NCBI GenBank assembly: GCA_030448265.1
Contig: JAUJNG010000004.1
Coordinates: 145,061-209,060, forward strand
DNA length: 64,000 nucleotides
Source: Abditibacterium sp.
GTDB lineage: Bacteria; Armatimonadota; Abditibacteriia; Abditibacteriales; Abditibacteriaceae
Direction of reading: 5' to 3'
The translations under genes were made by a program, and so were the position numbers. The notes beneath the pieces are model-generated. The model was given only the letters and a program-made list of their open reading frames with translations. It was not told the origin of the DNA and ran no database searches. Each line of letters begins with the position of its first letter. The stretch's first letter is position 1. Positions 1-64,000 of the stretch are shown piece after piece.

Positions 1-207
1 AAATTCATATCGCGTTCACCTCAAATGGCCGTTTGGCTCGCCTTACGACGCGAGTTTCCGGCAGGTGTTCACCGCGATTAGACAGAATTTATTATGGCAG
101 AGCAAGCATGGGGCCGCGTCTAAAACTCAAATTCCATGCGCGAGGTAGATTTTTGGGCGAGGTTTGGGTAAATTGAAGTTTCCTGCACCCGAAATGGCGG
201 GAAAACC
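1..207. other. Left edge, no gene supported
   Basis: Short open frames run in from the left edge on the plus strand and stop within 60 to 180 bases. None shows a recognisable domain, so I assign no gene. This may be the 3' tail of a gene lying mostly outside the window. Confidence 0.4.
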
Positions 208-651
208 ATGCCGCTCCCCGAAGCCCCCGCGACGGGACACCTGCCCTTCGAGCCACCGCCCCATTTCCCTCCCGATTTGGCACAGTTTTGGACTTTGTGG
301 CGTGCGGAAAAGTTCTGGGCGTGTCACGAGGCGCTCGAAGCAATCTGGAAACGCGAAAGCGAGCCGCGACGCAGTTTCTTGAATGGACTGATTCACGGCG
401 CCGTCGCGGTTTTTCAGCACCGGCGCGGCAATTTCATCGGCGCGGCGCGGCAACTGACGCGCGCGACGGTAAAATTGGAAGGGCACCGGCCCGCGCGCGA
501 AGGCGTTGAAATAGACGCTTTTCTGACCGGCATCGAAACTGAAATCGCGCCTTCACTGGCGCAACTGAGTGAGAAACAACGCGCCGCGCTTAGCGAACTC
601 GAAGCGCGGCTCAAAGCACACTATCCGGCGAAAACGCCACCACAAACCTAA
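208..651 (+). CDS. DUF309 family protein
   Basis: A 147-residue protein of the DUF309 type, small helical proteins of unknown biochemical role found in many bacteria. The N-terminal half carries the family pattern: FWACHEALEAIWK (about residues 36-48), then FLNGLIHGAVAVFQH, that is, a His-Glu pair on the first helix and a second helix with a conserved Gln-His. There is no signal peptide or membrane segment. It ends 2 bases before the next start, so it is probably co-transcribed with the nitrite/sulfite reductase-type gene; no functional link is known. The family assignment is from motif recognition; the function stays unknown. Confidence 0.8.
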   Translation: MPLPEAPATGHLPFEPPPHFPPDLAQFWTLWRAEKFWACHEALEAIWKRESEPRRSFLNGLIHGAVAVFQHRRGNFIGAARQLTRATVKLEGHRPAREGVEIDAFLTGIETEIAPSLAQLSEKQRAALSELEARLKAHYPAKTPPQT

Positions 652-653
652 TT

Positions 654-2312
654 ATGGCCCTTGATCCCACCAACCTTCGCGCCGCGAAGCTCAAATTCGT
701 CGAAGATGGCCGCCCCGCCACCCTCGCCGCTCTGGGCGACGAGCGCGCCACCCTCTCCTTCAACGAACGACTCAAAATCGAAAAACTTCCGCCCCAGGTG
801 TGGAACGACATCGTTGACAACTATTCCAAAAACGGCTTCGATTCCATAAGCGCAGACGACATGGAGCGCTTCAAATGGGTCGGCGTTTACCAGCAGCGTC
901 CCAAAGAGGGGCATTTCATGATGCGCCTCAAAATCGCGGGCGGTCACGTTTCCAACGCGCAGTTGCGCGGCGTCGCCAAAATCGCGCGTTTGTATGCCGA
1001 CGGCATCGCCGACATCACCACGCGCATGACGTATCAAATCCACTGGCTCACCATCGAAAATATGCCCGCCGTGATGGACGAACTCGAACAAATCGGTCTG
1101 GGCGTCAAAGTGGGAATGTTCGGCGCGTGCGGCGATATCTGCCGCAACATCGTGAGCAGCCCGCTCACCAACATCGAGCGCGAACAGGTCATTGACCCGA
1201 CGGATTTCTTCATCGAAGCCAACCAGTTTTTCTCTTCGACGCCCGAATACGCCGATCTGCCGCGCAAATTCAAAGTCGCCATCGTCGGCCACCGCGCGGG
1301 CGCGCAGTGCGAAATCAACGACTTGTCCTTCTACGGCGTCCAGCGCAACGACGGCAGCACCGGCTACGGCGTGATGATCGGCGGCGGGCTTTCGACCGAA
1401 CCGCACATCGCGCAGGACTTGGGCGTTTTCGTTAAGCCCGAAGAAGCGATGAAGGTCATGGAGGCGCTGATTCGCATCTACCGCGATCACGGCTACCGCA
1501 AGAGCCGCAAACACGCGCGCGTCAAATTTCTCGTCGCCGACTGGGGCGCCGCCAAATATCTCGAAGAAACTGAAAAGGTGCTTGGTTATTCGCTCGAAAA
1601 GGCCGAATCGACGCCGCAAAACGTCAAGGGCTACGAAGACCATTACGGCATCCACCCGCAGATGCAGGATGGGCTTTCCTACATCGGCGTCCCCGTTGTC
1701 GGGGGCCGCGTTACGTCGGATCAGTGGGATGCCATCGCCGACATCGCGCAGGAATTCGGCGACGGAACCGTCCGTCTCACGGTGATGCAGTCGTTCTACA
1801 TTCCCAACGTCCCAACCGAGAAGGCGCCCGCCGCCGTCGCTCGATTGGACGTCATTGGGCTTCCGGTCGAGGTTTCCGCCGTGCGAAGCGGCATGGTGGC
1901 CTGCACCGGCATTCAATACTGCAACCTCGCCGTCGCCGAAACCAAGAACCGCGCCAAAGACATCGTGATGTGGCTCGATGACAACATGAAGTTTTCCGAA
2001 GCCGAACATCTGCGCGTCAACCTCAACGGCTGCCCGAACTCGTGCGGCCAGCACTGGATCGCCGACATCGGCTTTCAAGGCGCGACGAAGACAGTCGAGG
2101 GCATTAAGAAAGAGTTCTTCGACGTGTATTTGGGCGGGCAACTCGGCTCCGACGCGCGATTCAATCGCCGCATCAAGCGCATTCCCGCCGAGGACGTGCC
2201 GATGGCGATCAAAACCATCTCCGAAAAGTATTCGGCGCAGAAACAGGGCGACGAAACCTTCGCGGATTGGGTGAAACGTCGTAGCGATGAAGAATTGGAA
2301 GTGTTGTTTTAA
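654..2312 (+). CDS. nirA: Ferredoxin-type nitrite/sulfite reductase (siroheme, 4Fe-4S)
   Basis: A 552-residue cytoplasmic enzyme that reduces nitrite to ammonium or sulfite to sulfide with six electrons, using a coupled siroheme and 4Fe-4S centre. The cluster ligands are visible as C417-x5-C423 (CTGIQYC) and C460-x3-C464 (GCPNSCGQ), the plant/cyanobacterial arrangement. Two homologous halves are apparent, each with a ferredoxin-like fold region followed by a siroheme-binding domain; the N-terminal half has the RMTYQIHW pattern. Length fits the ferredoxin-dependent enzymes. Nitrite and sulfite reductases of this class cannot be separated by eye, and the gene symbol assumes nitrite. A sulfate transport operon 20 kb away makes a sulfite role possible. 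The start lies 2 bases after the DUF309 stop. Confidence 0.88.
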   Translation: MALDPTNLRAAKLKFVEDGRPATLAALGDERATLSFNERLKIEKLPPQVWNDIVDNYSKNGFDSISADDMERFKWVGVYQQRPKEGHFMMRLKIAGGHVSNAQLRGVAKIARLYADGIADITTRMTYQIHWLTIENMPAVMDELEQIGLGVKVGMFGACGDICRNIVSSPLTNIEREQVIDPTDFFIEANQFFSSTPEYADLPRKFKVAIVGHRAGAQCEINDLSFYGVQRNDGSTGYGVMIGGGLSTEPHIAQDLGVFVKPEEAMKVMEALIRIYRDHGYRKSRKHARVKFLVADWGAAKYLEETEKVLGYSLEKAESTPQNVKGYEDHYGIHPQMQDGLSYIGVPVVGGRVTSDQWDAIADIAQEFGDGTVRLTVMQSFYIPNVPTEKAPAAVARLDVIGLPVEVSAVRSGMVACTGIQYCNLAVAETKNRAKDIVMWLDDNMKFSEAEHLRVNLNGCPNSCGQHWIADIGFQGATKTVEGIKKEFFDVYLGGQLGSDARFNRRIKRIPAEDVPMAIKTISEKYSAQKQGDETFADWVKRRSDEELEVLF

Positions 2313-2340
2313 GGGTTTCAAATCAGAAAAGGCGAGGCTT

Positions 2341-2443
2341 CATTCCGAGGAGGCCCGACGAGGAATCGGTGATAGTTTTCACCAATTTTCGGCCAAAAGA
2401 ACTCCAAACTATCACCGATTCCTCGTCGGGCCTCCTCGGAATG
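2341..2443. repeat. Perfect 35-bp inverted repeat, 33-nt loop
   Basis: Arms 2341-2375 and 2409-2443 are exact reverse complements. Each contains CATTCCGAGGAGGCCCGACG at its outer end. It fills the gap downstream of the reductase gene. There is no U-tract, so it is not a canonical intrinsic terminator. The spacer before the next gene also holds a small GACGCC/GCGTC stem near 2524-2540. Confidence 0.95.
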
Positions 2444-2568
2444 ACAACGCCCTATTGAGTCGTAACTTGGGTTTCTCTTCGGGTGATTGCAGCGCCCATC
2501 CGCTTGATTTATGATTCCATTGAAGACGCCATTTTGCGTCTCCACACTCAGGTTGAGAAGGAGTTTCA

Positions 2569-4290
2569 ATGGACACACCGCGTGAGAAATCGGGGCACTG
2601 GCTGGAATCGCTCGCCGTTCGCTCCGCCATCGTGATGGCGCTTTTGTTCGGCCTCATGTTCGCCGTTGGCATCGGGCTTTTGTGGTATTTAAACCAGCCG
2701 ATGTGGATAGCGCTGCTCTTCGGCTTCGTCGTGGTTTTCGGGCAATATCTGGTTTCGCCCTGGATCCTCGACCGCCTTTTCCAGATCAACTGGGCGCGCG
2801 GCGCGCAAATGGGCGCGGAATTCGACCTCTGGCTGACCAACGCCTGCATTGGGTTGAAAATCGAAAAGCCGCGTCTGGGCATCATCGAAGACGGCAATCC
2901 CAACGCGTTCACCTACGGTCGCACGCGCCGCGATGCGCGCGTCGTGGTGACATCGGGCCTGCTCGAAATGCTCTCGCCCGCCGAAGTGCGCGCGGTTGTG
3001 GCTCACGAACTGGAACACGTCGCGCATCGCGATTTCATCGTGATGACCGTCGCGCAGTCGATCCCCCTCGTGCTTTACATCTTCTACGTTTGGACGCGCG
3101 AACGCGCCCGCGACGGCCTGGGCGCCCTCGCGGTTTCTCTGGGCGCTTACGCGGTTTATATCGCCTCGCAGTTCATCGTGCTGTCACTGTCGCGCGTGCG
3201 CGAATTTTTCGCCGACGAAGGCGCCGGCGACCTCACGCGCGATCCCAATTCCCTGGCTACGGCGTTGGTGAAAATTTCCTACGGCCTCGCGCCGCGAAGC
3301 GAACAAGTCGCCTACGAAGCCGCTCTCGCCGAGCAAAAAGACAAAAAATCCAAAACGCAAGTCGCCAAACCGCGCGATCTGGGCGCGGCGCGCGCTCTGG
3401 GCATCTGCAATCTCGACAACGCGGGCACTTTCGCCATGAGCGCCGCCGACGCGAGCGGCGCGTTCAGCCCCGCTTTGATGCAACGCGCGGTGCAGTGGGA
3501 TTTGAAAAATCCCTGGGCCAAATGGTATGAACTCAACTCGACGCATCCTCTCACCGCGCGGCGTCTGGGTGCTCTGAGCGCGCAGGCGCTGCGTCTGGGC
3601 CAGACGCCCGCCGCCGCCGTGCGGGAAGACGCGCGCGTTTATCGCGGCCATTTCTGGGGCGAGTTTTTGCTGTCCGCGCTGCCGTTTCTGCTGGCGCTCG
3701 CGGGATATTTCGGCGGTTTCGTGTTGCTCGATCAGGGCGGCGCGGCGAGTTGGAGTCCGGCTCTGGCGGGCTACGGCATCGGGCTTTTGCTCAAGACCAT
3801 GCTGGTTTATCCGCCGTTGCAAGGCCGTCAGCGTAGCGTGGCGGATCTGGTCGGCGAGGAACTCGAAGCGTCGGGCGTGCATGGCGTGCCCTGCGAAATC
3901 GAGGGTGAAATCGTGGGTCGCGGCGTGCCAGGCTTGTTCTGGTCGAAAGATCTGGTGCTGCGCGACGCGAGCGGCTTTTTGACGCTGCAATATCGCCAGC
4001 CGTTTTTGGTTTTGGAACTGCTGTTCGGCGTTTTGCGCGCGCAGCGCTTCGTCGGACAAAACGTGCGCGTCAAAGGCTGGTATCGCCGAGCGCCGGTGCC
4101 TTACATCGAAGTCGAACGCCTCGCAAGCCAAAACGGAAGCGACGGTTTGCGCTGCTATTTCCGCCAGGGCACGCTGTTCTGGGGCGTGTTTCTCCTCGCG
4201 CTGGGCGGCTGGGCGACGGCGACGCAAACCGATATCATGTCCGCGCTGTGGAACGCATTTCTCTTCATCGCGGAGTTGTTCGGGCGTTGA
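2569..4290 (+). CDS. M48-family membrane zinc metalloprotease
   Basis: A 573-residue integral-membrane peptidase related to HtpX/Ste24. Two hydrophobic segments occupy about residues 20-65. The zinc motif VVAHELEHVAHRD has H146, E147 and H150 of HExxH. The preceding GNPNAFTYGR pattern and a downstream REFFADEGA supply the third ligand region typical of M48 enzymes. The C-terminal 220 residues carry further membrane spans and a soluble segment not needed for catalysis, making the protein longer than HtpX (about 290). HtpX-type enzymes degrade damaged membrane proteins; that role is inferred here. The start is supported by AAGGAG seven bases upstream of the ATG. Confidence 0.9.
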   Translation: MDTPREKSGHWLESLAVRSAIVMALLFGLMFAVGIGLLWYLNQPMWIALLFGFVVVFGQYLVSPWILDRLFQINWARGAQMGAEFDLWLTNACIGLKIEKPRLGIIEDGNPNAFTYGRTRRDARVVVTSGLLEMLSPAEVRAVVAHELEHVAHRDFIVMTVAQSIPLVLYIFYVWTRERARDGLGALAVSLGAYAVYIASQFIVLSLSRVREFFADEGAGDLTRDPNSLATALVKISYGLAPRSEQVAYEAALAEQKDKKSKTQVAKPRDLGAARALGICNLDNAGTFAMSAADASGAFSPALMQRAVQWDLKNPWAKWYELNSTHPLTARRLGALSAQALRLGQTPAAAVREDARVYRGHFWGEFLLSALPFLLALAGYFGGFVLLDQGGAASWSPALAGYGIGLLLKTMLVYPPLQGRQRSVADLVGEELEASGVHGVPCEIEGEIVGRGVPGLFWSKDLVLRDASGFLTLQYRQPFLVLELLFGVLRAQRFVGQNVRVKGWYRRAPVPYIEVERLASQNGSDGLRCYFRQGTLFWGVFLLALGGWATATQTDIMSALWNAFLFIAELFGR

Positions 4291-4332
4291 GGAAGCAAAA
4301 GGGGAAAGGCGAGGCTCAGTCGAGAAGCATAT

Positions 4333-4515
4333 ATGTTTGTTTTTAAGATTCCTGCGGTGGGTGTTAGCACGGTGCTTGGTGTATTGGTCTACATCATAGC
4401 TGTCAAATACTTACTTTTGCCCAACATCTGGCTATTGGCTGTCTTTCCGGTTGCCTTTATAACGGGTATACTTGCGCTTCTCATTTATAATTGGTGGGTT
4501 TTTCGTGAACTTTAG
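4333..4515 (+). CDS. Small two-span membrane protein
   Basis: A 60-residue ORF that is almost entirely hydrophobic, with two likely membrane helices (about residues 8-29 and 32-53) and a short charged tail. No family is recognised. It lies 42 bases after the protease gene in the same direction. Base composition is more AT-rich than the flanking genes, as is the following membrane gene, which suggests both came in together. There is no strong ribosome-binding site. It could be a real small membrane protein or a chance hydrophobic frame. Confidence 0.45.
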   Translation: MFVFKIPAVGVSTVLGVLVYIIAVKYLLLPNIWLLAVFPVAFITGILALLIYNWWVFREL

Positions 4516-4614
4516 AGGGAGGACACCAAGGGCAGGGTGACGCTATGGCTACGACAGTAACGACAACCTGCTGTTCTTGCCTTTTTGCCATTTTAGAAAA
4601 CACATCAGGCGATA

Positions 4615-5637
4615 ATGAGGAATATGCACAATATGATCGAGTGGCTTGATTCGCTGCCGGTCGCACTCTATCTGCTCATCGTCGTTCCGAGTGTCATCTT
4701 CGTTTTTGGCGTTTACCTGTTCCTCTTCATTCTTCTTTGGAAAGGTGAAACAATTGGCATGACTTTAAGTGCCGATAGGCCAACAGCAACAGATTATGTG
4801 CGCGCCTTCCTCGGCCTAATGATATGGCTAATGTCTATTCCATTGATGTTCGGTGCGATGATGCTCATTCTTTTGGCACCTGCGCTATTCTACGAAAAAG
4901 TTTTAGGATGGCCTCGTGATATTTCCTCTGTTGTCGGCATCTTGACGCCTTTCATCCTGATAAGCCCGTTCTGGATTCGGTCGTGTAGAAAAAATAAAGA
5001 ATCCCCGCCGCGAGCAGCGGGGTATTTCAAGGAGAGTGTAACTTTGGCTGTCAAGGCACAGCGTAGTGGTAGCTGCCAGTCAAAAGAGGGCCAACTGGTC
5101 AGAGGAGGTGAGCGCGGGGGAGTGAGCGGCATAGAGTTGTTGGTAGGTCAAATCTTGACCTTTTTCCTGGCCTTGGTCGCGCACATAATCCGCGATGGTG
5201 TGTTCGTTGCCCTGGGGCCCCACCGTCGAGACAAAGTAGCCATCCGACCAGAACTCGCCGCCCCACAACTGCTTCTTGACCTGAGGACACCGCTTGAACA
5301 CTTCGCGCGCCGTGAGGCTCTTGAGAATGGTGATGATTTTGGTGGGGCTGTAGGTGGGCACCGACTGCACCAGAAAATGCACATGGTCGCCATCGGTGCC
5401 AATTTCCAAAAATTCGATCTCGTAGCGCCGCGCGATGTCCAGACACACCTCGCGCACTGCCTCGTCCACAGCATGGTCAATCACCACACGCCGATATTTG
5501 GCAGGAAACACCGCATGGTAAAGCAACACGCTCACATTGTGACTTTTATGGATGAGACGGCTCATGCCTCAAGTCAAACACAGCGCACTCGCCTCGCTGA
5601 CGCGAGGCTCCAATCGCCGCAAGCGGCGGGGTATTGA
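4615..5637 (+). CDS. Membrane protein with C-terminus overwritten by an IS200 insertion
   Basis: The first ~128 residues form a plausible membrane protein: a hydrophobic helix at about 15-42, two more at about 63-100 and 105-120, ending in a basic SCRKNK segment at 4999. From about 5000 onward the frame reads antisense through the transposase, so residues after ~128 are not native. If the inserted DNA is removed (about 5000-5636), the frame continues as KDPQKNK and stops at 5654-5656, a natural-looking end. The gene is AT-rich relative to its neighbours. No family is recognised. The reconstruction is inference that depends on the exact insertion boundary. Confidence 0.5.
   Translation: MRNMHNMIEWLDSLPVALYLLIVVPSVIFVFGVYLFLFILLWKGETIGMTLSADRPTATDYVRAFLGLMIWLMSIPLMFGAMMLILLAPALFYEKVLGWPRDISSVVGILTPFILISPFWIRSCRKNKESPPRAAGYFKESVTLAVKAQRSGSCQSKEGQLVRGGERGGVSGIELLVGQILTFFLALVAHIIRDGVFVALGPHRRDKVAIRPELAAPQLLLDLRTPLEHFARREALENGDDFGGAVGGHRLHQKMHMVAIGANFQKFDLVAPRDVQTHLAHCLVHSMVNHHTPIFGRKHRMVKQHAHIVTFMDETAHASSQTQRTRLADARLQSPQAAGY
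5000..5637 (-). mobile_element. IS200/IS605-family element (tnpA only)
   Basis: A single-gene element of about 640 bp. It carries a Y1 (HUH) transposase and a hairpin near each end: 5003-5022 (CCCCGCCG / CAGCGGGG, one mismatch) and 5615-5628 (CGCCGC / GCGGCG). Both are followed by GGGGTATT, as expected of the subterminal hairpins this family recognises as single strands. No tnpB is present and no target duplication is expected. The exact ends are uncertain by a few bases. It has inserted into the 3' end of a membrane-protein gene. Confidence 0.8.
5080..5565 (-). CDS. tnpA: IS200-type Y1 transposase TnpA
   Basis: A 161-residue HUH-superfamily transposase that cuts and rejoins single-stranded DNA through one tyrosine. 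The metal-binding pair is seen as DHVHF (H61, H63), and the catalytic tyrosine as Y110 in FWSDGYFVSTVG, the family signature. Length is close to the 140-155 residues usual for IS200; the extra C-terminal tail (about 15 residues) is variable. All key residues are intact, so the protein should be active. The recognised substrates are hairpins, so this enzyme is a candidate for moving the many palindromes in the window, although that is speculation. Confidence 0.92.
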   Translation of the reverse strand: MSRLIHKSHNVSVLLYHAVFPAKYRRVVIDHAVDEAVREVCLDIARRYEIEFLEIGTDGDHVHFLVQSVPTYSPTKIITILKSLTAREVFKRCPQVKKQLWGGEFWSDGYFVSTVGPQGNEHTIADYVRDQGQEKGQDLTYQQLYAAHSPALTSSDQLALF

Positions 5638-5789
5638 CCCACAGAAGAATAAATAGAAACGAACCAGAAGCGGTCAGAACGCAACGTTGGTGAAGAAAGG
5701 GCCGAATTCATGCCCTTTTGCATTTAAGGCGCGCGATTTGAACGTTCTCTCCCGCGACGGCAATTTTAGAAGGAAATCCCCACATTAAT

Positions 5790-6536
5790 ATGGCACGATC
5801 ACGAGTTCCCACCGGCATCGAAGGGTTGGACGAAATTCTCACCGGCGGCCTGCCGCAGGGCAAAAGCTACCTCATCACCGGCGAACCTGGAACCGGAAAA
5901 ACCACTTTTTCGGCGGGTTTCGTCCTCGAAGGTCTCAAGCGCGGCGAAAACGGGATTTATATCTCGGTCGATGAAAAACCGGCGCACGTCGTCGAGGACG
6001 CCGAAAGTCTCGGCTGGGATTTGCGAACGCCCGTCGAAGAGGGCAAATTGACGCTTTTGGATGTCTCGCCCTACTTCAACTGGGTGCGGCAGGGCAAAAA
6101 CAACGTCATCGACACGACCGAAGTGATTCAGGATTTGTCCAAACAGATTCGCCGCATCAACGCCAAACGGTTGATTTTCGATTCGATTGTGCCCCTGGTT
6201 CTGCACCGCGAGCGCGTCCACGACGTGCAGGAGTTCATCCGCGAACTCATCTTTTCCATCGACGACAATCTGGGCTGCACCACGATCATGACGAGCCACG
6301 TCTGGCCTGGCGCGATGGGCGCGGCAGAGCATTCGGTGGAAGAGTTTCTGGTGTCGGGCGTGATTCAACTGCGTTTGGTCAGAGGCGCCGAGGGGCGCTA
6401 TCGCCGCGCCATGTTCGTGCGAAAAATGCGCGCCACGCCGGTCGAACTGCGCGAATACGTCTACGAAATTCAGCACGGGCGCGGCATCGTGATGACCGAG
6501 CCGCTCATGGAAGTGGAAAGGCGCGCGGCGTCGTAG
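5790..6536 (+). CDS. KaiC-like RecA-superfamily ATPase, single domain
   Basis: A 248-residue cytoplasmic ATPase with one RecA/KaiC core. It begins with the KaiC-type GIEGLDEILTGGLPQG motif, followed by Walker A GEPGTGKTT (residues 31-39) and a Walker B strand RLIFDS near residue 130. Circadian KaiC has two such domains; this is the single-domain type common in archaea and many bacteria, whose roles lie in signalling and are mostly uncharacterised. It is monocistronic, facing the convergent comEC gene 2 bases away. AGAAGGAAA lies upstream of the ATG with long spacing. Confidence 0.85.
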   Translation: MARSRVPTGIEGLDEILTGGLPQGKSYLITGEPGTGKTTFSAGFVLEGLKRGENGIYISVDEKPAHVVEDAESLGWDLRTPVEEGKLTLLDVSPYFNWVRQGKNNVIDTTEVIQDLSKQIRRINAKRLIFDSIVPLVLHRERVHDVQEFIRELIFSIDDNLGCTTIMTSHVWPGAMGAAEHSVEEFLVSGVIQLRLVRGAEGRYRRAMFVRKMRATPVELREYVYEIQHGRGIVMTEPLMEVERRAAS

Positions 6537-6538
6537 AT

Positions 6539-9031
6539 TCAGCGAAACGGCGTGACACGGCAGGCGGCGCGGTCGCAGTCGAGCTGCAGCGCGCCGCCCA
6601 AATCGGTGCGAAAAACTGCGACATTGGCGTCGGTGAGACGGCGCAGGATTTGGGCGTGGGGATGGCCGAAACGGTTGTAGCGCCCGCAGGAAATCAGCGC
6701 GATTTGGGGATCGGCGGCTTGGAGAAATGCCGGAGTCGTGCTGGTTTTCGAGCCGTGATGCGCCACTTTGAGAACCGTGCAGCGCAAATGGGCGCCGCGC
6801 TGCAATAGCCGTTCTTCGCCCGCGCTTTCGATGTCGCCGGTGAAGAGAAGCGAGTTCTGGCCGAAATCGAGGCGCAACACGATGGAGTTGTCGTTTTCCG
6901 CTTCCAGGAGCGGCGCCGACGGCGCCAGAACGCGCAGTTTGACTTCGCCCATCTCGAAATTTTGCCCCGCGCGCGGCGCCAGAATCGGGACTTTGGCTTG
7001 CGCGAGTGCTTTTCGCAGTTCGAGATAATCGACCAGCGCCGGATCAATACTCTGGCGGCCCGCCCCTGCGCCATCGAGAAACGCGCCGATGGGAATTTCA
7101 CGCGCCAGTGCCGCCAGGCCGTTGCAATGATCGGCGTCGGCGTGCGTCAAAACCAACAGGTCGAGCCGTTCCACGCCCAGACTTTGCAGCGCGGGCACCA
7201 AAACCTGCGCGCCGATGTCGCTCCTTTCGCGCCCTTCGAGACTGCCGCCATCGATGAGAACGTTCTGGCCCGACGGCGCGCGAATCAAAATCGCTTCGCC
7301 CTGCCCGACATCGAACATGGTGACGCGCAAATCGGGATTGGCTGGCCCGCGCAGCAGCCACAACAGCCACAGCGAGACGCCCAGAAAGAGCGGCACGAGC
7401 GACCAGGGGCGCAGTCGAGGCATTTTAGGTTGCAGCTTTTGGCGCCAGTCGAGATAAAGCGGCTTCCAATCGAAAGAAAGCGGTGCAAGGGCCGCGAAAA
7501 AGAGCACGTAACAGGCGATGGGCCACCACAGACCAGGCGGCGGAGCGTCGAATCGCGCGCCAGGCGAGAGCGCGAAAGCGTGCGCCACGCTCGCCACACC
7601 CCGCGTGAGGTAGTAGTTGACGAGGTTGAACGGCGAAAAAATCAGCCCGACCAGTCCGGTGCCGACCATCAGTCCCGCGAGCGGGACGGCGATAAAATTG
7701 GCGCCCACGCCCGCTGCGCTGAAGGAGCCGAAATGGAAGAGCGAAATCGGCATCGTCGCGGCCTGCGCGCCCAGCGAGAGCGCCGCGAGTTGGTAAATCC
7801 CGCCGCGCCCGAAACGCGCCGCGAAGAGTCTGGCGATGGCGGGCGCCAGAACCATCAAGCCCCAGGTCGCGGCGAAGGTGAGTTGAAACGACAGGCTCCA
7901 GGCGTTGAGCGGGTCGAGAACGAGCAGAATCAAAATCGCCACGCTCCACAGCGAGAGGCCATCGACATCGCGGCCCAGAAGCAGCGCCCAGGTCAGCAAA
8001 ACGCCGCCCAGCGTCGCGCGCCAGATCGAGGCGGCGCCGCCCGCAAGCAGCGCGTAAAGCACCAGAATTGGCACGATAACGAGAAGCAATGGCGCGCGTT
8101 TGAGTCCCAGACCGCGCGCCGCCCACAATAAAATCACGGTCAAAAACGCGACCTGCGTGCCCGAAGCGACCAAAACGTGGCTCAAACCGGCGGCGCGAAA
8201 ATCCTCGCGCAGCGTTTGCGGCAGGGGGCGCGACAGACCGCCTTCGCCAAACACCATCGCGGTCATCAGCTGCGCGTTGGCGGCGGGAAAGGGCCGCATT
8301 TGCAGCGCCATCTCGCTTCCGTCGCCGCGAAAGGCGCGTTCGTAGTGTTCCAGAATGCCCTGGCGCCACAGCGCGATGCGCCGCGCCACGAAAGTCGAGG
8401 GTTCGACTCCGAGGGTTTCGAAAACGACTGCTTTGCGTCCCAGACACCAGCACCTGTTGCCGATGAAACGCCAGAACGATGCCCGTTCGCCCCAGTTGCC
8501 AGGCGTGGGAAGCGCCGACAGTTCGACTTGCAGCGAAACGATGTCGCCGACCTGCACGCTCGTGCCGTAGGGCGCGCTCACCCAGATGCGCCCGCGACGC
8601 GGCGCGGTGCAGTCGAGGGGAAACTGCGTCGAAAAATCGCCGATGCGCGGGTAATCGGCGACGACGCCCCGCACTTGCAGTGAAATCGGTTTCAGGGGGC
8701 CGTCTAAATTCACGGGAACCGCGGTGAGGGCGGAAATATCACCCTGCGGCGGCACGATGCGGCGCGCGGCGCTGGCAGTGAAGGCGAAAAACAGGGTCGC
8801 CGCGAGGAAAAATCGCCATCTCATCCCGTTGCGGCGCATCTGCCACGCCCCAATCGCGCTCAAAAACGCCGGAAGAATTGGAAAGAGGAGGCGAGTATCG
8901 GCGCGGCTGACGGCGCCTAAAAATTCGGCCCACGCCGCGCCCGCCGCGACGCCGCCTACAGCCGCTATCGCCATCCACATCAAAGGACGAAAGCGCAGTG
9001 GATTGAGGGCACGGGAAAGCGCGGGCGACAT
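6539..9031 (-). CDS. comEC: ComEC/Rec2 DNA-uptake channel
   Basis: An 830-residue inner-membrane protein for passage of single-stranded DNA during natural transformation. In order it has N-terminal membrane helices and the ComEC N-terminal (OB-like) region (about 1-230), the multi-span competence domain (about 240-530) with the LSHVLVASGTQVAFL pattern, and a C-terminal metallo-beta-lactamase-like domain (about 565-830). That domain has VLTHADADHCNG, a GDIES strand and KVAHHGSKTS. All landmark motifs are present and the length is normal for Gram-negative ComEC. No other competence gene is adjacent. The stop is 2 bases from the stop of the convergent KaiC-like gene. Confidence 0.93.
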   Translation of the reverse strand: MSPALSRALNPLRFRPLMWMAIAAVGGVAAGAAWAEFLGAVSRADTRLLFPILPAFLSAIGAWQMRRNGMRWRFFLAATLFFAFTASAARRIVPPQGDISALTAVPVNLDGPLKPISLQVRGVVADYPRIGDFSTQFPLDCTAPRRGRIWVSAPYGTSVQVGDIVSLQVELSALPTPGNWGERASFWRFIGNRCWCLGRKAVVFETLGVEPSTFVARRIALWRQGILEHYERAFRGDGSEMALQMRPFPAANAQLMTAMVFGEGGLSRPLPQTLREDFRAAGLSHVLVASGTQVAFLTVILLWAARGLGLKRAPLLLVIVPILVLYALLAGGAASIWRATLGGVLLTWALLLGRDVDGLSLWSVAILILLVLDPLNAWSLSFQLTFAATWGLMVLAPAIARLFAARFGRGGIYQLAALSLGAQAATMPISLFHFGSFSAAGVGANFIAVPLAGLMVGTGLVGLIFSPFNLVNYYLTRGVASVAHAFALSPGARFDAPPPGLWWPIACYVLFFAALAPLSFDWKPLYLDWRQKLQPKMPRLRPWSLVPLFLGVSLWLLWLLRGPANPDLRVTMFDVGQGEAILIRAPSGQNVLIDGGSLEGRERSDIGAQVLVPALQSLGVERLDLLVLTHADADHCNGLAALAREIPIGAFLDGAGAGRQSIDPALVDYLELRKALAQAKVPILAPRAGQNFEMGEVKLRVLAPSAPLLEAENDNSIVLRLDFGQNSLLFTGDIESAGEERLLQRGAHLRCTVLKVAHHGSKTSTTPAFLQAADPQIALISCGRYNRFGHPHAQILRRLTDANVAVFRTDLGGALQLDCDRAACRVTPFR

Positions 9032-9155
9032 GAGAATAAAGGGAAGAGAATCGGCTCGCGTGTCGAGGTCAATTGGCGGATATTTTCCCTTTTCTTGAGG
9101 GTGATTGCGACTTTTTCAGGTAACGCGATGTTTGAAACCACCCCCACCCCCAGGG

Positions 9156-9378
9156 CAAACGCATGAGTAGGCGGGGATATAAAATGGCGCTTGACGCGAT
9201 CCGCCGCCTCGCGCATTCCATCAAACGCATGAGTAGGCGGGGATATAAAATCCCCGCCTGGAGAGCCTGCGGCTGGTCGTGCTTCGCACGCATCGGGGCG
9301 CCTGCTCCGTGAATTGGATGCGCGCGAAGCACGTCCAGCCGCAGGCTCTCCAGGCGGGGATTTTATATCCCCGTCTAC
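9156..9378. repeat. Composite repeat: direct 30-mers plus 44-bp inverted repeat
   Basis: A 30-bp direct repeat containing GCATGAGTAGGCGGGGATAT lies at 9156-9185 and 9222-9251. The second copy opens an inverted repeat with arms 9233-9276 and 9335-9378 (43 of 44 match). A smaller self-complementary segment, GGCGGGGATATAAAATCCCCGCC, lies within each arm and its core can pair locally. The block fills the divergent gap between comEC and the next plus-strand gene, so any promoters must sit around it. The upstream stretch near 9133-9152 (AAACCACCCCCACCCCCAG) resembles the repeat at 34771. Confidence 0.9.
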
Positions 9379-9437
9379 TTGCCACGCGGCGAAGAAGCGG
9401 CTTATCCTCTTCATCGCTTTTCATTTCAAGGAATTTT

Positions 9438-9821
9438 ATGCCCTCAACCGCCATTTTGTTTGGAGCGCTTTTGTTCGCGCTCGGCCCCATTTTCTTCTTT
9501 CTGCAAATTTCTCAGGGCGATGCGTCGCCCAGCGCGACGGCGTTTATTCCCTCGCTTGTCGGAATTTTCATCGTCGCGTTCGGATTGGCGGCTAAAAGCC
9601 CGTCGCGCCGCAAAGCCGCAATGCACGGCGCGGCGGGATTTGCCCTGCTGGGACTTTTGGGGTCGCTGATGGGCGCGCGCAAATGGCCTGCGCTTTTGAG
9701 CGGAGGCGACGTTGATCGCCCGCTCGCCACCTGGGAGCAGCTGCTGATGTTCCTGATCTGCACCGTTTTCCTGACGCTATGCGTGAAGTCGTTCGCGGCG
9801 GCGCGGCGCTCGGCTTCCTAA
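9438..9821 (+). CDS. Small multi-span membrane protein
   Basis: A 127-residue membrane protein with about four hydrophobic segments (roughly 3-22, 33-50, 60-78, 98-116) joined by short basic loops. No family is recognised. An upstream in-frame ATG at 9279 would translate the inverted repeat, so I choose the ATG at 9438, preceded by AAGGA at 9428-9432 with good spacing. It is followed 37 bases later by the holA region, possibly with a hairpin terminator between them. Confidence 0.7.
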   Translation: MPSTAILFGALLFALGPIFFFLQISQGDASPSATAFIPSLVGIFIVAFGLAAKSPSRRKAAMHGAAGFALLGLLGSLMGARKWPALLSGGDVDRPLATWEQLLMFLICTVFLTLCVKSFAAARRSAS

Positions 9822-9841
9822 AAACCTCGCCCAGAAAAACG

Positions 9842-9871
9842 ATGGGGCATGGCATTCCATGCCCCATTTTC
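9842..9871. terminator. Hairpin with short T-run before holA
   Basis: ATGGGGCATGG (9842-9852) pairs with CCATGCCCCAT (9857-9867) across a 4-base loop, followed by TTTT. It could end transcription of the preceding membrane-protein gene. It covers the alternative holA ATG at 9859, which favours the later ATG at 9877. Confidence 0.5.
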
Positions 9872-9876
9872 GCTTG

Positions 9877-11049
9877 ATGCTGCCCTACCCCGCTTTCAAA
9901 AAAGAAAAAGCGCTCGACAAAGGCGCTCCGCGCCGCGTTTATGGCACCCTGGGCGACGCCTATCTGCAAAATCGCGTCGTGGCGGCGCTTGTGGATTGGT
10001 CGCTCGACGCCGACGCGCGCGATTTCAATCTCGATTTCGTGGACGGCGAAGGCGGAAAAATTTCTGAGGTGCTGGCGCTCGCTTCCAACTTGCCGTTTTT
10101 GTCGGAGCGGCGCGCCGTCGTGGTGAAACGCGCCGAAAAAATGGAAGGGCTGGGCAAAAGCGATGGCGCCGACGACAAAAAAGCCAAAAAAGGCATTTCG
10201 AGCGCGCAAAGGTTGAGCGAGGGCCTCAAAAACCTGCCGCCGACAACGGTTTTGATTCTGGAGCGCACTCCCGAAACGCCCGAACCTGGCGACAAGCCGG
10301 CGGGCCGTTGTCTGAGCGCGCCGCTCGATAAAGTGATCGAAGATGTCGGCCTCATCGTGGACTGCACCATCGACCCCAAAAACTCCGGTCTGGCGACGGC
10401 GCTGGTCGAATCGGGAGCCAGAGAAGCCGGCATTCCGCTCGAACGCGGCGCGGCGGCGCATCTGGTGGAGCGCTGCGGCCACGACATCGCGCGGCTGTTG
10501 TCGGAACTCGAAAAATGCGCGCTCAGCGCAGGTCTGGGAGCGCCGGTTTCGACCCAGATTATCGACGAAATGACGCGCCGCGCCGCGCACGAATCAGTTT
10601 TCGACCTCATCGACGCCATCGGGCAACGGCGCGGCGCCCACGCCGTCGCGCTGGGGCGCGAACTGCTCGAAAGCGGCGAACCACCCGAACTGATGCTCTC
10701 CCTTGTGGTGCGCCATCTGCGCCAGCTACTTCAGGCGCGCACTTTTCTGGATGCCGGTTTGCCCCTGGACGCGACCCTCGCGCGCCGTCTGCCGCCCGCT
10801 CTGGCGATGCAGCTTCCCAAAGATGGGCGTGACAACTTGGCCAACGCGCTGCAATCACAAAGCTGGATGGCGCGTCGTCTGGGCGCTCAGGCCCGCCAGT
10901 TTTCGGTTTCGCAACTGCAAATCGCCCTCGAAGGTGCTTTAGAGGCCGATTTGATGCTCAAGGGCATCGAAGGCGACGGCGGTTTCGACACCAAAAAAGC
11001 GCCCGCCGCCGCCATCGAACTTCTGATCGCCAAATTGTGCGCGGGTTAA
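9877..11049 (+). CDS. holA: DNA polymerase III subunit delta
   Basis: The clamp-loader delta subunit, which opens the beta sliding clamp within the DNA polymerase III holoenzyme. The N-terminal RVYGTLGDAYLQNRVV region matches the family's YGxDxYL start of the AAA+-like domain. It is followed by NLPFLSERRAVVVKRAEKM, the beta-clamp-contact strand region, and the C-terminal collar helices include LVVRHLRQLLQARTFL. There is no functional Walker A, as expected. An extra basic Lys-rich loop (DDKKAKKG) sits near residue 100. I prefer ATG 9877 over ATG 9859, because the latter lies inside a hairpin. Length of 390 residues is slightly longer than typical (about 340). Confidence 0.85.
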   Translation: MLPYPAFKKEKALDKGAPRRVYGTLGDAYLQNRVVAALVDWSLDADARDFNLDFVDGEGGKISEVLALASNLPFLSERRAVVVKRAEKMEGLGKSDGADDKKAKKGISSAQRLSEGLKNLPPTTVLILERTPETPEPGDKPAGRCLSAPLDKVIEDVGLIVDCTIDPKNSGLATALVESGAREAGIPLERGAAAHLVERCGHDIARLLSELEKCALSAGLGAPVSTQIIDEMTRRAAHESVFDLIDAIGQRRGAHAVALGRELLESGEPPELMLSLVVRHLRQLLQARTFLDAGLPLDATLARRLPPALAMQLPKDGRDNLANALQSQSWMARRLGAQARQFSVSQLQIALEGALEADLMLKGIEGDGGFDTKKAPAAAIELLIAKLCAG

Positions 11050-11127
11050 GACGTCCGCCGCGTCCTCACCCTCCTTTTCAAACTCCCCTTTTGCGCCCTC
11101 GTCCCTTCTATCGCCGCCCCAACTTCA

Positions 11128-12927
11128 ATGAAAACCCGCCGTCACTTCGCCGCTCTTTTAAGCCTCTTTTCGCTTTTTCTGGCCGTCGCTCCTGGCCACA
11201 GCGCGCCCAAAATCCGCCTCGCGCAGCAACCGCTCCCCGAAATCGCCGCGCCTGAGCCAACTCCGCTTCCCGCGCCGCCCACCGCGCAAAGCTACGCCGC
11301 CGCCACGCCCCCAGCGCGGGTTTCGTCGGGCCGCACCCTGGTGCCGGTCACGTTTTTTTCCAACGGGCTGGGCGCCTCAATTGGGCCGGTGGGAAGCGGC
11401 AAATGGCGTCTGCTTTATTTCGGGCGCCAGATCGATTTTTTCCCCTACCAATTCGGTGCGCTTTTCGATGGGAAGCCGGTCAAGCTGCCGGTCAAGCCGC
11501 AGAATTTCAATGGCGTGCTTTATGTGCCCATCGGCGCGTTCGCCGATTTTCTGGGCGTGAAATGGGCGCCCTCGCCGTCGTCCGATCCCAAAAAATCGCT
11601 GTTTCTGCTCCAATTTCCGGCGAGTTACATCGAAGAAGTGCGCGCCACGCGCCAGAACGACAAAGTGCGCGTCGTGATGCGCTTGTCCAATCCGACGCGC
11701 ATCGTCGCCTCGCAAAGCAAACAGGCGGTGGGCTTCGAACTGGCCGCCGCGCGCGCGGGCGAGGTGCCTTCCTATTCCAATATCAACGATTATCTGGTGC
11801 CCAACGCTACCATTCAAAGCGGCAACTGGAACGCCAATTTTCGGGTGCGCCTCAATTACGCGGCGCCGATTTCGTGGTTTACGCTTGGCAGTCCGCCGCG
11901 TTTGGTGATCGACGCCCAGCGCATTTTCGAAGAGCAGGCGCTCGATAACAATTCCGGCCTTTCCATCACCAAAATCCGGCGCGGCACCGGTCACGGGCCG
12001 GTGCAGATGTGGGCCGTGAAACTCGACCCGCGCCAGGGCTGGCGCATTAAGGTCGCGCCCGCCGGTTTCGGGGTGTTGCAGCGCGCGCGGCCCTCGCGCA
12101 TGGCGGCGCGCCACAAGGCGGTGCTGGCCATCAATGGCGGGTTTTTCTCTTACGATGGCGCCGCCGTGGGCGCGGTTTTGACCGATGGCGAATGGATTCG
12201 CCTGCCCTGGGGAGGCCGCACGGCGGTCGGGTTCGCGGCCAACGGCAAGGCCAAAATCGACAATTTGCAAACTCAGGCCTCCGTCACTTTCGGCGAAAGT
12301 TTCAAGCTTCCCATCCGCGAACTCAACGGCTGGCCCGATACGAATCGCATCACAGTTTTGACGCGCCGCTTCGCGCCCACCTACACGCTTTCGAGCGGCG
12401 AAATGGCCGTCGTGGTTCAAAACGGCGTGGTAATCGCCAAGCCTGGAAGCGGCGTCGCGCCCATTCCCGAAGGCGGATTCACGCTTGTGGCATCGGGCGC
12501 GGCGCGGCCCTATCTCGATAAGATCGTGCGCGGCGACCGTGCCAAACTCTCGATTCAGCCCATCGGCTGGCCCCGCATTCAGACCGCGCTCGGCGGCGGC
12601 CCGCGTCTGGTCAAAGGTGGCAAAATCCAGGTCACCGACGAAAATTTCCGCTCCGACGTGCTGATAGGAACCGGCCCGCGCACCGCGTTTGGCGTTGATA
12701 AAGCGGGCCGCTACATCATTCTGATCGCCGATGGCCGCCAGAAATTCTATTCGACCGGCCTCACCCTCCACGAACTCGCCGCCACCATGCAAAAACTCGG
12801 CGCCGTCGATGCCCTGAATCTCGATGGCGGCGGCTCGACCGCGATGACCGTGCGTGGCCGAGTCGTCAATCGCCCCTCCGATGGCCGCGAACGCGGCGTC
12901 GCTAATGCTTTACTTGTGATGCGATGA
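11128..12927 (+). CDS. Secreted phosphodiester glycosidase with N-terminal stalk/AMIN-like regions
   Basis: A 599-residue exported protein. It has a signal peptide with predicted cleavage near PGHSA (about residue 26), a Pro/Ala-rich linker, a copper-amine-oxidase-N-like beta domain (about 70-150), an AMIN-like segment (about 165-270), and a C-terminal phosphodiester glycosidase (NAGPA/DUF2233-type) domain (about 300-599). The last shows AINGGFFSYDG, GPRTAFG and the closing LNLDGGGSTAM signature. AMIN domains usually bind peptidoglycan or the cell envelope and the catalytic family cleaves sugar phosphodiesters, so a role in envelope glycan remodelling is likely but inferred. Its stop overlaps the next ATG (ATGA), so the two are translationally coupled. 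Confidence 0.85.
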   Translation: MKTRRHFAALLSLFSLFLAVAPGHSAPKIRLAQQPLPEIAAPEPTPLPAPPTAQSYAAATPPARVSSGRTLVPVTFFSNGLGASIGPVGSGKWRLLYFGRQIDFFPYQFGALFDGKPVKLPVKPQNFNGVLYVPIGAFADFLGVKWAPSPSSDPKKSLFLLQFPASYIEEVRATRQNDKVRVVMRLSNPTRIVASQSKQAVGFELAAARAGEVPSYSNINDYLVPNATIQSGNWNANFRVRLNYAAPISWFTLGSPPRLVIDAQRIFEEQALDNNSGLSITKIRRGTGHGPVQMWAVKLDPRQGWRIKVAPAGFGVLQRARPSRMAARHKAVLAINGGFFSYDGAAVGAVLTDGEWIRLPWGGRTAVGFAANGKAKIDNLQTQASVTFGESFKLPIRELNGWPDTNRITVLTRRFAPTYTLSSGEMAVVVQNGVVIAKPGSGVAPIPEGGFTLVASGAARPYLDKIVRGDRAKLSIQPIGWPRIQTALGGGPRLVKGGKIQVTDENFRSDVLIGTGPRTAFGVDKAGRYIILIADGRQKFYSTGLTLHELAATMQKLGAVDALNLDGGGSTAMTVRGRVVNRPSDGRERGVANALLVMR

Positions 12928-14516
12928 ATTCAAGCAGAGGAGCAGAGGAGCAGAGGAGCGGAGGAGAAAGGGACATTGGAGCGAAAACAACGTCCTTTTC
13001 GCGCTCACGTCCCCCTCTCCTCCGCTCCTCTGCTCCTCTGCTCCTCTGCTTGTTCGCGCTCGCGCTCCTCGTGCGCTCCCTCGGCCTCACCTGGGGACTG
13101 CCCGACGCGGCGCGCTGGTATTCGTATCATCCCGATGAATCGACGCGGCAAGTGGTGGGCGGCGTCGTTTCGCTTTTGCAGGGCGATTGGAACCCGCATT
13201 TTTTCAATTATCCTTCGCTGTCGATTTACGCGACGTGGCTCGTTTATCAGTTTTTGCTGGTTCTGGGCCTCACCACCGACGCGGCTGCGCCGCAATATCC
13301 CTGGCCTGTCGTGCGCGACATTATTTTCGCGGGACGGCTTTTTTCCGCCTTGTGCGGCGCGTTGACGGCGCCGCTCGTTTGGGTCATCGCGCGGCGCTTG
13401 AAAGCGGGAAACTGGGCGATTTTGGCGGGAATTCTGGCGGCTCTGGCGCCAGGACACGTTCAGCATTCGCATTTTGCGACCGTCGATGTTCCTGCCACCT
13501 TTTTCGTGACGCTGTGCCTTTATCTCACGCTACGGGCCGAAAATAAGAAAGGTTTGCTGTGGGCGGCGCTGGTGGCGGGTCTGGCGGCGGGAACGAAATA
13601 TAACGTGGGACTGGTTTTGATTGCGCCGCTTGTGGCGCTGTGGTTGTTGCCGAATGGAAATCTCAGGAGCCGTATTTTGGGGAGTTTCGCGTTCATTTTG
13701 GCGGCTTTCCTGGCGTTTCTGGTTTCGACGCCTTATGCCCTGCTCGCCCCAGGCGAGTTTTGGGGCGAGCCTTCCACACAATCCGGCTTCGCTTACGAAT
13801 TACTGGTGCATCCGCGCCAAGGCTCCGGCGAGATTTTTCAAAATACCGGCAACGGCTGGATTTATCACGCCACTTTCAATTTGCCTTTCGTTTTGACCTG
13901 GCCGCTCATTATCGCGGCTTGCATCGGGATTTATTTCGCGGCTAAGAAGCGCGAGTGGTGGCCGATGCTGGCGTTTTTGGGATTGTTCTTTTTCTCGCTC
14001 GGCTTTTCACAGGTGCGCTTTATGCGCTATTTGCTGCCGCTTGTGCCGATTCTGTGCTTATTAGCGGCTTATGGCGCGGCGCGGTTGCCGAAACCGCGAA
14101 TCTGGGGCGCAATTTTGGGCTTGTTCGCGTTGTGGGGCGCCAAAGATGTGCTGTGGCCGTTTCTCCAAACCGACCCGCGTGACCAGGCGGCGCCTTTTTT
14201 GAAGGGGCAACAAGTCGCCATGCTGGGCAATCCCTGGTTCTACACGCCGCCGTTTCAGCCTCAGGGTTTCAATTCGCCGGTTGCGGGCGTCGAAGTGACG
14301 GGCGGGAAAGTGGGAAAATCTCCGTTGGTGATTTCGGAATTTGAATGGCGCGAACCGCTGCGGCTGGGCAGAACCGACCTTGAGGCTGTGAATCTGGTTT
14401 CCAACCCCAGCATTACGGCGCGGCAGTTCAAAAATCGCGTGCCGTTGGCGCTTCCTGGGCGCCCGTTCGTGCCGCACGATTACCTTTACACCAATCCCGA
14501 AACGCGAATTTATTGA
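12924..14516 (+). CDS. GT39-type (ArnT/PMT-like) membrane glycosyltransferase
   Basis: A 530-residue polytopic protein of the ArnT/PMT group, which moves sugars from polyprenyl-phosphate donors onto envelope acceptors. The first luminal loop has the acidic YSYHPDES motif expected of these enzymes, followed by nine to eleven hydrophobic spans. The start overlaps the upstream stop as ATGA. Residues 3-43 are encoded by a perfect 37-bp inverted repeat (12931-12967 / 13016-13052) and the DNA between its arms, giving a Ser/Arg/Glu-rich N-terminus and part of the first helix. A TTG at 13048, at the end of the right arm, is the main alternative start. Acceptor unknown. Confidence 0.8.
   Translation: MNSSRGAEEQRSGGERDIGAKTTSFSRSRPPLLRSSAPLLLCLFALALLVRSLGLTWGLPDAARWYSYHPDESTRQVVGGVVSLLQGDWNPHFFNYPSLSIYATWLVYQFLLVLGLTTDAAAPQYPWPVVRDIIFAGRLFSALCGALTAPLVWVIARRLKAGNWAILAGILAALAPGHVQHSHFATVDVPATFFVTLCLYLTLRAENKKGLLWAALVAGLAAGTKYNVGLVLIAPLVALWLLPNGNLRSRILGSFAFILAAFLAFLVSTPYALLAPGEFWGEPSTQSGFAYELLVHPRQGSGEIFQNTGNGWIYHATFNLPFVLTWPLIIAACIGIYFAAKKREWWPMLAFLGLFFFSLGFSQVRFMRYLLPLVPILCLLAAYGAARLPKPRIWGAILGLFALWGAKDVLWPFLQTDPRDQAAPFLKGQQVAMLGNPWFYTPPFQPQGFNSPVAGVEVTGGKVGKSPLVISEFEWREPLRLGRTDLEAVNLVSNPSITARQFKNRVPLALPGRPFVPHDYLYTNPETRIY
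12931..13052. repeat. Perfect 37-bp inverted repeat inside a coding start
   Basis: Arms 12931-12967 and 13016-13052 are exact reverse complements and consist of the tandem unit GCAGAGGA repeated three times with one variant. The repeat begins 4 bases after the preceding gene's stop and lies in frame within the next gene. Confidence 0.95.
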
Positions 14517-14537
14517 TGTGGTAAAACTTGCCCCGCC

Positions 14538-15947
14538 ATGACCTCCCCCATCCGCTTCGGCACCGACGGCTGGCGCGCCCTCATCGCGCGCGATTACACC
14601 TTCCAAAACGTGCAAATTCTCTCCGTCGCGCTCGCGGCCTATTTGCATAAACACCAGAAGGAAAAGGCCAAAAACGGCGTCGCCATCGGCTACGACACCC
14701 GCTTTTTAAGCGCCGAATTCGCGCGCGCCACTGCCGAAACCCTCGCCCAAAACGGCATTCCGGTGTTCTTATCCGAGCGCGACAGCCCCACGCCCGCCAT
14801 CGCGTGGGCGACGCGCTCGATGAATCTGGCGACTGGCATCATGATTACCGCGTCGCACAATCCGCCGGCGTGGAACGGCTTCAAGTTCTTCAACCCGCTC
14901 GGCGGCCCCGCCGATAAAGATGTCACCAACGCCGTCGAAGCCGTGCTGGGACTCAAATTGGGGCGCAAATTGCCGCCAGCGAAGGTCGAAATCTTCGACC
15001 CGCGCCCCGCACTGGTGTCTCAGCTTCATAACGTGATTGATTTCGACGCGCTCAAAAAGGTAAAAGGCCGCGTGGTTTACGACGCCGTGCATGGCGTGGG
15101 GCGCGGCTACGTCGATGCGCTTCTGCGGGAGTGCGGCTGGAAAGTCACCACGATTCGCGAGGATCCCGATCCGATGTTCGGCGGCGTTTTGCCCGATCCG
15201 GCCAATCCCGCCTGCCACCAGACGCTTCAAAAAGCGGTTCGGAAGAAAAAAGCCGATCTGGGCCTGGCCAACGACCCCGACGCTGACCGTTTCGGTGTTG
15301 TCGATGGAACTGGCGAATATCTCACGCCCAATCAGGTTCTGGCGCTGGTTTATGTTCATCTGCTCGAAGTGCGCGGTCTGCGCGGGCCGGTCGCGCGCAC
15401 CGTTCCAACGACGGGACTTCTTGATGCCATCGCCCGCAAATATGGCCAGGAAGTCATCGAAACGCCCGTCGGTTTCAAGTGGCTGGGCAATGCCATCGAA
15501 GAGCAGGGCGCCCTTTTGGGCGGCGAGGAATCGGGCGGGCTGTCGATTATCGGGCACTACGGCGGCAAAGACGGCGTTCTGGCCGACCTTTTACTGGCCG
15601 AAATCTGGGCCACCCATCAAAAACCGCTTGGGGAGGTTTATAAGAGCATTTTGAAGAAATTCGGCTCCTTTCACTCGACGCGCATCGATTTGCACCTCGA
15701 AGACGACGCCAAAAACGCGCTCATGAAGCGCATGAAAGACGCGCCGCCTCAAAAAGTCGGGGACAGCAAAGTGCGCGACGTGGTCACGCTCGACGGCGTG
15801 AAACTCAATCTCGAAGACGGCGCGTGGCTCTTGATGCGAGCGTCGGGAACTGAGCCTCTAGTGCGCGTTTATCTCGAAGCGAAAAGCTCAAAACGACTCA
15901 GGGAACTGGAAATCGCGGCCAGAACGCTGGCAGACGGCGCCGCGTAG
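14538..15947 (+). CDS. Alpha-D-phosphohexomutase (phosphoglucomutase/phosphomannomutase)
   Basis: A 469-residue enzyme that interconverts hexose 1- and 6-phosphates through a phosphoserine intermediate, feeding nucleotide-sugar synthesis. All four family landmarks are present: active-site serine in TASHNPPAWNG (about residue 101), the metal loop DPDADRFG (about 250), the sugar-specificity loop GGEESGG (about 331) and the phosphate-binding loop RASGTEPLVRVY (about 435). The N-terminal FGTDGWR is also typical. Sugar preference (glucose, mannose or glucosamine) cannot be set from motifs. It starts 21 bases after the glycosyltransferase stop and may share its transcript. Confidence 0.92.
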   Translation: MTSPIRFGTDGWRALIARDYTFQNVQILSVALAAYLHKHQKEKAKNGVAIGYDTRFLSAEFARATAETLAQNGIPVFLSERDSPTPAIAWATRSMNLATGIMITASHNPPAWNGFKFFNPLGGPADKDVTNAVEAVLGLKLGRKLPPAKVEIFDPRPALVSQLHNVIDFDALKKVKGRVVYDAVHGVGRGYVDALLRECGWKVTTIREDPDPMFGGVLPDPANPACHQTLQKAVRKKKADLGLANDPDADRFGVVDGTGEYLTPNQVLALVYVHLLEVRGLRGPVARTVPTTGLLDAIARKYGQEVIETPVGFKWLGNAIEEQGALLGGEESGGLSIIGHYGGKDGVLADLLLAEIWATHQKPLGEVYKSILKKFGSFHSTRIDLHLEDDAKNALMKRMKDAPPQKVGDSKVRDVVTLDGVKLNLEDGAWLLMRASGTEPLVRVYLEAKSSKRLRELEIAARTLADGAA

Positions 15948-16015
15948 AGTCCGCGCGAGCGCCGCGATTTTTCGCAAGCGGCGATTCCTTTGCAAGTGGA
16001 ATTGGACTCGATTCT
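15947..16015 (+). ncRNA. Possible three-way-junction RNA structure at the mutase 3' end
   Basis: The sequence just after the mutase stop can fold into a three-way junction: GAGTCC (15947-15952) with GGACTC (16004-16009), CGCCGC (15960-15965) with GCGGCG (15978-15983), and ATTCC (15984-15988) with GGAAT (15998-16002). A T-rich stretch follows. It resembles no riboswitch I know and could simply be a complex terminator. Confidence 0.3.
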
Positions 16016-16034
16016 ATTTTAATTTGCGGATCAA

Positions 16035-16580
16035 ATGAACCATTATGAGACTCTGGGCGTGCCCAAAAACGCTTCCAGGCAGGACATCAAAGACGCCTAC
16101 CGCCGCCTGGTGCGCCTCCATCATCCCGACGCCAATCCCAACGACAACGGTGTCTCGGAAGCGCTGATGAAGCAGGTTTTGACCGCCTACGCGACCCTTT
16201 CCGACCCGCACAAGCGCACCCGCTACGACGCCGATGCTCGCTTGGAATCCTCCGACGCGCCCGAAGCGGACGACCCCGCACGCCAAACCCCCGTTTACGC
16301 CAACGGTGCGACCGGCCCGCAAAGTCTGATGGGAAAAGTGCGCGTCGCCCTGGGCGATTCGAGCGACGAATTCGCTCAGAAACTGGGCCTGTCCGCGACA
16401 GTTCTGGCCGGTTATGAGGCGCGCGACGCCATGCCCACCTCTCCAGTTCAACTGCGCACTTTCACTCATTTAGTCGAAATGGCGGCCCAAAACCTCGAAA
16501 TGGCCGGAAAAAGCGGCGACGCCATCGCCCTTCGCACCGCGTTCAATCGCAAAAGAGCCAACCGTAACCTTTTTCGCTGA
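16035..16580 (+). CDS. DnaJ-domain protein
   Basis: A 181-residue protein with an N-terminal J domain (about residues 1-65): NHYETLGVPKNASRQDIKDA leads to the HPD motif in LHHPDANPND, then a YATLSDPHKRTRYD end. HPD stimulates Hsp70 (DnaK) ATPase. There is no Gly/Phe linker or zinc domain, so this is a type III J protein with its own client domain. The C-terminal part (about 95-160) reads like a small helix-turn-helix or helical bundle (SSDEFAQKLGLSATVLAGYE), which may bind a partner; that part is inference. DinB follows after 14 bases. Confidence 0.85.
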   Translation: MNHYETLGVPKNASRQDIKDAYRRLVRLHHPDANPNDNGVSEALMKQVLTAYATLSDPHKRTRYDADARLESSDAPEADDPARQTPVYANGATGPQSLMGKVRVALGDSSDEFAQKLGLSATVLAGYEARDAMPTSPVQLRTFTHLVEMAAQNLEMAGKSGDAIALRTAFNRKRANRNLFR

Positions 16581-16594
16581 TTCAGGGAGTTCCA

Positions 16595-17107
16595 ATGCTC
16601 GAACTCGAAATTTACCGCGCCCATGCGCGCTACAATCGCTGGATGAACGAAAAGCTGCTCGCCGCGTGCGCGCTGCTTTCCGACGAGGAGCGCCGCCGCG
16701 ATCTGGGCGCGCCATTTGGCTCGATTCACGGCCTGTGGAACCACATTTTGCTCGCCGACCGAGGCTGGCTCTCTCGTTTCGCGGGCGAGCCGTTTCCCTT
16801 CCAATCGCTGGACGAGGAAATTTGCGCCGACTTCGCACCCCTGCGCCAGGAACGCGCCCAGACCGACGATGCCATCGACCAATTCGTCGCGGGCCTCACG
16901 CCGGAGCGACTGGAAGCGCCCTTGACTTTCGTTTCACTGTCCATTCCCAGGCGACGCAGCCTTCCGCTTTACGTCGCGGTTTCGCACCTCTTCAATCACC
17001 AAACCCATCATCGCGGGCAAATCACGGCACTTCTGGAACAGCTCGGCGGCGACTGCGGCGTCACCGACCTCGCCGCCCTGCCGGAACTGGAGATTTTAAT
17101 TGATTAG
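16595..17107 (+). CDS. DinB family putative metalloenzyme
   Basis: A 170-residue four-helix-bundle protein of the DinB/YfiT superfamily. The expected metal-binding histidines appear as LWNHILLADR (about residue 48) and FNHQTHHRGQ (about residue 134). Members often act as thiol-dependent transferases or are damage-inducible proteins of unknown function. It starts with YRAHARYNRWMNEKLL, the typical first helix. The gene is 14 bases after the DnaJ-domain gene and likely co-transcribed. Its TAG stop (17105-17107) is the first codon of a long inverted repeat. Confidence 0.88.
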   Translation: MLELEIYRAHARYNRWMNEKLLAACALLSDEERRRDLGAPFGSIHGLWNHILLADRGWLSRFAGEPFPFQSLDEEICADFAPLRQERAQTDDAIDQFVAGLTPERLEAPLTFVSLSIPRRRSLPLYVAVSHLFNHQTHHRGQITALLEQLGGDCGVTDLAALPELEILID

Positions 17108-17212
17108 AGAACGCGAAGCGTGAGCGAGTGAGGCCTGACTGCTTCTTTCGATTTAACAGCAGTGACGGAAAGAAGCAGTTAGGCCTCACTCGCTGACGCT
17201 TCGCGTTCTCTA
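17105..17212. repeat. 44-bp inverted repeat between convergent genes
   Basis: Arms 17105-17148 and 17169-17212 match at 42 of 44 positions, 20-nt loop. The left arm begins on the DinB stop codon and the right arm ends 4 bases from the stop of the minus-strand epimerase gene. It may act as a bidirectional terminator, though there is no T-run. Confidence 0.95.
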
Positions 17213-17216
17213 CGCT

Positions 17217-18077
17217 CTAACTCCACGGCACGCCCGCTTCGTCCAGCACACCTTTGGCGGTTTCGAGGGCAATGTGAAAACTTTCGTGCGGCGGCATGGC
17301 GCTGTAGGCTTCGTTGGCCGCGCCGCTTGGCCCCGTCGCGGCGACGGCGCCCGAATGCGTCAGATGCGGCTCGACCGCCACCGGCCCGCTCCAGCCGCGT
17401 TTCACGGCGTCGGCGATGATTTCCCTCACGCGGCCATTGCCCAGGCCCACCGGAACGTGTTTTTTGTCCGCTGTCGAGTCCTTCAGGTGAAACGAATCGG
17501 TGACATCAGCGAGTTTTTGCCACGTCGCCCACACGTCTTCGCCGCTTTGCTGGTAGTTGTCGAAATCGAAAATCAGCTTGAAATGATCGCCGCGCAGCGC
17601 GGCGATTTGCATCACGTCGTCGCCCAGATCGCCGAAAATGTGGCGCTCGTTCTCGTGAAACAGCACCAGACCCAACCGTTGCGCTTCGTCGCGCAGCGTT
17701 TCGAGGCGCGACAGGCTTTTCGCCATCCACTGCGAGTGCGAGGCGCTGCCTTTGTTGTAATAGGAAAAAATTCGCACCGCGTGGCAATCCAGAAGCGGCG
17801 CGACTTCGCCGATGTGCCGCAGCTTTTGCAAATCGGTTTCGAGATCATCCGCGATGTCTATTTTTCCCAACGGCGAACCCAGCATTTGGGTCGTAATTCC
17901 GGCGTCATCGAGCTTTTTTTTCACTTCGCTCGCGATTTGAGGCGGCAAAACCGAGATGTTGTGGCCTTCGATAGAGCGAATGTCGATGCGTTTGAGGCCC
18001 GCGCGTTGAAGGGCGGCGATTTGAGCGTCGCAGGTGGGTGCGGCTTCGTCGGCAAAAGCCGAAAGTGTCCAATTCAT
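17217..18077 (-). CDS. Sugar phosphate isomerase/epimerase-like TIM-barrel protein
   Basis: A 286-residue protein of the xylose-isomerase-like TIM-barrel (AP endonuclease 2) superfamily. Strand-end metal ligands are suggested by LFHENERHIFG (Glu, about residue 143), FDFDNYQQSG (Asp, about 175), SFHLKD (His, about 200) and the C-terminal VEPH. The start MNWTLSAFADEA is typical of the family. Members epimerise or isomerise sugars and inositols; the substrate cannot be deduced here and no pathway genes are adjacent. A repeat-rich gap lies upstream of its start. Confidence 0.82.
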   Translation of the reverse strand: MNWTLSAFADEAAPTCDAQIAALQRAGLKRIDIRSIEGHNISVLPPQIASEVKKKLDDAGITTQMLGSPLGKIDIADDLETDLQKLRHIGEVAPLLDCHAVRIFSYYNKGSASHSQWMAKSLSRLETLRDEAQRLGLVLFHENERHIFGDLGDDVMQIAALRGDHFKLIFDFDNYQQSGEDVWATWQKLADVTDSFHLKDSTADKKHVPVGLGNGRVREIIADAVKRGWSGPVAVEPHLTHSGAVAATGPSGAANEAYSAMPPHESFHIALETAKGVLDEAGVPWS

Positions 18078-18141
18078 AAATTTCCCTTTGTTTTTGGAAT
18101 CACGGGGAAATTTAACAGACAGGGCGCTCCTTGCGGGCGTA

Positions 18142-18316
18142 GGCTGATTCAGTCGCAGGGCAATCGCAGGAGGAAATTTTTACCACAGAGACACAGAGAC
18201 GCAGAGGAAAGAGGGAGAAACGAAGTTTTGAAGACCTTTTCAATAGCTTCTCTTTTCTTTTTTCTCTGCGTCTCTGTGGTAAAAATTTCCTCCTGTGATT
18301 GCTCTGCGATTCAGCC
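18142..18316. repeat. Long imperfect inverted repeat with tandem CACAGAGA units
   Basis: Left arm 18142-18207 and right arm 18262-18316 pair over most of their length. The left arm holds one extra ACACAG unit. The shared core is GGAGGAAATTTTTACCACAG followed by repeated AGACAC/GCAGAG units. The right arm ends over the stop codon of the receiver-zinc ribbon gene (18311-18313). The same CACAGAGACAC motif occurs at 44283. Confidence 0.9.
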
Positions 18317-18916
18317 GAGAGAAAAGGTGAGCGAGCGGTTTTTGCAGTGTGGGCAAACGAAGATGCGATTGTGGTCGCTGTCGGTGCTCTCGAACTTGAA
18401 TTGCGGCCCCATGTAGCCGCAGCTATCACATTTCGACCACCCATCGGGCACCGTCGCTTCGTCCCGTGCGGGCGCGACGGGCGCGGGAGTGCGCATTGGG
18501 GACGGTGCGGCGGGCGCGTCGTAGCGATAAACGCGGCGCAGGTTGGCGATGACGCGCGTTACCAGAAGTTTGGGGTTGAAGGGCTTGGAAACGTAATCGT
18601 CGGCGCCGCTTTTGAAGCCCTGCATTTCGTTGTCGTCGGTGTTGGCCGCCGTCATCAAAATGATGGGCACGCTCGATTGAGCGCGGATTTTGGCGGTCAG
18701 TTCGTGTCCCGAGATGCCTGGCATATCGATATCAGAGAGCACCAGATGCGGATCCGAGCTTAAAAAAGCGTTCCAGCCATCGAGACCGGTAACAGCCAGG
18801 CGACAGTCGAAGCCCGCCATAGAAAGGTTGATGTTGACGAGTTTGGCGATGATGGCGTCGTCTTCGACAACCAGAATGCGAAATTTATTATCAGCCGGCG
18901 GTGCGGGAAGTTTCAT
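18311..18916 (-). CDS. Response regulator: receiver plus C-terminal zinc ribbon
   Basis: A 201-residue protein with a CheY-like receiver domain (about 13-130): acidic pair in VVEDDAI, phosphoacceptor Asp in VLSDIDMPG (about residue 62), Thr in LMTAAN and Lys in VSKPFN. After a Pro/Ala linker there is a zinc-ribbon-like module with C-x2-C (CDSCG, about 164) and C-x2-C (CPHCK, about 190). There is no DNA-binding helix-turn-helix, so output is probably protein or nucleic-acid contact through the ribbon. Its start overlaps the stop of a small upstream ORF (ATGA). The partner kinase is not adjacent. Confidence 0.88.
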   Translation of the reverse strand: MKLPAPPADNKFRILVVEDDAIIAKLVNINLSMAGFDCRLAVTGLDGWNAFLSSDPHLVLSDIDMPGISGHELTAKIRAQSSVPIILMTAANTDDNEMQGFKSGADDYVSKPFNPKLLVTRVIANLRRVYRYDAPAAPSPMRTPAPVAPARDEATVPDGWSKCDSCGYMGPQFKFESTDSDHNRIFVCPHCKNRSLTFSLG

Positions 18917-19203
18917 CGGGCGTTCTCCATATAAGATGAGATTTTACCCAAGAATGGTGCCCGCAAGAGCGTTATGCTCCTTTCACACAAGTCCAGAGCA
19001 TCCCCAGCGCCAATATCTTTCGGCAGCGCGGCGGCTCTGACCTCGATTTTTGAGATCAATCCCTTCGACATCAGCGCCAATTGCGGGTATTTTTGCATTT
19101 CTTTCTCGGTGTTAAATTCTTCTTTGTCCCATGAATGCATCGAAACCGGATTGATGGCGCTCCTCTTCAACCGGATATCTCGTTTAGGCGACCTAATTTT
19201 CAA
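18913..19203 (-). CDS. Small hypothetical protein, coupled to the receiver-zinc ribbon gene
   Basis: A 96-residue ORF of unknown family, soluble and mildly basic at the N-terminus. Its stop overlaps the following start as ATGA, and AAGGAT lies about 14 bases before its ATG. Both points support translation. Third-position GC is lower than in neighbouring genes, so it could be a recent arrival or not a gene. A shorter ORF lies on the opposite strand (18974-19213) without support. Confidence 0.4.
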   Translation of the reverse strand: MKIRSPKRDIRLKRSAINPVSMHSWDKEEFNTEKEMQKYPQLALMSKGLISKIEVRAAALPKDIGAGDALDLCERSITLLRAPFLGKISSYMENAR

Positions 19204-19312
19204 AATCGCTTAATCCTTGAGTGTTAAACCGTATCAGTGGACCGTATCAGTGGTCTGATTGAGCCTGAGTTGGCTGTTGCGTCGTCCCTGTAGTTGAGTT
19301 TTGTGATTCACC

Positions 19313-20605
19313 GTGAATTTTGCCTCCTTTTTTGCCCTCAACGGCTGGTTTTTCCTTTTCGTGCCGACACTCGTGCTGTGCCTGGTGCTGGCGCGCGCGC
19401 ACCGTCGCCGCGTGGCGCTGGGGCGCGATTTAACCTCGGCTTTCGCGGCGCACAACGATGCGGCGGCGCTTTTTCTGGCCCAGAAAATGGGCGATGAAGA
19501 AACTTTGTGGCGCCGTCTGCTCACGGCGCGCACCGCGCTCGAAGAATCGCAGCGCGAGGAAAGCCGCGCGCGCCGCGAACTGGAAAACGTGCTCGCCTCG
19601 CTCCAGGACGCGGTTCTGGTGGTCGATTCCGAAGCGCGACTGCGCTTCCTCAATGCGGCGGCGCTGCGCCTCTTCGATATTCGCATCGAAGACGTTCTGG
19701 GCGCGCATCTCATCGAGGCGCTGCCCTCGTTCGGCATCGACGCCGCGATGCGAAGCGCGCTGCGCGAGGGCAAAAGCAGTTCGCAGGAAATCCATCTTTA
19801 TTCGCCGCGTCTGCGCGAGGTGTTTTTGCGGGTTTCGCCGGTGTTTTCGGGCGCGGGCACCGAATCGGGCGCCGTCGCCATCTTGCAGGATCTGACCGAA
19901 ATGCGCCGCCTGGAACGGGTGCGCCGCGACTTCGTGGCCAACGCCAGCCACGAACTGCGAACTCCCATCGCCAACATCCGCGCCACTGCCGAAACCATGC
20001 TCCACGCGCCCGAAGACGCCGCGCTGGTCGCGCGTTTTTTGCCGCCGCTCATCAACGAGGCCGAGCGCTTGTCGCGCCTGGTTTCGGATTTACTGGATTT
20101 GGCGCGCGCCGAAGGCGTGGAAGAGGCGCCTTCCTCACCCGTCCAACTCAAAAATGTCGTGGAAAGCGTCATCGAACGCTTGCAGGACAAAGCGAGCCGC
20201 CGCGAAATCACCATCGACTGGCAGCCCAACGGAGGTGCGCCCATCGTCCACGGCGACGAGGCCGGTCTGGAACAGGTCGCTTTCAACTTGATCGACAACG
20301 CCCTCGCCTACACCCCGACGGGCGGAAAAGTCGCGCTGCATCTGCACCAACACACCGAGGCAGACGCGCCCCCAACGGCGGTTCTGGAAGTGTCCGATTC
20401 GGGCATCGGCATTCCCGAAACCGATTTGCCGCGCATTTTCGAGCGGTTTTACCGCGTCGATAAAGCGCGCAGCCGCGCCGAGGGCGGCACGGGCCTGGGG
20501 TTGGCGATTGTCAAACACATCGTCGAAACCCACGGCGGCCACGTCGAAGTCGAGTCCGCGATGGGACGAGGAACCACGTTTCGCGTTGAAATTCCGGCGA
20601 GTTGA
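19313..20605 (+). CDS. PhoR-like sensor histidine kinase with PAS domain
   Basis: A 430-residue membrane-anchored kinase: one N-terminal hydrophobic helix (about 5-28), a PAS domain (about 90-200), then the HisKA dimerisation helix with the phospho-accepting His in FVANASHELRTPIANI, and an HATPase domain with the N box (FNLIDNALAYTP), G1 (DSGIGIP) and G2 (GGTGLGLAIV) motifs. Architecture matches PhoR. The PhoB-like regulator at 22206-22913 is the likely partner, although an EEP-family gene separates them and the regulator is on the other strand. The signal sensed is unknown; phosphate is only suggested by the family. Confidence 0.88.
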   Translation: MNFASFFALNGWFFLFVPTLVLCLVLARAHRRRVALGRDLTSAFAAHNDAAALFLAQKMGDEETLWRRLLTARTALEESQREESRARRELENVLASLQDAVLVVDSEARLRFLNAAALRLFDIRIEDVLGAHLIEALPSFGIDAAMRSALREGKSSSQEIHLYSPRLREVFLRVSPVFSGAGTESGAVAILQDLTEMRRLERVRRDFVANASHELRTPIANIRATAETMLHAPEDAALVARFLPPLINEAERLSRLVSDLLDLARAEGVEEAPSSPVQLKNVVESVIERLQDKASRREITIDWQPNGGAPIVHGDEAGLEQVAFNLIDNALAYTPTGGKVALHLHQHTEADAPPTAVLEVSDSGIGIPETDLPRIFERFYRVDKARSRAEGGTGLGLAIVKHIVETHGGHVEVESAMGRGTTFRVEIPAS

Positions 20606-20630
20606 AGGCTTTTTGCCGGAGAAAAGCAAA

Positions 20631-20692
20631 GCGGGGCTTGCGCCCTCTTCCATCTTGGATTTCTCCCGATTGGAGGAGGATGTGAGTCCCGC
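20631..20692. repeat. Palindromic element, family A, copy 1
   Basis: GCGGGGCTTGCGCCCTCTTC begins the left arm (20631-20654). The right arm (20668-20692) is its imperfect complement, containing GGAGGAGGATGTGAGTCCCG. It lies just after the kinase stop and provides a GTG and a strong Shine-Dalgarno-like GGAGGAGG for the next gene. Copies recur at 49846 and 59483. Confidence 0.85.
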
Positions 20693-21797
20693 CCCCTTGC
20701 CTTCTCGCAAGGAAAACGCGCCAATCGAAAAGAAGCCGCCTCAGCCTCTTGCGGCGCGCGCGGTGCGGGTGCAACCTCTACGAATGCCCGTTTTGCGCCG
20801 CCATTCTCGTCTCGCCCTGGCGACGATTGTATCACTGGCGCTTCTGGCGGGCGTGTGGATTTTGCAAAATTTCGTCGGCGAGCGCACCGGCCCGACAGCG
20901 CTTCTCACTTACTTTCCAACTCATGCCTGGGCGCTGTTTCCACTGGTTTTGGGCCTGATAGCGCTGCGTCGGCGCCGCGCCGCGCTGTTGTGCCTGAACC
21001 TGCTGGGACTGTTGTTCTGGGCCAAATGGATTTTCGGTTTCAACGTGCCGCTTCGCGTTTTCGCGCGCGAGAAAACGGCGCCAACAATTCGGATTCTCAC
21101 CTACAACGTCCAGCGCGCAGAGCGCGGAACGCAGGGTTTAATCCGCACCATCAAAAACCAGCGTCCCAACATCGTTTGTCTGCAGGAAAGTCAGCGCTCA
21201 AGTCCCAACGGCTCGCGTTCTCCTGGCGACGTGCTGCAAAGGGAGTTTCGCGGCTGGAAAAGCGCCCGCGCCGGCGATGTGATGACGCTTTCGCGTTTTC
21301 CGCTTGCGAGTTGGCGCTCCTACCCGCTTCGCGGCAGGCGGCGCATTCTCGAAACGACGTGGAGCACGCCGCACGGCCAAATTCGGGTCTTGAACGTCCA
21401 TGTGGCAACGTCTTACCCCAGACAACGCCGAGCCAGACGCGGATTGTGGCGGCGCCTGAGCCAAGTCGCGCGCGACTCCCAACCCTCAGCGCAGGCGCGC
21501 CTCGATCAAATCGCGCCCCTTTTTCGCGCCGTCGCAGCCGGAAATCCGCAAATTCCGCTCGTGGTCGCGGGCGACTTCAACACCCCGCCGCGCGGCCTGT
21601 TTTATCGCGCCCTCACCTCGAAACTGGAAGATTCGTGGGCGCGAAACGGCTGCGGAACCGGCCACACCTTTCCCTCGCGCCTGCCCATGCTGCGAATCGA
21701 CTACATTTTTGAGCGCGGCGCGAAATCGAAGCGCGCGTTCGTGCCCGATTCACACGCCTCCGATCATCTACCGTTAGTCGCCGATGTGATTTTTTAG
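20682..21797 (+). CDS. Membrane-anchored endonuclease/exonuclease/phosphatase (EEP) family protein
   Basis: An EEP-superfamily hydrolase with two to three N-terminal hydrophobic segments and a catalytic domain in the C-terminal two thirds. Motifs: ILTYNVQ (Asn), IVCLQES (Glu ligand), VAGDFNTPP (catalytic Asp and Asn) and the terminal SDHLPLVADV (Asp-His). Relatives cleave nucleic acids, phospholipids or inositol phosphates; the substrate is unknown. The start is uncertain. The longest frame begins at 20508 inside the kinase gene; GTG 20682 has GGAGGAGG from the inserted palindrome just upstream; ATG 20784 begins right before the first helix. The stop TAG (21795-21797) opens a perfect inverted repeat. 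Confidence 0.82.
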   Translation: MSPAPLPSRKENAPIEKKPPQPLAARAVRVQPLRMPVLRRHSRLALATIVSLALLAGVWILQNFVGERTGPTALLTYFPTHAWALFPLVLGLIALRRRRAALLCLNLLGLLFWAKWIFGFNVPLRVFAREKTAPTIRILTYNVQRAERGTQGLIRTIKNQRPNIVCLQESQRSSPNGSRSPGDVLQREFRGWKSARAGDVMTLSRFPLASWRSYPLRGRRRILETTWSTPHGQIRVLNVHVATSYPRQRRARRGLWRRLSQVARDSQPSAQARLDQIAPLFRAVAAGNPQIPLVVAGDFNTPPRGLFYRALTSKLEDSWARNGCGTGHTFPSRLPMLRIDYIFERGAKSKRAFVPDSHASDHLPLVADVIF

Positions 21798-21894
21798 CCA
21801 CAGATGACACAGATGGATTCACAGATGGGCACAGATGTTTTTTCTTAAATTCATCTGTGCCCATCTGTGAATCCATCTGTGTCATCTGTGGCTA
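21795..21894. repeat. Perfect 43-bp inverted repeat of ACAGATG units
   Basis: Arms 21795-21837 and 21852-21894 are exact reverse complements, 14-nt loop. Each arm is made of repeated CACAGATG units with variable spacers. The first three bases are the TAG stop of the EEP gene. Confidence 0.96.
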
Positions 21895-21994
21895 AACCAG
21901 CACTTTGAGCCGGAATTGGCCCCAGTGTGACACGACTCAAAAAAGATTTCAATGAGATGAGTGAAAATGGGTGGCTGGGTTGTTGGGTGGTTTT

Positions 21995-22188
21995 CCGTCG
22001 CTTCGCGTCGGCCCTCACCCGTCGCTTCGCGCCACCCTCTCCCGCAAGTGGGAGAAGGAGTAGCTGTCACGTCGTCCAACTTACTGCTTGGTTCAAGTTG
22101 CGCCGAAAACTCCTTCTCCCGCTTGCGCGGGTGCCCTCTGGGCGTGGGTGGCGCGAAGCGACGGGTGAGGGCCGACGCGAAGCGACGG
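21995..22188. repeat. Perfect 43-bp inverted repeat with nested hairpin
   Basis: Arms 21995-22037 and 22146-22188 are exact reverse complements and contain two GTCGCTTCGCG units each. Inside, CTCCCGCAAGTGGGAGAAGG and CCTTCTCCCGCTTGCGCGGG form further pairings. The block sits between convergent genes, ending 18 bases from the PhoB-like stop. Confidence 0.95.
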
Positions 22189-22205
22189 GAGAGACTCCCA
22201 ACCAC

Positions 22206-22913
22206 CTAAATCTTAAATTTGTAGCCGACGCCGCGCACAGTGAGCAGAAACTCCGGCTGCGAGGGCGCTTTTTCGAGTTTTTCGCGCAGCCAGCGAATGT
22301 GAACGTCGAGCGTCCGTTCATCGCCGTAAAAATCGTCGCCCCAGACGCGCTCCAGCAGCACTTCGCGCGGCACGGCCTGTCCGACGTGCGACAGCAAAAC
22401 CCGCAGCACCTCGAACTCTTTGAGCGATAGGTTCACTTCGCGCGTTTTTTCGCCATCCGAAACGCGCACTTCGTGGCGCCCGACATCGAGATGAATCCCG
22501 CCTGCCTGCAAAACTTCGCCTTCGGGCGCAGGCGTCTTGGCGGCGCGGCGCAACAGCGCCCGCACTCGCGCCACCAACTCGCGCATTCCAAACGGCTTGA
22601 CCAGATAATCGTCGGCGCCAAGTTCGAGTCCCAGCACTTTATCGGCTTCTTCGCCGCGCGCGGTGAGCATCAAAATCGGCGCGTCGAGCTTGTGTTCGGC
22701 GCTCTGGCGCAGGGCGCGGCACACCTCCCAGCCCGAAACTTTGGGCAGCATCAAATCCAGAATCACCAAATGCGGGCGCACCTCTCTGGCCTGCTGGAGC
22801 GCCGTTTCGCCGTCGTGCGCGCTCACGACCGTGAACCCCTCTTTTTCCAAATTGTAAGAGATGGTTTCGACCAGCATCCGCTCGTCATCGACAATCAAAA
22901 TAGTGGCGCTCAT
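22206..22913 (-). CDS. PhoB/OmpR-family response regulator
   Basis: A 235-residue DNA-binding regulator: receiver domain (about 3-118) with the acidic pair VDDER, phospho-Asp in LVILDLMLPKVSG, Thr in MLTARGE and Lys in LVKPFGM; then a winged-helix output domain (about 135-233) with LKEFEVLRVLLSH and the recognition segment TLDVHIRWLREKLE. The start MSATILIVDDE at 22913 is typical; an in-frame ATG at 22958 would add 15 residues. Likely partner of the PhoR-like kinase at 19313. A divergent 5' region with the sulfate operon promoter lies upstream. Confidence 0.9.
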   Translation of the reverse strand: MSATILIVDDERMLVETISYNLEKEGFTVVSAHDGETALQQAREVRPHLVILDLMLPKVSGWEVCRALRQSAEHKLDAPILMLTARGEEADKVLGLELGADDYLVKPFGMRELVARVRALLRRAAKTPAPEGEVLQAGGIHLDVGRHEVRVSDGEKTREVNLSLKEFEVLRVLLSHVGQAVPREVLLERVWGDDFYGDERTLDVHIRWLREKLEKAPSQPEFLLTVRGVGYKFKI

Positions 22914-22990
22914 AAGGGAAACTCTGCGCGCAGTGTAGGAAAACTTCCGCGCCGCCACGTTAAGCCCAGATTAATCACTTTGTGAATCAC

Positions 22991-23019
22991 TTGACGCCGC
23001 GCCGCCGGAGTTTTACAAT
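22991..23019 (+). promoter_or_regulatory. Sigma-70-like promoter of the sulfate operon
   Basis: TTGACG (22991-22996) and TACAAT (23014-23019) are separated by exactly 17 bases, a close match to the housekeeping consensus. Transcription would begin near 23026, leaving about a 310-nt leader before the sbp start codon. Confidence 0.65.
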
Positions 23020-23102
23020 GCCTTCTTGAAATCCTACTTCGCCGGTAGATTAAGCCGCGAATGGGTTCAATCAAGCGTAAAATTGCTATTGGGACGCCTG
23101 CA

Positions 23103-23243
23103 ATGAGTTTTCAATTCCGCGTTTTAGACCCCTTCCTGCTCGCTGCGGCGTTCATGATGCGGGGCTGCTGTCGCCCGCCGACGGCGCGCGGCGCGTTGAA
23201 AAATCAAGTTCCAGATGGCTCCTCTGCTTCGAGTCCCCAGTGA
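23103..23243 (+). CDS. Possible Met/Cys-rich leader peptide upstream of sbp
   Basis: A 46-codon ORF (start ATG 23103; an in-frame ATG at 23061 would lengthen it to 60) inside the leader of the sulfate transport operon. It contains FMMRGCCRPP, with adjacent Met-Met and Cys-Cys codons, the end products of sulfur assimilation. Leader ORFs with consecutive cysteine codons control sulfur genes in mycobacteria; the resemblance here is functional inference only. The ribosome-binding site is weak. The hydrophobic stretch before the cysteines also resembles a lipoprotein signal, so a tiny lipoprotein is an alternative. Confidence 0.3.
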   Translation: MSFQFRVLDPFLLAAAFMMRGCCRPPTARGALKNQVPDGSSASSPQ

Positions 23244-23275
23244 TAATCGACGTTTTTCTCGCATTGTCCGACGCC

Positions 23276-23308
23276 GACCGGCTGCTTCGCCCCGACCTCG
23301 GTCTTTTT
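23276..23308 (+). terminator. Weak hairpin with T5 before sbp (possible attenuator)
   Basis: GACCG (23276-23280) pairs with CGGTC (23299-23303) and is followed immediately by TTTTT. The stem is short and the loop is 18 nt, so it is marginal. Its place between the Met/Cys-rich ORF and the sbp start makes an attenuator worth considering. Confidence 0.25.
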
Positions 23309-23335
23309 CATCCCTCCTGATTTTGCGAGAATTTC

Positions 23336-24391
23336 ATGTTCAAACCTGCTTTTCCTTCCATTCTTTTTTTCCTCTCTCTTGCTGGCGGCGCGCTGTCGGG
23401 CTGCGCCACGCAGTCCGCTGGTAATTCCAATTCCAATGCGAAAGCGGCGGGCGCGCCGTTGAAGCTGATCAACGTTTCCTACGATCCGACGCGCCAATTT
23501 TACGCCGATTATAACAAGGCGTTCGCGGCGCAATATCAGGCGAAAACCGGCCAAAGCGTTGCGGTCGAAACTTCGCACGGCGGAAGCGGCAAACAGGCGC
23601 GCAGCGTCATCGACGGCAACGAGGCCGACGTTGTGACGCTCGCCCTGGCCTACGACATCGATTCCATCGCCGACCAGAAATTGCTCGACCCAAACTGGCA
23701 GTCGAAATTGCCCCAAAATTCTTCGCCCTTCACTTCGGCCATCGTTTTTCTGGTTCGCCAGGGCAATCCCAAACAAATCAAGGATTGGGGCGATTTGGTG
23801 AGGCCCGATGTGGAGGTCATTACGCCCAACCCCAAAAGTTCGGGCGGCGCGCGCTGGAATTATCTGGCGGCGTGGGGCTACGCGCTCGACAAGTGGAACG
23901 GCGACGAAGCTAAAGCGCGGGAGTTCGTGGCGCGGCTTTACAAAAACGTGCCAGTTTTGGATTCGGGCGCGCGCGGCTCGACGACGACTTTTGTCGAGCG
24001 CGGCGTGGGCGACGTGTTGCTGGCCTGGGAAAACGAGGCGCTGCTGGCGGCGCGCGAACTGGGACGGGGCAAATTTGAAATCGTGACGCCGCCGCAGTCG
24101 ATTCTGGCCGAACCGCCGGTCGCGGTCGTTGATGCCGTCGCCAAAAAGCGCGGAACAGAAACGCTGGCAAGGGCTTATCTGGAGTTTCTTTACGCGCCGC
24201 AGGGTCAGGAACTGGCCGCGAAGCATGGTTATCGCCCGCGCGATGCCAAAATCGCGGCGAAATATGCGGCGCAGTTCCCGAAGGTCAAACTGTGGACGCT
24301 TCAATCGAAGTTCGGCGACTGGAAATCGGCGCAAAAAACCCATTTCGTAAGCGGCGGAGTCTTCGACCAAATTTACGCGCCAGGGCAGTAG
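23336..24391 (+). CDS. sbp: Sulfate/thiosulfate ABC transporter substrate-binding lipoprotein
   Basis: A 351-residue periplasmic-binding protein of the sulfate/thiosulfate type. The N-terminal signal ends in a lipobox LSGC (Cys about residue 22), so it is membrane-anchored. Family motifs: [18 protein letters not shown] near the start, [16 protein letters not shown], the [13 protein letters not shown] segment, [20 protein letters not shown] and [19 protein letters not shown], which line the sulfate pocket by backbone amides and a Trp/Ser set. First gene of a four-gene operon (sbp-cysT-cysW-cysA). A good promoter and long leader precede it. Confidence 0.93.
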
Positions 24392-24395
24392 CTGC

Positions 24396-24483
24396 GAGAC
24401 GGAATACGGGATACAGAAGAGCTAAGCGCGACTCTCCAACTTCCGCATTCCGTCTCCCGCATTCCGTCTCCCGCATTCCGCCT
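24396..24483. repeat. Inverted/tandem repeat, family B, copy 1
   Basis: GAGACGGAATACGGGA (24396-24411) pairs with TCCCGCATTCCGTCTC (24455-24470, one mismatch). The right side is a tandem of the unit CGCATTCCGTCTCC repeated almost three times. It occupies the whole gap between sbp and cysT, up to two bases before the cysT ATG. Related copies at 37118 and 56325. Confidence 0.88.
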
Positions 24484-24484
24484 C

Positions 24485-25321
24485 ATGCCTCGTTTTCGCT
24501 TTAAAGAACGCAGTGTTTTGCCAGGGTTTGGCTTGTCGCTGGGTTACGCGCTGTTTTATCTGTCGATTCTGGTGCTGATTCCGCTTTCCACGCTGTTTTG
24601 GAAAGCGGGAAGTGAGGGCTGGCCCCATTTCGTGAACGCGGCGTTCTCCCCTTCGGCGCTGGCTTCCTACAAACTCACTTTCGGCGCGGCGCTTTTGGCG
24701 GCGACGGTCAATATGTTCGCCGGACTGCTGGTGGCGTGGGTTCTGGTGCGCTATTCGTTTTGGGGCAAGTCGCTCGTCGATGCGCTTGTCGATATGCCCT
24801 TCGCGCTTCCCACGGCGGTGGGCGGCATCGCGCTCGCGACGGTTTACGGGCCCAACGGCTGGATCGGCGCTCATCTGGCGAAATGGGGCGTGAATGTGAT
24901 TCAAACCCCGATTGGCATCGTCATCGCGCTGATTTTTATCTCGCTGCCGTTCGTGGTTCGCACCGTGCAGCCGGTGTTGCAGGAACTCGATGCCCAGCTC
25001 GAAGAAGCGGCCTCGTCGCTGGGCGCCTCGCGCTGGATGACGTTTCGCCGCGTGCTTTTTCCCTACATCTGGCCCGCGCTTCTCACCGGCACGACGCTGG
25101 CCTTCGCGCGCGCCATTGGCGAATACGGCTCGGTGATTTTCATCACTTCCAACATTCCGTTTCGCACCCAGATCACGCCGCAACTGATTTATACGCGCCT
25201 CGACGAATACGACACCGCCGGAGCGACCGCGATTGCGCTTGTGATGCTGGTGGTTTCGTTCGCGCTGTTGCTGTTCATCAACGCTTTGCAGGCGTGGAGC
25301 CGCAAACGTATGCGCGGCTGA
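24485..25321 (+). CDS. cysT: Sulfate ABC transporter permease CysT
   Basis: A 278-residue inner-membrane permease (also called CysU) with about six helices. It begins with LPGFGLSLGYALFYLSILV, a strong CysT signature. The EAA loop that contacts the ATPase is seen as EAASSLGASRWMTFRRVLFP (about 175-194), followed by FARAIGEYGSVIFI. Pairs with CysW to form the sulfate channel. The ATG is directly behind the family B repeat, which leaves no room for a clear Shine-Dalgarno sequence other than what the repeat supplies. Confidence 0.94.
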   Translation: MPRFRFKERSVLPGFGLSLGYALFYLSILVLIPLSTLFWKAGSEGWPHFVNAAFSPSALASYKLTFGAALLAATVNMFAGLLVAWVLVRYSFWGKSLVDALVDMPFALPTAVGGIALATVYGPNGWIGAHLAKWGVNVIQTPIGIVIALIFISLPFVVRTVQPVLQELDAQLEEAASSLGASRWMTFRRVLFPYIWPALLTGTTLAFARAIGEYGSVIFITSNIPFRTQITPQLIYTRLDEYDTAGATAIALVMLVVSFALLLFINALQAWSRKRMRG

Positions 25322-25365
25322 AGCGATTTTGGGTTTAATTGCAAAACGTGCCCGATTCTCCCGAC

Positions 25366-26277
25366 ATGAACGATTCGACGATAGCCGTCGCCGCGCCGCG
25401 CCCGATGGAAAGCGAAAAATCGCGCTCTCAAAACAGGGCGGCGGTGCGGCGCGCCACCAATGAGCCGGTCGGCGTGCAAATCGTTCTCATCGCCCTCGCG
25501 CTGGCGTTTTTGGGACTGTTTTTGCTGGTTCCGCTCGCGGTTGTGTTTGCCGAGGCGTTTCGCAAAGGCTGGGAGGTTTATCGCGCCTCGATCACCAGTC
25601 CCGAAGCCCTCGCGGCCATCAAACTGACGCTTTTGGTCGCGGCGATCACGCTGCCGCTCAACACGCTGTTTGGCGTCGCGGCGGCGTGGGCGATTGCCAA
25701 ATTCCGTTTCAAGGGCAAAAGCGTGTTGATTACGCTGATTGATTTGCCTTTCGCGGTTTCGCCGGTGATCGCGGGATTGATTTTCGTGCTGCTTTTCGGG
25801 CGTCAGGGCGTTTTCGGCGAGTGGCTGATGGCGCGTGACTGGAAAATCATCTTCGCGGTGCCTGGGATTGTGTTGGCGACGGCGTTCGTCACGTTTCCCT
25901 TTGTGGCGCGTGAACTGATTGCGTTTATGGAAGCGCAGGGCACCGAGGAAGAAGAAGCCGCGATGGTGCTGGGCGCGAGCGGCTGGCAGGCGTTTTGGCG
26001 CGTCACGATTCCCAACATCAAGTGGGGCCTGCTTTACGGCATCATTTTGTGCAACGCCCGCGCGATGGGCGAATTCGGCGCGGTTTCGGTGGTGACGGGC
26101 CATGTCGGTCGCACCAACACGGTTCCTTTGCAAGTCGAACTGCTTTACGGCGAATACCAATTCGCCGCCGCGTTTGCCGTCGCTTCGATTTTGACTCTGG
26201 TTGGCATCGTGACGCTCATTATCAAGCGCGTTGTTGAGGTTCGCGCTCATTCGCAAATCAAGGCTGGAAGTGGTTAG
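25366..26277 (+). CDS. cysW: Sulfate ABC transporter permease CysW
   Basis: The second permease of the sulfate importer, 303 residues from the ATG at 25366; a TTG at 25339 would add nine. About six helices, with the EAA loop [19 protein letters not shown] (about 196-214) and the following [18 protein letters not shown], typical of CysW. The N-terminal 40 residues are polar and basic, longer than usual. Operon position and spacing (44 bases after cysT, 35 before cysA) support co-transcription. Confidence 0.93.
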
Positions 26278-26312
26278 CTGCCGGTCGCTTCAACCACCCA
26301 GCCACCCCACTC

Positions 26313-27416
26313 ATGAAAATCACCGTCCGCGACATCACCAAACGCTACGGCGCCTTCACCGCGCTGCAAAACGTGTCCCTCGAAGTGCCGCAGGGCAAAC
26401 TCGTGGCGCTGCTGGGGCCGTCGGGAAGCGGAAAAACCACGCTGTTGCGCGTCATCGCGGGCCTCGAAGCGCCCGATTCGGGAAGCGTGCTTTACGAGCA
26501 GGACGACGTGACGCAGCGCGCCGCCAAAGAGCGCAACGTGGGCTTCGTATTTCAGCATTACGCGCTGTTCGGCCACATGACGATTTTTGAAAACATCGCT
26601 TTCGGCCTGCGTGTTCGCAAGTGGAAGAACGAAGCCGTGCGCGAGCGCGTGATGGAGCTTTTGCGCCTCATTCAACTGGAAGGCTTGGAAAAGCGGCTGC
26701 CGTCGCAGCTTTCGGGCGGACAGCGCCAGCGCGTGGCGTTGGCGCGCGCCCTCGCGGCGAGTCCGCAAATGCTGCTGTTGGACGAGCCGTTTGGCGCGCT
26801 CGATGCCAAAGTGCGCGCCGATTTGCGGCGCTGGATTCGCCAGTTGCACGACGAAATCCATATGACGAGCGTGTTCGTGACCCACGATCAGGAAGAAGCC
26901 TTTGAAGTCGCCGATCACGTCGTGGTGATGAACAAAGGCCGCATCGAACAGGAAGGCGCGCCCGACGCCGTTTTCGCCTCTCCCGCCAACGCCTTCGTGA
27001 CCGATTTTCTGGGCCACGTCAACGTGTTTCATGGCCGCATCCAAAATGGCCGCGCCCACATCGGAACGGAAGAGATGCCGATGTCGTTCGACGTGCCCGC
27101 GCCGCAAAACGGCGCCGACGAAGGCGCCGAAGTCACAGCCTACATTCGCCCTCACGAAGTCGATATCGACCGCGTTTCGCACGGAAGCGATTCGATGTTC
27201 GCCATCGTAACGCGCGTCAACCGCTCCGGCTCGACGGTGAAAATCGCGCTCGTGGCGCAGGAAGGGCAGTTGCCACTCGATGTTGAGCTGCCCCACGAGC
27301 GCGACGCGGAACTGGGTTTGGTGGTGAATGACCGAGTGTGGGTGTATCCGCGCCAGGTGCGCGTTTTCCGGCGCGAGGAAGCGGCGCAGAGTGGCGATGC
27401 GAAAATTGCGGCTTAG
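26313..27416 (+). CDS. cysA: Sulfate/thiosulfate import ATP-binding protein CysA
   Basis: A 367-residue ABC ATPase that powers sulfate uptake. Walker [10 protein letters not shown] (about 35-43), Q loop [12 protein letters not shown], signature [15 protein letters not shown] (about 132-146), Walker [12 protein letters not shown] and H loop [10 protein letters not shown] are all intact. The C-terminal regulatory TOBE-like domain (about 235-367) includes [12 protein letters not shown]. The final 57 codons (from 27221) are almost identical to an orphan fragment at 29774-29966, indicating duplication or recombination at this 3' end. Confidence 0.95.
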
Positions 27417-27450
27417 AAGCCTGCCTCATTGGAGTTGCATCCTGGCCAAC

Positions 27451-27616
27451 AGTTCGCTCGACTGAAGTCGGCGCTGACCCAGAGGGTGCCCCGCGCTGCG
27501 CGCTAACTTCCCGCCTTCGCGGGAAAACAACCCCTTGCTTTTTTCGGCGCAGGCCGAAAGTTAGCGCGCAGCGCGGGGCACCCTCTGGGTCAGCGCCGAC
27601 TTCAGTCGAGCGAACT
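27451..27616. repeat. Perfect 59-bp inverted repeat enclosing two hairpins
   Basis: Arms 27451-27509 and 27558-27616 are exact reverse complements. The 48-nt centre holds two further stems, CCCGC/GCGGG around 27510-27523 and TTTCGGC/GCCGAAA at 27542-27559, giving a four-way junction. It contains CCCAGAGGGTGCCCCGC, related to segments at 22129 and 34793. It follows the cysA stop by 34 bases. Confidence 0.97.
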
Positions 27617-27740
27617 CTCACCCGAAACACCGCGCTTTATCCTCTCGCAAAGCTGCCACGCGCAGTGCGGCTGACCTGTGGCATAACTCAGGTGGCATAA
27701 TGAATGCGACTGCCCCGTGTCTACGAAGAAGGCATCCGAC

Positions 27741-29714
27741 ATGAGAGACATCGAAGAACAGACCAACATTTTATTGGTGGACGACCAACCGGCCAATCTG
27801 GTGGCTCTGGAAGCCGTTCTGGAGCCGCTGGGATGTAATCTGGTGAAAGCTCTCTCTGGCCACGAAGCGTTGAAGTGGCTGCTCACCAACGAATGCGCCG
27901 TTATTCTGCTCGATGTGCAGATGCCGGTCATGGATGGGTTCGAGACCGCCGCACTTATCAAGGATCGGGAAAAGTCGCGCCACATCCCCATCATCTTCGT
28001 CACCGCCGTCAGCAAAGAAGAACGTTTCGTCCAGCAAGGCTATGCCGCCGGCGCGGTGGATTACATGTCCAAGCCATTCGACGCGGACATTTTGAAAGCC
28101 AAGGTCAGGCTTTTTGTCGATTTATTCAACTACACCGCCCAGCACCGCCGCCAGACCGAGCAACTGCAACAGACCGAACAACTGCGTCAAAACGAGCGGC
28201 GCGACGTCGAGCGGCGGCATCTGGAAGAGCTGGCCGTGTCGGCGGCGCGCCTGAGCGAGTTCAAGACGACTCTGGATGCCACCCTCGACGGCGTTTTCAT
28301 CTTCGACGCGCAGACCCTGCACTTTTCCTACACCAATCATGGCGGCGTGGGGCAGTTGGGATATGACCAGGAAGAAATCCTCACCCTGACGCCTTTCGAC
28401 ATTTTGCCGGAAGAGGATGCCATCGTCCTGACTGACAAACTGACCGCGCTGCGCGAGGGAATGCTCTCGTCCTACACCTTTCAGACCCAGCAGCGACGCA
28501 AGGACGGCAGCGAGATTCCGGTCGAGGTGTTCCTCCAGTTCGTCGCGCCGGTGGGCGAAACCGGACGCTTCGTGGCCGTGGCCCGTGACATCAGCGAGCG
28601 CAAGCGCGCCGAGAGCCGCATCGAGCGACAGCTTGAAAAAATCACGGCGTTGCGCAACATCGACATGGCCATCACCGCCAGTCTCGACCTGCGCGTCACA
28701 CTCAACGTGATTCTCGATCAGGTCACCGCCCAGTTGCTGGTGGATGCCGCCGACGTGCTGCTGCTCAATCCTCACACCCAGATGCTGGAATATGCCGCCG
28801 GACGCGGCTTTCGCTCCCAGGCCTTGCAGCACACTCATTTGCGGCCAGGCGAGAGCCACGCGGGACGCGCCGTAGTGGAGCGCCGCCTCGTCAACATCCC
28901 CAATCTGGCCGAACACGCGGGCGAATTGCGGCACGCGCCCCTGCTGGCCACGGAGGGGTTCGTCGCCTACTACGCCGCGCCGCTGATTGCCAAAGGCCGT
29001 GTCGAGGGCGTGCTGGAGATCTTCCACCGCGCGCCGCTCGACGTGGATGCCCAGTGGATCGAGTTTCTCGATGCTCTGGCGGGGCAGGCGGCGATTGCCA
29101 TTGACAACGCCGAACTCTTCGATGACCTGCAACGCTCCAACGCGGAACTGACTCTCGCTTACGACACCACCATTGAAGGCTGGTCGCGCGCCCTCGACCT
29201 GCGCGACAAGGAAACCGAAGGCCACACCCTGCGCGTCACGGAGATGGCCGTGCAAATGGCGCGCGCCTTCGGCCTGACCAACAGCGAACTCGTCCATATC
29301 CGGCGCGGCGCCCTGCTGCACGACATCGGCAAAATGGGCATTCCCGACAGTATTCTGCTCAAGCCTGGCCCACTGACGGATGAAGAATGGGTCATCATGC
29401 GCCGCCATCCGGTTTACGCCTACGAGTTGCTTTCGCCCATCGGTTATCTGCGTCCCGCACTGGATATTCCCTACTGCCACCATGAAAAGTGGGATGGCAG
29501 CGGCTACCCGCGCGGCTTGAAGGGCGAGCAAATTCCCTTATGCGCCCGCCTCTTCGCCGTGGCCGATGTCTGGGATGCCCTGAAAAGCGACCGTCCCTAC
29601 CGTCAGGGCTGGCCCGAAGCGCAAATCCGCGAACATATCCAAAAGGGCATCGGCACGCACTTCGACCCGCAGGCCGTGCAGGTGTTCCTGGAGATGAGCG
29701 CCTCACTTTCTTAA
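27741..29714 (+). CDS. HD-GYP response regulator (receiver-PAS-GAF-HD-GYP)
   Basis: A 657-residue signalling protein. In order: receiver (about 8-125; phospho-Asp in ILLDVQMPVMDG, Lys in MSKPFD), a Gln/Arg-rich coiled coil (about 130-175), PAS (about 180-300), GAF (about 310-460) and an HD-GYP domain (about 475-655). The last has HTLRVTEMA, HDIGKMGIPD, the HHEKWDGSGYPRGLKG signature and ADVWDAL, all catalytic and metal residues being present. HD-GYP enzymes hydrolyse cyclic di-GMP, so the protein should lower that messenger. GTG at 27717 is an alternative start; ATG 27741 has AAGAAGG upstream. The gene lies between the two copies of the cysA 3' end. Confidence 0.9.
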   Translation: MRDIEEQTNILLVDDQPANLVALEAVLEPLGCNLVKALSGHEALKWLLTNECAVILLDVQMPVMDGFETAALIKDREKSRHIPIIFVTAVSKEERFVQQGYAAGAVDYMSKPFDADILKAKVRLFVDLFNYTAQHRRQTEQLQQTEQLRQNERRDVERRHLEELAVSAARLSEFKTTLDATLDGVFIFDAQTLHFSYTNHGGVGQLGYDQEEILTLTPFDILPEEDAIVLTDKLTALREGMLSSYTFQTQQRRKDGSEIPVEVFLQFVAPVGETGRFVAVARDISERKRAESRIERQLEKITALRNIDMAITASLDLRVTLNVILDQVTAQLLVDAADVLLLNPHTQMLEYAAGRGFRSQALQHTHLRPGESHAGRAVVERRLVNIPNLAEHAGELRHAPLLATEGFVAYYAAPLIAKGRVEGVLEIFHRAPLDVDAQWIEFLDALAGQAAIAIDNAELFDDLQRSNAELTLAYDTTIEGWSRALDLRDKETEGHTLRVTEMAVQMARAFGLTNSELVHIRRGALLHDIGKMGIPDSILLKPGPLTDEEWVIMRRHPVYAYELLSPIGYLRPALDIPYCHHEKWDGSGYPRGLKGEQIPLCARLFAVADVWDALKSDRPYRQGWPEAQIREHIQKGIGTHFDPQAVQVFLEMSASLS

Positions 29715-29773
29715 CCACGCTTGTCTTCTGCTTCTTCCCAGAAAAACGATGAGGGGTAACTTTTTACACATGA

Positions 29774-29966
29774 CCGCTCCGGCTCGACGGTGAAAATCGC
29801 GCTCGTGGCGCGGGAAGGGCAGTTGCCTCTCGATGTCGAACTGCCTCACGAACGCGAGGCGGAACTGGGTTTGGTGGTGAATGACCGCGTGTGGGTTTAT
29901 CCGCGCCAGGTGCGCGTTTTTCGGCGCGAGGAAGCGGCGCAGGGCGCCGAGGTTAAAGCTGCTTAA
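29774..29966 (+). pseudogene. Orphan 3' fragment of cysA (second copy)
   Basis: Starting at 29774 the sequence repeats the cysA 3' end (27221 onward) for about 170 bases with about ten substitutions, then ends in its own variant tail and TAA (29964-29966). Most differences are synonymous third-position changes, while two replace residues conservatively or mildly (Q to R, D to E). There is no start codon or ATPase domain, so it is a relic. It shows that this 2.5-kb interval was formed by recombination or insertion into a cysA gene. Confidence 0.9.
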
Positions 29967-30017
29967 ATACTCTTCGCTCGCTTGTGCGCGACATTTCAGG
30001 AGGTCATAATCGAAGAC

Positions 30018-30407
30018 ATGAACATTTCAGAAGGTGGCGAACACGAAAATATGGCCATAGATTATCAGTGTCTTGAGATCGCCCGTCTCAATGAGGTATT
30101 GAAGAGGCACGGAATTACGGATAAAAAGCTGCGCCAGGAAATTTGCTCCGAGTATATTTTCGACAACAGCTATTTCCTTGACGCTGGCTGGTTCCAGCGT
30201 GAAGGCAAGCGGTTTTATCCTCAGATTTGCTTCGCCGAACGCGAAGAGAACCCAGAAGAAAACCTGGGAAGCATACAAGTTCTTCATGTGCCGACACAGG
30301 ATTATGAGCTTCACGATTCTGCTTTTGCCGACATAGATTGGTATTTTGAAGATCGTAACGAAGATGCCAGCGAGATTCAAACGGGATCATTCCAGAAGTC
30401 CGATTGA
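30018..30407 (+). CDS. Hypothetical acidic protein
   Basis: A 129-residue soluble acidic protein, no family recognised. Aromatic-rich centre (YIFDNSYFLDAGWFQREGKRFYP) and an acidic tail (DIDWYFEDRNED). AT-richer and with lower third-position GC than neighbours, which fits acquired DNA next to a toxin-antitoxin pair. AGGAGG lies at 29998-30003, 14 bases before ATG 30018; ATG 30051 is an alternative. An immunity-like or accessory role is possible but unsupported. Confidence 0.55.
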   Translation: MNISEGGEHENMAIDYQCLEIARLNEVLKRHGITDKKLRQEICSEYIFDNSYFLDAGWFQREGKRFYPQICFAEREENPEENLGSIQVLHVPTQDYELHDSAFADIDWYFEDRNEDASEIQTGSFQKSD

Positions 30408-30456
30408 AGCCGAACTCGAAGCCGCCTTTGGTAAAATTGCCATCACAGGAGCGCCC

Positions 30457-30873
30457 ATGAATCTCGTGGTGGATACATCCGTTATTATCGCGGTCATCGC
30501 CAATGAACCACAAAAGGCTGCTCTGATAACGCAAACTCAAGGTGCTGCTTTGTTGGCTCCTCGCTCCCTTCCTTGGGAAATTGGCAACGCCTTTTCTGCG
30601 ATGCTTAAGCGCCAGCGAATCACCGCTTCACAAGCCAAAGCTGCGATTGAGGTTTACCGGCAGATTCCGCTTAACCTGGTGGAAGTTGATTTAGTTCAGG
30701 CGATAGAGTTAGCGTCACAACTCAACATCTACGCTTACGACGCTTACATCATTGCATGCGCCATCAATCAAAAATGCCCGTTAATCAGTTTAGATTCGGG
30801 TTTGATTTACGCGGCAAAAGCTGCCGGAGTTGAGGTCTTGGAGGTGGCAAAAACCGATGCAGACATATCTTGA
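30457..30873 (+). CDS. PIN-domain ribonuclease toxin (VapC-like)
   Basis: A 138-residue PIN-domain protein. Acidic active-site residues appear in order: VVDTSV (Asp, about residue 6), LPWEIGNAF (Glu, about 42), YDAYIIACA (Asp, about 95) and ISLDSGL (Asp, about 114). VapC toxins cut tRNA or rRNA and are neutralised by a partner antitoxin; the overlapping downstream gene is that candidate. CAGGAG five bases before ATG 30457 sets the start; upstream in-frame codons would overlap the previous gene. Lower GC3 suggests horizontal acquisition. Confidence 0.88.
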   Translation: MNLVVDTSVIIAVIANEPQKAALITQTQGAALLAPRSLPWEIGNAFSAMLKRQRITASQAKAAIEVYRQIPLNLVEVDLVQAIELASQLNIYAYDAYIIACAINQKCPLISLDSGLIYAAKAAGVEVLEVAKTDADIS

Positions 30874-31072
30874 AACGGGGCAAAGCCTTTCCGTTCTTCT
30901 GGAACAGGCGCGTCAAGAAGGCGAAGTCCGTATCCAGCGCGAAGACGGCCAGACCTTTGTTCTCAAGCCAGAAAGTGATGGACGTTCTCCCCTTGATGTT
31001 GAGGGAATAGATTTAGGCGTCTCAGCCGATGAAATTGTTGGATTCGTTCATGAAGGGCGAAAGCAGTTTTGA
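30857..31072 (+). CDS. Antitoxin partner of the PIN toxin (Phd/YefM-like type)
   Basis: A 71-residue protein beginning MQTYLETGQSLSVLLEQ and including a QREDGQTFVLKPE beta segment and an EIVGFVHEGRKQF end. It resembles the small antitoxins that pair with PIN toxins, in which an N-terminal DNA-binding fold precedes a toxin-binding tail. It overlaps the toxin gene by 17 bases. The order is toxin first, opposite to most vapBC loci. Identification as antitoxin is by context and general pattern. An intrinsic terminator follows. Confidence 0.7.
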   Translation: MQTYLETGQSLSVLLEQARQEGEVRIQREDGQTFVLKPESDGRSPLDVEGIDLGVSADEIVGFVHEGRKQF

Positions 31073-31105
31073 AAAAACATCTTTTGAAACGGCAAGGGTT
31101 AAAAG

Positions 31106-31137
31106 AAAACGGGGCACTCGAATGAGCGCCCCGTTTT
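31106..31137 (+). terminator. Intrinsic terminator after the PIN toxin-antitoxin pair
   Basis: AAAACGGGGC (31106-31115) pairs with GCCCCGTTTT (31128-31137) across a 12-nt loop, followed by a further T. A-tract and T-tract make it active in both directions, serving also the minus-strand gene ending at 31150. Confidence 0.85.
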
Positions 31138-31149
31138 TCTCTATCCATC

Positions 31150-31434
31150 TCAAGTCAAACGCATCTCGCCGAGGTTCTGCCCCCGCGCCGCGCGCTGCAA
31201 ACGGCGGTTGTAACGCCGCAGCGACCACCTGTTTCCAATTTTGTGAAACGAATGAAAGCATCGGTGCGCCGCGTTCCAGGCCGACACGACGTAGCAGTAA
31301 GGCCAGATGGCCCAGGAATCGTCGTCTTCGCCTTCAAACTCGGCGAGACGGTCTTCCAATTCGGCGACGGAATCGCGCAGGTAGCTCACTTCGGCGCGTA
31401 GCGCCTCGATTTCGGGGAGAGGAGAGGTTTTCAT
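31150..31434 (-). CDS. Hypothetical coiled-coil protein
   Basis: A 94-residue ORF with an N-terminal coiled coil (LPEIEALRAEVSYLRDSVAE onward, about residues 6-38, regular Leu/Ile/Val spacing), a short aromatic/cysteine segment (WAIWPYCYVVSAWNAAHRCF) and a basic C-terminus. No family recognised. It lies 78 bases downstream of the STAS-like gene on the same strand and may share its transcript. No clear ribosome-binding site. Confidence 0.5.
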   Translation of the reverse strand: MKTSPLPEIEALRAEVSYLRDSVAELEDRLAEFEGEDDDSWAIWPYCYVVSAWNAAHRCFHSFHKIGNRWSLRRYNRRLQRAARGQNLGEMRLT

Positions 31435-31511
31435 AATGGGACGGCGGAGGCGCCGCAAAGGGCGGCGCTTCCGGCAAAACGAAGCAGAAATTGAGAGAAG
31501 TTGGCGCCGGT

Positions 31512-32147
31512 TCAAAAAACGCCGGAGTAGCAGTAGAGGCGTCCGCCTTCGGGCACGATGGCGGCTTTGCGGCGCACCAGACGCAGTTGGTGCAGGCGCG
31601 CGATGCGGTTGTTGCAGGCGGTGACGGATTCGAGTTGCAGGGTTTCCACGATGTCGCGCACCGTCGATTGGCCCTGGTTCATCACCGCGCCCAGCGTTTC
31701 GACCAGATGATCGGGCAGTTTGCCAATGACGCGCCACGCCACTGCCGGAGGCGCGGGTTTTCCGCTTTTGGCGGCTTTTTCGCGGTCGGTTTCGAGCGAT
31801 TTGACAAGGGCCGCCAACTCTTCCGACGGAACCGCAATCGCCGCCGCGTCGCGTTGGGCGAGCGCGACTTCGACGTTTTCCAACAGCGCCTGGCTCACCG
31901 GATCATCTTTGACCAGCAAAACCATGTAACGGTCGGGATATTCCTTGCCGCTCATGCGCGAGTAAATCGTGCCAATCGCTTCGTCGGCGAAAGAGTAATC
32001 CATCATTTCCACGCCGTCGAAGTCGATTGTCAGCACGCCGCCAGGCGGCAGCGCGCGCAGGGCCTCATCGAGTGAGTCCTGCACCTGGCGTCCTAAAGGA
32101 CGCATCGCCAAATAGGGGCCGAATTCGCCCAGAGATCTTGTTTTCAT
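31512..32147 (-). CDS. STAS-like (DUF4325-type) protein with C-terminal winged-helix region
   Basis: A 211-residue protein. The N-terminal ~100 residues fit the STAS-like DUF4325 pattern: LTIDFDGVEMMDYSFADEAIG is the central strand-helix of an anti-sigma-antagonist-like fold with the Ser/Asp switch region. The C-terminal ~80 residues (LGAVMNQGQSTVRDIVETL, then NRIARLHQLRLVRR) look like a winged helix that could bind DNA. Such a pairing suggests a regulator in which a partner-switching fold controls a DNA-binding tail. ATG 32147 is chosen; 32165 would add six residues. Confidence 0.72.
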   Translation of the reverse strand: MKTRSLGEFGPYLAMRPLGRQVQDSLDEALRALPPGGVLTIDFDGVEMMDYSFADEAIGTIYSRMSGKEYPDRYMVLLVKDDPVSQALLENVEVALAQRDAAAIAVPSEELAALVKSLETDREKAAKSGKPAPPAVAWRVIGKLPDHLVETLGAVMNQGQSTVRDIVETLQLESVTACNNRIARLHQLRLVRRKAAIVPEGGRLYCYSGVF

Positions 32148-32388
32148 CGCAGACATCGCCATCACTTCCCATTTTCCGGTTTCAAAATGCTTTGATTGGG
32201 AATCAATTCAGTTCACTCGAATCAGTGAAACGATCCGTAAGGTATTATGGAGTCGCGGCGCACTCTCTGTCAAGGTTTGGGGCGCGCGGCGCTGAAATTC
32301 GCGCCAAATCATCGAAAGCAAGGCTGTTTATTGGCACCTCGTTTGCGTTGAACCGCGCCCCGTCTTGATTTAGACGCAAGGAAAACCC

Positions 32389-32973
32389 ATGTCTCGTCTG
32401 GAAGGTCAAAAACCGAACACAGCCGCCATCGCGGTGGGCGCCGTTCTCATCCTCTTGGTGGCGGCGGGCCTCTATTTCGCCTTTCGACCCGCCAATGATG
32501 CCACCGAAAATGCGGTGACCACCCCAACCCCAACCACCGGCAACGCTGTTTCCACCCCCGCGCCGGCAGAGAATGCCGCCAGCACCTCCGCGACGCCCAC
32601 CATCGGTGGTGGCTCCAGCACGCCCGCGCCGCAAAGCACACCCAGCACGTCGGGCGCCGCCGATGCCACCTCTTCCGGATCAGCTGCCAACAGCGCGGCT
32701 GCGCCCGCCGCGCCTCCCAGCACCAATGCAGCGCCGCCTGTCGCGCCGTTGCCCACAGCCACAAGCGGCATCACGCCCGCTCCCACCATGGCGCCGCAGC
32801 CCACGGTGGCGCCGCCCGCCGCATCGGGCGCACCGCCCGCCGCCGCGCCCACCGCGGCGCCGCCTGCGCCGCGCATCGCGCCCAACGCGGGCGCTTCAAG
32901 GGCGCCAAGGCCGGCTCCAACCGCCGCCGGCGCCGCGCCGGATGAGGCTCCCTCGGCTGCCCTGGGCTACTAA
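32389..32973 (+). CDS. Single-span Pro/Ala/Thr-rich envelope protein
   Basis: A 194-residue protein with one membrane helix (about residues 12-31, IAVGAVLILLVAAGLYFAF) after a short polar N-terminus. The rest is a low-complexity Ala/Pro/Thr/Ser tail of about 160 residues, likely extended and exposed outside the membrane. No domain recognised. It sits 52 bases upstream of the PRC-barrel protein in the same direction. A wall- or envelope-spanning spacer role is a guess. The repetitive DNA could vary in length between strains. Confidence 0.65.
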   Translation: MSRLEGQKPNTAAIAVGAVLILLVAAGLYFAFRPANDATENAVTTPTPTTGNAVSTPAPAENAASTSATPTIGGGSSTPAPQSTPSTSGAADATSSGSAANSAAAPAAPPSTNAAPPVAPLPTATSGITPAPTMAPQPTVAPPAASGAPPAAAPTAAPPAPRIAPNAGASRAPRPAPTAAGAAPDEAPSAALGY

Positions 32974-33025
32974 TTCAATTCCCTCATCCATTTTTGGAAA
33001 CCGTTCACTTTAGGAGAAAACCACT

Positions 33026-34708
33026 ATGCGTAAAGCAAAAAGTCTGTTAGGACTCAACATTGTCAGCCAACTCGAAGGCAAACAACTCGGCACCGTCCGC
33101 GACCTCATTTTCGATGAATCTTCGCATCGCCTGCTCGCGCTGCTTTTGACCGACCGCGAACTCTTCGGCGCCATCGACGCCACTGTCATTCCCTGGATGC
33201 AGGTGCGCGAAATCGGCCCGCACGCGGTTCTGGTGCCCAGCGAAGAAGTGATTTTGAAGGCTCACACCGAACCCATCATTGCCGAATCCTTCGACCAGAA
33301 GAAAAAGCTCGACGGCAAAAAAATCACCACGCAGGGCGGCGAAGATCTGGGAACGGTTTCCGACCTTTATCTCGACGACGCGGGCGTCATTCAGGGCTTT
33401 GAAGTGTCGGGCGGCATGTTCGCCGACGCTTTTAGCGGCAAACGTTATATGCCTTTGCCCACGGAGATCGTGGTGGGCGAAGACGTGATTCTGGTGCCGC
33501 GCGAAATCGCCCACGAATTGCAGCGCCAGAAAGAACAGGAGCCAGGCGGCCTCGCGGCGACGGCGGGCGGCATCGGCGCCAAAGCCGGTGACCTCCTCGA
33601 TACCGCGAAAACTAAAGTCACCGAAACCTACGAAAACATCGCCACCGCTTCGGTCGAAAAACAGCGCGCTTTTGTCATCGGCAAAGTTGCTTCGCGCGAT
33701 GTCAGCCTGCCCTCCGATCAGCCGACGATGGCCGCGCCGCAGGGAACCGAGGCTTTGATGCAAGGCGAAGGCGCCATCACGACGCCAGGGGGCATCACCG
33801 TTGATCCAATGCAGGTGCCCACGCCCGCCCCTTCGACCGACATTTCATCGAGCGGCGAAATCGTGCGGAGCGAGATTTTGGTGCGCCAGGGCGAAACCAT
33901 CACCGAGCAGCACGCCGACCGCGCCATCCAGGCGGGCATTTTGGGCCAGTTGGTCACGGCGGCGGCGGGAAGCACGGTTGCGGGCGCTTACGATTCCGCT
34001 AAGACGAGTGCGACCGGCGCTTTGTCGCAGGGGCAGGACGCGGTGGGCGAGCATGGCGCCACCGCGCAGGAACGGGCGGAAACGGCGGCTCTGGGCCAGC
34101 CTTCGGCACGCGAAATCAGCGCGCCCGACGGCTCCATTATCGTGGCGCCAGGCATGATTATCACGCGCGCTATCCTTGACCGCGCCGAGCAATTCGGCAA
34201 GAAAAACGAAGTCATCGCCGCCGCCGGAATGGGTGCCGCGTCGGTCAAAGCGCAGGATGCTCTGGGTTCGGCCAAACAGACGGCGGGCGGTTTGTGGGAA
34301 ACCATCAAGGAAAAAACCGCCGAACTCACTGGAACCGCGCAGGAAAAGAAGGCCGAATACGACGACAAGGCGGAGCAGAACAAAATCAACAACGCCCTGG
34401 GCCGTCCCACCACGCGCGTAATTCTGGCGCAGGACGACTCGGTAATTCTCAACACCGGCGACATCATCACCCATAAAGCCATCGAACTGGCGCGCCATCA
34501 CGAGGTTTTGCCGGTGTTGCTCGATTCGGTTTACACTGCCGATCCGGAAATCACGCCCGAAATGCTGCGCGCCACCGAACCTGGCCAGGCCGCGCTCGAA
34601 ACCCAGGCGCAGCCCACCGGCGCGCCCATCACCGCGACGGTTGCGCCCGACCAGCCAGCGCAAACCCAGCCATCGCAGGGCGATCCGTCGCAGGCGATGC
34701 CTCGCTAA
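33026..34708 (+). CDS. PRC-barrel protein with LEA-like segments and internal repeats
   Basis: A 560-residue protein without signal peptide. Two PRC-barrel domains open it (about 3-75 and 88-165), e.g. LLGLNIVSQLEGKQLGTVRD and GKKITTQGGEDLGTVSDLYL. The remainder mixes amphipathic LEA/CsbD-like helices (around 190-210 and 395-435, e.g. LGSAKQTAGGLWETIKEKTA) with three beta-rich repeats (near 225-330, 350-395 and 440-495) sharing the pattern 'G-[KQR]..[AS]R.[VI]-ls.d..[VI]....[GP]..IT..-x(10)'. PRC barrels bind partners or membranes; LEA-like helices are linked to desiccation tolerance. Architecture suggests a stress protein, by inference. AGGAG precedes the ATG. Confidence 0.8.
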   Translation: MRKAKSLLGLNIVSQLEGKQLGTVRDLIFDESSHRLLALLLTDRELFGAIDATVIPWMQVREIGPHAVLVPSEEVILKAHTEPIIAESFDQKKKLDGKKITTQGGEDLGTVSDLYLDDAGVIQGFEVSGGMFADAFSGKRYMPLPTEIVVGEDVILVPREIAHELQRQKEQEPGGLAATAGGIGAKAGDLLDTAKTKVTETYENIATASVEKQRAFVIGKVASRDVSLPSDQPTMAAPQGTEALMQGEGAITTPGGITVDPMQVPTPAPSTDISSSGEIVRSEILVRQGETITEQHADRAIQAGILGQLVTAAAGSTVAGAYDSAKTSATGALSQGQDAVGEHGATAQERAETAALGQPSAREISAPDGSIIVAPGMIITRAILDRAEQFGKKNEVIAAAGMGAASVKAQDALGSAKQTAGGLWETIKEKTAELTGTAQEKKAEYDDKAEQNKINNALGRPTTRVILAQDDSVILNTGDIITHKAIELARHHEVLPVLLDSVYTADPEITPEMLRATEPGQAALETQAQPTGAPITATVAPDQPAQTQPSQGDPSQAMPR

Positions 34709-34724
34709 AGACAATTTCCAAATG

Positions 34725-34762
34725 AAAAGCGGCGCGGACTTTCGAGTCCGCGCCGCTTTTTT
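34725..34762 (+). terminator. Strong intrinsic terminator after the PRC-barrel gene
   Basis: AAAAGCGGCGCGGACT (34725-34740) pairs with AGTCCGCGCCGCTTTT (34745-34760) around a TTCG tetraloop, followed by TT. A 12-bp GC-rich stem plus T-run is textbook. Confidence 0.95.
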
Positions 34763-34770
34763 GTTTATTC

Positions 34771-34922
34771 GTGGAAACCACCCCCGCCGTCGCCCAGAGG
34801 GCACCCGCCTTCGTAAGGAGGGGAAACCACACTCGCAGTTTCGCGTTCTCAACTGGAAAAACGAGGGAGTCGCAATATGGTCTCCCCTCCTTACGAAGGA
34901 GGGGGCGGGGGTGGTTTCCACA
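34771..34922. repeat. Inverted repeat with an asymmetric insertion in one arm
   Basis: GTGGAAACCACCCCCGCC (34771-34788) pairs with GGCGGGGGTGGTTTCCAC (34905-34922), and CCTTCGTAAGGAGGGGA pairs with TCCCCTCCTTACGAAGG. The left arm carries an extra segment (34789-34807, CGCCCAGAGGGCACCCG core) that also occurs inside the repeats at 22129 and 27476. Confidence 0.92.
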
Positions 34923-34934
34923 CCTTGATTTCAC

Positions 34935-35561
34935 TCACAACGCCGGAACTTCAATCGTAAATTCTTCGCTGCGCGTCGCGTAGTGCGGGTTGCGGCTTTC
35001 GATAATGAGATGGTGCTTCCCCACCGGCAAACGCACGCGCGAAAACTGCGGCGCGTAGTTTTCGACCACGCCGTCAACCAATCGCGTGTCGTCGAAATAG
35101 CGCACTTCGAAAAGCCAATACGCCGTCGCGCCGTGCGCTTCGGCGAACGAGAGCGTGGTAAAAACCTGTTTTTCGGGCTTGAAATGAGTGCAGACGACTG
35201 TGGAAACATCGACGGGCAAAACCCGTTCGGCGGCGACTAAGCGCGGATCGGGAAAACCCAATTTCAGCAAAGCGTGGGCGCGCGCTTCGTCGTCGGCGTG
35301 TAAATTGGCAGTTTGAGCGTAGATTTCGCGCAAAGTGTGCTGCGCGGAACTGAAAACCTCGCCTAAAGGCTCGCCGTTTTCGATGGCCTGGAGCAGGGCC
35401 TGGCGCGCCGATGCCAACTTTTGGGGCACACTTGGCACGCCGTTTGCGTTTGGCGCGGTTTCGCGGAAAACGCCCACAAGCTGCGAGAGTCGCACCAGAA
35501 GCGCGCCTGGAGTCGGGGGGGCAATGGAAGGTTCGTCGGACAAAAACGGGTCGAATTTCAT
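34935..35561 (-). CDS. Hypothetical protein
   Basis: A 208-residue soluble protein, no family recognised. The N-terminal half is helical (LVRLSQLVGVFRETAPN; LASARQALLQAIENGE), and the C-terminal half is strand-rich with an ending like an Ig/fibronectin fold (FSRVRLPVGKHHLIIESRNP). No signal peptide or membrane segment. It is transcribed away from rpoN with 95 bases between the starts. Codon use is typical for the window, supporting a real gene. Confidence 0.7.
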   Translation of the reverse strand: MKFDPFLSDEPSIAPPTPGALLVRLSQLVGVFRETAPNANGVPSVPQKLASARQALLQAIENGEPLGEVFSSAQHTLREIYAQTANLHADDEARAHALLKLGFPDPRLVAAERVLPVDVSTVVCTHFKPEKQVFTTLSFAEAHGATAYWLFEVRYFDDTRLVDGVVENYAPQFSRVRLPVGKHHLIIESRNPHYATRSEEFTIEVPAL

Positions 35562-35656
35562 CGGCCTCAGTATGCCCTTCCTCGCTCCCCGCTTAAAGCC
35601 GACCTCGCAGGCGCGCTCGATTCACTTCACTCTGCTGAAAAAGGTTCCAATTTATA

Positions 35657-37114
35657 ATGGCCCAATCCATGGGGATGTCGACGGGGATGGAGCAGACGCT
35701 CAATCCCAAAATGATCGCTTTTTACGAATTGCTGCAACAGCCTGGTTTTGAACTCGAACAGGCCATCGAAAGCGAATTGCAGGACAATCCGGCGCTCGAA
35801 GTCACCGCCGAACGCTTGTGTCCGGCGTGCGGCGCGCACATGATGGCCGCCTCGTGCCGCGAGTGCGGCTACAAAATCACCAAAGAAGACGAAGACGCCG
35901 CCGAAGCCGCGCGCGAAAAAGTTTTGGATCTGGCCATCGAAGCCTCGCCGATGGAAAAGCCGGTCTACAACGGTGACGACGACGGTTTCGACGTCATGGC
36001 GCGCCTCACCGCGACCGAAACGCTCACCGAACACCTCAAATGGCAGTGGGGCATGAGCTGCTCCAAGGAACATCGCGCGCTGGGCGACCAAATGATTGGC
36101 TGCATCAACGACGACGGTTATCTCGACACCGATCTCGAAACGCTCGCCGAAGGTCTGGATGTGCCGCTTGGGCTTGTGGAAGAGGTTCTGGCCGAAATTC
36201 AGACCCTCGAACCGGCGGGCGTGGGCGCGCGCACCCTGCGCGAATGCCTGCGCTTGCAGCTCGTCAACCGCGACAAAGGCCCCGACGCCGAAACCGCGCA
36301 GCTCGCGCTCCGCCTCATCGACGACCACTGGCAAACCCTGGCGCGCCATTCCTACGAAGACATCGCGCGCAAGCTCAAAACCAGCGTGGAGCGCGTGCAG
36401 GACGGCGCCGACTTCATCCGCACCGAGCTTTCGCCCTACCCTGGCCGCCAGTTTCATCCTTCGTGGCATACCGGAAGTCCCCACGGCGAAGGAAGGGTGC
36501 GCCCCGATGTCGAAATCAAAAAAATCGAGGGCATGGAGGGCGCCTACACCGTCGAAGTCAACGAATCGCGCAGTCTGGGCCTGCGCGTCAACTCGGTGTA
36601 TCGCCAACTCTGGGACGCGATGCGAAAAGATTCCGTCGCCTATTCCAGCAAAGACCGCGAACACGTCCAGACCTATCTCACCCGCGCCCGCGAGTTCATC
36701 GACAACCTCAACCAGCGCCGCAAAACCCTCAAACTCATCATCGAGGCCGTCGCCGCCGAGCAGGGCCAGTTTCTGGAGCAGGGCACCCACGCGCTCAAAC
36801 CGCTCACCAGGCTCAGCGTGGCGCACAAATTGGGGCTTCACGAAAGCACCGTGGGGCGCGCCGTGTCGGGCAAATACGCCATGCTGCCCAACGGCGAAGT
36901 CATCGGCTGCGAAATCTTTTTCGATGCGAGTTTGAGCATCAAAGAAGTCATCAAAGACCTGCTCGCCGAGGAAAACCCGCGCAAACCCTACTCCGATGAG
37001 CAGATTTCGATGGAATTGTCGAAACGAGGCATCGAAATAGCGAGACGCACCGTTACCAAATACCGCGAAGCCCTCAAAATCCCGCCCGCCGCGCAGCGTC
37101 GCCGCTACGATTAG
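35657..37114 (+). CDS. rpoN: RNA polymerase sigma-54 factor with N-terminal zinc-ribbon insert
   Basis: A 485-residue sigma-54. Region I is Gln/Leu-rich (about 12-48, MEQTLNPKMIAFYELLQQ). Directly after it lies CPACGAHMMAASCRECGY (C55, C58, C67, C70), a zinc-ribbon-like insert not found in model RpoN. The core-binding region follows (about 110-330, with LEPAGVGARTLREC), then a helix-turn-helix (LSVAHKLGLHESTVGRAVSG) and the RpoN box ARRTVTKYRE (462-471), which reads the -24 promoter element. It stands first in a cluster with a histidine kinase and a sigma-54 activator. Confidence 0.94.
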   Translation: MAQSMGMSTGMEQTLNPKMIAFYELLQQPGFELEQAIESELQDNPALEVTAERLCPACGAHMMAASCRECGYKITKEDEDAAEAAREKVLDLAIEASPMEKPVYNGDDDGFDVMARLTATETLTEHLKWQWGMSCSKEHRALGDQMIGCINDDGYLDTDLETLAEGLDVPLGLVEEVLAEIQTLEPAGVGARTLRECLRLQLVNRDKGPDAETAQLALRLIDDHWQTLARHSYEDIARKLKTSVERVQDGADFIRTELSPYPGRQFHPSWHTGSPHGEGRVRPDVEIKKIEGMEGAYTVEVNESRSLGLRVNSVYRQLWDAMRKDSVAYSSKDREHVQTYLTRAREFIDNLNQRRKTLKLIIEAVAAEQGQFLEQGTHALKPLTRLSVAHKLGLHESTVGRAVSGKYAMLPNGEVIGCEIFFDASLSIKEVIKDLLAEENPRKPYSDEQISMELSKRGIEIARRTVTKYREALKIPPAAQRRRYD

Positions 37115-37117
37115 GGC

Positions 37118-37204
37118 GAATACGGGAGACGAAATACGGGAGACGAAATACGGGAGACGGAAGTGAAAGCGTCCCTACTTCCGTCTCCCGTATTCCGTCT
37201 CCCG
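37118..37204. repeat. Inverted/tandem repeat, family B, copy 2
   Basis: Three tandem GAAATACGGGAGAC units make the left side (37118-37164); the segment 37137-37164 pairs with 37177-37204 at 27 of 28 positions. It fills the space between rpoN and the next kinase gene, starting 4 bases after the rpoN stop. Confidence 0.92.
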
Positions 37205-37216
37205 CCTCCCACTCCC

Positions 37217-37927
37217 ATGCCGTCCCCTCCTTCCGACATCGACGTTCACGCTCTCATGCGCGGCTTGGTGCATGAACTTCGCAATCCCTTGTCGGCGATT
37301 TTGACCGCTTCCAGCCTGCTTCAAACCGGCGAAGGTCTGGACGAAGAAACCGCGATGCTGCTCGATGTGGTGCAAAAAGAAGCGCGGCGCATGAACCGCA
37401 TTCTGACCGAGTTTTCCTCGTTCGTGAAGCCGCCCCAGCCGCAGCTCGCCACCTTCGATTTCGCCCATTTGCTCCGCAGCCTCGTGAAGGAGTTGCAGCG
37501 CGAAGCGATTTTGCACGATTCCATCGCCATCCACGACGAACTGCCCGCCACGCTCGCGGTTCACGCCGATGAGATTCAGACCCGCCAGGTTTTGCATCAC
37601 GTTTTGTGCAACGCCAGCGAAGCAATGGAAGACGGCGGCGCGCTCCATTTTTCCTCTGCGGTCGAAGGCCCCGCCACCTGGATTTGCATTCAGGATTCCG
37701 GCACCGGCCTGGCGCAGGGCACGCTCGAACACGCTTTTCAGCCCTTTTTCTCCACCAAGCCGAGTTCGACGGGCCTGGGGCTTTCCATCGCGCGCGGCCT
37801 GCTGCGCTCCATCAACGGCGATTTGACGCTGGAAAACTTGCATCAAAACGGTTCGGAAGGCGCGATTCACTCCGCCGGCACGCGCGTCAAGATTCATCTG
37901 CCGAGCGGCGATGCACTCCGCGATTGA
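37217..37927 (+). CDS. Soluble NtrB-like sensor histidine kinase
   Basis: A 236-residue kinase without membrane segments. HisKA motif GLVHELRNPLSAILTASSLL (His about residue 17) opens the protein, so there is no sensor domain. The ATPase domain shows VLCNASEAMEDGG (N box), DSGTGLA (G1), FFSTKPSSTGLGLSIARGL (F and G2). Input must come from another protein. It probably phosphorylates the adjacent sigma-54 activator. ATG 37217 is chosen because the upstream ATG at 37163 would translate the repeat. Confidence 0.87.
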   Translation: MPSPPSDIDVHALMRGLVHELRNPLSAILTASSLLQTGEGLDEETAMLLDVVQKEARRMNRILTEFSSFVKPPQPQLATFDFAHLLRSLVKELQREAILHDSIAIHDELPATLAVHADEIQTRQVLHHVLCNASEAMEDGGALHFSSAVEGPATWICIQDSGTGLAQGTLEHAFQPFFSTKPSSTGLGLSIARGLLRSINGDLTLENLHQNGSEGAIHSAGTRVKIHLPSGDALRD

Positions 37928-37976
37928 GTCCCCGCTTCGTTTCGCGCGCAAAACACCCCTCAAACTTGTAAAATAA

Positions 37977-38013
37977 GGCGGGACACCCATTTACAGGGCT
38001 TCCCGCCCTTTTT
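37977..38013 (+). terminator. Hairpin with T-run between kinase and activator genes
   Basis: GGCGGGA (37977-37983) with TCCCGCC (38001-38007), extended by ACCC/GGG inside, followed by CTTTTT. It would end or attenuate transcription between the kinase and the activator, so the activator may have its own promoter. Confidence 0.75.
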
Positions 38014-38057
38014 CGCGCGCCATCACGGGCGCGGATTAGCTTTGACCCTCAGAACCA

Positions 38058-39263
38058 ATGGCCCACATTCTTCTCGTTGACGACCAGTCTTCCATGCGCC
38101 TCACGCTCACGGCGCTGCTCAAAGGCGCGGGGCACACGCTCGCGCAGGCCGGAACCGGCGCCGACGCGCTCGATAAAATCGCCAAAAACGACTTCGATTT
38201 AGTGATCACTGACCTCAAACTCGACCAGATTTCCGGCATGGAAGTGTTGCAGGCCACCAAAACCCAGAACCCCCAAACCGAAGTCATCATGCTGACCGGC
38301 TACGGCTCCATCGAAACCGCCGTCGCCGCCATGAAAGCGGGCGCGATAGATTACCTCACCAAGCCCATCGACACCGAGGAACTCACCCTCGCCATCGCGC
38401 GCGCTTCGGAGCGCCAGCAGCTTAAATCGGAAGTTGCGCGGCTGCGAAGCGTGGTCGCCAAGGAACAAAAGTTCGACCCAGGCAACATCGTGGCGAATTC
38501 GCCCGAAATGACCGAAATCCTCGAAATGGTGGCGCGCGTGGCGCCCACCGACGCGACAGTTCTCATCCAGGGCGAAAGCGGCACCGGCAAAGAACTCATC
38601 GCGCGCGCGCTCCACCAGAACTCCAGGCGCAAAGACGGCCCTTTCATCCCCATCAACTGCGGCGCCCTGCCCGAAAACCTACTCGAAAGCGAACTTTTTG
38701 GCCACGTCAAAGGCGCCTTCACCGGCGCGGCGCAAAACAAAAAGGGCCTGTTCGAAGAAGCCGATGGCGGCACGCTTTTTCTCGATGAAATCGGCGAAAC
38801 CTCGCCCGCGACGCAGGTAAAACTTTTGCGCGTCTTGCAGGACGGCGAAGTGCGCCGCGTGGGCGCCAACACGGGCGTCAAAACCGATGTGCGCGTCGTG
38901 GCCGCGACCAACCAGCGCTTGCAGGAGCGCATCCGCGACAACGAATTCCGCGAAGACCTTTACTACCGCTTGCAGGTAATTTTGCTCCATCTGCCGCCGC
39001 TGCGCGAGCGCACTGGCGAAATCATGCCGCTCATCAACCATTATTTGCAGTTTCACGCGCAAAAGATGGGCAAAGCGGTCAAGGGACTCGACAAAGAGGC
39101 CGAAAAAGCCCTGCTGGAATACTCGTGGCCAGGCAACGTGCGCGAGCTGATCAACGCCGTCGAACGCGCGGTGATTTTGTGTCGCGGCGAGGTCGTCAAA
39201 ACCGAAGATTTCGCGCTGTCGTTGGGCGGAACGCTGCTGGCGGATCGTGCGGGCGCCAGATAG
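38058..39263 (+). CDS. Sigma-54 activator, receiver plus AAA+, lacking a DNA-binding domain
   Basis: A 401-residue NtrC-family activator. The receiver (about 1-118) has phospho-Asp in LVITDLKLDQ and Lys in LTKPID. The AAA+ domain (about 145-380) has Walker A GESGTGKE, GAFTGA (sigma-54 contact loop, in HVKGAFTGAAQNKKG), Walker B GGTLFLDEIGE, the R finger region FREDLYYRL and WPGNVREL. The protein stops soon after the AAA+ domain, with no Fis-type helix-turn-helix, where homologues have 60 more residues. No remnant of one is found downstream, so it looks like a true short form that acts from solution. Confidence 0.92.
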   Translation: MAHILLVDDQSSMRLTLTALLKGAGHTLAQAGTGADALDKIAKNDFDLVITDLKLDQISGMEVLQATKTQNPQTEVIMLTGYGSIETAVAAMKAGAIDYLTKPIDTEELTLAIARASERQQLKSEVARLRSVVAKEQKFDPGNIVANSPEMTEILEMVARVAPTDATVLIQGESGTGKELIARALHQNSRRKDGPFIPINCGALPENLLESELFGHVKGAFTGAAQNKKGLFEEADGGTLFLDEIGETSPATQVKLLRVLQDGEVRRVGANTGVKTDVRVVAATNQRLQERIRDNEFREDLYYRLQVILLHLPPLRERTGEIMPLINHYLQFHAQKMGKAVKGLDKEAEKALLEYSWPGNVRELINAVERAVILCRGEVVKTEDFALSLGGTLLADRAGAR

Positions 39264-39289
39264 AGACGAATTACCCTACACTTCACGTC

Positions 39290-39523
39290 ATGCAACGAGC
39301 TTATGAAGAAGTGATTGATTTCATTGCGGGCGGCACGACGCCCCGCAACGTCGTCACATTTCGCCCTTCGGAGGCATCCAAAGAACGTGTCGCAGAACTT
39401 CTTCAGCGCAAGAAAACTTCCGGTCTTTCGGCAGAAGAAAATTCCGAATTGGAGCATTATCTCCAGTTAGAGCATCTCATGCGACTGGCTAAAGCGCGCG
39501 CGCAACATCATCTTGCGGCATGA
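39290..39523 (+). CDS. Small helical protein paired with an HNH gene
   Basis: A 77-residue protein. It has an N-terminal FIAGGTTPRNVVTFRPSEAS segment and two helices (RVAELLQRKKTSGLSAEENS; LEHLMRLAKARAQHHL). It overlaps the HNH gene by ATGA and pairs with it in the manner of antitoxin- or chaperone-like small genes. Small proteins of this type are often seen upstream of HNH genes in cyanobacteria and other phyla; this is from general recollection. No biochemical role is known. Confidence 0.72.
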   Translation: MQRAYEEVIDFIAGGTTPRNVVTFRPSEASKERVAELLQRKKTSGLSAEENSELEHYLQLEHLMRLAKARAQHHLAA

Positions 39524-39960
39524 GCAAAACTTATATCGGCGTGGAATTGCGCCGTCATGCGATAGCCAGGGCTGAGCGCATTTGTGAATATTGTCTTATT
39601 CACGAAGACGATACCTTCTTTGGCTGTCACGTCGATCATGTCATCAGTGAAAAACATGGTGGTTTGACCGTAGCCGATAATCTGGCCCTGGCTTGCACTT
39701 TCTGCAATCTGCATAAAGGCAGCGACATCGCTTCACTTTCCTCCCAGGGTCTTCTCACCCATTTCTTCAACCCGCGCACCGATGAGTGAGCTGACCATTT
39801 CATCTTGTCGAATGCCATCATAGAGCCGCTCACAGACATTGGTGAAGTGACGGCGCGCATCTTTCAATTCAACTTCGCTGACCGTATTTTAGAGCGCCAG
39901 GCCATGATTGATGTTGGCGTTTATCCGAGCGAGGCAGCAAACAAGCGCATCCGAGGCTAA
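39520..39960 (+). pseudogene. HNH endonuclease gene interrupted by an in-frame TGA
   Basis: The intact frame 39520-39789 encodes 89 residues of an HNH nuclease: CEYC zinc pair (about 25-28), VDHVISEKHGG (His of HNH, about 47), LALACTFCNLHKGSD (CxxC and Asn/His). It stops at a TGA (39787-39789). In the same frame, reading continues for 56 codons to a TAA at 39958-39960 with normal-looking protein (ADHFILSNAIIEPLTDIGEV). In related HNH proteins this place reads NPRTD-x-W, so the TGA probably replaced TGG. The nuclease core is complete, so the truncated product may still be active. Confidence 0.8.
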
Positions 39961-40019
39961 TTGACAACGCCTAACGGCCACTTATTCAACCACATAAGCC
40001 CATCTCCGCCACTCGTTTC

Positions 40020-40514
40020 TCACTCCCGTTCATCCTCATTGCCACCCTCCATCCCAAGCGGCGCAAAAACGCGGGCATCAAGCATTTCGCCCGCCAACAC
40101 GCGGCGCAAATCGGCCTGAAGTTCGGGCAGCGAAGGCCGCAAATCGGCCAGCGAACAGAGCGCATCGTGCCACTGCCCGCCATTGAGCCAGCGATGGATG
40201 TGGCCGACGAACTCTTCTTCCTGCAAGCGCACCCAATGCGGCAGAGCGTTGGGCGCGTCTTCGTGAGCCACCGACCAAATCGTGGGACTCTGGCCATGAC
40301 CGAAAAGGGTGCCGACGAGATGGTGCAACACGTCGTGCTGGCGCCACAAAAGCCAGGCATCCTCGCCGTAGCCGTAGGCGCGCGCCGTCGCGCCGTCTTT
40401 TCGAGGATGGGGAACCGACTCGAGAGTGCGCCCATCGGCAAACGCGGTGTGCAAAAAGCTGCCTTCTTCATCGATATGAACCCAGCAAGCCGGAAAGGTA
40501 TAGGTTAAAACCAT
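40020..40514 (-). CDS. Hypothetical protein at the end of the glycan cluster
   Basis: A 164-residue soluble protein of unknown family. Notable residues are a DEEGSFLHTAF start and a conserved-looking centre LWRQHDVLHHLVGTLFGHG, His-rich, with FVGHIHRWLNGG after it. It is 28 bases downstream of the GH5-like gene on the same strand. Histidine clustering might bind a metal. No more can be said. Confidence 0.65.
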   Translation of the reverse strand: MVLTYTFPACWVHIDEEGSFLHTAFADGRTLESVPHPRKDGATARAYGYGEDAWLLWRQHDVLHHLVGTLFGHGQSPTIWSVAHEDAPNALPHWVRLQEEEFVGHIHRWLNGGQWHDALCSLADLRPSLPELQADLRRVLAGEMLDARVFAPLGMEGGNEDERE

Positions 40515-40542
40515 TGTTTTTTGGCCATTGTTTCTTAAAACT

Positions 40543-41940
40543 TCAATTCAATTTTTGCGCCGCGATAGCCAGCGATTGTTCCCACGGCGGCAGCGCGAGG
40601 TTCAATCGAGTTTGAATTGCCACCTCGCGTCTTTCCACGACTTGGCCAAGACGCGGATCGAAAAACGTCACGCGCCAGTTTCCGGCTTCCAGACCGCGCA
40701 CCGTCATTTCCACGTCTTCAAGAGGCGCGAGCGGCGGCAAGGGGCCGCGATGGCCGCGCGGGGCGCGTCGCAGCAGAAAAACCAGCAGTTGGCGACCGTC
40801 GCCGACCGCGAAACGGTGAAATTGGCGCCCCTGCGGGCCGGAAACCGCGAGGTTGCCGCGCCAGTCGCGCGGCGCGAAGCTGAGCCAACCGATTTCGCCG
40901 CAAAAGCGCGCCAGCGACGCAAATTCGGCTTGGGTGGCCTCGGTCAAAACGTGCGGATGGCGCGCGGGCCAGCGCATTCCGCTTCCGGCGCCGCCGCTCG
41001 CCAGATGCGCCCACATCAAATGGCGCTCGTATTCGGCGTCGAATGCTTCGTCGTGCCAGCGTTTGTGGTCGTTGAAAAGATGAATCGGGCCGTGTTCCGA
41101 ATCGGTGAAAGGCCGTCCAGGGGGCGTGTTTTGGAGGCCGTAGCGCGTCCATTTCGCCATCGCAACCGCGCCGCCGATGGTTTCGCGCGGCAGGTCAATG
41201 GCACCGCCATAGTAGATGTGCGTGGTGCAGAAATCGAGGCTGGGATGGCGAAAAATCAAGGCTTCATAGCCGTTTTCCGGTTTGGGGCCGAACATCGAAA
41301 CGGTTTGCAGTCGCGTCCAATTTTGAACGCGAAGTTCCGCCGCGCGAATCGCCGCCGACTGGCGCGCCAGCACTTCGCCCTGCTCCGAGGGCGAGCCGCC
41401 CCAGTAGGGATGAATTTCGTTGAATAAATCCCACGCCGCCAAAACCGCGCGATGGGCGTAGCGTTCAGTCACGAACTCAAAGCGCCGAATTGTCGCTTCA
41501 ATGGTCGCTTCATCGCTGAAAAATGCGGCGGGCGAGGCGGCGGGGCCGCCGTTTTGAGCGTTGTAGGGATGCCTGTGCCAGCGCCGCGACATCCAGAAAT
41601 TGTCCCACGGCGCCAGCAAAACGCGCAGACCCACCCTCTCGCACAAATCGAACAAATCATCCCACAAACGCACCATCGCGGGCACGAAACGCCCGATGGG
41701 CTTTTCGAAATAGCGCGCTTCGCCGTGCGCGTATTCGAGCATGAGGCGCACCATCGTGACGCCCTTTTCGGCGAACGAGCGCAGATAGGCTTCGACGGCG
41801 GCCACATCGCGGCGCCGGTAGAGCGGCGCGATGCCAGGCCAGGTGAGGGCGTCGTTGGCGCCGATGAAGAGGAACGGTTCGCCTTCGCAGGTTTGGAAAT
41901 AGCGTCCGCCTGGCGCGACTCGAAGAGGTGATAGTGTCAC
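40543..41940 (-). CDS. GH5-like (cellulase-fold) glycoside hydrolase
   Basis: A 465-residue TIM-barrel protein. The start RYFQTCEGEPFLFIGANDA matches the substrate-binding opening of GH5/mannanase-like families; the acid/base Glu is in AWDLFNEIHPYW (about residue 171), and the nucleophile Glu in FTDSEHGPIHLF (about 281). The last ~120 residues form a beta-rich domain. No signal peptide, so it acts in the cytosol or is exported by another route; a non-catalytic role is possible. Its place at the end of a glycosyltransferase cluster suggests trimming or control of the same glycan. Confidence 0.8.
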   Translation of the reverse strand: MTLSPLRVAPGGRYFQTCEGEPFLFIGANDALTWPGIAPLYRRRDVAAVEAYLRSFAEKGVTMVRLMLEYAHGEARYFEKPIGRFVPAMVRLWDDLFDLCERVGLRVLLAPWDNFWMSRRWHRHPYNAQNGGPAASPAAFFSDEATIEATIRRFEFVTERYAHRAVLAAWDLFNEIHPYWGGSPSEQGEVLARQSAAIRAAELRVQNWTRLQTVSMFGPKPENGYEALIFRHPSLDFCTTHIYYGGAIDLPRETIGGAVAMAKWTRYGLQNTPPGRPFTDSEHGPIHLFNDHKRWHDEAFDAEYERHLMWAHLASGGAGSGMRWPARHPHVLTEATQAEFASLARFCGEIGWLSFAPRDWRGNLAVSGPQGRQFHRFAVGDGRQLLVFLLRRAPRGHRGPLPPLAPLEDVEMTVRGLEAGNWRVTFFDPRLGQVVERREVAIQTRLNLALPPWEQSLAIAAQKLN

Positions 41941-41984
41941 GAGAAATGGCTCTTTTTCACTTTAGAGGGACATGGACTGCCACA

Positions 41985-42152
41985 CAATGCGCGACTTGCA
42001 TGTTGGCCCCCTCCCTAACCCTCCCCCGCAAGCGGGAGAGGGAACCGGTCACACGGTTCTGGTCAAAGTTGCAGGAAACGCCGTATGAAGTGGTTCCCTC
42101 TCCCGCTTGCGGGGGAGGGTTAGGGAGGGGCCAACATGCAAGTCGCGCATTG
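41985..42152. repeat. 61-62-nt near-perfect inverted repeat
   Basis: Arms 41985-42046 and 42092-42152 pair over their full length with a single-base indel. The core TAACCCTCCCCCGCAAGCGG is itself partly self-complementary (CCCGCAAGCGGG). It occupies the gap between the GH5-like gene and the upstream glycosyltransferase. Confidence 0.95.
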
Positions 42153-42169
42153 CATAGCAAGCCATGTCC

Positions 42170-43213
42170 TTACGAAAGATAACTTTCCAACTCCGCCGCG
42201 CGCTGCGCTGCGGTATGAAAATCAAGAACTTTAACGCGCGCCGCCTCCGCAATCTGGGCGCGTTCTGCTTCTGTCGTATCCAGCAAAATGGCGCGCGCCT
42301 CCTCACCAGAACGCGCCACGCGAATTTCGCGGTCGAGGGCGAAAAAGTCGTCCAGCCCAGGCCAGAAATCGCTGAGGATCGGCGCGGCGCAGGCGGCGGC
42401 CTCGAAAAGCCGCACCGAGGGCGACCAGCCCGCCGCGATCATATCGACGCGCGTCACGTTGAGCGTCCAGCGCGAGGCGTTGTAAAACCCGCGATGCTGC
42501 GCGGGCGGCAGATGTGCGATGCGCTCCACGTTGCGCGGCCACGCGATGCCGTCGGGATACTGCGGCCCCGCGACGCAAAACCGGCGCTCCGGCAGCGCGC
42601 GCGCAACTTCGAGCAGGAGCGCCTCAAGCGTGGGCTGGCGGTCGTCGGAATAGGTGCCCAGATAGCTCAAATCCCACTTTTTCTCGCCCGCTTCGGGAAA
42701 ATATTGCGCCGCGTCAACGCTGCAATAAAGCGCGCGCGCGCGCGGCGAACCCATTTTCTCCAATTTTTCGAGCGTCGGCCCGCCGCAAAACGAAAGATAG
42801 AGGTCGTAGCGCGCGATGAGATCGGGTGAAAGATATTCGAAATCGCCGCGCGCGAGTTTGGCGAGCGTCACGGGCGTGTCGATGTCGTAAAACGCGGTGC
42901 GCGGCGCGGTTTGGGTTGTCCACCCCCCCACTTCGACGCCCTGCGGCACATAGGAACCGACAATGGCCCAATCGCACTCGCGCACTTCGGCCTCGAAGCG
43001 GTGTTGCAAGTCGGGGAAGTTGGCGTAAAGCTCGACGCGGCAGAAATCGGGATGGGGCAAATCGCGGTTGTCTCGATACCAGGGCACGTCGCGTTCGAGA
43101 AACAGCACATCATGGCCGCGCGCCGCGAACTCGCGGAGCAGCGCGCGATAAGTCGTGGCGTGGCCGTTGCCCCAACTTGACGTGATGGAAAGCCCCAGGA
43201 CGACGAGTTTCAC
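42170..43213 (-). CDS. CgeB-like glycosyltransferase 2
   Basis: A 347-residue GT-B-fold protein of the CgeB / glycosyl transferase group 1 type. N-terminal LSITSSWGNGHATTYRALLR and the RGHDVLFLERDVPWYRDNRD segment are family-typical. The nucleotide-binding C-half has SPSVRLFEAAACAAPILSDFWPGLDDFF, in which the Glu is the conserved donor-binding residue. Its start overlaps the stop of the preceding gene (ATGA). Donor and acceptor sugars are unknown. Confidence 0.83.
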   Translation of the reverse strand: MKLVVLGLSITSSWGNGHATTYRALLREFAARGHDVLFLERDVPWYRDNRDLPHPDFCRVELYANFPDLQHRFEAEVRECDWAIVGSYVPQGVEVGGWTTQTAPRTAFYDIDTPVTLAKLARGDFEYLSPDLIARYDLYLSFCGGPTLEKLEKMGSPRARALYCSVDAAQYFPEAGEKKWDLSYLGTYSDDRQPTLEALLLEVARALPERRFCVAGPQYPDGIAWPRNVERIAHLPPAQHRGFYNASRWTLNVTRVDMIAAGWSPSVRLFEAAACAAPILSDFWPGLDDFFALDREIRVARSGEEARAILLDTTEAERAQIAEAARVKVLDFHTAAQRAAELESYLS

Positions 43214-44274
43214 GAGGCAACTCCCAGCGCCCGTTCGACTTCGAGCGCGCGATGCGTGTAAAGATGCTCGGCATGAGCGCGCCGCAGCGCGTTGTCGCCG
43301 ATGGAGCGCGCTTTTTCGGGCGTCAAATCTCCCAGAATCGCGGCGACTTCATCCCCATCGCGCGCCACCAGGATTTCGCGCTGCGGCTCGAAAAAGCACT
43401 CGATGCCCTCCCAGAAATCCGAAATCAGGCACGCCGCGCCGCCCGCCGCTTCGAAAACGCGCGTCGCGGGCGAAAAGCCGAAGCGCGCCATCGAATCGCG
43501 CGCGATGTTGAGAACCGCGAGCGGCGTGGCGTTGAAAGCGTTGTGGTCGCGCGTGTAAACGTGGCCGGCATAACGCACGTTCGGCGGCAAATTTTTGTCG
43601 CCCCAACCCGAACCGCCCAGCACGAAGGTCTTCTCGCTCAATTTGGCCGCGACATCGAGAAAAAACTCCTCGACGCGCGCTTCGCGGTCGGGCAGACGGT
43701 TGCCCAGAAAGCCCAGATCGGCCTCGAAACGCGCGTCGCGCGCGCCAGGAAAGTGCGTTTCGGCATCGAGCGCGTTGTAAATCGGCACGCAGCGCCGCGC
43801 GCCCAAGGTTTCGTAGGCCTCGATCACCGGCTGCCCGCCGCCGTAGGTGAAGATGGCGTCGTATTGCGGAATGAGCGGGCGAAACGGGTCGGGGCCGTTG
43901 GCGACGCGCTCCAGAGTCGCGGGCGCGTCCACGTCCCAGAAAACGACGTGGTTGCGCGAGTTTTTGAGCATCAGCACGCCATCTTCAAGAAATTCATCAA
44001 AAACGCCCACGCCCGACGCTTTGACGATCAAATCGGCGCCTATTGCGGCTTCGAGCACGCGCAGAGCCGCAATTTTGTCGTTTTTGTAGACCACGACGCG
44101 CGCGTAAGCCGGATCTTCAATGTCGCGGTGCTGCTGGCGCTCGTAGGCGTCGGGTTCGTAGAAGGTGATGGAGTGCCCGCGCGCGTGCAGGGCTTTGAGC
44201 AGGCCACGATAATAGGTCGCCGCGCCGTTCCAGTAGGCCGAAACCAGGCTCGACCCGAAAAATGCGATGTTCAT
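43210..44274 (-). CDS. CgeB-like glycosyltransferase 1
   Basis: A 354-residue CgeB-like protein. The start NIAFFGSSLVSAYWNGAATY with RGHSITFYEPDAYERQQHRD is a strong family pattern; the C-half has SPATRVFEAAGGAACLISDF. It is a diverged relative of the next gene and couples to it by ATGA overlap, suggesting consecutive sugar additions. ATG 44274 is chosen; the longer frame to 44304 translates part of a repeat. No Shine-Dalgarno sequence is visible because the repeat at 44283 abuts the start. Confidence 0.83.
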   Translation of the reverse strand: MNIAFFGSSLVSAYWNGAATYYRGLLKALHARGHSITFYEPDAYERQQHRDIEDPAYARVVVYKNDKIAALRVLEAAIGADLIVKASGVGVFDEFLEDGVLMLKNSRNHVVFWDVDAPATLERVANGPDPFRPLIPQYDAIFTYGGGQPVIEAYETLGARRCVPIYNALDAETHFPGARDARFEADLGFLGNRLPDREARVEEFFLDVAAKLSEKTFVLGGSGWGDKNLPPNVRYAGHVYTRDHNAFNATPLAVLNIARDSMARFGFSPATRVFEAAGGAACLISDFWEGIECFFEPQREILVARDGDEVAAILGDLTPEKARSIGDNALRRAHAEHLYTHRALEVERALGVAS

Positions 44275-44282
44275 GAGGTTTG

Positions 44283-44359
44283 AACCACAGAGACACGGAG
44301 ACACAGAGATTTTTGAGGTTCAACCCTCTTTCTCTCTGTGTCTCCGTGTCTCTGTGGTT
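44283..44359. repeat. Perfect 27-bp inverted repeat of CACAGAGACAC units
   Basis: Arms 44283-44309 and 44333-44359 are exact reverse complements, 23-nt loop. Same family as 18142. The right arm covers two bases of the TAA stop (44358-44360) of the upstream glycosyltransferase. Confidence 0.95.
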
Positions 44360-45491
44360 AGTTCAATTCTTCGACAACTCCCAACAATTCGTCCACGCGG
44401 TGCGCGCAGGTGTGGCGCGCGCGAATGGTTTCGAGGCCATGCGTTATCAAACTCTGGCGCAGTTCGGGTTCGCCCAGGACGGCGCGCAGGTGGGTTTTCA
44501 TTTCCCCGCCGTCGCGCGCCACCAGAAAATCCTCGCCAGGCCGAAAGAGGTTTTCGTCGTCGTTCCAGGGCGCGCTGACGAGCGGAATGCCGCAGGCGAG
44601 AGCTTCAAAAGGCCGGATGGTGGGAATGCCTGGCAATTTCTCGACGTAGGGACGGCGCGGCACATGAACCGTGACGGCGTGACGCGCGAAGATTTCGGGG
44701 GCGCGAAAATTGGGCAAATAGCCGCCGTATTCGATGCCCGCGTCGCACAGCGCGCGTTTGGCGGCTTCGGGATAGCGCACGCCGAAAATCTCCGCTTTCA
44801 ACCCCAACTCCGCAACGGGTCGAATCAAAAACTCTTCCAGTTCGCGGGTGCGCTCATCGTCGCCCCAGTTGCCGATCCACACCAGCGAGGGAGGAGGGAG
44901 GAGAGAGGAGGGAGGAAGGTCGGATTGCGAAGACGACGAAATTTTTTCGCCCTCAACCTCCCTCCTGAATACCCGCGTGTCGGCGGCTTCGTGCCACGTC
45001 CAGGCGCGCTTCGCCCAGCCGTTTTGCAGGTATAAATCGCGGATCACGTTGCCGAACGCCAGCACGCCGTCGTATTGGCTCAGGTCGTAGGCCGCCATTT
45101 CGTGGGGCGCCGAGGCCGCGCGATGATGGGTGTCGTGAAACAGCAGTTTCCAGCGCGCGCCGCGCCGTTTCTGGCCGATTTGCGCGACCAAAACCGGATC
45201 GTTCCATTCGTGGACGATGACTAAATCGGCGTCCTGAAGCGCCGACGCGGCATCGGAGTTCTGCGGATCGTAAAGCGTGGCTTGCAAATGTGGATAAACG
45301 CTGCGGTAGGCTTGGAGGGCGTCTTCTCCGGCGTCGGCGACGAGGTTTTGCGCGCTCCAGTTGGTTTGCGGCTCGAAGGCGCGCACGCTGTGGCCGCGCG
45401 CTTGAAGTTCGCTCAGGACGCCGCGCACGAAATGGGCGTTGCCGTGATTCCAGTCGGAGCGCAGCGAGTGCGTGAAATAAACGATGTTCAT
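44358..45491 (-). CDS. GT-B glycosyltransferase with repeat-derived insert
   Basis: A 377-residue glycosyltransferase. The N-half starts NIVYFTHSLRSDWNHGNAHF; the donor-binding C-half has LPGIPTIRPFEALACGIPLVSAPW. Near residue 180 (DNA 44886-44966) there is a low-complexity Ser/Leu/Pro segment (EKISSSSQSDLPPSSLLPPP) encoded by GGAGGGAGG-type repeat DNA that sits between a domain end (ADTRVFRR) and a strand (LVWIGNWGDDE). It therefore looks like an in-frame repeat insertion in an interdomain linker. Start overlaps the previous stop (ATGA). Confidence 0.8.
   Translation of the reverse strand: MNIVYFTHSLRSDWNHGNAHFVRGVLSELQARGHSVRAFEPQTNWSAQNLVADAGEDALQAYRSVYPHLQATLYDPQNSDAASALQDADLVIVHEWNDPVLVAQIGQKRRGARWKLLFHDTHHRAASAPHEMAAYDLSQYDGVLAFGNVIRDLYLQNGWAKRAWTWHEAADTRVFRREVEGEKISSSSQSDLPPSSLLPPPSLVWIGNWGDDERTRELEEFLIRPVAELGLKAEIFGVRYPEAAKRALCDAGIEYGGYLPNFRAPEIFARHAVTVHVPRRPYVEKLPGIPTIRPFEALACGIPLVSAPWNDDENLFRPGEDFLVARDGGEMKTHLRAVLGEPELRQSLITHGLETIRARHTCAHRVDELLGVVEELN
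44886..44966. repeat. In-frame GGAGGGAGG-type repeat within a glycosyltransferase
   Basis: AGGAGGGAGG at 44892 and 44906 can pair with CCTCCCTCCT at 44957-44966. The segment has strong purine/pyrimidine strand bias, unlike the surrounding gene, and encodes a Ser/Pro/Leu linker. Confidence 0.6.
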
Positions 45492-46534
45492 AGTTGGTCG
45501 TAGAGCGTCGCGTAAGCCCCCGCGCAGCGTTCGAGAGAGTAGCAGCGCGCCCGCTCGCGCGCTTTTTTGGCCCAATCGAGACGCGCGCTTTCGTGGTCAA
45601 TGAGGTTTTGCAGCGCGAGTTGCCAGCTTTGCGGGTCATCCGGCGCGGCGAAAACGGCGGCGCCGTCCCACAGTTCGCGCAGCGTGGGGATGTCGCTCAA
45701 AATGAGGGCGCAACTCGCCCCCGCCGCTTCCAAAACCGCCAGACCGAACGGCTCGTAGCGCGCCGGATGCGCCCAGATCGATGCCCGCGCCATCAGGCGG
45801 CGCATCGAGGCCGGTTCCAGAGCGCCCAGCAGTTCCAAATGCTGCGCCCGAAAGCCTTCCCCGCCCCATTCGGTCTGGCCCGCGACGCGAAGCGGCCAAC
45901 AAAGCTGCGGCGCGACGGCATCGAGTAGCGCAATGTTTTTCGCCTCATCCCACAAACGTCCGGCGGCCAGAACAAACGGCTCTTTCGCGGCGCCTTCGGG
46001 CGAAAGGGCGGCGCCGTTGGGAATCACCTGCGCGGCGCCGAAAGCGCCGTAAATGTGGCGCAGTTCATGGAGCAGCGCCTGAGTTGGCGAAACCACCCTA
46101 TTGGCGGCTTCAAGTCCGGCGGCGACGGCGGCGCGGTATTGATTCCATTCGGGCGGCGCCTCTTCGCCTTTGACGGCGCGCCACCAGCTCAAAACGCACG
46201 AATGCGCGACCACAATTTTGGGCGCCCGAAACGGCAATGCTCCGTGTGCGAAACCATTCAAATGCACCACATCGGGCCGCAAATCGGCTTCGAGCAGCAA
46301 AAGCCACTCGCCCGCGCGCGCCACGTCGTCCCAGGGAGAGCCCATCCATTCCAGCTTCCACTCGCTTTCCCAGAGCCGCGCGTTGGGCAATTGCGCGACC
46401 GCTTCGCGCTGGGGCGGCGAGGGCCGCGCGCCCATCGTCGCCAGCGAAAACTGGTGTTGCGGCAGGGCGCGAATGAGGTCGAGGACGTAAGTCCACACGC
46501 CGCCGATGGCGTCGGCGGTCATCAAAATGTGCAT
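45488..46534 (-). CDS. Family-4-type glycosyltransferase
   Basis: A 348-residue GT4-like enzyme with GT-B fold. MTADAIGGVWTYVLDLIRAL is the N-terminal Gly-rich loop. PDVVHLNGFAHGALPF lines the acceptor side. VLAAGRLWDEAKNIALLDAV starts the donor domain and RYEPFGLAVLEAAGA is the E-x7-E motif with both glutamates. Retaining transfer of a sugar from a nucleotide donor is expected. Overlaps the next gene by ATGA. Confidence 0.88.
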   Translation of the reverse strand: MHILMTADAIGGVWTYVLDLIRALPQHQFSLATMGARPSPPQREAVAQLPNARLWESEWKLEWMGSPWDDVARAGEWLLLLEADLRPDVVHLNGFAHGALPFRAPKIVVAHSCVLSWWRAVKGEEAPPEWNQYRAAVAAGLEAANRVVSPTQALLHELRHIYGAFGAAQVIPNGAALSPEGAAKEPFVLAAGRLWDEAKNIALLDAVAPQLCWPLRVAGQTEWGGEGFRAQHLELLGALEPASMRRLMARASIWAHPARYEPFGLAVLEAAGASCALILSDIPTLRELWDGAAVFAAPDDPQSWQLALQNLIDHESARLDWAKKARERARCYSLERCAGAYATLYDQL

Positions 46535-46568
46535 GGGGAAGTAGCAGCGAATTCATTCGCTGCCTATT

Positions 46569-47534
46569 CTAAAATCGAATCAACGCCTTCATAAACCCAT
46601 CGGGCCGCGTGCGCGTGAGTTCGAGCGCCTCGTGCAACCCGTCGAGCGCGAATTCGTGGCTGTAGAGCGCCTGCGGCGTCATTTTTCCCGCCGCGACCTG
46701 CTCCGCCGCCGCCGCGATGCCGCCGGTATAAACCTTTTGCTCGCGCTCGTGGGCGTTGATGACATCCAGACCGCGCCAGTTCCACAACTGCATATTGACC
46801 TGGCGCGGGCCGTCCTGATGGTAGCCTGCGACCACCAAACGCCCGCGCTCGCGGCACAGTTCGGCGCTCAAATCGAGCGGCCACTGCTTGCCGACGGCTT
46901 CTATCACCACATCGCAAAAACGCTCGCCGGTGAGCCGTTTCACCTCTTCCAGAATGCGCCAGTGGTCGTCCATCACGATGATCTCGTCGGCGCCGAACTG
47001 CCGCGCGAAATCGAGCGAAAAAGGGCGCCGCGAAATCGCGTAAACCGTCGCGCCCGCGTTTTTGGCGAGCTGGGTCAAAAGCGCGCCCAGAAAACCGATG
47101 CCCACAATCGCGACGGTATCGCCCGCTTTGATTTCGCTGCGCCGGAAGATGTTCCAGGCGCAACCGAGCGGTTCGCCAGGAAACGGCTGGCCGTCCAGGG
47201 CGGCGGGAAGGGACACGACGGCGCTCGCCTCGGCTTTGTCGAACTGCGCGTAGGCGTGATTGGAAAGCAGCGCCACGCGCTGTCCGATTTCAAAACCGTT
47301 GGCACCGGCGCCGATTTCGTGAACCGTGCCCCAGGCTTCGTGGCCCAAACGCCCCACTTCCATCGGATAGGAAAACCATTCGCGGCCTTCCCAGGGCGGC
47401 ACATTCGACGCGCACACGCCGCAGCCCTCGATTTTCACCACGACTTCGCCCGCTTCCGCGCGTGGAAGGGGCGCTTGCTGAATTTCGAGTTGTTGCGGCG
47501 CGGTGATGACGGCGGCTTGCATTGAATCGCTCAT
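46569..47534 (-). CDS. Zinc-binding alcohol-dehydrogenase-family protein
   Basis: A 321-residue MDR-superfamily dehydrogenase. Catalytic zinc ligands are suggested by GCGVCASN and RLGHEAWG. The Rossmann domain has VAIVGIGFLGALLTQLAKNA. The lobe with four structural-zinc cysteines is missing, so this is the short MDR form. Substrate unknown; in this cluster it probably oxidises or reduces a sugar nucleotide or polyol. Start couples to the previous stop by ATGA; the longer frame to 47702 is antisense/overlapping and not used. Confidence 0.85.
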   Translation of the reverse strand: MSDSMQAAVITAPQQLEIQQAPLPRAEAGEVVVKIEGCGVCASNVPPWEGREWFSYPMEVGRLGHEAWGTVHEIGAGANGFEIGQRVALLSNHAYAQFDKAEASAVVSLPAALDGQPFPGEPLGCAWNIFRRSEIKAGDTVAIVGIGFLGALLTQLAKNAGATVYAISRRPFSLDFARQFGADEIIVMDDHWRILEEVKRLTGERFCDVVIEAVGKQWPLDLSAELCRERGRLVVAGYHQDGPRQVNMQLWNWRGLDVINAHEREQKVYTGGIAAAAEQVAAGKMTPQALYSHEFALDGLHEALELTRTRPDGFMKALIRF

Positions 47535-48592
47535 GCGGCCAGAGCCTCCAATTTGCGTGTCGCGCCATGCTGCGAGAGCCATTGGTAAAGCCGCGCGATG
47601 CCTTCGCGCGCGCTCACTTGCGGCTGCCAGCCGAGGGCGTTTTGAAAAGCGCGCGTGTCGGAAACGTAGAATTTCTGGTCGCCAGGACGCCAGTCGCCCC
47701 ACGCCAGACGTGGGCGCGCGCCATCGATTTCTTCGATCAAATCAATGACTTCGAGGAGCGAAACCGCATTTTGACTTCCGCCGCCGAGGTTGAAGGCGCG
47801 TCCGGCGATTTGGTCGATATGCTCCAGAGCGAGCGCGAACGCGTCCACTAAATCTTCCACCCACAGCACGTCGCGCACCTGCTTGCCGTCGCCGTAAAGT
47901 GTGATGGCTTCGCCGCGCAGCGCCTGAAGCAGAAAATGCGCGACCCAGCCCTGATCTTCGTTGCCCTGCTGGTGCGGGCCGTAAACGCAGCTCATCCGCA
48001 GCACCGCGAAAGGCAAAGCGAAGGTGCGCGCGTAATCGAGAACGTATTGGTCGGCGGCGCCTTTGGAACAGCCGTAGGGCGAATGAAAATCGAGCGGGCG
48101 CGCTTCGCCCACGCCATAGTGGGCCAGAGTCGCGTCGCAGGGCTGGTAGCGCGCGTTGACGGCGCGCATTTCGATGTCGTCGAGGCCGCCGTAAACCTTG
48201 TTGGTCGAAGTGAAAAGCAGGGGAATCGCGGCGCCGGAGCGGTCGCGGCGCGCGCGAATCGCTTCGAGAATGCCCAGCGTGCCGCGCGCGTTGACCTCGA
48301 AATCTTCCAGGGGCGTGACCATGCTGGTCGTGACCGCGACCTGCGCCGCCAAGTGCAAAACCGCTCCGGCGCGCGCGACGGCCTCGTTGACGGCGCCGAC
48401 GTCGCGGATGTCGCCGCACACAAGTTCGATGCGGTCGGCGTAATGTTCGCGCAGCCTGCCGAGATTATCGCGCACGCCGCGCCGCGACAAGTTATCGAAA
48501 AGCAGCACTTCACGGCCCGCTTCGAGGAAATGCTGCGCCGCGTTGGTGCCGATAAATCCCGCGCCCCCCGTGATCAGAATAGGTTGTTCCAT
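47531..48592 (-). CDS. NAD-dependent SDR epimerase (CDP-paratose 2-epimerase-like)
   Basis: A 353-residue extended SDR. NAD loop ITGGAGFIGTNAAQHFLEAG (residues 7-26); Ser in TSTNKVYGG; catalytic YGCSKGAAD (Tyr-x3-Lys). The segment LRMSCVYGPHQQGNEDQGW is characteristic of the CDP-tyvelose/paratose 2-epimerase branch. It supplies an epimerised nucleotide sugar to the glycosyltransferases downstream. Exact sugar is unproven. Confidence 0.88.
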   Translation of the reverse strand: MEQPILITGGAGFIGTNAAQHFLEAGREVLLFDNLSRRGVRDNLGRLREHYADRIELVCGDIRDVGAVNEAVARAGAVLHLAAQVAVTTSMVTPLEDFEVNARGTLGILEAIRARRDRSGAAIPLLFTSTNKVYGGLDDIEMRAVNARYQPCDATLAHYGVGEARPLDFHSPYGCSKGAADQYVLDYARTFALPFAVLRMSCVYGPHQQGNEDQGWVAHFLLQALRGEAITLYGDGKQVRDVLWVEDLVDAFALALEHIDQIAGRAFNLGGGSQNAVSLLEVIDLIEEIDGARPRLAWGDWRPGDQKFYVSDTRAFQNALGWQPQVSAREGIARLYQWLSQHGATRKLEALAA

Positions 48593-48627
48593 AAGGTGTT
48601 GTCCGTATCTTACGAGTTTCGGGGCAA

Positions 48628-49743
48628 TCAGACCGTCAGGCCGCGCGCCGCAAGTTCGGCGCCCGCGCTTTCGACGCGATCAATGGCGACCTGGCCTTCG
48701 AGCCAGCCCGCGAGTTCGGCCAGACCGTCCTCAAAATCAACCTGCGGCTCGAAGTCCAGCACGCGGCGCGCTTTGGAAATGTCGGCGAAGCAGTGGCGAA
48801 TGTCTCCCACACGACATTTCCCGACGATTTCGGCTTCAATCTCGGTTCTATCGAGCGCGCGGGCCAGCGAAGCGGCGACATCGCGCACGCTGCGCGCCTG
48901 GCCCGACCCGACGTTGAAAACTTCGCCCGCCGCATCGGGAGTTTCGAGCGCCAGACGGCAGGCGCGCGCCACATCGCGGACGTGGACGAAATCGCGCTGC
49001 TGCCAACCGTCTTCGTTGATGAGCGGCGCGCGATGGTTGAGATAGCGCGCCGCGAAAATCGCCAGCACGCCGGTGTAGGGATTGGAAAGCGCCTGGCGCG
49101 GGCCGTAGATGTTGAAAAAACGCAGCGCGACGGCCTCGAAACCGTAGGCGCGGCCCGTGATGAGGCAGAGCCGCTCCTGATCGTATTTGGAGAGCGCGTA
49201 AACCGAAGAAAGAGAGGGAATTTTGGTTTCGGGCGTGGGGAGCGGCTCCATGACCTCGCCGTTTTGATCGCGCAGTTCCCAATCGCGCGCCTGCAACTGC
49301 GCCAGAGTGCGCTCGCCGCCGCCAACGAGTTGGCCCCTTCCATCGCGGTAAAGCCCTTCGCCGTAAATGCTCATGCTCGACGCCACAACGAGGCGTTCGA
49401 CGGGCTGGTCGGCGAGCGATTCGAGCAAAATCGCGGTGCCGAGGTTGTTGACCGAGGTATAGCGCTCGATTTGATACATCGACTGCCCCACGCCCACCAG
49501 CGCGGCGAGATGAAACACCGCATCGACGCCGCGCAGGGCGCGCTGCACGGTGTCGCGGTCGCGGATATCGCCGCGCAGCAGTTCGACGCTGGGATCGAGA
49601 TAGGACGGACACGCGCCGTCGCTGTGAACCTGGGCTTCGAGCGCATCCAAAACGCGGACATGGTAACCGCAGGCGAGCAGTTCGTCGGCGACAAACGAAC
49701 CAACGAAACCAGCGCCGCCGGTGAGAAGAACAGTTTTGGTCAT
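48628..49743 (-). CDS. NAD-dependent SDR epimerase/dehydratase
   Basis: A 371-residue extended SDR. NAD loop LLTGGAGFVGSFVADELLAC; catalytic SSVYALSKYDQE (Tyr and Lys); VASSMSIYGEG places the Ser. A ~40-residue insertion with charged residues (GERTLAQLQARDWELRDQNG) lies before the catalytic Tyr. First gene of the minus-strand glycan cluster. Probably a UDP-glucose 4-epimerase-like enzyme; donor unknown. The longest frame extends to 49902 through a family A palindrome, so ATG 49743 is chosen. Confidence 0.86.
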   Translation of the reverse strand: MTKTVLLTGGAGFVGSFVADELLACGYHVRVLDALEAQVHSDGACPSYLDPSVELLRGDIRDRDTVQRALRGVDAVFHLAALVGVGQSMYQIERYTSVNNLGTAILLESLADQPVERLVVASSMSIYGEGLYRDGRGQLVGGGERTLAQLQARDWELRDQNGEVMEPLPTPETKIPSLSSVYALSKYDQERLCLITGRAYGFEAVALRFFNIYGPRQALSNPYTGVLAIFAARYLNHRAPLINEDGWQQRDFVHVRDVARACRLALETPDAAGEVFNVGSGQARSVRDVAASLARALDRTEIEAEIVGKCRVGDIRHCFADISKARRVLDFEPQVDFEDGLAELAGWLEGQVAIDRVESAGAELAARGLTV

Positions 49744-49845
49744 GAGGAAGAAGCGTCGGCACGATTTTACCCGACCTAACAACTCGCTGCGACCCTCTTC
49801 ATTTTTGGATGTTCTTCGGATCAAAACCTGTGAGAATTGATTCCA

Positions 49846-49910
49846 GACGGGGCTTGCGCCCTCTTCCAATCTGTGGGTTCCGATGATTGGAAAAGGGCGC
49901 AAGCCCCGCC
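49846..49910. repeat. Palindromic element, family A, copy 2
   Basis: Arms 49846-49870 and 49886-49910 match at 23 of 25 positions; core GGGGCTTGCGCCCTCTTCCA. It lies in a divergent intergenic region between the epimerase gene and the next plus-strand gene. Confidence 0.93.
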
Positions 49911-49983
49911 TGTGGTTCCTGCGGCCCCAAGTCGACTTGGCACACGCGACACGAAAGCTTTATTCTTTTTGTTTGAGGAAAAA

Positions 49984-50730
49984 ATGACCGACTCAGCGCC
50001 TCGCTCGGAGCGATTCACGCAAACCAACGGCAGGGGAGTCCTCGAACTGCGCGGCGGCGATTTGGAAATCGGGTTGTGGGTGGGGGGCGCGCCGCTCGTT
50101 TTCGATGCCGCCGATGGCGGCCCGAGCCTTGGCCGCTTCACCATTTTGCTCGACGGCAAGCCACGCCCCGAAATCGACGCGCAAATCGCGCGCGAGGCGG
50201 CCCAGGGTTTTACGGATGCGAAATCGCTGGCCGAGGCGCTTCGCCCGTTGCTGGATTTGATGCCCAATGGCGAATACGAACTTTCGTTGCAAACGTTGCG
50301 CTACGGCGCGAGCGATTATCAGGTGACCGATTGGGACGCCCATCAGAAGTTTTCCAGGGGCCGAAGAGCCTCGATTTATCCCTACGATTTGGTTTTGATT
50401 TTCACCCAGCCTTACGATTCGCTGGATGAAGAAACGATTTTGAATTACGCCGCCGCCATCGAAGCGGGACAGCAGCCGACGGCCATCGTGTGGACGGCGC
50501 GAGATCAAACCACACACTTCGTTTTGGATGGGCATCACAAATTCGCGGCCTACTGGCTTCTCCAGCGCGACACTCCGATGCTATTGATCGAATCGGAACT
50601 GACTCAACCGGTTTCGTTTGCTCAGGCGCGCGGCCTGGTGCCCGAATCGGCACAACCCAATTATCTGCGTGACAAAGAATGGACGGAGAAAAACCTGCTG
50701 TCAAAAATCAAAGACCGTTTTGATTGGTAG
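49984..50730 (+). CDS. Hypothetical protein with ParB-like DGHHKFAA motif
   Basis: A 248-residue soluble protein, no family firmly recognised. The most telling segment is FVLDGHHKFAAYWLLQRDTP (about 180-199), which resembles the DGHHR core of ParB/sulfiredoxin-like folds, where the motif binds nucleotide. Preceded by ILNYAAAIEAGQQPTAIVW, like the first ParB-like helix. No helix-turn-helix, so not a partition protein. GAGGAAAA precedes the ATG. Single gene between two divergent minus-strand clusters. Confidence 0.65.
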   Translation: MTDSAPRSERFTQTNGRGVLELRGGDLEIGLWVGGAPLVFDAADGGPSLGRFTILLDGKPRPEIDAQIAREAAQGFTDAKSLAEALRPLLDLMPNGEYELSLQTLRYGASDYQVTDWDAHQKFSRGRRASIYPYDLVLIFTQPYDSLDEETILNYAAAIEAGQQPTAIVWTARDQTTHFVLDGHHKFAAYWLLQRDTPMLLIESELTQPVSFAQARGLVPESAQPNYLRDKEWTEKNLLSKIKDRFDW

Positions 50731-50754
50731 GATTCATCCCTCTGCGGAGAAAAC

Positions 50755-51579
50755 CTACGCCCCGCACGCCGCCGACAGCACCGCGCGCGGCTTGTGGCCC
50801 TCGACGCTGTAAAGGCTCGTCCACTCGCCTTCGTAGTAGCGCCCGCGCAGGAGAATTTCCATTTTCCCGTCGCCGTTGGCATCCAAAACCGCCGCCAGAC
50901 GATAAAACGAGGGCGCATTGAACGTTCTGGCGCGCGGGTAAAACTCGCCTTCCAAAATCCTGTTTTCGACCTTGCCCCGCACCAGTCTCCGCAGCAAAAG
51001 CAGCGAATAGTCGCCCGCGCGCGAAGCGGCGGAAATGCTGCGCGGGTCGTTGTTATATTCCAGCTTGTTGGTCGCGGTGAGCAGCACTTCCTGATTACCG
51101 TCGCCCTCCAGATCGACGCGCCAAATTTGGGTGATTTTGACTCTGGGCCGCGCGATGCCGCGCGATTTCAAAATCGCCGCCACGACCGCGCGATAGGCGG
51201 GCTGATGGACGCTCTCGATGCGCGGCCTGCGCGGCAGCGGGTTGGCGAGGCCGCCGAGCGCGAATTCGGCGTTCTTATTGGGCGAGATGCGAGTAAAAAG
51301 CGTGTCGGGGCACGGCGGGCCTTGCGATTTTGGCGCGTCGCCGCGTCCCTGCCCCAGCAAGCGCGTCGCGCTGAAAAGCCGGTAGGAAGCGCTGGGGGGA
51401 AGAGCGCGCGCCGTGGTTTTGGCGTCGAGCCATTGTCCGCCCCGACTGCCGCCCAGCAAAAAGCCGGACGGCACATCGACAAGCGGCGCGACGGCGCTCG
51501 TTTGAGGCGCGAGAGCGCCGTTTTTCAGGGTCAAGCCCAGGACGAGACAGAGAAGCGAAAAGCCAAACCAATTTTTCAT
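50755..51579 (-). CDS. Secreted hypothetical protein with VCBS/FG-GAP-like calcium motifs
   Basis: A 274-residue exported protein. An N-terminal signal peptide (about 1-22) is followed by a Pro/Ala-rich region, and the C-terminal half holds two DxDxDGxxE-like loops (RVDLEGDGNQEVLL, about 160; AVLDANGDGKMEILL, about 235) as in VCBS/FG-GAP beta-propeller units. Only partial repeats exist, so it is not a full propeller. It is 3 bases downstream of the kinase, so it belongs to the same operon and might be its sensory or output partner. Confidence 0.7.
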   Translation of the reverse strand: MKNWFGFSLLCLVLGLTLKNGALAPQTSAVAPLVDVPSGFLLGGSRGGQWLDAKTTARALPPSASYRLFSATRLLGQGRGDAPKSQGPPCPDTLFTRISPNKNAEFALGGLANPLPRRPRIESVHQPAYRAVVAAILKSRGIARPRVKITQIWRVDLEGDGNQEVLLTATNKLEYNNDPRSISAASRAGDYSLLLLRRLVRGKVENRILEGEFYPRARTFNAPSFYRLAAVLDANGDGKMEILLRGRYYEGEWTSLYSVEGHKPRAVLSAACGA

Positions 51580-51582
51580 ATT

Positions 51583-53622
51583 TCACCGCGCCGAAGCGAC
51601 GCCCGAAAGCGCCGCGTAAAGCAGCAAAAGCGCCGCGCCCCAGCCGAGCGCAATCGCGCCGATGCGAATCGAAAGCGCGTCCTTGAAGCGCCGCAGCGAA
51701 CCCCACAGCGCGCCCGCCAGAGTTCCGGCGAACATCCACGCCCCAGGCGCGAAAGGGCCGACGTTGGGGCTAAATATCGGTCGCAGCGCGGCGTCGCCCG
51801 CCGTGAGAAGTTCGTTGCCGAATATTCCTGCGCCCAAAACCGCCAGCGTGCCGAAAAACCCCATCGAAAGCCACAGCGCGCACGAACGGCGCGAGAGGGA
51901 TTCCAAGGTCACCAGGGCGAACAAAACCAGCCCGAAAACGCCCCCGAAAAGCGGCGCGACGGGCCACCATTTCGGAATTTGATTTAACCAGCCCAAACTC
52001 ACTTGCTGGGGCGCATAAAGCGCCGGAAGCGCCCGAATCAGCCCGCCCGCGACCATGCCCGCCGCGCCGTAAAGCAAAACCGTCCAAAACGGCGCCAGCC
52101 ACGACGGGCCGCGCACATCGGCTTCGAAGGGAACAGAAAACTGGCCCGCCGACGAATCGAGGGAGAGTTCGCCCGCGTAGTGCCCAGGGCGCAAGCGATT
52201 GGCGTCGAACGTGACGGGAAGGCGCGCGCGGTTGCCGTCCCATTCGCCATACGTCGAAACGGCGGGGTGCGAGGCGCGCACCAGGCCGAACAGATGGCCG
52301 CGCCCGCGATTTTCCACGCGCAAATCGAGAGTTTTCTGCGCGTCGGGCGAGAGGGAGCCGAAACGCAGCGTGGGCGACGAGACTTCCAAAATCGGTCGCG
52401 GCAACCCCAGCGCCTGGGCGAAGGCTTCGAGCGCCTGTTTGGGCCGCGCCGGATAGCGCCCGCGAATCTCCGCCGCGCGCCGCGCCAGTTCGGTTTCGCC
52501 AGTGGACGCGAGCCAGTGTTCGATTTCGCCGCGCGAAAGCCGCAGCGCCGCTTCGTCGCGAAATTCATCGAGCAGAGGCGCCAACTCCGCGACATTGCGC
52601 GCGTAGTGGCCGGAGCGAAAAACGAAGGGTTCGATTTCGCTCTGGGTGAGAACGGCAGTCGAAACCGGAGCCGACGCCGCGACGGGCGCGGCAGTGAGGT
52701 TTTCGATTCGTTGCACCAGTTCCGCGCCGTTTTGGGGGCGATTGGCGGGTTCGAGCGCGATGCATTCCATCACCAATTTATCGAGCGCGGCGGGAAGGTG
52801 CGGGTCGAAATCGCGCGGGGTGTGGCTTCGCATCGCGCGCAGGTCGTTTGGCTCAGTCGGATCGCGCGCCGTGAGCAGATGATACATCGTCATGCCCCAG
52901 GCGTGAACATCGCTGCGCGCATCGGGACTGCGGCGCTCGGACGGCGATTCGGGCGCGTAGCCAATCGTGCCGCCGCCCTGGGTGTGACGCTGCACCTGCG
53001 TGCCGTAGCGGTCGCCCGACGCGGCAGGGCCACTGGTGGCGATGCCGAAATCGAGTAGAACCGCTTCATCGGCCTCGGCGCGCAGGCGGATGTTTTCCGG
53101 CTTGATGTCGCGGTGAACGAAACCGCGCGCGTGAATGTGCGCCAGAGCCGACGCGACATCGGCGCCGTAATCGAGCGCCGCTTCGGCCTCGATTCTGCCG
53201 CCGTTCTGGGTCGCCAGTTGCAGCAGATCCGGCCCCGCGATGTATTCCATCACTAGATAATGCCGCGACGAAACCGCAACGAGCGGCGCGTTGTGATCGG
53301 GACAGCGATTCTGCGCGGGAAAATCGAGTCCGCAGACCGGACACACGCGCCAGTCGCCGGAAAATGGCTCGTAATGCCCCGACACGATATGGGGATGGCG
53401 CAGTTTGGAAAGATGAGTCGCTTCGGCGCGAAACTGCTTCAGTGCGTGTTCGCGCTCGCCGCCGCTTTCGTCCAGAACGTGCAGTTCCTTGACGGCGACG
53501 GGCACGTCCAATTCCAAATCGCGGCAGCCGTAAACCGTGCCGAACGCGCCGCTTCCCAGCAATTTTCGCACTTCGTAGCGATTCTGGATGCGGTCGTTCT
53601 GGCGGTGGTGGAGTTGGGGCAT
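51583..53622 (-). CDS. Membrane Ser/Thr protein kinase with zinc-binding insert
   Basis: A 679-residue protein. The kinase domain (about 12-290) has the G loop LLGSGAFGTVYG, Lys in VAVKEL, VHRDIKPENIRLR (catalytic Asp), LLDFGIA and GTIGYAPE. Between beta strands there is CPVCGLDFPAQNRCPD, a zinc-ribbon-like insert unusual for kinases. After a linker comes an Ig-like beta domain (about 400-495) and four to five C-terminal membrane helices (about 500-679). Kinase is likely cytosolic with a membrane anchor. Operon partner PP2C, VWA and FHA genes lie upstream. Confidence 0.9.
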   Translation of the reverse strand: MPQLHHRQNDRIQNRYEVRKLLGSGAFGTVYGCRDLELDVPVAVKELHVLDESGGEREHALKQFRAEATHLSKLRHPHIVSGHYEPFSGDWRVCPVCGLDFPAQNRCPDHNAPLVAVSSRHYLVMEYIAGPDLLQLATQNGGRIEAEAALDYGADVASALAHIHARGFVHRDIKPENIRLRAEADEAVLLDFGIATSGPAASGDRYGTQVQRHTQGGGTIGYAPESPSERRSPDARSDVHAWGMTMYHLLTARDPTEPNDLRAMRSHTPRDFDPHLPAALDKLVMECIALEPANRPQNGAELVQRIENLTAAPVAASAPVSTAVLTQSEIEPFVFRSGHYARNVAELAPLLDEFRDEAALRLSRGEIEHWLASTGETELARRAAEIRGRYPARPKQALEAFAQALGLPRPILEVSSPTLRFGSLSPDAQKTLDLRVENRGRGHLFGLVRASHPAVSTYGEWDGNRARLPVTFDANRLRPGHYAGELSLDSSAGQFSVPFEADVRGPSWLAPFWTVLLYGAAGMVAGGLIRALPALYAPQQVSLGWLNQIPKWWPVAPLFGGVFGLVLFALVTLESLSRRSCALWLSMGFFGTLAVLGAGIFGNELLTAGDAALRPIFSPNVGPFAPGAWMFAGTLAGALWGSLRRFKDALSIRIGAIALGWGAALLLLYAALSGVASAR

Positions 53623-53634
53623 GGAAACGGCGAA

Positions 53635-53666
53635 ATCCCCGCGCCGCAGAGGTGCGGCGCGGGGAT
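53635..53666 (-). terminator. Hairpin between the small acidic gene and the kinase gene
   Basis: ATCCCCGCGCCGCA pairs with TGCGGCGCGGGGAT, a 14-bp perfect stem with a 4-nt loop, followed on the minus strand by TTCG. It may partly terminate or stabilise the mRNA between the two genes. Confidence 0.65.
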
Positions 53667-53676
53667 GGGGAACAAT

Positions 53677-53895
53677 TTAGGGGCTGGTGACGATCGGAAC
53701 GGGGATTTGAGAGGGCGATGCGTCTTCGCCGGTTTCCGGCCCTGGAGTGGCCTGGCGCTCGACATCGGCTCCGTCCTGCGCTACGCCGCTCTGACTAATT
53801 TCGTCAATCAGGGATTGGGTTTCTTCGGGCGTTTGGCCCACTTGCATGGGTTTGGCTTCGGTGATGGGCGAGGGGTTTTGGTCGGTGGCTGACAT
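53677..53895 (-). CDS. Small acidic disordered protein
   Basis: A 72-residue Pro/Glu/Gln/Ser-rich protein without a predicted fold, in the phosphorylation operon. CAGGAG lies at good distance before ATG 53895, which supports translation. Being disordered and rich in Ser/Thr, it may be a kinase substrate; that is a guess. The upstream gap holds a long inverted repeat. Confidence 0.6.
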   Translation of the reverse strand: MSATDQNPSPITEAKPMQVGQTPEETQSLIDEISQSGVAQDGADVERQATPGPETGEDASPSQIPVPIVTSP

Positions 53896-53967
53896 GGTAA
53901 CTCCTGAGAAATGATCGCTGCCGGTTTTGCAAAAATTGCACCTCGACGCAGATTTCGAGCCATTCAA

Positions 53968-54136
53968 TAGACCTCTTGCAAAAGTGCCTATTCGAAATTG
54001 GCAGCGACTGAAGTCACCGCAACAACGACGCGAAGTCCGCCAGCGCGGACTGGAGACTCCCCAACCTGCGAAGGCAGGTTTCGCGCCGTTGTTGCGGTGA
54101 CTTCAGTCGCTGCAAGCCACTTTTGCAAGAGGTCTA
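53968..54136. repeat. Long inverted repeat with unpaired arm insertions
   Basis: TAGACCTCTTGCAAAAGTG (53968-53986) pairs with CACTTTTGCAAGAGGTCTA near 54118-54136; further in, GCAGCGACTGAAGTCACCGC pairs with GCGGTGACTTCAGTCGCTGC. A 13-nt stretch is unpaired on the left side only. It sits at the 3' end of the AIM24 gene. Confidence 0.93.
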
Positions 54137-54143
54137 ATTCTCT

Positions 54144-54848
54144 TCAGCGTGCCTGTCCGGTCACGACGGGCACTTCTTCAAACGGCTGAATCACCACGAA
54201 ACCTTCGCCGCGAAACACCATTTGAAAGGTTTCGCCGCCGCCGCGCCCCATCAGGGTTTTGAACGAGGTGTCCATTTTCAGTTCTGGCGTCAAATCGCCC
54301 GACCACGCGATGGTGGCGTTGGGATCGGTCACGACGGCATCATTGGGCGTGACGCGCAGCGTGAGCGGCGCGCCGTGCGACATCATGGCGACCATGCCGT
54401 TGCCGCTCAATTTCACCGAAAACAGCCCGCCCGCCATCATGCCCGCGACGCGGCGATGCATGGTGATTTCGTATTTCACGGCGTCTTCAAAGGCGAGCAA
54501 ATCGTTGCCCGACACGTTGATGGTTTCGCCCTGCAAGCGCAAAATGGTGACGTTTTTAGCGTTGTCGGCGAGATAGCACACGCCCTGCCCCTCGATTTTG
54601 GAAAGCGGCGCCATTTCGCCCGAAACCATTTTCATGAGGGCATTGCCCAACCCGCCTTCGAGCATCCCTTCGCGTTTGAAGGTGAGGTTGCCGCGATAGG
54701 CGACCATCGCGCCCAGTTTGCTCCACATCCGCCCGTTGACGTGGACTTCGAGCATTTTGGGGCTTTCCAGTTCAAAGACATCGCCAGGCCGGTCGCGCTC
54801 GGCGGTGTCGGATAGAAATTGTTGGAGTGAATGTGTGGGTTCGTTCAT
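54144..54848 (-). CDS. AIM24 family protein
   Basis: A 234-residue beta-rich protein of the AIM24 (DUF124/TIGR00266) type. MVAYRGNLTFKREGM and NVTILRLQGETINVSGNDLLAF are the repeat-like strands of the family. Bacterial members have no established enzymatic role; the yeast homologue helps organise the mitochondrial inner membrane. The family often sits near phosphorylation and stress genes, and here it lies in the kinase operon. Overlaps the preceding gene by ATGA. Confidence 0.85.
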   Translation of the reverse strand: MNEPTHSLQQFLSDTAERDRPGDVFELESPKMLEVHVNGRMWSKLGAMVAYRGNLTFKREGMLEGGLGNALMKMVSGEMAPLSKIEGQGVCYLADNAKNVTILRLQGETINVSGNDLLAFEDAVKYEITMHRRVAGMMAGGLFSVKLSGNGMVAMMSHGAPLTLRVTPNDAVVTDPNATIAWSGDLTPELKMDTSFKTLMGRGGGETFQMVFRGEGFVVIQPFEEVPVVTGQAR

Positions 54849-55171
54849 GGTGCCTCCTTGGGAAATTCCATGTTTTTGATGAATTGTTGAATTTTTGCGT
54901 AGGCCGATTCGAGAGAGTCGCAGTTGCGCGCCATTTCGATGAGCGATTCAAAATCGACATCTTCGCGCACCAAAGACGAAGGAATCGAATGCTGCTCGTA
55001 AATTCCTTCGGCAAGATAAAATTCGTGCATCGGGTCGCTTGGATCGTATTCCGGTGCCAGCGAACCGCCCGCCGCCAGATAACGTTCCCACAATCGCGCC
55101 GAACGCTCCAGGCGCGCTCGAACTTCTTCTGCACTGAGCTGACCGAGCGAATTTTCGGCTTCTTTTTTCAT
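54845..55171 (-). CDS. Hypothetical protein in phosphorylation operon (A)
   Basis: A 108-residue soluble helical protein, no family recognised. LSAEEVRARLERSARLWERY and FESLIEMARNCDSLESAYAK are clear helices. Its start and stop overlap its neighbours by ATGA on both sides, so it is co-translated with them. It is probably an accessory protein of the AIM24 module. Confidence 0.68.
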   Translation of the reverse strand: MKKEAENSLGQLSAEEVRARLERSARLWERYLAAGGSLAPEYDPSDPMHEFYLAEGIYEQHSIPSSLVREDVDFESLIEMARNCDSLESAYAKIQQFIKNMEFPKEAP

Positions 55172-55584
55172 GGAAAAATCTGCTTGAAAATGGAGATAAC
55201 TCCCGCAACAAAGACCATTGCAATCAGGAGTGCGCCAACCGCGCAACCGAGGAAACAAGGCCAATCTGAGGAGCGTGAACTCGAATCATAAGGCGAATCC
55301 TGCGTCCAATCTTCTCGGCGCTCGAACCAGTTGAGAAAAACATCGGAATTTTCATCGAACAATCCCTCAGCGTCAATGGATAAAACTTCGGGGCGCTCCG
55401 CATCGAGAGGAGAAACAGTTGCCTGCAAGAACAGCGCGGCCAAGCGCAAATATCCGGCGCGATTGGCGACGATGTAGCTTTCATCCGGCCCGCCTCCGTG
55501 CTGAGTGATGCGAATTTTGGCGCCACCCAACGGCGCGGCCTCTTCCAACCGCGCCACTATTCCCCGAATTGCATCGTCATCCAT
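55168..55584 (-). CDS. Hypothetical protein with C-terminal membrane anchor (B)
   Basis: A 138-residue protein with an acidic N-terminal domain (about 1-105) and one C-terminal membrane helix (about 112-134, CFLGCAVGALLIAMVFVAGV). No family recognised. Tail-anchored topology places the N-terminal domain in the cytosol, where the other operon proteins act. Coupled by ATGA to the next gene. Confidence 0.68.
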   Translation of the reverse strand: MDDDAIRGIVARLEEAAPLGGAKIRITQHGGGPDESYIVANRAGYLRLAALFLQATVSPLDAERPEVLSIDAEGLFDENSDVFLNWFERREDWTQDSPYDSSSRSSDWPCFLGCAVGALLIAMVFVAGVISIFKQIFP

Positions 55585-55596
55585 AAAACCACGAAA

Positions 55597-56298
55597 TCAC
55601 ACCGGCAGCAGCCGCAAAACCACTTTGCCGAACGCGATTTTATCGCCCAGTTTCACCATCTGCGGCACGTTGTCGGCAATCGGTTTGTTGTTGACCCGCG
55701 TTTTGTTGGAGCCGCCCAGATGCGTCACGCTCAAATTTCCGTTCTCGAAACTTAAAGTCGCGTGGCGGCGGTGAACGTAGCCCGCGTCCTGGTCGCTCAA
55801 ATCGATGTCGGGATAAATTTCTTCGTCCTCGTCTTCGCGGCCCACCAGCAGTTCTGCGTCGCCCAAAACGAACTGCGCGCCGACAGTCTGGCCCTGTTCC
55901 ACGACCAGTTTCACATTCCCTGGCGCGAGATCGCCGCCCGCAGGCGGAGCGGAAGTTGGAGCAGTGAGCGCCGCATCGAAGGGCGTGCTTTCCATTTCGG
56001 CCTGAGTCGGCAAATCATCGGGCGCGGGCGCATCAAGAGGCGGCGCCAGACCGCTATCGGGGAGCGAGCCGAAAATATCATCGGTCGCGGCGACGGCGGG
56101 CGTCACGGCGGCTTGCAGTTCGGCGCCGCACGCTTCGCACGCGAGGTTGTCGGCAGGGTTTTGGTGCGCGCATTTCGGGCACGCGACCAAATTTTCATCG
56201 CTCGAAGTCGCGGCGGCTTGCGGCAACTCTTCGCCGCACATCTCGCAAAACTGCGTGCCATCGACGTTTTCCTGCTGGCAGGATGGACAGATAATCAT
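55597..56298 (-). CDS. Double zinc-ribbon FHA-domain protein
   Basis: A 233-residue protein. Two N-terminal zinc ribbons (CPSCQ/CEMCG, about 4-21; CPKCA/CEACG, about 39-58), a Pro/Ala linker, then an FHA domain (about 130-230) with LLVGREDED, the HRRHATLSF His loop and NNKPI. FHA domains bind phosphothreonine, so this protein should read the mark set by the operon's kinases. The ribbons may recruit it to a partner. A family B palindrome lies before its ATG. Confidence 0.9.
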   Translation of the reverse strand: MIICPSCQQENVDGTQFCEMCGEELPQAAATSSDENLVACPKCAHQNPADNLACEACGAELQAAVTPAVAATDDIFGSLPDSGLAPPLDAPAPDDLPTQAEMESTPFDAALTAPTSAPPAGGDLAPGNVKLVVEQGQTVGAQFVLGDAELLVGREDEDEEIYPDIDLSDQDAGYVHRRHATLSFENGNLSVTHLGGSNKTRVNNKPIADNVPQMVKLGDKIAFGKVVLRLLPV

Positions 56299-56324
56299 AG
56301 TTTTCCTTGAGGAAGACGGTAAAT

Positions 56325-56390
56325 AGGAGACGGAATGCGGAAGACCGAATTTCGCGCTTAGCTCTCCCGTCTCCCGTATTCCGTCTCCCT
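56325..56390. repeat. Inverted/tandem repeat, family B, copy 3
   Basis: AGGAGACGGAATGCGG (56325-56340) pairs with CCGTATTCCGTCTCCCT (56374-56390, one mismatch). The right side carries tandem TCTCCCG units. The end coincides with the first base of the VWA gene's stop (56390-56392). Confidence 0.85.
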
Positions 56391-57694
56391 CATCCCAGTC
56401 GTTTAGTTTTCTTCGTTTCCGCCGACGACACCGCGAGATCGTCAGCCGTGATCTGGCCGCCGGTGTCGAGCGTATCTTCCATGTTTTCCAGAATTTTGGT
56501 GGCGTTGACCTTGCCCAAACGCTGCGTCATCTTCTTTTTGCGCTCCAAAACCTGGGTCATTTTGCGCTTGTCGCCGGAACGCACGGCGGCTTCGAGATCG
56601 ACCTGCAATTTGAAATCGTTGGCCTCTTCGATGAGCCTCATCACTTCGCCGTTGCGCTGCGACAGTTCGACATCGTTATCCGAAAAGCCGGTCAAAACGT
56701 GCGCTTCGACGTGAACACTGGGATTGGCGCTCGTCCAGGCCGCAATTTGACACAATAAATCACGGCTTTTCGGGCTTTCCGGTGCGCTCGTCACCACATC
56801 GAGCAAATACGCCTGCGGCTGGTCGTTTTGCAGCGAGCCGACGGCGATTTTAAAGGCGTTATTGATGACGCTGGGCGGGTCGAAAACCTTTTTATCGGGC
56901 ACCACGCGCCAGAAGCGGCGCGCTTTGCCGTTCAGCCGCGAAATTTCGAGGGTGACTTCGGAAATCACCGTCGAGGAAATGCGCTCGAACTCCTGCGCGA
57001 AGGTGGCGGCCAGTTCATCGGGCGTCGTCGCCATGAGGAAGGTGCCGCTTCCCTTGTCGGCCAGATCGCGCAAAAAGGCGGCGTCGTAATCTTCGGCGCT
57101 GCCCAGACCGATGGTGGAAACCGAAACGCCGTTTTTCTCGAATTCGTCGCGCGCGCGGTCGAGAAACTTGTCGAGGTTGCGGTCGATGAAGCCCTGCGAA
57201 TCGGTCGGCTGGCCATCGGAAAGCACGATCACAAACGTCGTCACGGCAGGCCCGCGATGCGGCGCGACTTCCGCGAAAACGGTGTTGAGGCCGGTGAGCA
57301 GTTCGGTCGCGCCTTCGACGCGCAAATCCGAGACGGCGCGAATCGCGCGTTCGCGCGCACCTTCCATGAACTGGGTCGAAGGCACAATCGCCCGCGCGCC
57401 GCTCGAAAACACGCACACCGTCGCGCGGTCGTCGGGCTTGAGGCGCTCCAGAATGAGGGCGCAGGCGCGCTTGGCGTTTTCGAGTTTGGCGCCGTCCATT
57501 GAGCCGGAATTATCCAGCAAAATGCCCAGATTGAGCGGCAGCGCGCGCAGCCCGCCGCCAAAAATCCCCGATGCGTTCGCGCCGCGCGCTCCGGCGCCGC
57601 CAGGCGAGAGTTCGATGAGAATGGTTTGCAAAAAATCGCCGCGCGTGGGGCGAAATTCTTTATCGATTGCGGTTCGCAGTGCTAAATCAGCCAT
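56390..57694 (-). CDS. VWA-domain protein
   Basis: A 434-residue protein. The von Willebrand A domain (about 50-215) has the MIDAS motif DNSGSMDG, Thr in ATELLTG and Asp in LSDGQPTD. A C-terminal region (about 230-430) contains mixed beta and helical elements. Cytosolic, no signal peptide. VWA, PP2C and Ser/Thr kinase genes occur together in the stress-type phosphorylation triads described for tellurite-resistance-associated systems. Here the same three are joined to FHA. ATG 57694 chosen. Confidence 0.88.
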   Translation of the reverse strand: MADLALRTAIDKEFRPTRGDFLQTILIELSPGGAGARGANASGIFGGGLRALPLNLGILLDNSGSMDGAKLENAKRACALILERLKPDDRATVCVFSSGARAIVPSTQFMEGARERAIRAVSDLRVEGATELLTGLNTVFAEVAPHRGPAVTTFVIVLSDGQPTDSQGFIDRNLDKFLDRARDEFEKNGVSVSTIGLGSAEDYDAAFLRDLADKGSGTFLMATTPDELAATFAQEFERISSTVISEVTLEISRLNGKARRFWRVVPDKKVFDPPSVINNAFKIAVGSLQNDQPQAYLLDVVTSAPESPKSRDLLCQIAAWTSANPSVHVEAHVLTGFSDNDVELSQRNGEVMRLIEEANDFKLQVDLEAAVRSGDKRKMTQVLERKKKMTQRLGKVNATKILENMEDTLDTGGQITADDLAVSSAETKKTKRLG

Positions 57695-57713
57695 AATGTC
57701 TCGTTTTTCGGTT

Positions 57714-58190
57714 TCAGCGCAGAAAAACCGCGCGGCACAGTCCTTCATCGTGCAACGGCTCGACTTCCGTCCGGTCGGCGGTGACGAACTCGCAGTTCAA
57801 ACGCCGCGCCAACGCGAGGCCAAAAGCGTCGCCCAGTGCCAATCGCGGCTGTTCTCTGGGTTTTTCCGGTCGCGGCGCGTGCGAACGGCGTTCGGCAACC
57901 AGAAAAGCGACGTCGCGCCAGAATTCGCCGTCCATCTCGCTGCGCTCGATGACTTTGGCGCGTTGCAGTGCTGCTATTGCCCTTTCCGCATTGATCAAAT
58001 TTTGCGGGTCGCCGTGCGGCCCAAAGTCATAAAAAACTTCCACCAGGTTAACGGAGTGCGCGTAGGATGTCACATTGACATCAGCTAAAAGTTCCGCCAC
58101 AAAGGGGCCGCCCTTTTCGTGGTTTAAAAGCGCCAGCATCGCGCTCGAATCCAGCACAATCGCCCGTTTTCCATCTATGGAATCGCTCAC
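57714..58190 (-). CDS. PIN-domain toxin (VapC-like), embedded in the phosphorylation operon
   Basis: A 158-residue PIN-domain protein with acidic residues in IVLDSSAML (Asp, about 13), VNLVEVFYD (Glu, about 50), ALGDAFGLALA (Asp, about 120) and FVTADRTE (Asp, about 138). It is probably a ribonuclease toxin. ATGA-coupled behind its antitoxin (58187). It is the second such pair in the window and lies between the PP2C and VWA genes with 19-base spacing. Confidence 0.87.
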   Translation of the reverse strand: MSDSIDGKRAIVLDSSAMLALLNHEKGGPFVAELLADVNVTSYAHSVNLVEVFYDFGPHGDPQNLINAERAIAALQRAKVIERSEMDGEFWRDVAFLVAERRSHAPRPEKPREQPRLALGDAFGLALARRLNCEFVTADRTEVEPLHDEGLCRAVFLR

Positions 58191-58486
58191 TGATTCGCCT
58201 CACGCATTTCGCGGCGCTGCTCGGCTTGTTCCATCTCCATTTCGGCTTCGGCGTGCCGGTCAGCCAAAAAGTCGTCCACCGTGCGGCCTCGACCGGCAAA
58301 CATTCCCAGCGCGGAAAACGCCGCTTCTCGGCGCTCCTGCGCCTCGGCTTCTTTCTCCCTTCGATTCTCCTCGGCAGCCGCACGCGCCGCTTCCACGATC
58401 CACTCCGGCAGTTCGCGCCCCGCCGATGTCGCGGCGCGCGTCAACTCCTCCCCCACTTCCGGCGAAATTTCCAACGTCAAAGTCAT
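58187..58486 (-). CDS. Antitoxin for the embedded PIN toxin
   Basis: A 99-residue, highly charged helical protein. The N-terminal 30 residues (LTLEISPEVGEELTRAAT then ELPEWIVEAARAA) fit a ribbon-helix-helix DNA-binding domain, and the Glu/Arg-rich tail would cover the toxin. Start 9 bases after the PP2C stop. Standard antitoxin-first order. Confidence 0.78.
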   Translation of the reverse strand: MTLTLEISPEVGEELTRAATSAGRELPEWIVEAARAAAEENRREKEAEAQERREAAFSALGMFAGRGRTVDDFLADRHAEAEMEMEQAEQRREMREANQ

Positions 58487-58495
58487 GTCTTCTCC

Positions 58496-60208
58496 TCACT
58501 CACAAAACAGCGCCGCGACGGTGATATTGTCAATGCCGCCCGCCTCGTTCGCGGCGTTCACCAAAGCCGCGCACAGACCTGAAACATCGTCGTGCGCCGC
58601 GATGATTTCCCCGATTTGTGCGTCGCGCAGCGTATCCACTACGCCGTCGCTCACCAAAATTAGTTTATCGCCGCGACTCAGCAGCCGAAGCAACACGTCT
58701 TTTTTCATGCCGCGCATCATGCCGATGTGCGAAGTAATCACCGAGCCGTCGGGATGGCCCCACGCCTGCTCTTCGGAGATCGAACCGGCATCGAGCAAAT
58801 CCTGAACGTAGGAATGGTCTCTGGTGAGCCGCTCCAGACCCGATTTCGCGTTCCAGCGATAAGCGCGGCTGTCGCCGACGTTGCCGATGAAGACCCGCGA
58901 ACCGGCGCGAAGCGCACACACGAGGGTCGAGCCTGGCTTGTTTCGCATCGAAGCGTAAGGCGGATTTTCCGTCAGGCGCACCACCGACTGGTTGACTTCG
59001 CCCAGAACCTCTTCGAGAGTCTTCAAAACGAGCGCATTGTCGTTCCAGTCGAGGTTTTGCCGACTCAAAATCAAGTTTTGCAGGCTTGAAAGCGTCAAAT
59101 CGGAGGCGACTTCGCCGCCTTCGTGCCCGCCCATGCCGTCGGCGACGGCCAACACTTCGACCGCGAAATTGCGCTCGTGTCCGGCGCGCATCATTTTCCA
59201 GACCAGGCCGCAATCTTCGTTGAGTTCGCGCTCCATGCCGACATCGCACAGCAAATCGCTCGCGGTTTTGGCGACCGGCGCGAAACCTTCCAGCGCCGCC
59301 ACGACTTCGCCCGCACTCCCAAATTCGCCTTCATTTAAGGAGCGGGCGAAAGTTTTGACTTCCTCGGAAAACGGCAGCGCGCCAAATTCGTCGTCGAGGC
59401 GCAGCGTCGCGCCCGCCGCGAGTTGGGTTTTGGCGAAGCGGCTCGACAGCGCCGAAAGCTGGTGGATGGCGGGGGTTGGCGAGGCGGGGCTTGCGCCCTC
59501 TTCCAATCCCGCAGATTCTGAGTCCGAGGGATTGGAAGAGGACGTAAGTCCCGCCTCCATCGCATCGAAAAACCCGAAGCATCGGAGTTGTCCCGCCGCG
59601 TCGAAAAACAGGGTTTCGCGCGCCAAATCGCTTCGCAGTCCGGCATTTTCGAGCGCCCACAGCCCTCGCGCGACTTCGCCGACCACGCCGAGATAAATTT
59701 CGTCGTTGGGATGGGCACTCCAATCATCAAGCGACTTCAAATTCCCCCAGTCCCAGACGGCGAATTCGTCCTTGTCCTGCACAAAGCGCGTCGCGGGCGG
59801 GAAAAACGGCGCGTCGGGGCCGTTCTCAATGAAAGTCGGCGGCGCGTGGCGCTGGGCGACGAGTTTGAAGTCGTGGGCGCCGTAATCTCCGGCGTCGGCC
59901 AGATAATGATTGATGAAACCGCGCGAAACGACTTCCTTTATCTCGTATTGACCGCCCAAAAACGAACCGGCGACGAGAGCGCGCGGCGGCTCGGCGAGCG
60001 CAGCATCAATGGGAGGAAGCGCAACGTCATTCTGCGACTCCACAACAGGATTCTGAGTGGCCACAGCGTCATTTTGAGGAGCCGTAATATCATTCTGAGG
60101 GGCCGCAACAGGAATCTGAGGAGCCGTAATATCAATCTGAGGGGCCGCAGCGTCTTCCGTTGGCGGCTCGTCGCCCACTTTGGCCGTGTTGAAGCCGAAA
60201 ATTTTCAT
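58496..60208 (-). CDS. PP2C phosphatase fused to a degenerate kinase domain
   Basis: A 570-residue protein. Residues ~15-60 are tandem six- to seven-residue repeats (TAPQND-type). Residues ~85-310 resemble a kinase fold (GGQYEIKEVVSRGFINHY start) without G loop glycines, HRD or DFG, that is, a pseudokinase. The PP2C domain (about 320-570) has RELNEDCG, VADGMGGHEGGEVAS, GNVGDSRAYR, VSDGVVD and GGIDNIT, all metal residues intact. It reverses the kinases' phosphorylation. A family A palindrome (59483-59555) is inserted in frame in the pseudokinase region. Overlaps the kinase gene by ATGA. Confidence 0.9.
   Translation of the reverse strand: MKIFGFNTAKVGDEPPTEDAAAPQIDITAPQIPVAAPQNDITAPQNDAVATQNPVVESQNDVALPPIDAALAEPPRALVAGSFLGGQYEIKEVVSRGFINHYLADAGDYGAHDFKLVAQRHAPPTFIENGPDAPFFPPATRFVQDKDEFAVWDWGNLKSLDDWSAHPNDEIYLGVVGEVARGLWALENAGLRSDLARETLFFDAAGQLRCFGFFDAMEAGLTSSSNPSDSESAGLEEGASPASPTPAIHQLSALSSRFAKTQLAAGATLRLDDEFGALPFSEEVKTFARSLNEGEFGSAGEVVAALEGFAPVAKTASDLLCDVGMERELNEDCGLVWKMMRAGHERNFAVEVLAVADGMGGHEGGEVASDLTLSSLQNLILSRQNLDWNDNALVLKTLEEVLGEVNQSVVRLTENPPYASMRNKPGSTLVCALRAGSRVFIGNVGDSRAYRWNAKSGLERLTRDHSYVQDLLDAGSISEEQAWGHPDGSVITSHIGMMRGMKKDVLLRLLSRGDKLILVSDGVVDTLRDAQIGEIIAAHDDVSGLCAALVNAANEAGGIDNITVAALFCE
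59483..59555. repeat. Palindromic element, family A, copy 3 (in-frame)
   Basis: Arms 59483-59510 and 59528-59555 match imperfectly (25 of 28) and begin with GGCGGGGCTTGCGCCCTCTT. Read on the minus strand inside the PP2C/pseudokinase gene, it encodes a Gly/Leu/Ser/Glu-rich insert ending LEEGASPAS. Confidence 0.93.
60025..60160 (-). repeat. Tandem repeats encoding TAPQND-type units
   Basis: Five to seven tandem copies of a ~21-bp unit with core AATCTGAGGGGCCGCAACAG-like sequence at the 5' end of the PP2C gene. Copy number may vary. Units differ at single positions. Confidence 0.8.
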
Positions 60209-61533
60209 GGATTGACCACCGGTTTAATGACGAAATTACACACTAAATCCGCAAATTCGAGGCGCACGCCGTCCTGAAGCGGCACGGTCGCGCCCTCGGC
60301 GACGACGAAGCCGTTGGCGCGCGTGGGATTGAGCGTTTTCTGGGCCGTCAGGAACCATTTCACGCCCTCGCGCTTGATATGGGCGTGTTTGCGGCTCACG
60401 AAGCGGCCCGCGTCGAAGCGTGATAAATCGACATCGGGGAAAACGCCGGAATCGGGGTCGGTGCGGCCCAGAAGCGACTCGTTTTTTTGCAGATAAAGCA
60501 GCGTGGGCGGCGCGTTTTTGGGCAGGACGCGCAGCATCACGGTGTGGATGAGATGGCGGCACTTGCCGCAATAAATGGCGCGGTCGGTGCGCGGAACCGC
60601 GCCGCAGTTGGGACAAAAACAGGAGAGGAGCGGGTGCAAATTGGTCGCTTTGGGCGCACCGACATTTTCGAGCGCGGGCGCATCGGGCGCGAGATGGAGG
60701 TTTTGCAGCGCGTCGCCCATTTCTCCGGCGCTTTGATAGCGCGACTGCGGTTCAATTTGCAGCGCTTTGAGGATGATGCGCTGCAAAGCGGGCGGAATCT
60801 GGGGGTCGAAACCGCGAAAATCGCGCGGCGTGGATTTAGGTTCGGGGGTTTCGCCGGTGAGAAGTTCGTAGAGAAGCGCGCCGATGGTGAACACGTCGGC
60901 GGAAAAGGTGACTTCGGCGCGCGTCGAATAAAGTTCGGGCGGCGCGTAGCCTTCGGTGCCCAAACCCTGCGTGGCGCGGCGGTTTTTATCGGAAAATCGC
61001 GCGGTTCCAAAGTCGATCAGCTTGCATTTTTGCGCCACGCTGTCCCACATCACGTTTTCCGGCTTCAAATCGCGGTAGATGATCTGGCCTGGCAGCGTAT
61101 GCAGATAATGCAGCGCCTCGCACAGTTCGATGCCCACCGCGACGACGGTTTCGGCGGGAAAGGGCTGGGAATTATTATTGATGCGCCAGTCGTCGAAAAC
61201 TTTGCGAAGCGTGGTGCCCTGCACCAGTTGCATCACCAGAAAGAGGTCGCCTTCGGGCGGGGTGGGGACATCGGGGATGCGCTCGATGAAGCGCACGATT
61301 TTGGGATGGTTGATTTGCGCCAGAATTTCGGCCTCGCGCCAGAAAAGTTTGCGCTGGTAGTCGAAATCTTCGCGCGAGGCGGAGCCGGTGTCGAAAAGCT
61401 GTTTGATGACGACGAAATCGGCGCCCTCGTCGCGGGCGCGAAAAACCGTGCCGTAGGTGCCCTGCCCTAAAATCTCCACGATTTCATAGGACTGGGCGTC
61501 GCTGGTGACGTGTTCGCCTGGTTTGAGAAGCAT
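60205..61533 (-). CDS. Ser/Thr protein kinase with zinc-binding segment and FHA domain
   Basis: A kinase-FHA fusion, 442 residues from ATG 61533. The kinase domain (about 14-270) has LGQGTYGTVFRA, IKQL (Lys), YRDLKPENVMWD (catalytic Asp; HRD is YRD), LIDFGTARF and GYAPPEL. Then CPNCGAVPRTDRAIYCGKC, a zinc-ribbon-like segment (about 312-330), and an FHA domain (about 355-440) with LLGRTDPDSG, SRKHAHI and the Asn of TRANG. FHA fused to a kinase allows self-recruitment to phosphothreonine. The longer frame (to 61617) would translate a palindrome, so I prefer 61533. ATGA overlap with PP2C. Confidence 0.92.
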   Translation of the reverse strand: MLLKPGEHVTSDAQSYEIVEILGQGTYGTVFRARDEGADFVVIKQLFDTGSASREDFDYQRKLFWREAEILAQINHPKIVRFIERIPDVPTPPEGDLFLVMQLVQGTTLRKVFDDWRINNNSQPFPAETVVAVGIELCEALHYLHTLPGQIIYRDLKPENVMWDSVAQKCKLIDFGTARFSDKNRRATQGLGTEGYAPPELYSTRAEVTFSADVFTIGALLYELLTGETPEPKSTPRDFRGFDPQIPPALQRIILKALQIEPQSRYQSAGEMGDALQNLHLAPDAPALENVGAPKATNLHPLLSCFCPNCGAVPRTDRAIYCGKCRHLIHTVMLRVLPKNAPPTLLYLQKNESLLGRTDPDSGVFPDVDLSRFDAGRFVSRKHAHIKREGVKWFLTAQKTLNPTRANGFVVAEGATVPLQDGVRLEFADLVCNFVIKPVVNP

Positions 61534-61565
61534 TGGGGACGAAGTAAAGTATGGCGCATCAAAAG

Positions 61566-61672
61566 TTTTAAGCGACATGAAGTCGCAGCCAACGAAAGTG
61601 TCGGCCTTCGCCGACACACCCCGTCAACGAAGGTTGACGATTTCGTTGGCTGCGACTTCATGTCGCTTAAAA
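61566..61672. repeat. Perfect 32-bp inverted repeat enclosing two hairpins
   Basis: Arms 61566-61597 and 61641-61672 are exact reverse complements. Inside are GTGTCGG/CCGACAC and CGTCAAC/GTTGACG hairpins, giving a four-way junction like the repeat at 27451. The right arm covers the TAA stop (61667-61669) of the barrel-like gene, the left reaches into the 5' extension of the kinase frame. Confidence 0.96.
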
Positions 61673-62218
61673 CGAGCGGCCCACGAAAAGCTGCAAGCCG
61701 TTGGCGGAAAGTCCGGCGGCTTTTCCCGCCGTGAGCTGATATTTCGCTTCAACGAAAAACTTCGAGGGCAGTTGGTAGCCGGCCTGGGCGAAACCGCCGA
61801 CCGTCACTTTGTTGTCGGAGCCAAGGGCGGAGCGGCCATCAAGGAAGTAAGCGCCCGCGCCGACGCCGAAATAGGGCGTTCCGGTGATGCGCCCGACCGG
61901 ATTGGGCGGTTGAAAAGTGCGCGAAACAGTGATGGGAATGACGCGCAGTTTGCCCCCATCACCGGAACGGCTTTGGATGCCGATGGAGACGAAATCGGCG
62001 CCCAGAAGACGCGGAATGCGAATATCGACTTCGGCGGCGGGCACAACCGAGCCGGCGGCATCGCGCGCGGCGTTTTGCGTGGGCAAAAGCGCGCCGATTT
62101 TGGCGCGAAAAGGCACGAGGCCCGTGGTCTGGGCGGAGGCGGCGCGCGGCGCGAGCGTCGACAAAGCGAGCATCGCGGCGGCGAGGACGAATTTGCGAGG
62201 AAAATTGGTGAAAAACAT
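61667..62218 (-). CDS. Secreted outer-membrane-barrel-like protein
   Basis: A 183-residue exported protein: signal peptide with cleavage after AASA (about residue 29), then alternating beta-strand-type sequence (VTVGGFAQAGYQLPSKFFVEAKY) ending in the aromatic LQLFVGRSF, a C-terminal Phe typical of outer-membrane barrels. This supports a diderm cell. Family unknown, size suits an eight-strand barrel. Confidence 0.78.
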   Translation of the reverse strand: MFFTNFPRKFVLAAAMLALSTLAPRAASAQTTGLVPFRAKIGALLPTQNAARDAAGSVVPAAEVDIRIPRLLGADFVSIGIQSRSGDGGKLRVIPITVSRTFQPPNPVGRITGTPYFGVGAGAYFLDGRSALGSDNKVTVGGFAQAGYQLPSKFFVEAKYQLTAGKAAGLSANGLQLFVGRSF

Positions 62219-62271
62219 CGAGCCTTATTTTATCCCATGAGAAAGGGGTGTTGAGTGGTTGTGTTCGGCCC

Positions 62272-63111
62272 TCACCACAGCGCCCGCAACGCTTCTTCCC
62301 GCATTTCCTGCGCCGAAATCTCGACATTCGCGCACACCTGCGCGGCGTATACATTGGTGTAAAGCAGCATCCCCAGGCCATCGACCGTCTGGCAGCCGAC
62401 TTCGCGCGCTTCGCGCAACAAGCGCGTTTCGAGCGGGTTGTAAACGATGTCGTAAACCGCCGTCTCGCGCCTGAGAAGCGATTTTGGAACCGGCGTTTGC
62501 GCGGTTTCGGGCGTCATTCCCACGCTCGTCGCGTTGACCAGAACCGCGACGTTTTGAAGTAATTCTTCACTCAAAGTGCCCGCCATCGCGCGCACGCCCA
62601 GCTTTTCGACTTCCGCCGCGATGATTTGCGCCCGCGAAACCGTCCGATTCAGAATCCGAATTTCCGCCGCGTCTTTGAGCGCGAAAGTGAGCGCCAGGCT
62701 GCGCGCCGCGCCGCCGCCGCCTACAATCGCAATGCTTTGGTTTTGAACGCGCACGCCTGCTTCTTCGAGACTTTTGAGCGCCGCCCAGCCGTCGCTCGAA
62801 TGGCCCACGATGCGCCCGTCGCCGCGAAAATACAGCAGATTGGCGGCGCCCATCACATCGGCGCTGCGATGAAGTTCGTCGCACAGGGCTAAAACGGCTT
62901 CTTTGTGGGGAATGGTGACCATCAGGCCCAGAAATCCCAGGTTCTGAGCGCCCACAACGGCTTTTTGGAGGTTTTCGGGCGCGACGCGAAACGCGAGGTT
63001 CACGATATCCGCGCCGGTTTTTCGCAGCGCGTGGTTTTGAATGCGCGGCGTCAGAGAGTGTTCGATGGGGTCGCCGATGATGGCGAGAGTGCGCGTGTGG
63101 GCGGAAATCAC
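62272..63111 (-). CDS. aroE: Shikimate dehydrogenase
   Basis: A 279-residue enzyme reducing 3-dehydroshikimate to shikimate with NADPH, fourth step of the aromatic-amino-acid pathway. N-terminal GDPIEHSLTPRIQNHAL (shikimate-binding Ser/Thr); catalytic Lys in TIPHKEAV (about residue 70); Asp in VGHSSDGW (about 106); NADPH loop VGGGGAARSLALTF; ATSVGMTP. The usual NTDG around the catalytic Asp is here HSSDG, and the substrate strand reads GAANLL, small departures from model enzymes. Single gene; no other aro gene nearby. Confidence 0.93.
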   Translation of the reverse strand: MISAHTRTLAIIGDPIEHSLTPRIQNHALRKTGADIVNLAFRVAPENLQKAVVGAQNLGFLGLMVTIPHKEAVLALCDELHRSADVMGAANLLYFRGDGRIVGHSSDGWAALKSLEEAGVRVQNQSIAIVGGGGAARSLALTFALKDAAEIRILNRTVSRAQIIAAEVEKLGVRAMAGTLSEELLQNVAVLVNATSVGMTPETAQTPVPKSLLRRETAVYDIVYNPLETRLLREAREVGCQTVDGLGMLLYTNVYAAQVCANVEISAQEMREEALRALW

Positions 63112-63130
63112 GGCGGAAGTTTAGCGGTCA

Positions 63131-63320
63131 CCCGCCATTGTTGACCTTTGAGAATCTAATCCTCAAGTCCGTAGTAGCGCCGCGAGGCGCGTTTGGGCCA
63201 GAGTGACAACAAACGCGCCTCGCGGCGCTACTACGGACTTGAGGATTAGATTCTCAAAGGTCAACAGCCTCCGGCACGCCAACTTGCGGATCAGATTGTC
63301 AAACATCAACAATGGCGGGC
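63131..63320. repeat. Perfect 56-bp inverted repeat nested in a diverged outer copy
   Basis: Arms 63139-63194 and 63211-63266 are exact reverse complements. The outer segment CCCGCCATTGTTGA (63131-63144) recurs in inverted, diverged form near 63290-63320 (TCAACAATGGCGGG), so an earlier pair surrounds the present one. It lies between aroE and the next minus-strand gene. Confidence 0.97.
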
Positions 63321-63326
63321 AATAAG

Positions 63327-64000
63327 CTATTTCGCCATTTCGAACTGCGCCGATTGCAGGACGCGCTCCAGGATTGGGGCGGGCAGATCGCCCATCGCTA
63401 CCAAGCGCCCGCCGCCGTCTTCGCGCGAACGCAGCGCGCCAGGGCCGAAATCGCAGGCGCCGCGCATGGTTTTTTCGATGTCTGTATTGGCGGGTTTGAA
63501 AGCGAAAACCGTCAGGGTGTTGAGGCCATCGCTGTAGCGCGAAAACGCCGCGGGCTGCATCGTTCCGGTCGTGTTGCAGCGATGCACGCCGTAGCCGTCG
63601 AGTTCAAAGCCTGGGGGCAGAAAAGTGGGGCGCGGCGGCACGAAACCGGTCTCGCGCGCGGCGGCGGCGGGATCGGTGCCCAATTCTTCGCCCTGCCAGT
63701 TGCGACCTTTCAGCGACGCGGCGATAATGGCGGGCCGCTCGAACGTGGCGGGGGTGATGACCGGTTTCAAATCGACATCGGAGAGCGAGGAGTTCATCAC
63801 CGGCTGAAGCGTGCAGTTGAACGATTCCACGCGCAGCGTGAGGCCGCTTTGCGTATCGATGAAAAGGCGTCGCGCGGGGCCGGTCGCGCCGTCCATGAGC
63901 TGGTTGGGCCGCAGTTCGACGATCTGGGCGCGACGGCCATCAAGTTGGGTTTCGCCGCTCAAAATCGGCGTGTAATTCTTAACCAGAAGCGCGAAACGAC
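63327..64000 (-). CDS. MucB/RseB-like C-terminal region (partial, runs off the right edge)
   Basis: The minus-strand frame is open to the window end; the TTG at 63962 is probably internal. Residues near the edge (YTPILSGETQLDGRRAQIVE, then GPARRLFIDTQSGLTLR) fit the lipoprotein-like N-domain of MucB/RseB-type anti-sigma regulators. The C-terminal ~100 residues (LPPGFELDGYGVHR; SRYSDGLNTLTVFAFK) resemble the RseB C-domain. Such proteins bind periplasmic outer-membrane stress signals. The 5' part lies outside the window. Confidence 0.72.
   Translation of the reverse strand, partial: RFALLVKNYTPILSGETQLDGRRAQIVELRPNQLMDGATGPARRLFIDTQSGLTLRVESFNCTLQPVMNSSLSDVDLKPVITPATFERPAIIAASLKGRNWQGEELGTDPAAAARETGFVPPRPTFLPPGFELDGYGVHRCNTTGTMQPAAFSRYSDGLNTLTVFAFKPANTDIEKTMRGACDFGPGALRSREDGGGRLVAMGDLPAPILERVLQSAQFEMAK

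Follow-up and report, generated by a model that had tools for sequence, protein, structure and literature searches.

Co-resident families of REP/REPIN-like palindromes probably occupy 3'-end hairpin sites in Abditibacterium sp.

Among the closest described systems, the REP, BIME and REPIN elements with RAYT are short palindromes arranged as inverted pairs 20 to 100 bp apart, with many families per genome, lying by the 3' ends of open reading frames in unidirectional and convergent gaps and sometimes supplying the stop codon (PMC3733652, PMC3116915, PMC2817692). CGTC-tagged REPs are without a dedicated transposase (PMC3733652), and REPs are known to serve as targets for insertion sequences (PMC1525189). 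In Escherichia coli, a map of 3'-end inverted repeats showed their enrichment just past stop codons (PMC6060812), and template-switch (quasipalindrome) mutation homogenizes inverted-repeat arms, a single event being sufficient at times to make a perfect hairpin (PMC8794818, PMC8604942). The wider question addressed here is the origin of long near-perfect hairpins at bacterial gene ends, be they mobile, selected or replication-made.

The window, i.e., the whole stretch of 64 kb of Abditibacterium sp. DNA analyzed here, contains long inverted repeats at all 20 places listed by the initial annotation (Table 1). Seventeen of them pass the strict score (0 in five dinucleotide shuffles), with arms of 26 to 77 nt, and 5 of the 17 are perfect over at least 39 nt, as had been claimed for several; those at 20631, 24396, and 56325 are genuine but imperfect and weaker. 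The scanned sample of 1.47 Mb, which is 30% of the assembly so that densities beyond it are extrapolations, held 280 strong inverted repeats and its shuffles none, ruling out a chance origin; the whole-genome load would be roughly 1,000 long hairpin-forming elements. Their density along the genome is patchy, and no known structured RNA family was matched at Rfam gathering score in the window. The genome-wide palindromic-element system proposed initially is supported by these 280 stop-biased elements in dozens of families, and the window may be viewed as a dense patch within a REP/REPIN-like population of dozens of co-resident families. We consider it probable, with some reservation, that many such families co-reside at 3'-end hairpin sites, their cores being copied, their arms homogenized, probably by template switching, and their positions kept.

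Table 1. Palindromes and insertion sequence of the window
Feature	Coordinates	Strand	Remarks
Palindrome, TCATTCCGAGG (T/CGTC-like) family	2340..2444	.	arms 39/39; 27 nt past stop; 8 sampled relatives
IS200-type insertion sequence, tnpA 5080-5565	4993..5657	-	not palindrome source
Palindrome 60/63 in divergent gap	9232..9379	.	
Tandem-word palindrome (AGCAGAGG)n	12931..13052	.	occupies whole stop-to-start spacer
AGAACGCGAAGCG family palindrome	17105..17212	.	convergent gap; provides TAG stop of DinB-like gene 16595-17107
Composite palindrome	18153..18309	.	CACAGAG word core within ~29-bp outer arms, mostly locus-specific
Degenerate GGGGCTTGCGCCC family palindrome	20625..20700	.	8 sampled relatives
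CACAGATG word palindrome 45/45	21793..21896	.	overlaps stop of 20784-21797
CGTCGCTTCGCG / TCTCCCGC family palindrome 43/43	21995..22188	.	
GGGAGACGGAATACGG word palindrome, imperfect	24396..24490	.	occupies stop-to-start spacer
CTCGACTGAAGTCGGCGC family palindrome 72/77	27451..27616	.	
CCTTCGTAAGGAGG hairpin-in-arm palindrome	34781..34926	.	convergent gap
GGGAGACGGAATACGG word palindrome	37118..37204	.	begins 3 nt past stop
Nested palindrome	41968..42169	.	CCCTCTCCCGCAAGCGGG core (39/39) within outer 80% arms
CACAGAG word palindrome 27/27	44283..44359	.	overlaps stop of 44358-45491
GGGGCTTGCGCCC family palindrome	49844..49912	.	divergent gap
GCAGCGACTGAAGTC family core, outer AGACCTCTTGCAAAAGTG arms	53967..54136	.	
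GGGAGACGGAATACGG word palindrome	56325..56391	.	G002 orthologous gap carries CACAGAG palindrome
GGGGCTTGCGCCC family palindrome	59481..59557	.	within ORF 58496-60208
AAGCGACATGAAGTCGC family palindrome, two apical mini-hairpins	61565..61673	.	overlaps stop of 61667-62218
GTAG-type core (GTAGTAGCGCCGCGAGGCGC) in 57/57 palindrome	63131..63320	.	~30-bp outer arm, mostly locus-specific

The palindromes had been thought mostly unrelated in sequence, which does not hold: each of the 20 in the window has 2 to 28 relatives among the sampled palindromes, and 264 of the 280 contain 12-mers common to at least two other places. As a first step we propose that family cores were copied to many gene ends, the copying being apparent and its agents suggested for a part of the families, and that some of these cores supply the stop codon, as occurs for 7 of the 10 genes ending at GCAGCGA[A/C]TAA elements. 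Direct repeats of 2 to 9 nt flank the palindromes without substantial excess at any length; a MITE with target-site duplication was ruled out for want of a fixed-length flanking direct repeat.

The motif GTAG[G/T] occurs in the left arm of 29 of the 280 palindromes (~10%), including the one at 63131-63320, and a GTAG tag beside a short stem-loop in inverted pairs characterizes the GTAGGGGCGTAGC, GTAGGGACATGGC, and GTAGTAGCGCCGCGAGGCGC families. At C38:279681 lies a RAYT-like gene with a YIxNNPxxW motif, scoring 58.8 bits for NF047646, under the curated 80-bit cut-off. This RAYT-like ORF (L278 1459-1974) is flanked on both sides by perfect GTAGGGGCGTAGC palindromes (1344-1414 and 1969-2044), which recur 8 times in the sample; such flanking is observed for this one family, that of the window being GTAGTAGCGCCGCGAGGCGC, and the RAYT of G001 has a GTAG palindrome upstream only. 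With one such family on either side of a RAYT-like gene, in-trans Y1 mobilization is plausible for the GTAG-type ~10%, whose likely agent is a RAYT-like Y1 transposase bordered by copies of these repeats. To this extent the Y1 mobilization put forward by the initial annotation stands, whereas its candidate enzyme, encoded at 5080, does not. It is barely conceivable that this enzyme mobilizes all the palindromes in trans: its Y1 type and the several near-identical copies present in the genome would fit, but it belongs to an ordinary IS200 (NF033573, E 1.9e-38; NF047646 far under cut-off) and not to the RAYT group, and the IS200 ends match no palindrome arm (best 15-mer, E 0.45), for which reasons it was rejected as their source. 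Since 3 of the 7 IS200 copies are placed inside a palindrome or directly beside one (p = 0.0004 versus the genome, p = 0.05 versus intergenic space), one of them in the spacer, IS200 looks rather like a user of palindrome sites. The core family of the palindrome at 9232..9379 also adjoins a second Y1 gene (C7:135.4k).

The GTAG tag is missing from the CACAGAG, AGCAGAGG, GGGAGACGGAATACGG, GCGAATAAATTCGC, GGGGCTTGCGCCC, and other families, i.e., from ~90% of the palindromes. No mobilizing agent was found for the non-GTAG families, nor a transposase for the tandem-word ones (CACAGAG and others). A genome of another phylum also contains the CACAGAG palindrome, with matching polarity and touching or overlapping gene stops. 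A literature search for the printed sequence of this word returned no paper, which does not make the word undescribed, and one on palindromic elements in Armatimonadetes returned nothing relevant. It is a tentative and rather doubtful idea that CACAGAG and its kin are transposase-free dispersed hairpins, which would spread both inside a genome and from one genome to another and would owe their growth to DNA template switching at 3'-end hairpins, with positions inherited and sequences replaced.

The claimed placement at gene 3' ends proved real but moderate. The comparison of distances to stops with expectation confirmed an enrichment, 57% of the stop-facing sides of sampled palindromes being within 15 nt (46% expected) against 24% of the start-facing sides (39% expected), and in tandem gaps 128 palindromes lie nearer the stop versus 37 nearer the start; yet ~10% lie in divergent gaps and the one at 59481 is inside an ORF. 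Contacts between arms and stops reported at 17105, 18311, 21795, 44358, 56390, and 61667 were borne out within 2 nt by the gene calls. The lack of a T-run was likewise verified: the T fraction is 0.257 past the arms versus 0.235 in intergenic DNA. Only 5.9% of arm ends have TTTT within 12 nt, and U-tract intrinsic terminators were rejected as a general account. Classic terminators occupy 29 of 36 convergent gaps in the palindrome-poor genome G001, 31 of 100 here, and 12 of 40 in G002; within the Abditibacterium genome, palindromes and classic terminators are not mutually exclusive (OR ~1). The elements probably replace part of the role of intrinsic terminators or mRNA 3'-end hairpins. Against this stand the 27 palindromes in divergent gaps, which harbor no transcript end, and the lack of mutual exclusion with classic terminators.

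A hairpin was present in the orthologous gap of the relative in 11 of 14 cases where the Abditibacterium gap holds a palindrome and in 2 of 13 where it does not (one-sided Fisher p = 0.0015, in a test covering 27 gaps whose p spans 0.0015 to 0.38 by threshold and genome subset). These hairpins have no sequence match to the palindromes of the Abditibacterium genome, and the G002 gap matching 12931..13052 carries a palindrome of unrelated sequence; the nearest relatives are 58 to 60% identical in one protein compared. That the same gene ends often carry unrelated hairpins in relatives suggests that hairpin sequences turn over while their positions stay. Elements would be retained at transcript ends at which a hairpin is tolerated or required, the association being observed and the function surmised.

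Arms are more alike within an element than a left arm is to the right arms of other copies: 0.90 versus 0.60 for TCATTCCGAGG, 0.92 versus 0.71 for CACAGAG in G002, and 0.85 versus 0.74 for CACAGAG in the Abditibacterium genome, where 0.85 is an underestimate as the loose pattern also took in poor pairs. Moreover, arms frequently run on into the locus-specific flank, with outward contiguous extensions of 3.26 versus 0.67 nt, 5.88 versus 0.95 nt, and 4.42 versus 1.20 nt, such extension being little or absent in the GCGAATAAATTCGC, AAGCGACATG, and GGGGCTTGCGCCC families. Transcription-oriented arm mismatches comprise 230 G.T versus 206 A.C in the Abditibacterium genome (p = 0.27); the three genomes pooled give a weak wobble excess (347 versus 294, p = 0.04), and some selection at the RNA level is possible. 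As mismatches show little RNA wobble bias, the upkeep looks DNA-level. The active correction of arms suggested at the outset is indirectly supported by these observations and by the third arm copy described next, and we propose as a second step that a process acting on DNA would homogenize the arms of each element and often lengthen them into the flank, the most likely one being template switching across the hairpin during replication. In the palindrome at 63131-63320, positions 63282-63320 form a third, diverged arm copy (87%) beside the perfect second arm; this third-copy signature of template switching is confined to few loci and was rejected as a general feature. The idea that palindromes are tolerated because SbcCD was lost found no support, the Abditibacterium genome having exonuclease VII and, on C42, a divergent SbcC/SbcD pair; no SbcC match was found in G002.

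Two other explanations have to be weighed against this reading. Ordinary terminators held perfect by selection for RNA pairing, without mobility, would fit the stop-side bias, the hairpins at orthologous gaps and the extreme RNA folding energies, but this is a very improbable account given family cores common to many loci, stop codons supplied by elements, the absent U-tract, the little G.U over A.C bias, and palindromes in divergent gaps. Alternatively, and in our opinion improbably, nested insertion alone would bring palindromes into the apex of existing 3'-end hairpins, the outer arms being the old stem and the core the newcomer. Nested cases at 41968, 18153, and 53967 speak for it, as do the IS200 copy in a palindrome spacer and C40:125016, whose outer stem AGCCACC...GGTGGCT stands where the G001 terminator stem is AGCCGCC...GGCGGCT. 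However, the outer arms join the core directly and leave no loop bases over; GAGGAAATGAA/TTCATTTCCTC and similar flanks would already have to have been perfect palindromes with zero loop; the extension lengths fall off from 0 upward, as expected of copying; and the excess of within-element over between-copy arm identity is left unexplained.

Three signatures occur together in this one family-level lineage, for which we prefer a reading of copied cores with arms homogenized probably by template switching: cores that recur, positions retained although the sequences are unrelated, and homogenized arms without a clear RNA wobble signature. If confirmed in close strains, this would offer a natural system for measuring template-switch homogenization and for learning if intrinsic terminators are being replaced by REP-like elements. 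A further caution is that hairpins of this sort may display compensatory-looking covariation without any selection on RNA.

Compared with known systems, homogenization by template switching differs here in being deduced from a pattern at many sites. The window palindromes resemble intrinsic terminators and the E. coli map in their enrichment downstream of stops but differ in having no U-tract, much longer stems, and repeated family cores. As with REPs that serve as targets of insertion sequences, IS200 copies lie in or abut palindromes, although 3 of the 7 only. The TCATTCCGAGG family starts with T/CGTCATTC..., read by eye, and, as an inverted pair beginning T/CGTC then AT, is judged by eye alone to resemble the CGTC REPs (PMC3733652), from which its longer-looking, bulged stem sets it apart. 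Unlike in REP/REPIN systems, only ~10% of the palindromes are GTAG tagged, most families being without tag or detected transposase; perfect or near-perfect arms reach 57 to 97 bp; and there are tandem-word families and arm extensions into unique flank, which do not figure in the consulted sections of one REP account (PMC3733652). Inverted pairs 20 to 100 bp apart, many families, siting by 3' ends in unidirectional and convergent gaps, stop supply in some cases, and, in ~10% of the palindromes, the GTAG tag are shared with REP/REPIN systems, and the RAYT-like gene on C38, with one GTAG family on either side, is arranged as in a REPtron.

The inverted-repeat search recovered long palindromes at the window places listed in the initial annotation, 17 of them reaching the strict score, which none attained in dinucleotide shuffles of the window (n = 5). 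We found 280 palindromes in the 1.47 Mb (30%) sampled from the own genome, 22 in 0.49 Mb from a relative in the same genus (G001), and 66 in 0.42 Mb from a relative in the same family (G002), versus 0 in shuffles. Density across the own genome was uneven, ranging from 0 to 4.7 per 10 kb region by region, and extrapolation from the 30% sample would give ~1,000 palindromes per genome. The sequences, first described as mostly unrelated, proved to belong to families: 264 of the 280 share 12-mers with at least two other places, all 20 window palindromes have 2 to 28 sampled relatives, and arms cluster with a nearly fixed polarity (1,368 forward versus 61 reverse matches). Two styles were distinguished: (i) a small hairpin inside the arm (GTAG types, GCGAATAAATTCGC, GGGGCTTGCGCCC, and AAGCGACATGAAGTCGC) and (ii) arms made of tandem 7- to 14-bp words (CACAGAGA, AGCAGAGG, GGGAGACGGAATAC, AAGGCTAA, and GGCAACA).

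G002 carries its own word families plus shared ones. The CACAGAG word, with per-strand counts of 54 and 56 in the own genome and of 38 and 38 in G002, is patchy across the phylum sample (16/251 genomes). Its copies in the sampled DNA of G001 are single and nonpalindromic, joined to a repeated terminator-like hairpin, GATTGATTAATCAATC. In another phylum (Verrucomicrobia, that of locus L054), 1 of 145 sampled genomes holds two CACAGAG palindromes of the same polarity. The stop codon of a porphobilinogen deaminase gene marks the end of one, and the second is placed between convergent reading frames; both abut or overlap gene stops.

Arms match better within one element than between copies, and in several families the complementarity runs on outward into a flank that differs at every locus. 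One left arm in the window has a perfect 57/57 partner plus a third copy (87%) farther out. Were the arms kept matched by RNA pairing, general knowledge of RNA stems would lead one to expect G.U to outnumber A.C by a wide margin when mismatches are read in the sense of transcription. No such margin is seen here, with 230 G.U versus 206 A.C in the own genome (347 versus 294 pooled over three genomes, p = 0.04). Replication template switching, a process that makes the two arms of an inverted repeat alike and is able to generate new hairpins (PMC8794818, PMC8604942), would, judging from the sequences, fit as the source of the arm patterns. Insertion of palindromes into preexisting hairpins would fit some cases, one of which is tabulated, and both processes may operate.

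The proposed placement at gene 3' ends held as a bias, yet a moderate one, as seen from comparison with random positions within the same gap, using a home-made codon-model gene caller. Stop-facing sides lie within 15 nt in 57% of cases versus 46% expected, and start-facing sides in 24% versus 39%; in tandem gaps, 128 palindromes are closer to the stop versus 37 closer to the start. Convergent, tandem, and divergent gaps hold 0.36, 0.22, and 0.18 palindromes per gap, ~10% of all palindromes being in divergent gaps. GCAGCGA[A/C]TAA elements behave much as insertions would, supplying the stop codon in 7 of the 10 gene ends that coincide with them and yielding C termini -SE, -GE, or -SD. A search for target-site duplications around palindromes found none.

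Orthologous gaps measuring 40 bp or more numbered 27 in the three genomes; a relative has a hairpin in 11/14 gaps with a palindrome here versus 2/13 without (one-sided Fisher p = 0.0015; p = 0.01 to 0.38 at other thresholds and subsets), and 0 of the compared hairpin-bearing gap pairs were alignable. Several G001 counterparts are plain U-tract terminators, which occupy 81% of convergent gaps in G001, 31% in the own genome, and 30% in G002; palindromes and U-tract terminators showed no mutual exclusion in the own genome. Comparison of these three genomes suggests that a hairpin position may be kept without its sequence.

The Y1 transposase gene proposed as mobilizer is an IS200, and its ends bear no relation to the palindrome arms. 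Of 7 IS200 copies, 3 are associated with palindromes: one occupies the spacer of a CACAGAG palindrome and two lie directly against palindromes. This exceeds the expectation from genome coverage (p = 0.0004) but is marginal versus intergenic space (p = 0.05). Frameshifts or breaks in several IS200 copies show that some of this family is decaying. A prepilin motif seen at one of these loci (L007) would point to Armatimonadota. Another Y1 gene is adjoined by a 57/57 palindrome that shares its family with the palindrome at window 9232; the latter is preceded and then entered by the direct repeat CAAACGCATGAGTAGGCGGGGATATAAAAT. A further Y1 gene is RAYT-like, scoring below the curated NCBIfam cutoff, with perfect GTAGGGGCGTAGC palindromes on both sides. 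The search for a gene associated with the word families gave none.

Coordinates of individual elements and loci
Feature	Position	Locus
IS200 element (transposase gene at 5080)	window 4993-5657	
IS200 copy in or against a palindrome	G000:C24:416747	L002
IS200 copies in or against palindromes		L005, L001
IS200 copies, frameshifted or broken		L007, L008, L009/L010
Y1 gene adjoined by 57/57 palindrome	G000:C7:135.4k	L006/L279
Direct repeat CAAACGCATGAGTAGGCGGGGATATAAAAT	window 9156-9185 and 9222-9251	
Palindrome with third arm copy	window 63131-63320	
GGGGCTTGCGCCC palindrome within ORF 58496-60208	window 59481-59557	
Example for insertion into a preexisting hairpin	C40:125016	
Single CACAGAG copies joined to GATTGATTAATCAATC, G001	C93:12391, C202:178332	L156, L245
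CACAGAG palindromes, Verrucomicrobia		L276, L277

On balance, we lean toward a crowded, multifamily REP/REPIN-like population, subject to a DNA-level process homogenizing its arms and seated at 3'-end hairpin positions. A GGGGCTTGCGCCC palindrome lies within an ORF, ahead of a PP2C-type phosphatase domain and with the frame unbroken, reminiscent of intragenic REP/RPE insertions. The non-GTAG families behave like REPs and are candidates for that class. By the tag-and-pair definition, the GTAG subset is REP/REPIN, and one GTAG family additionally has the flanked RAYT-like gene, the same architecture as that of REPtrons (PMC3733652).
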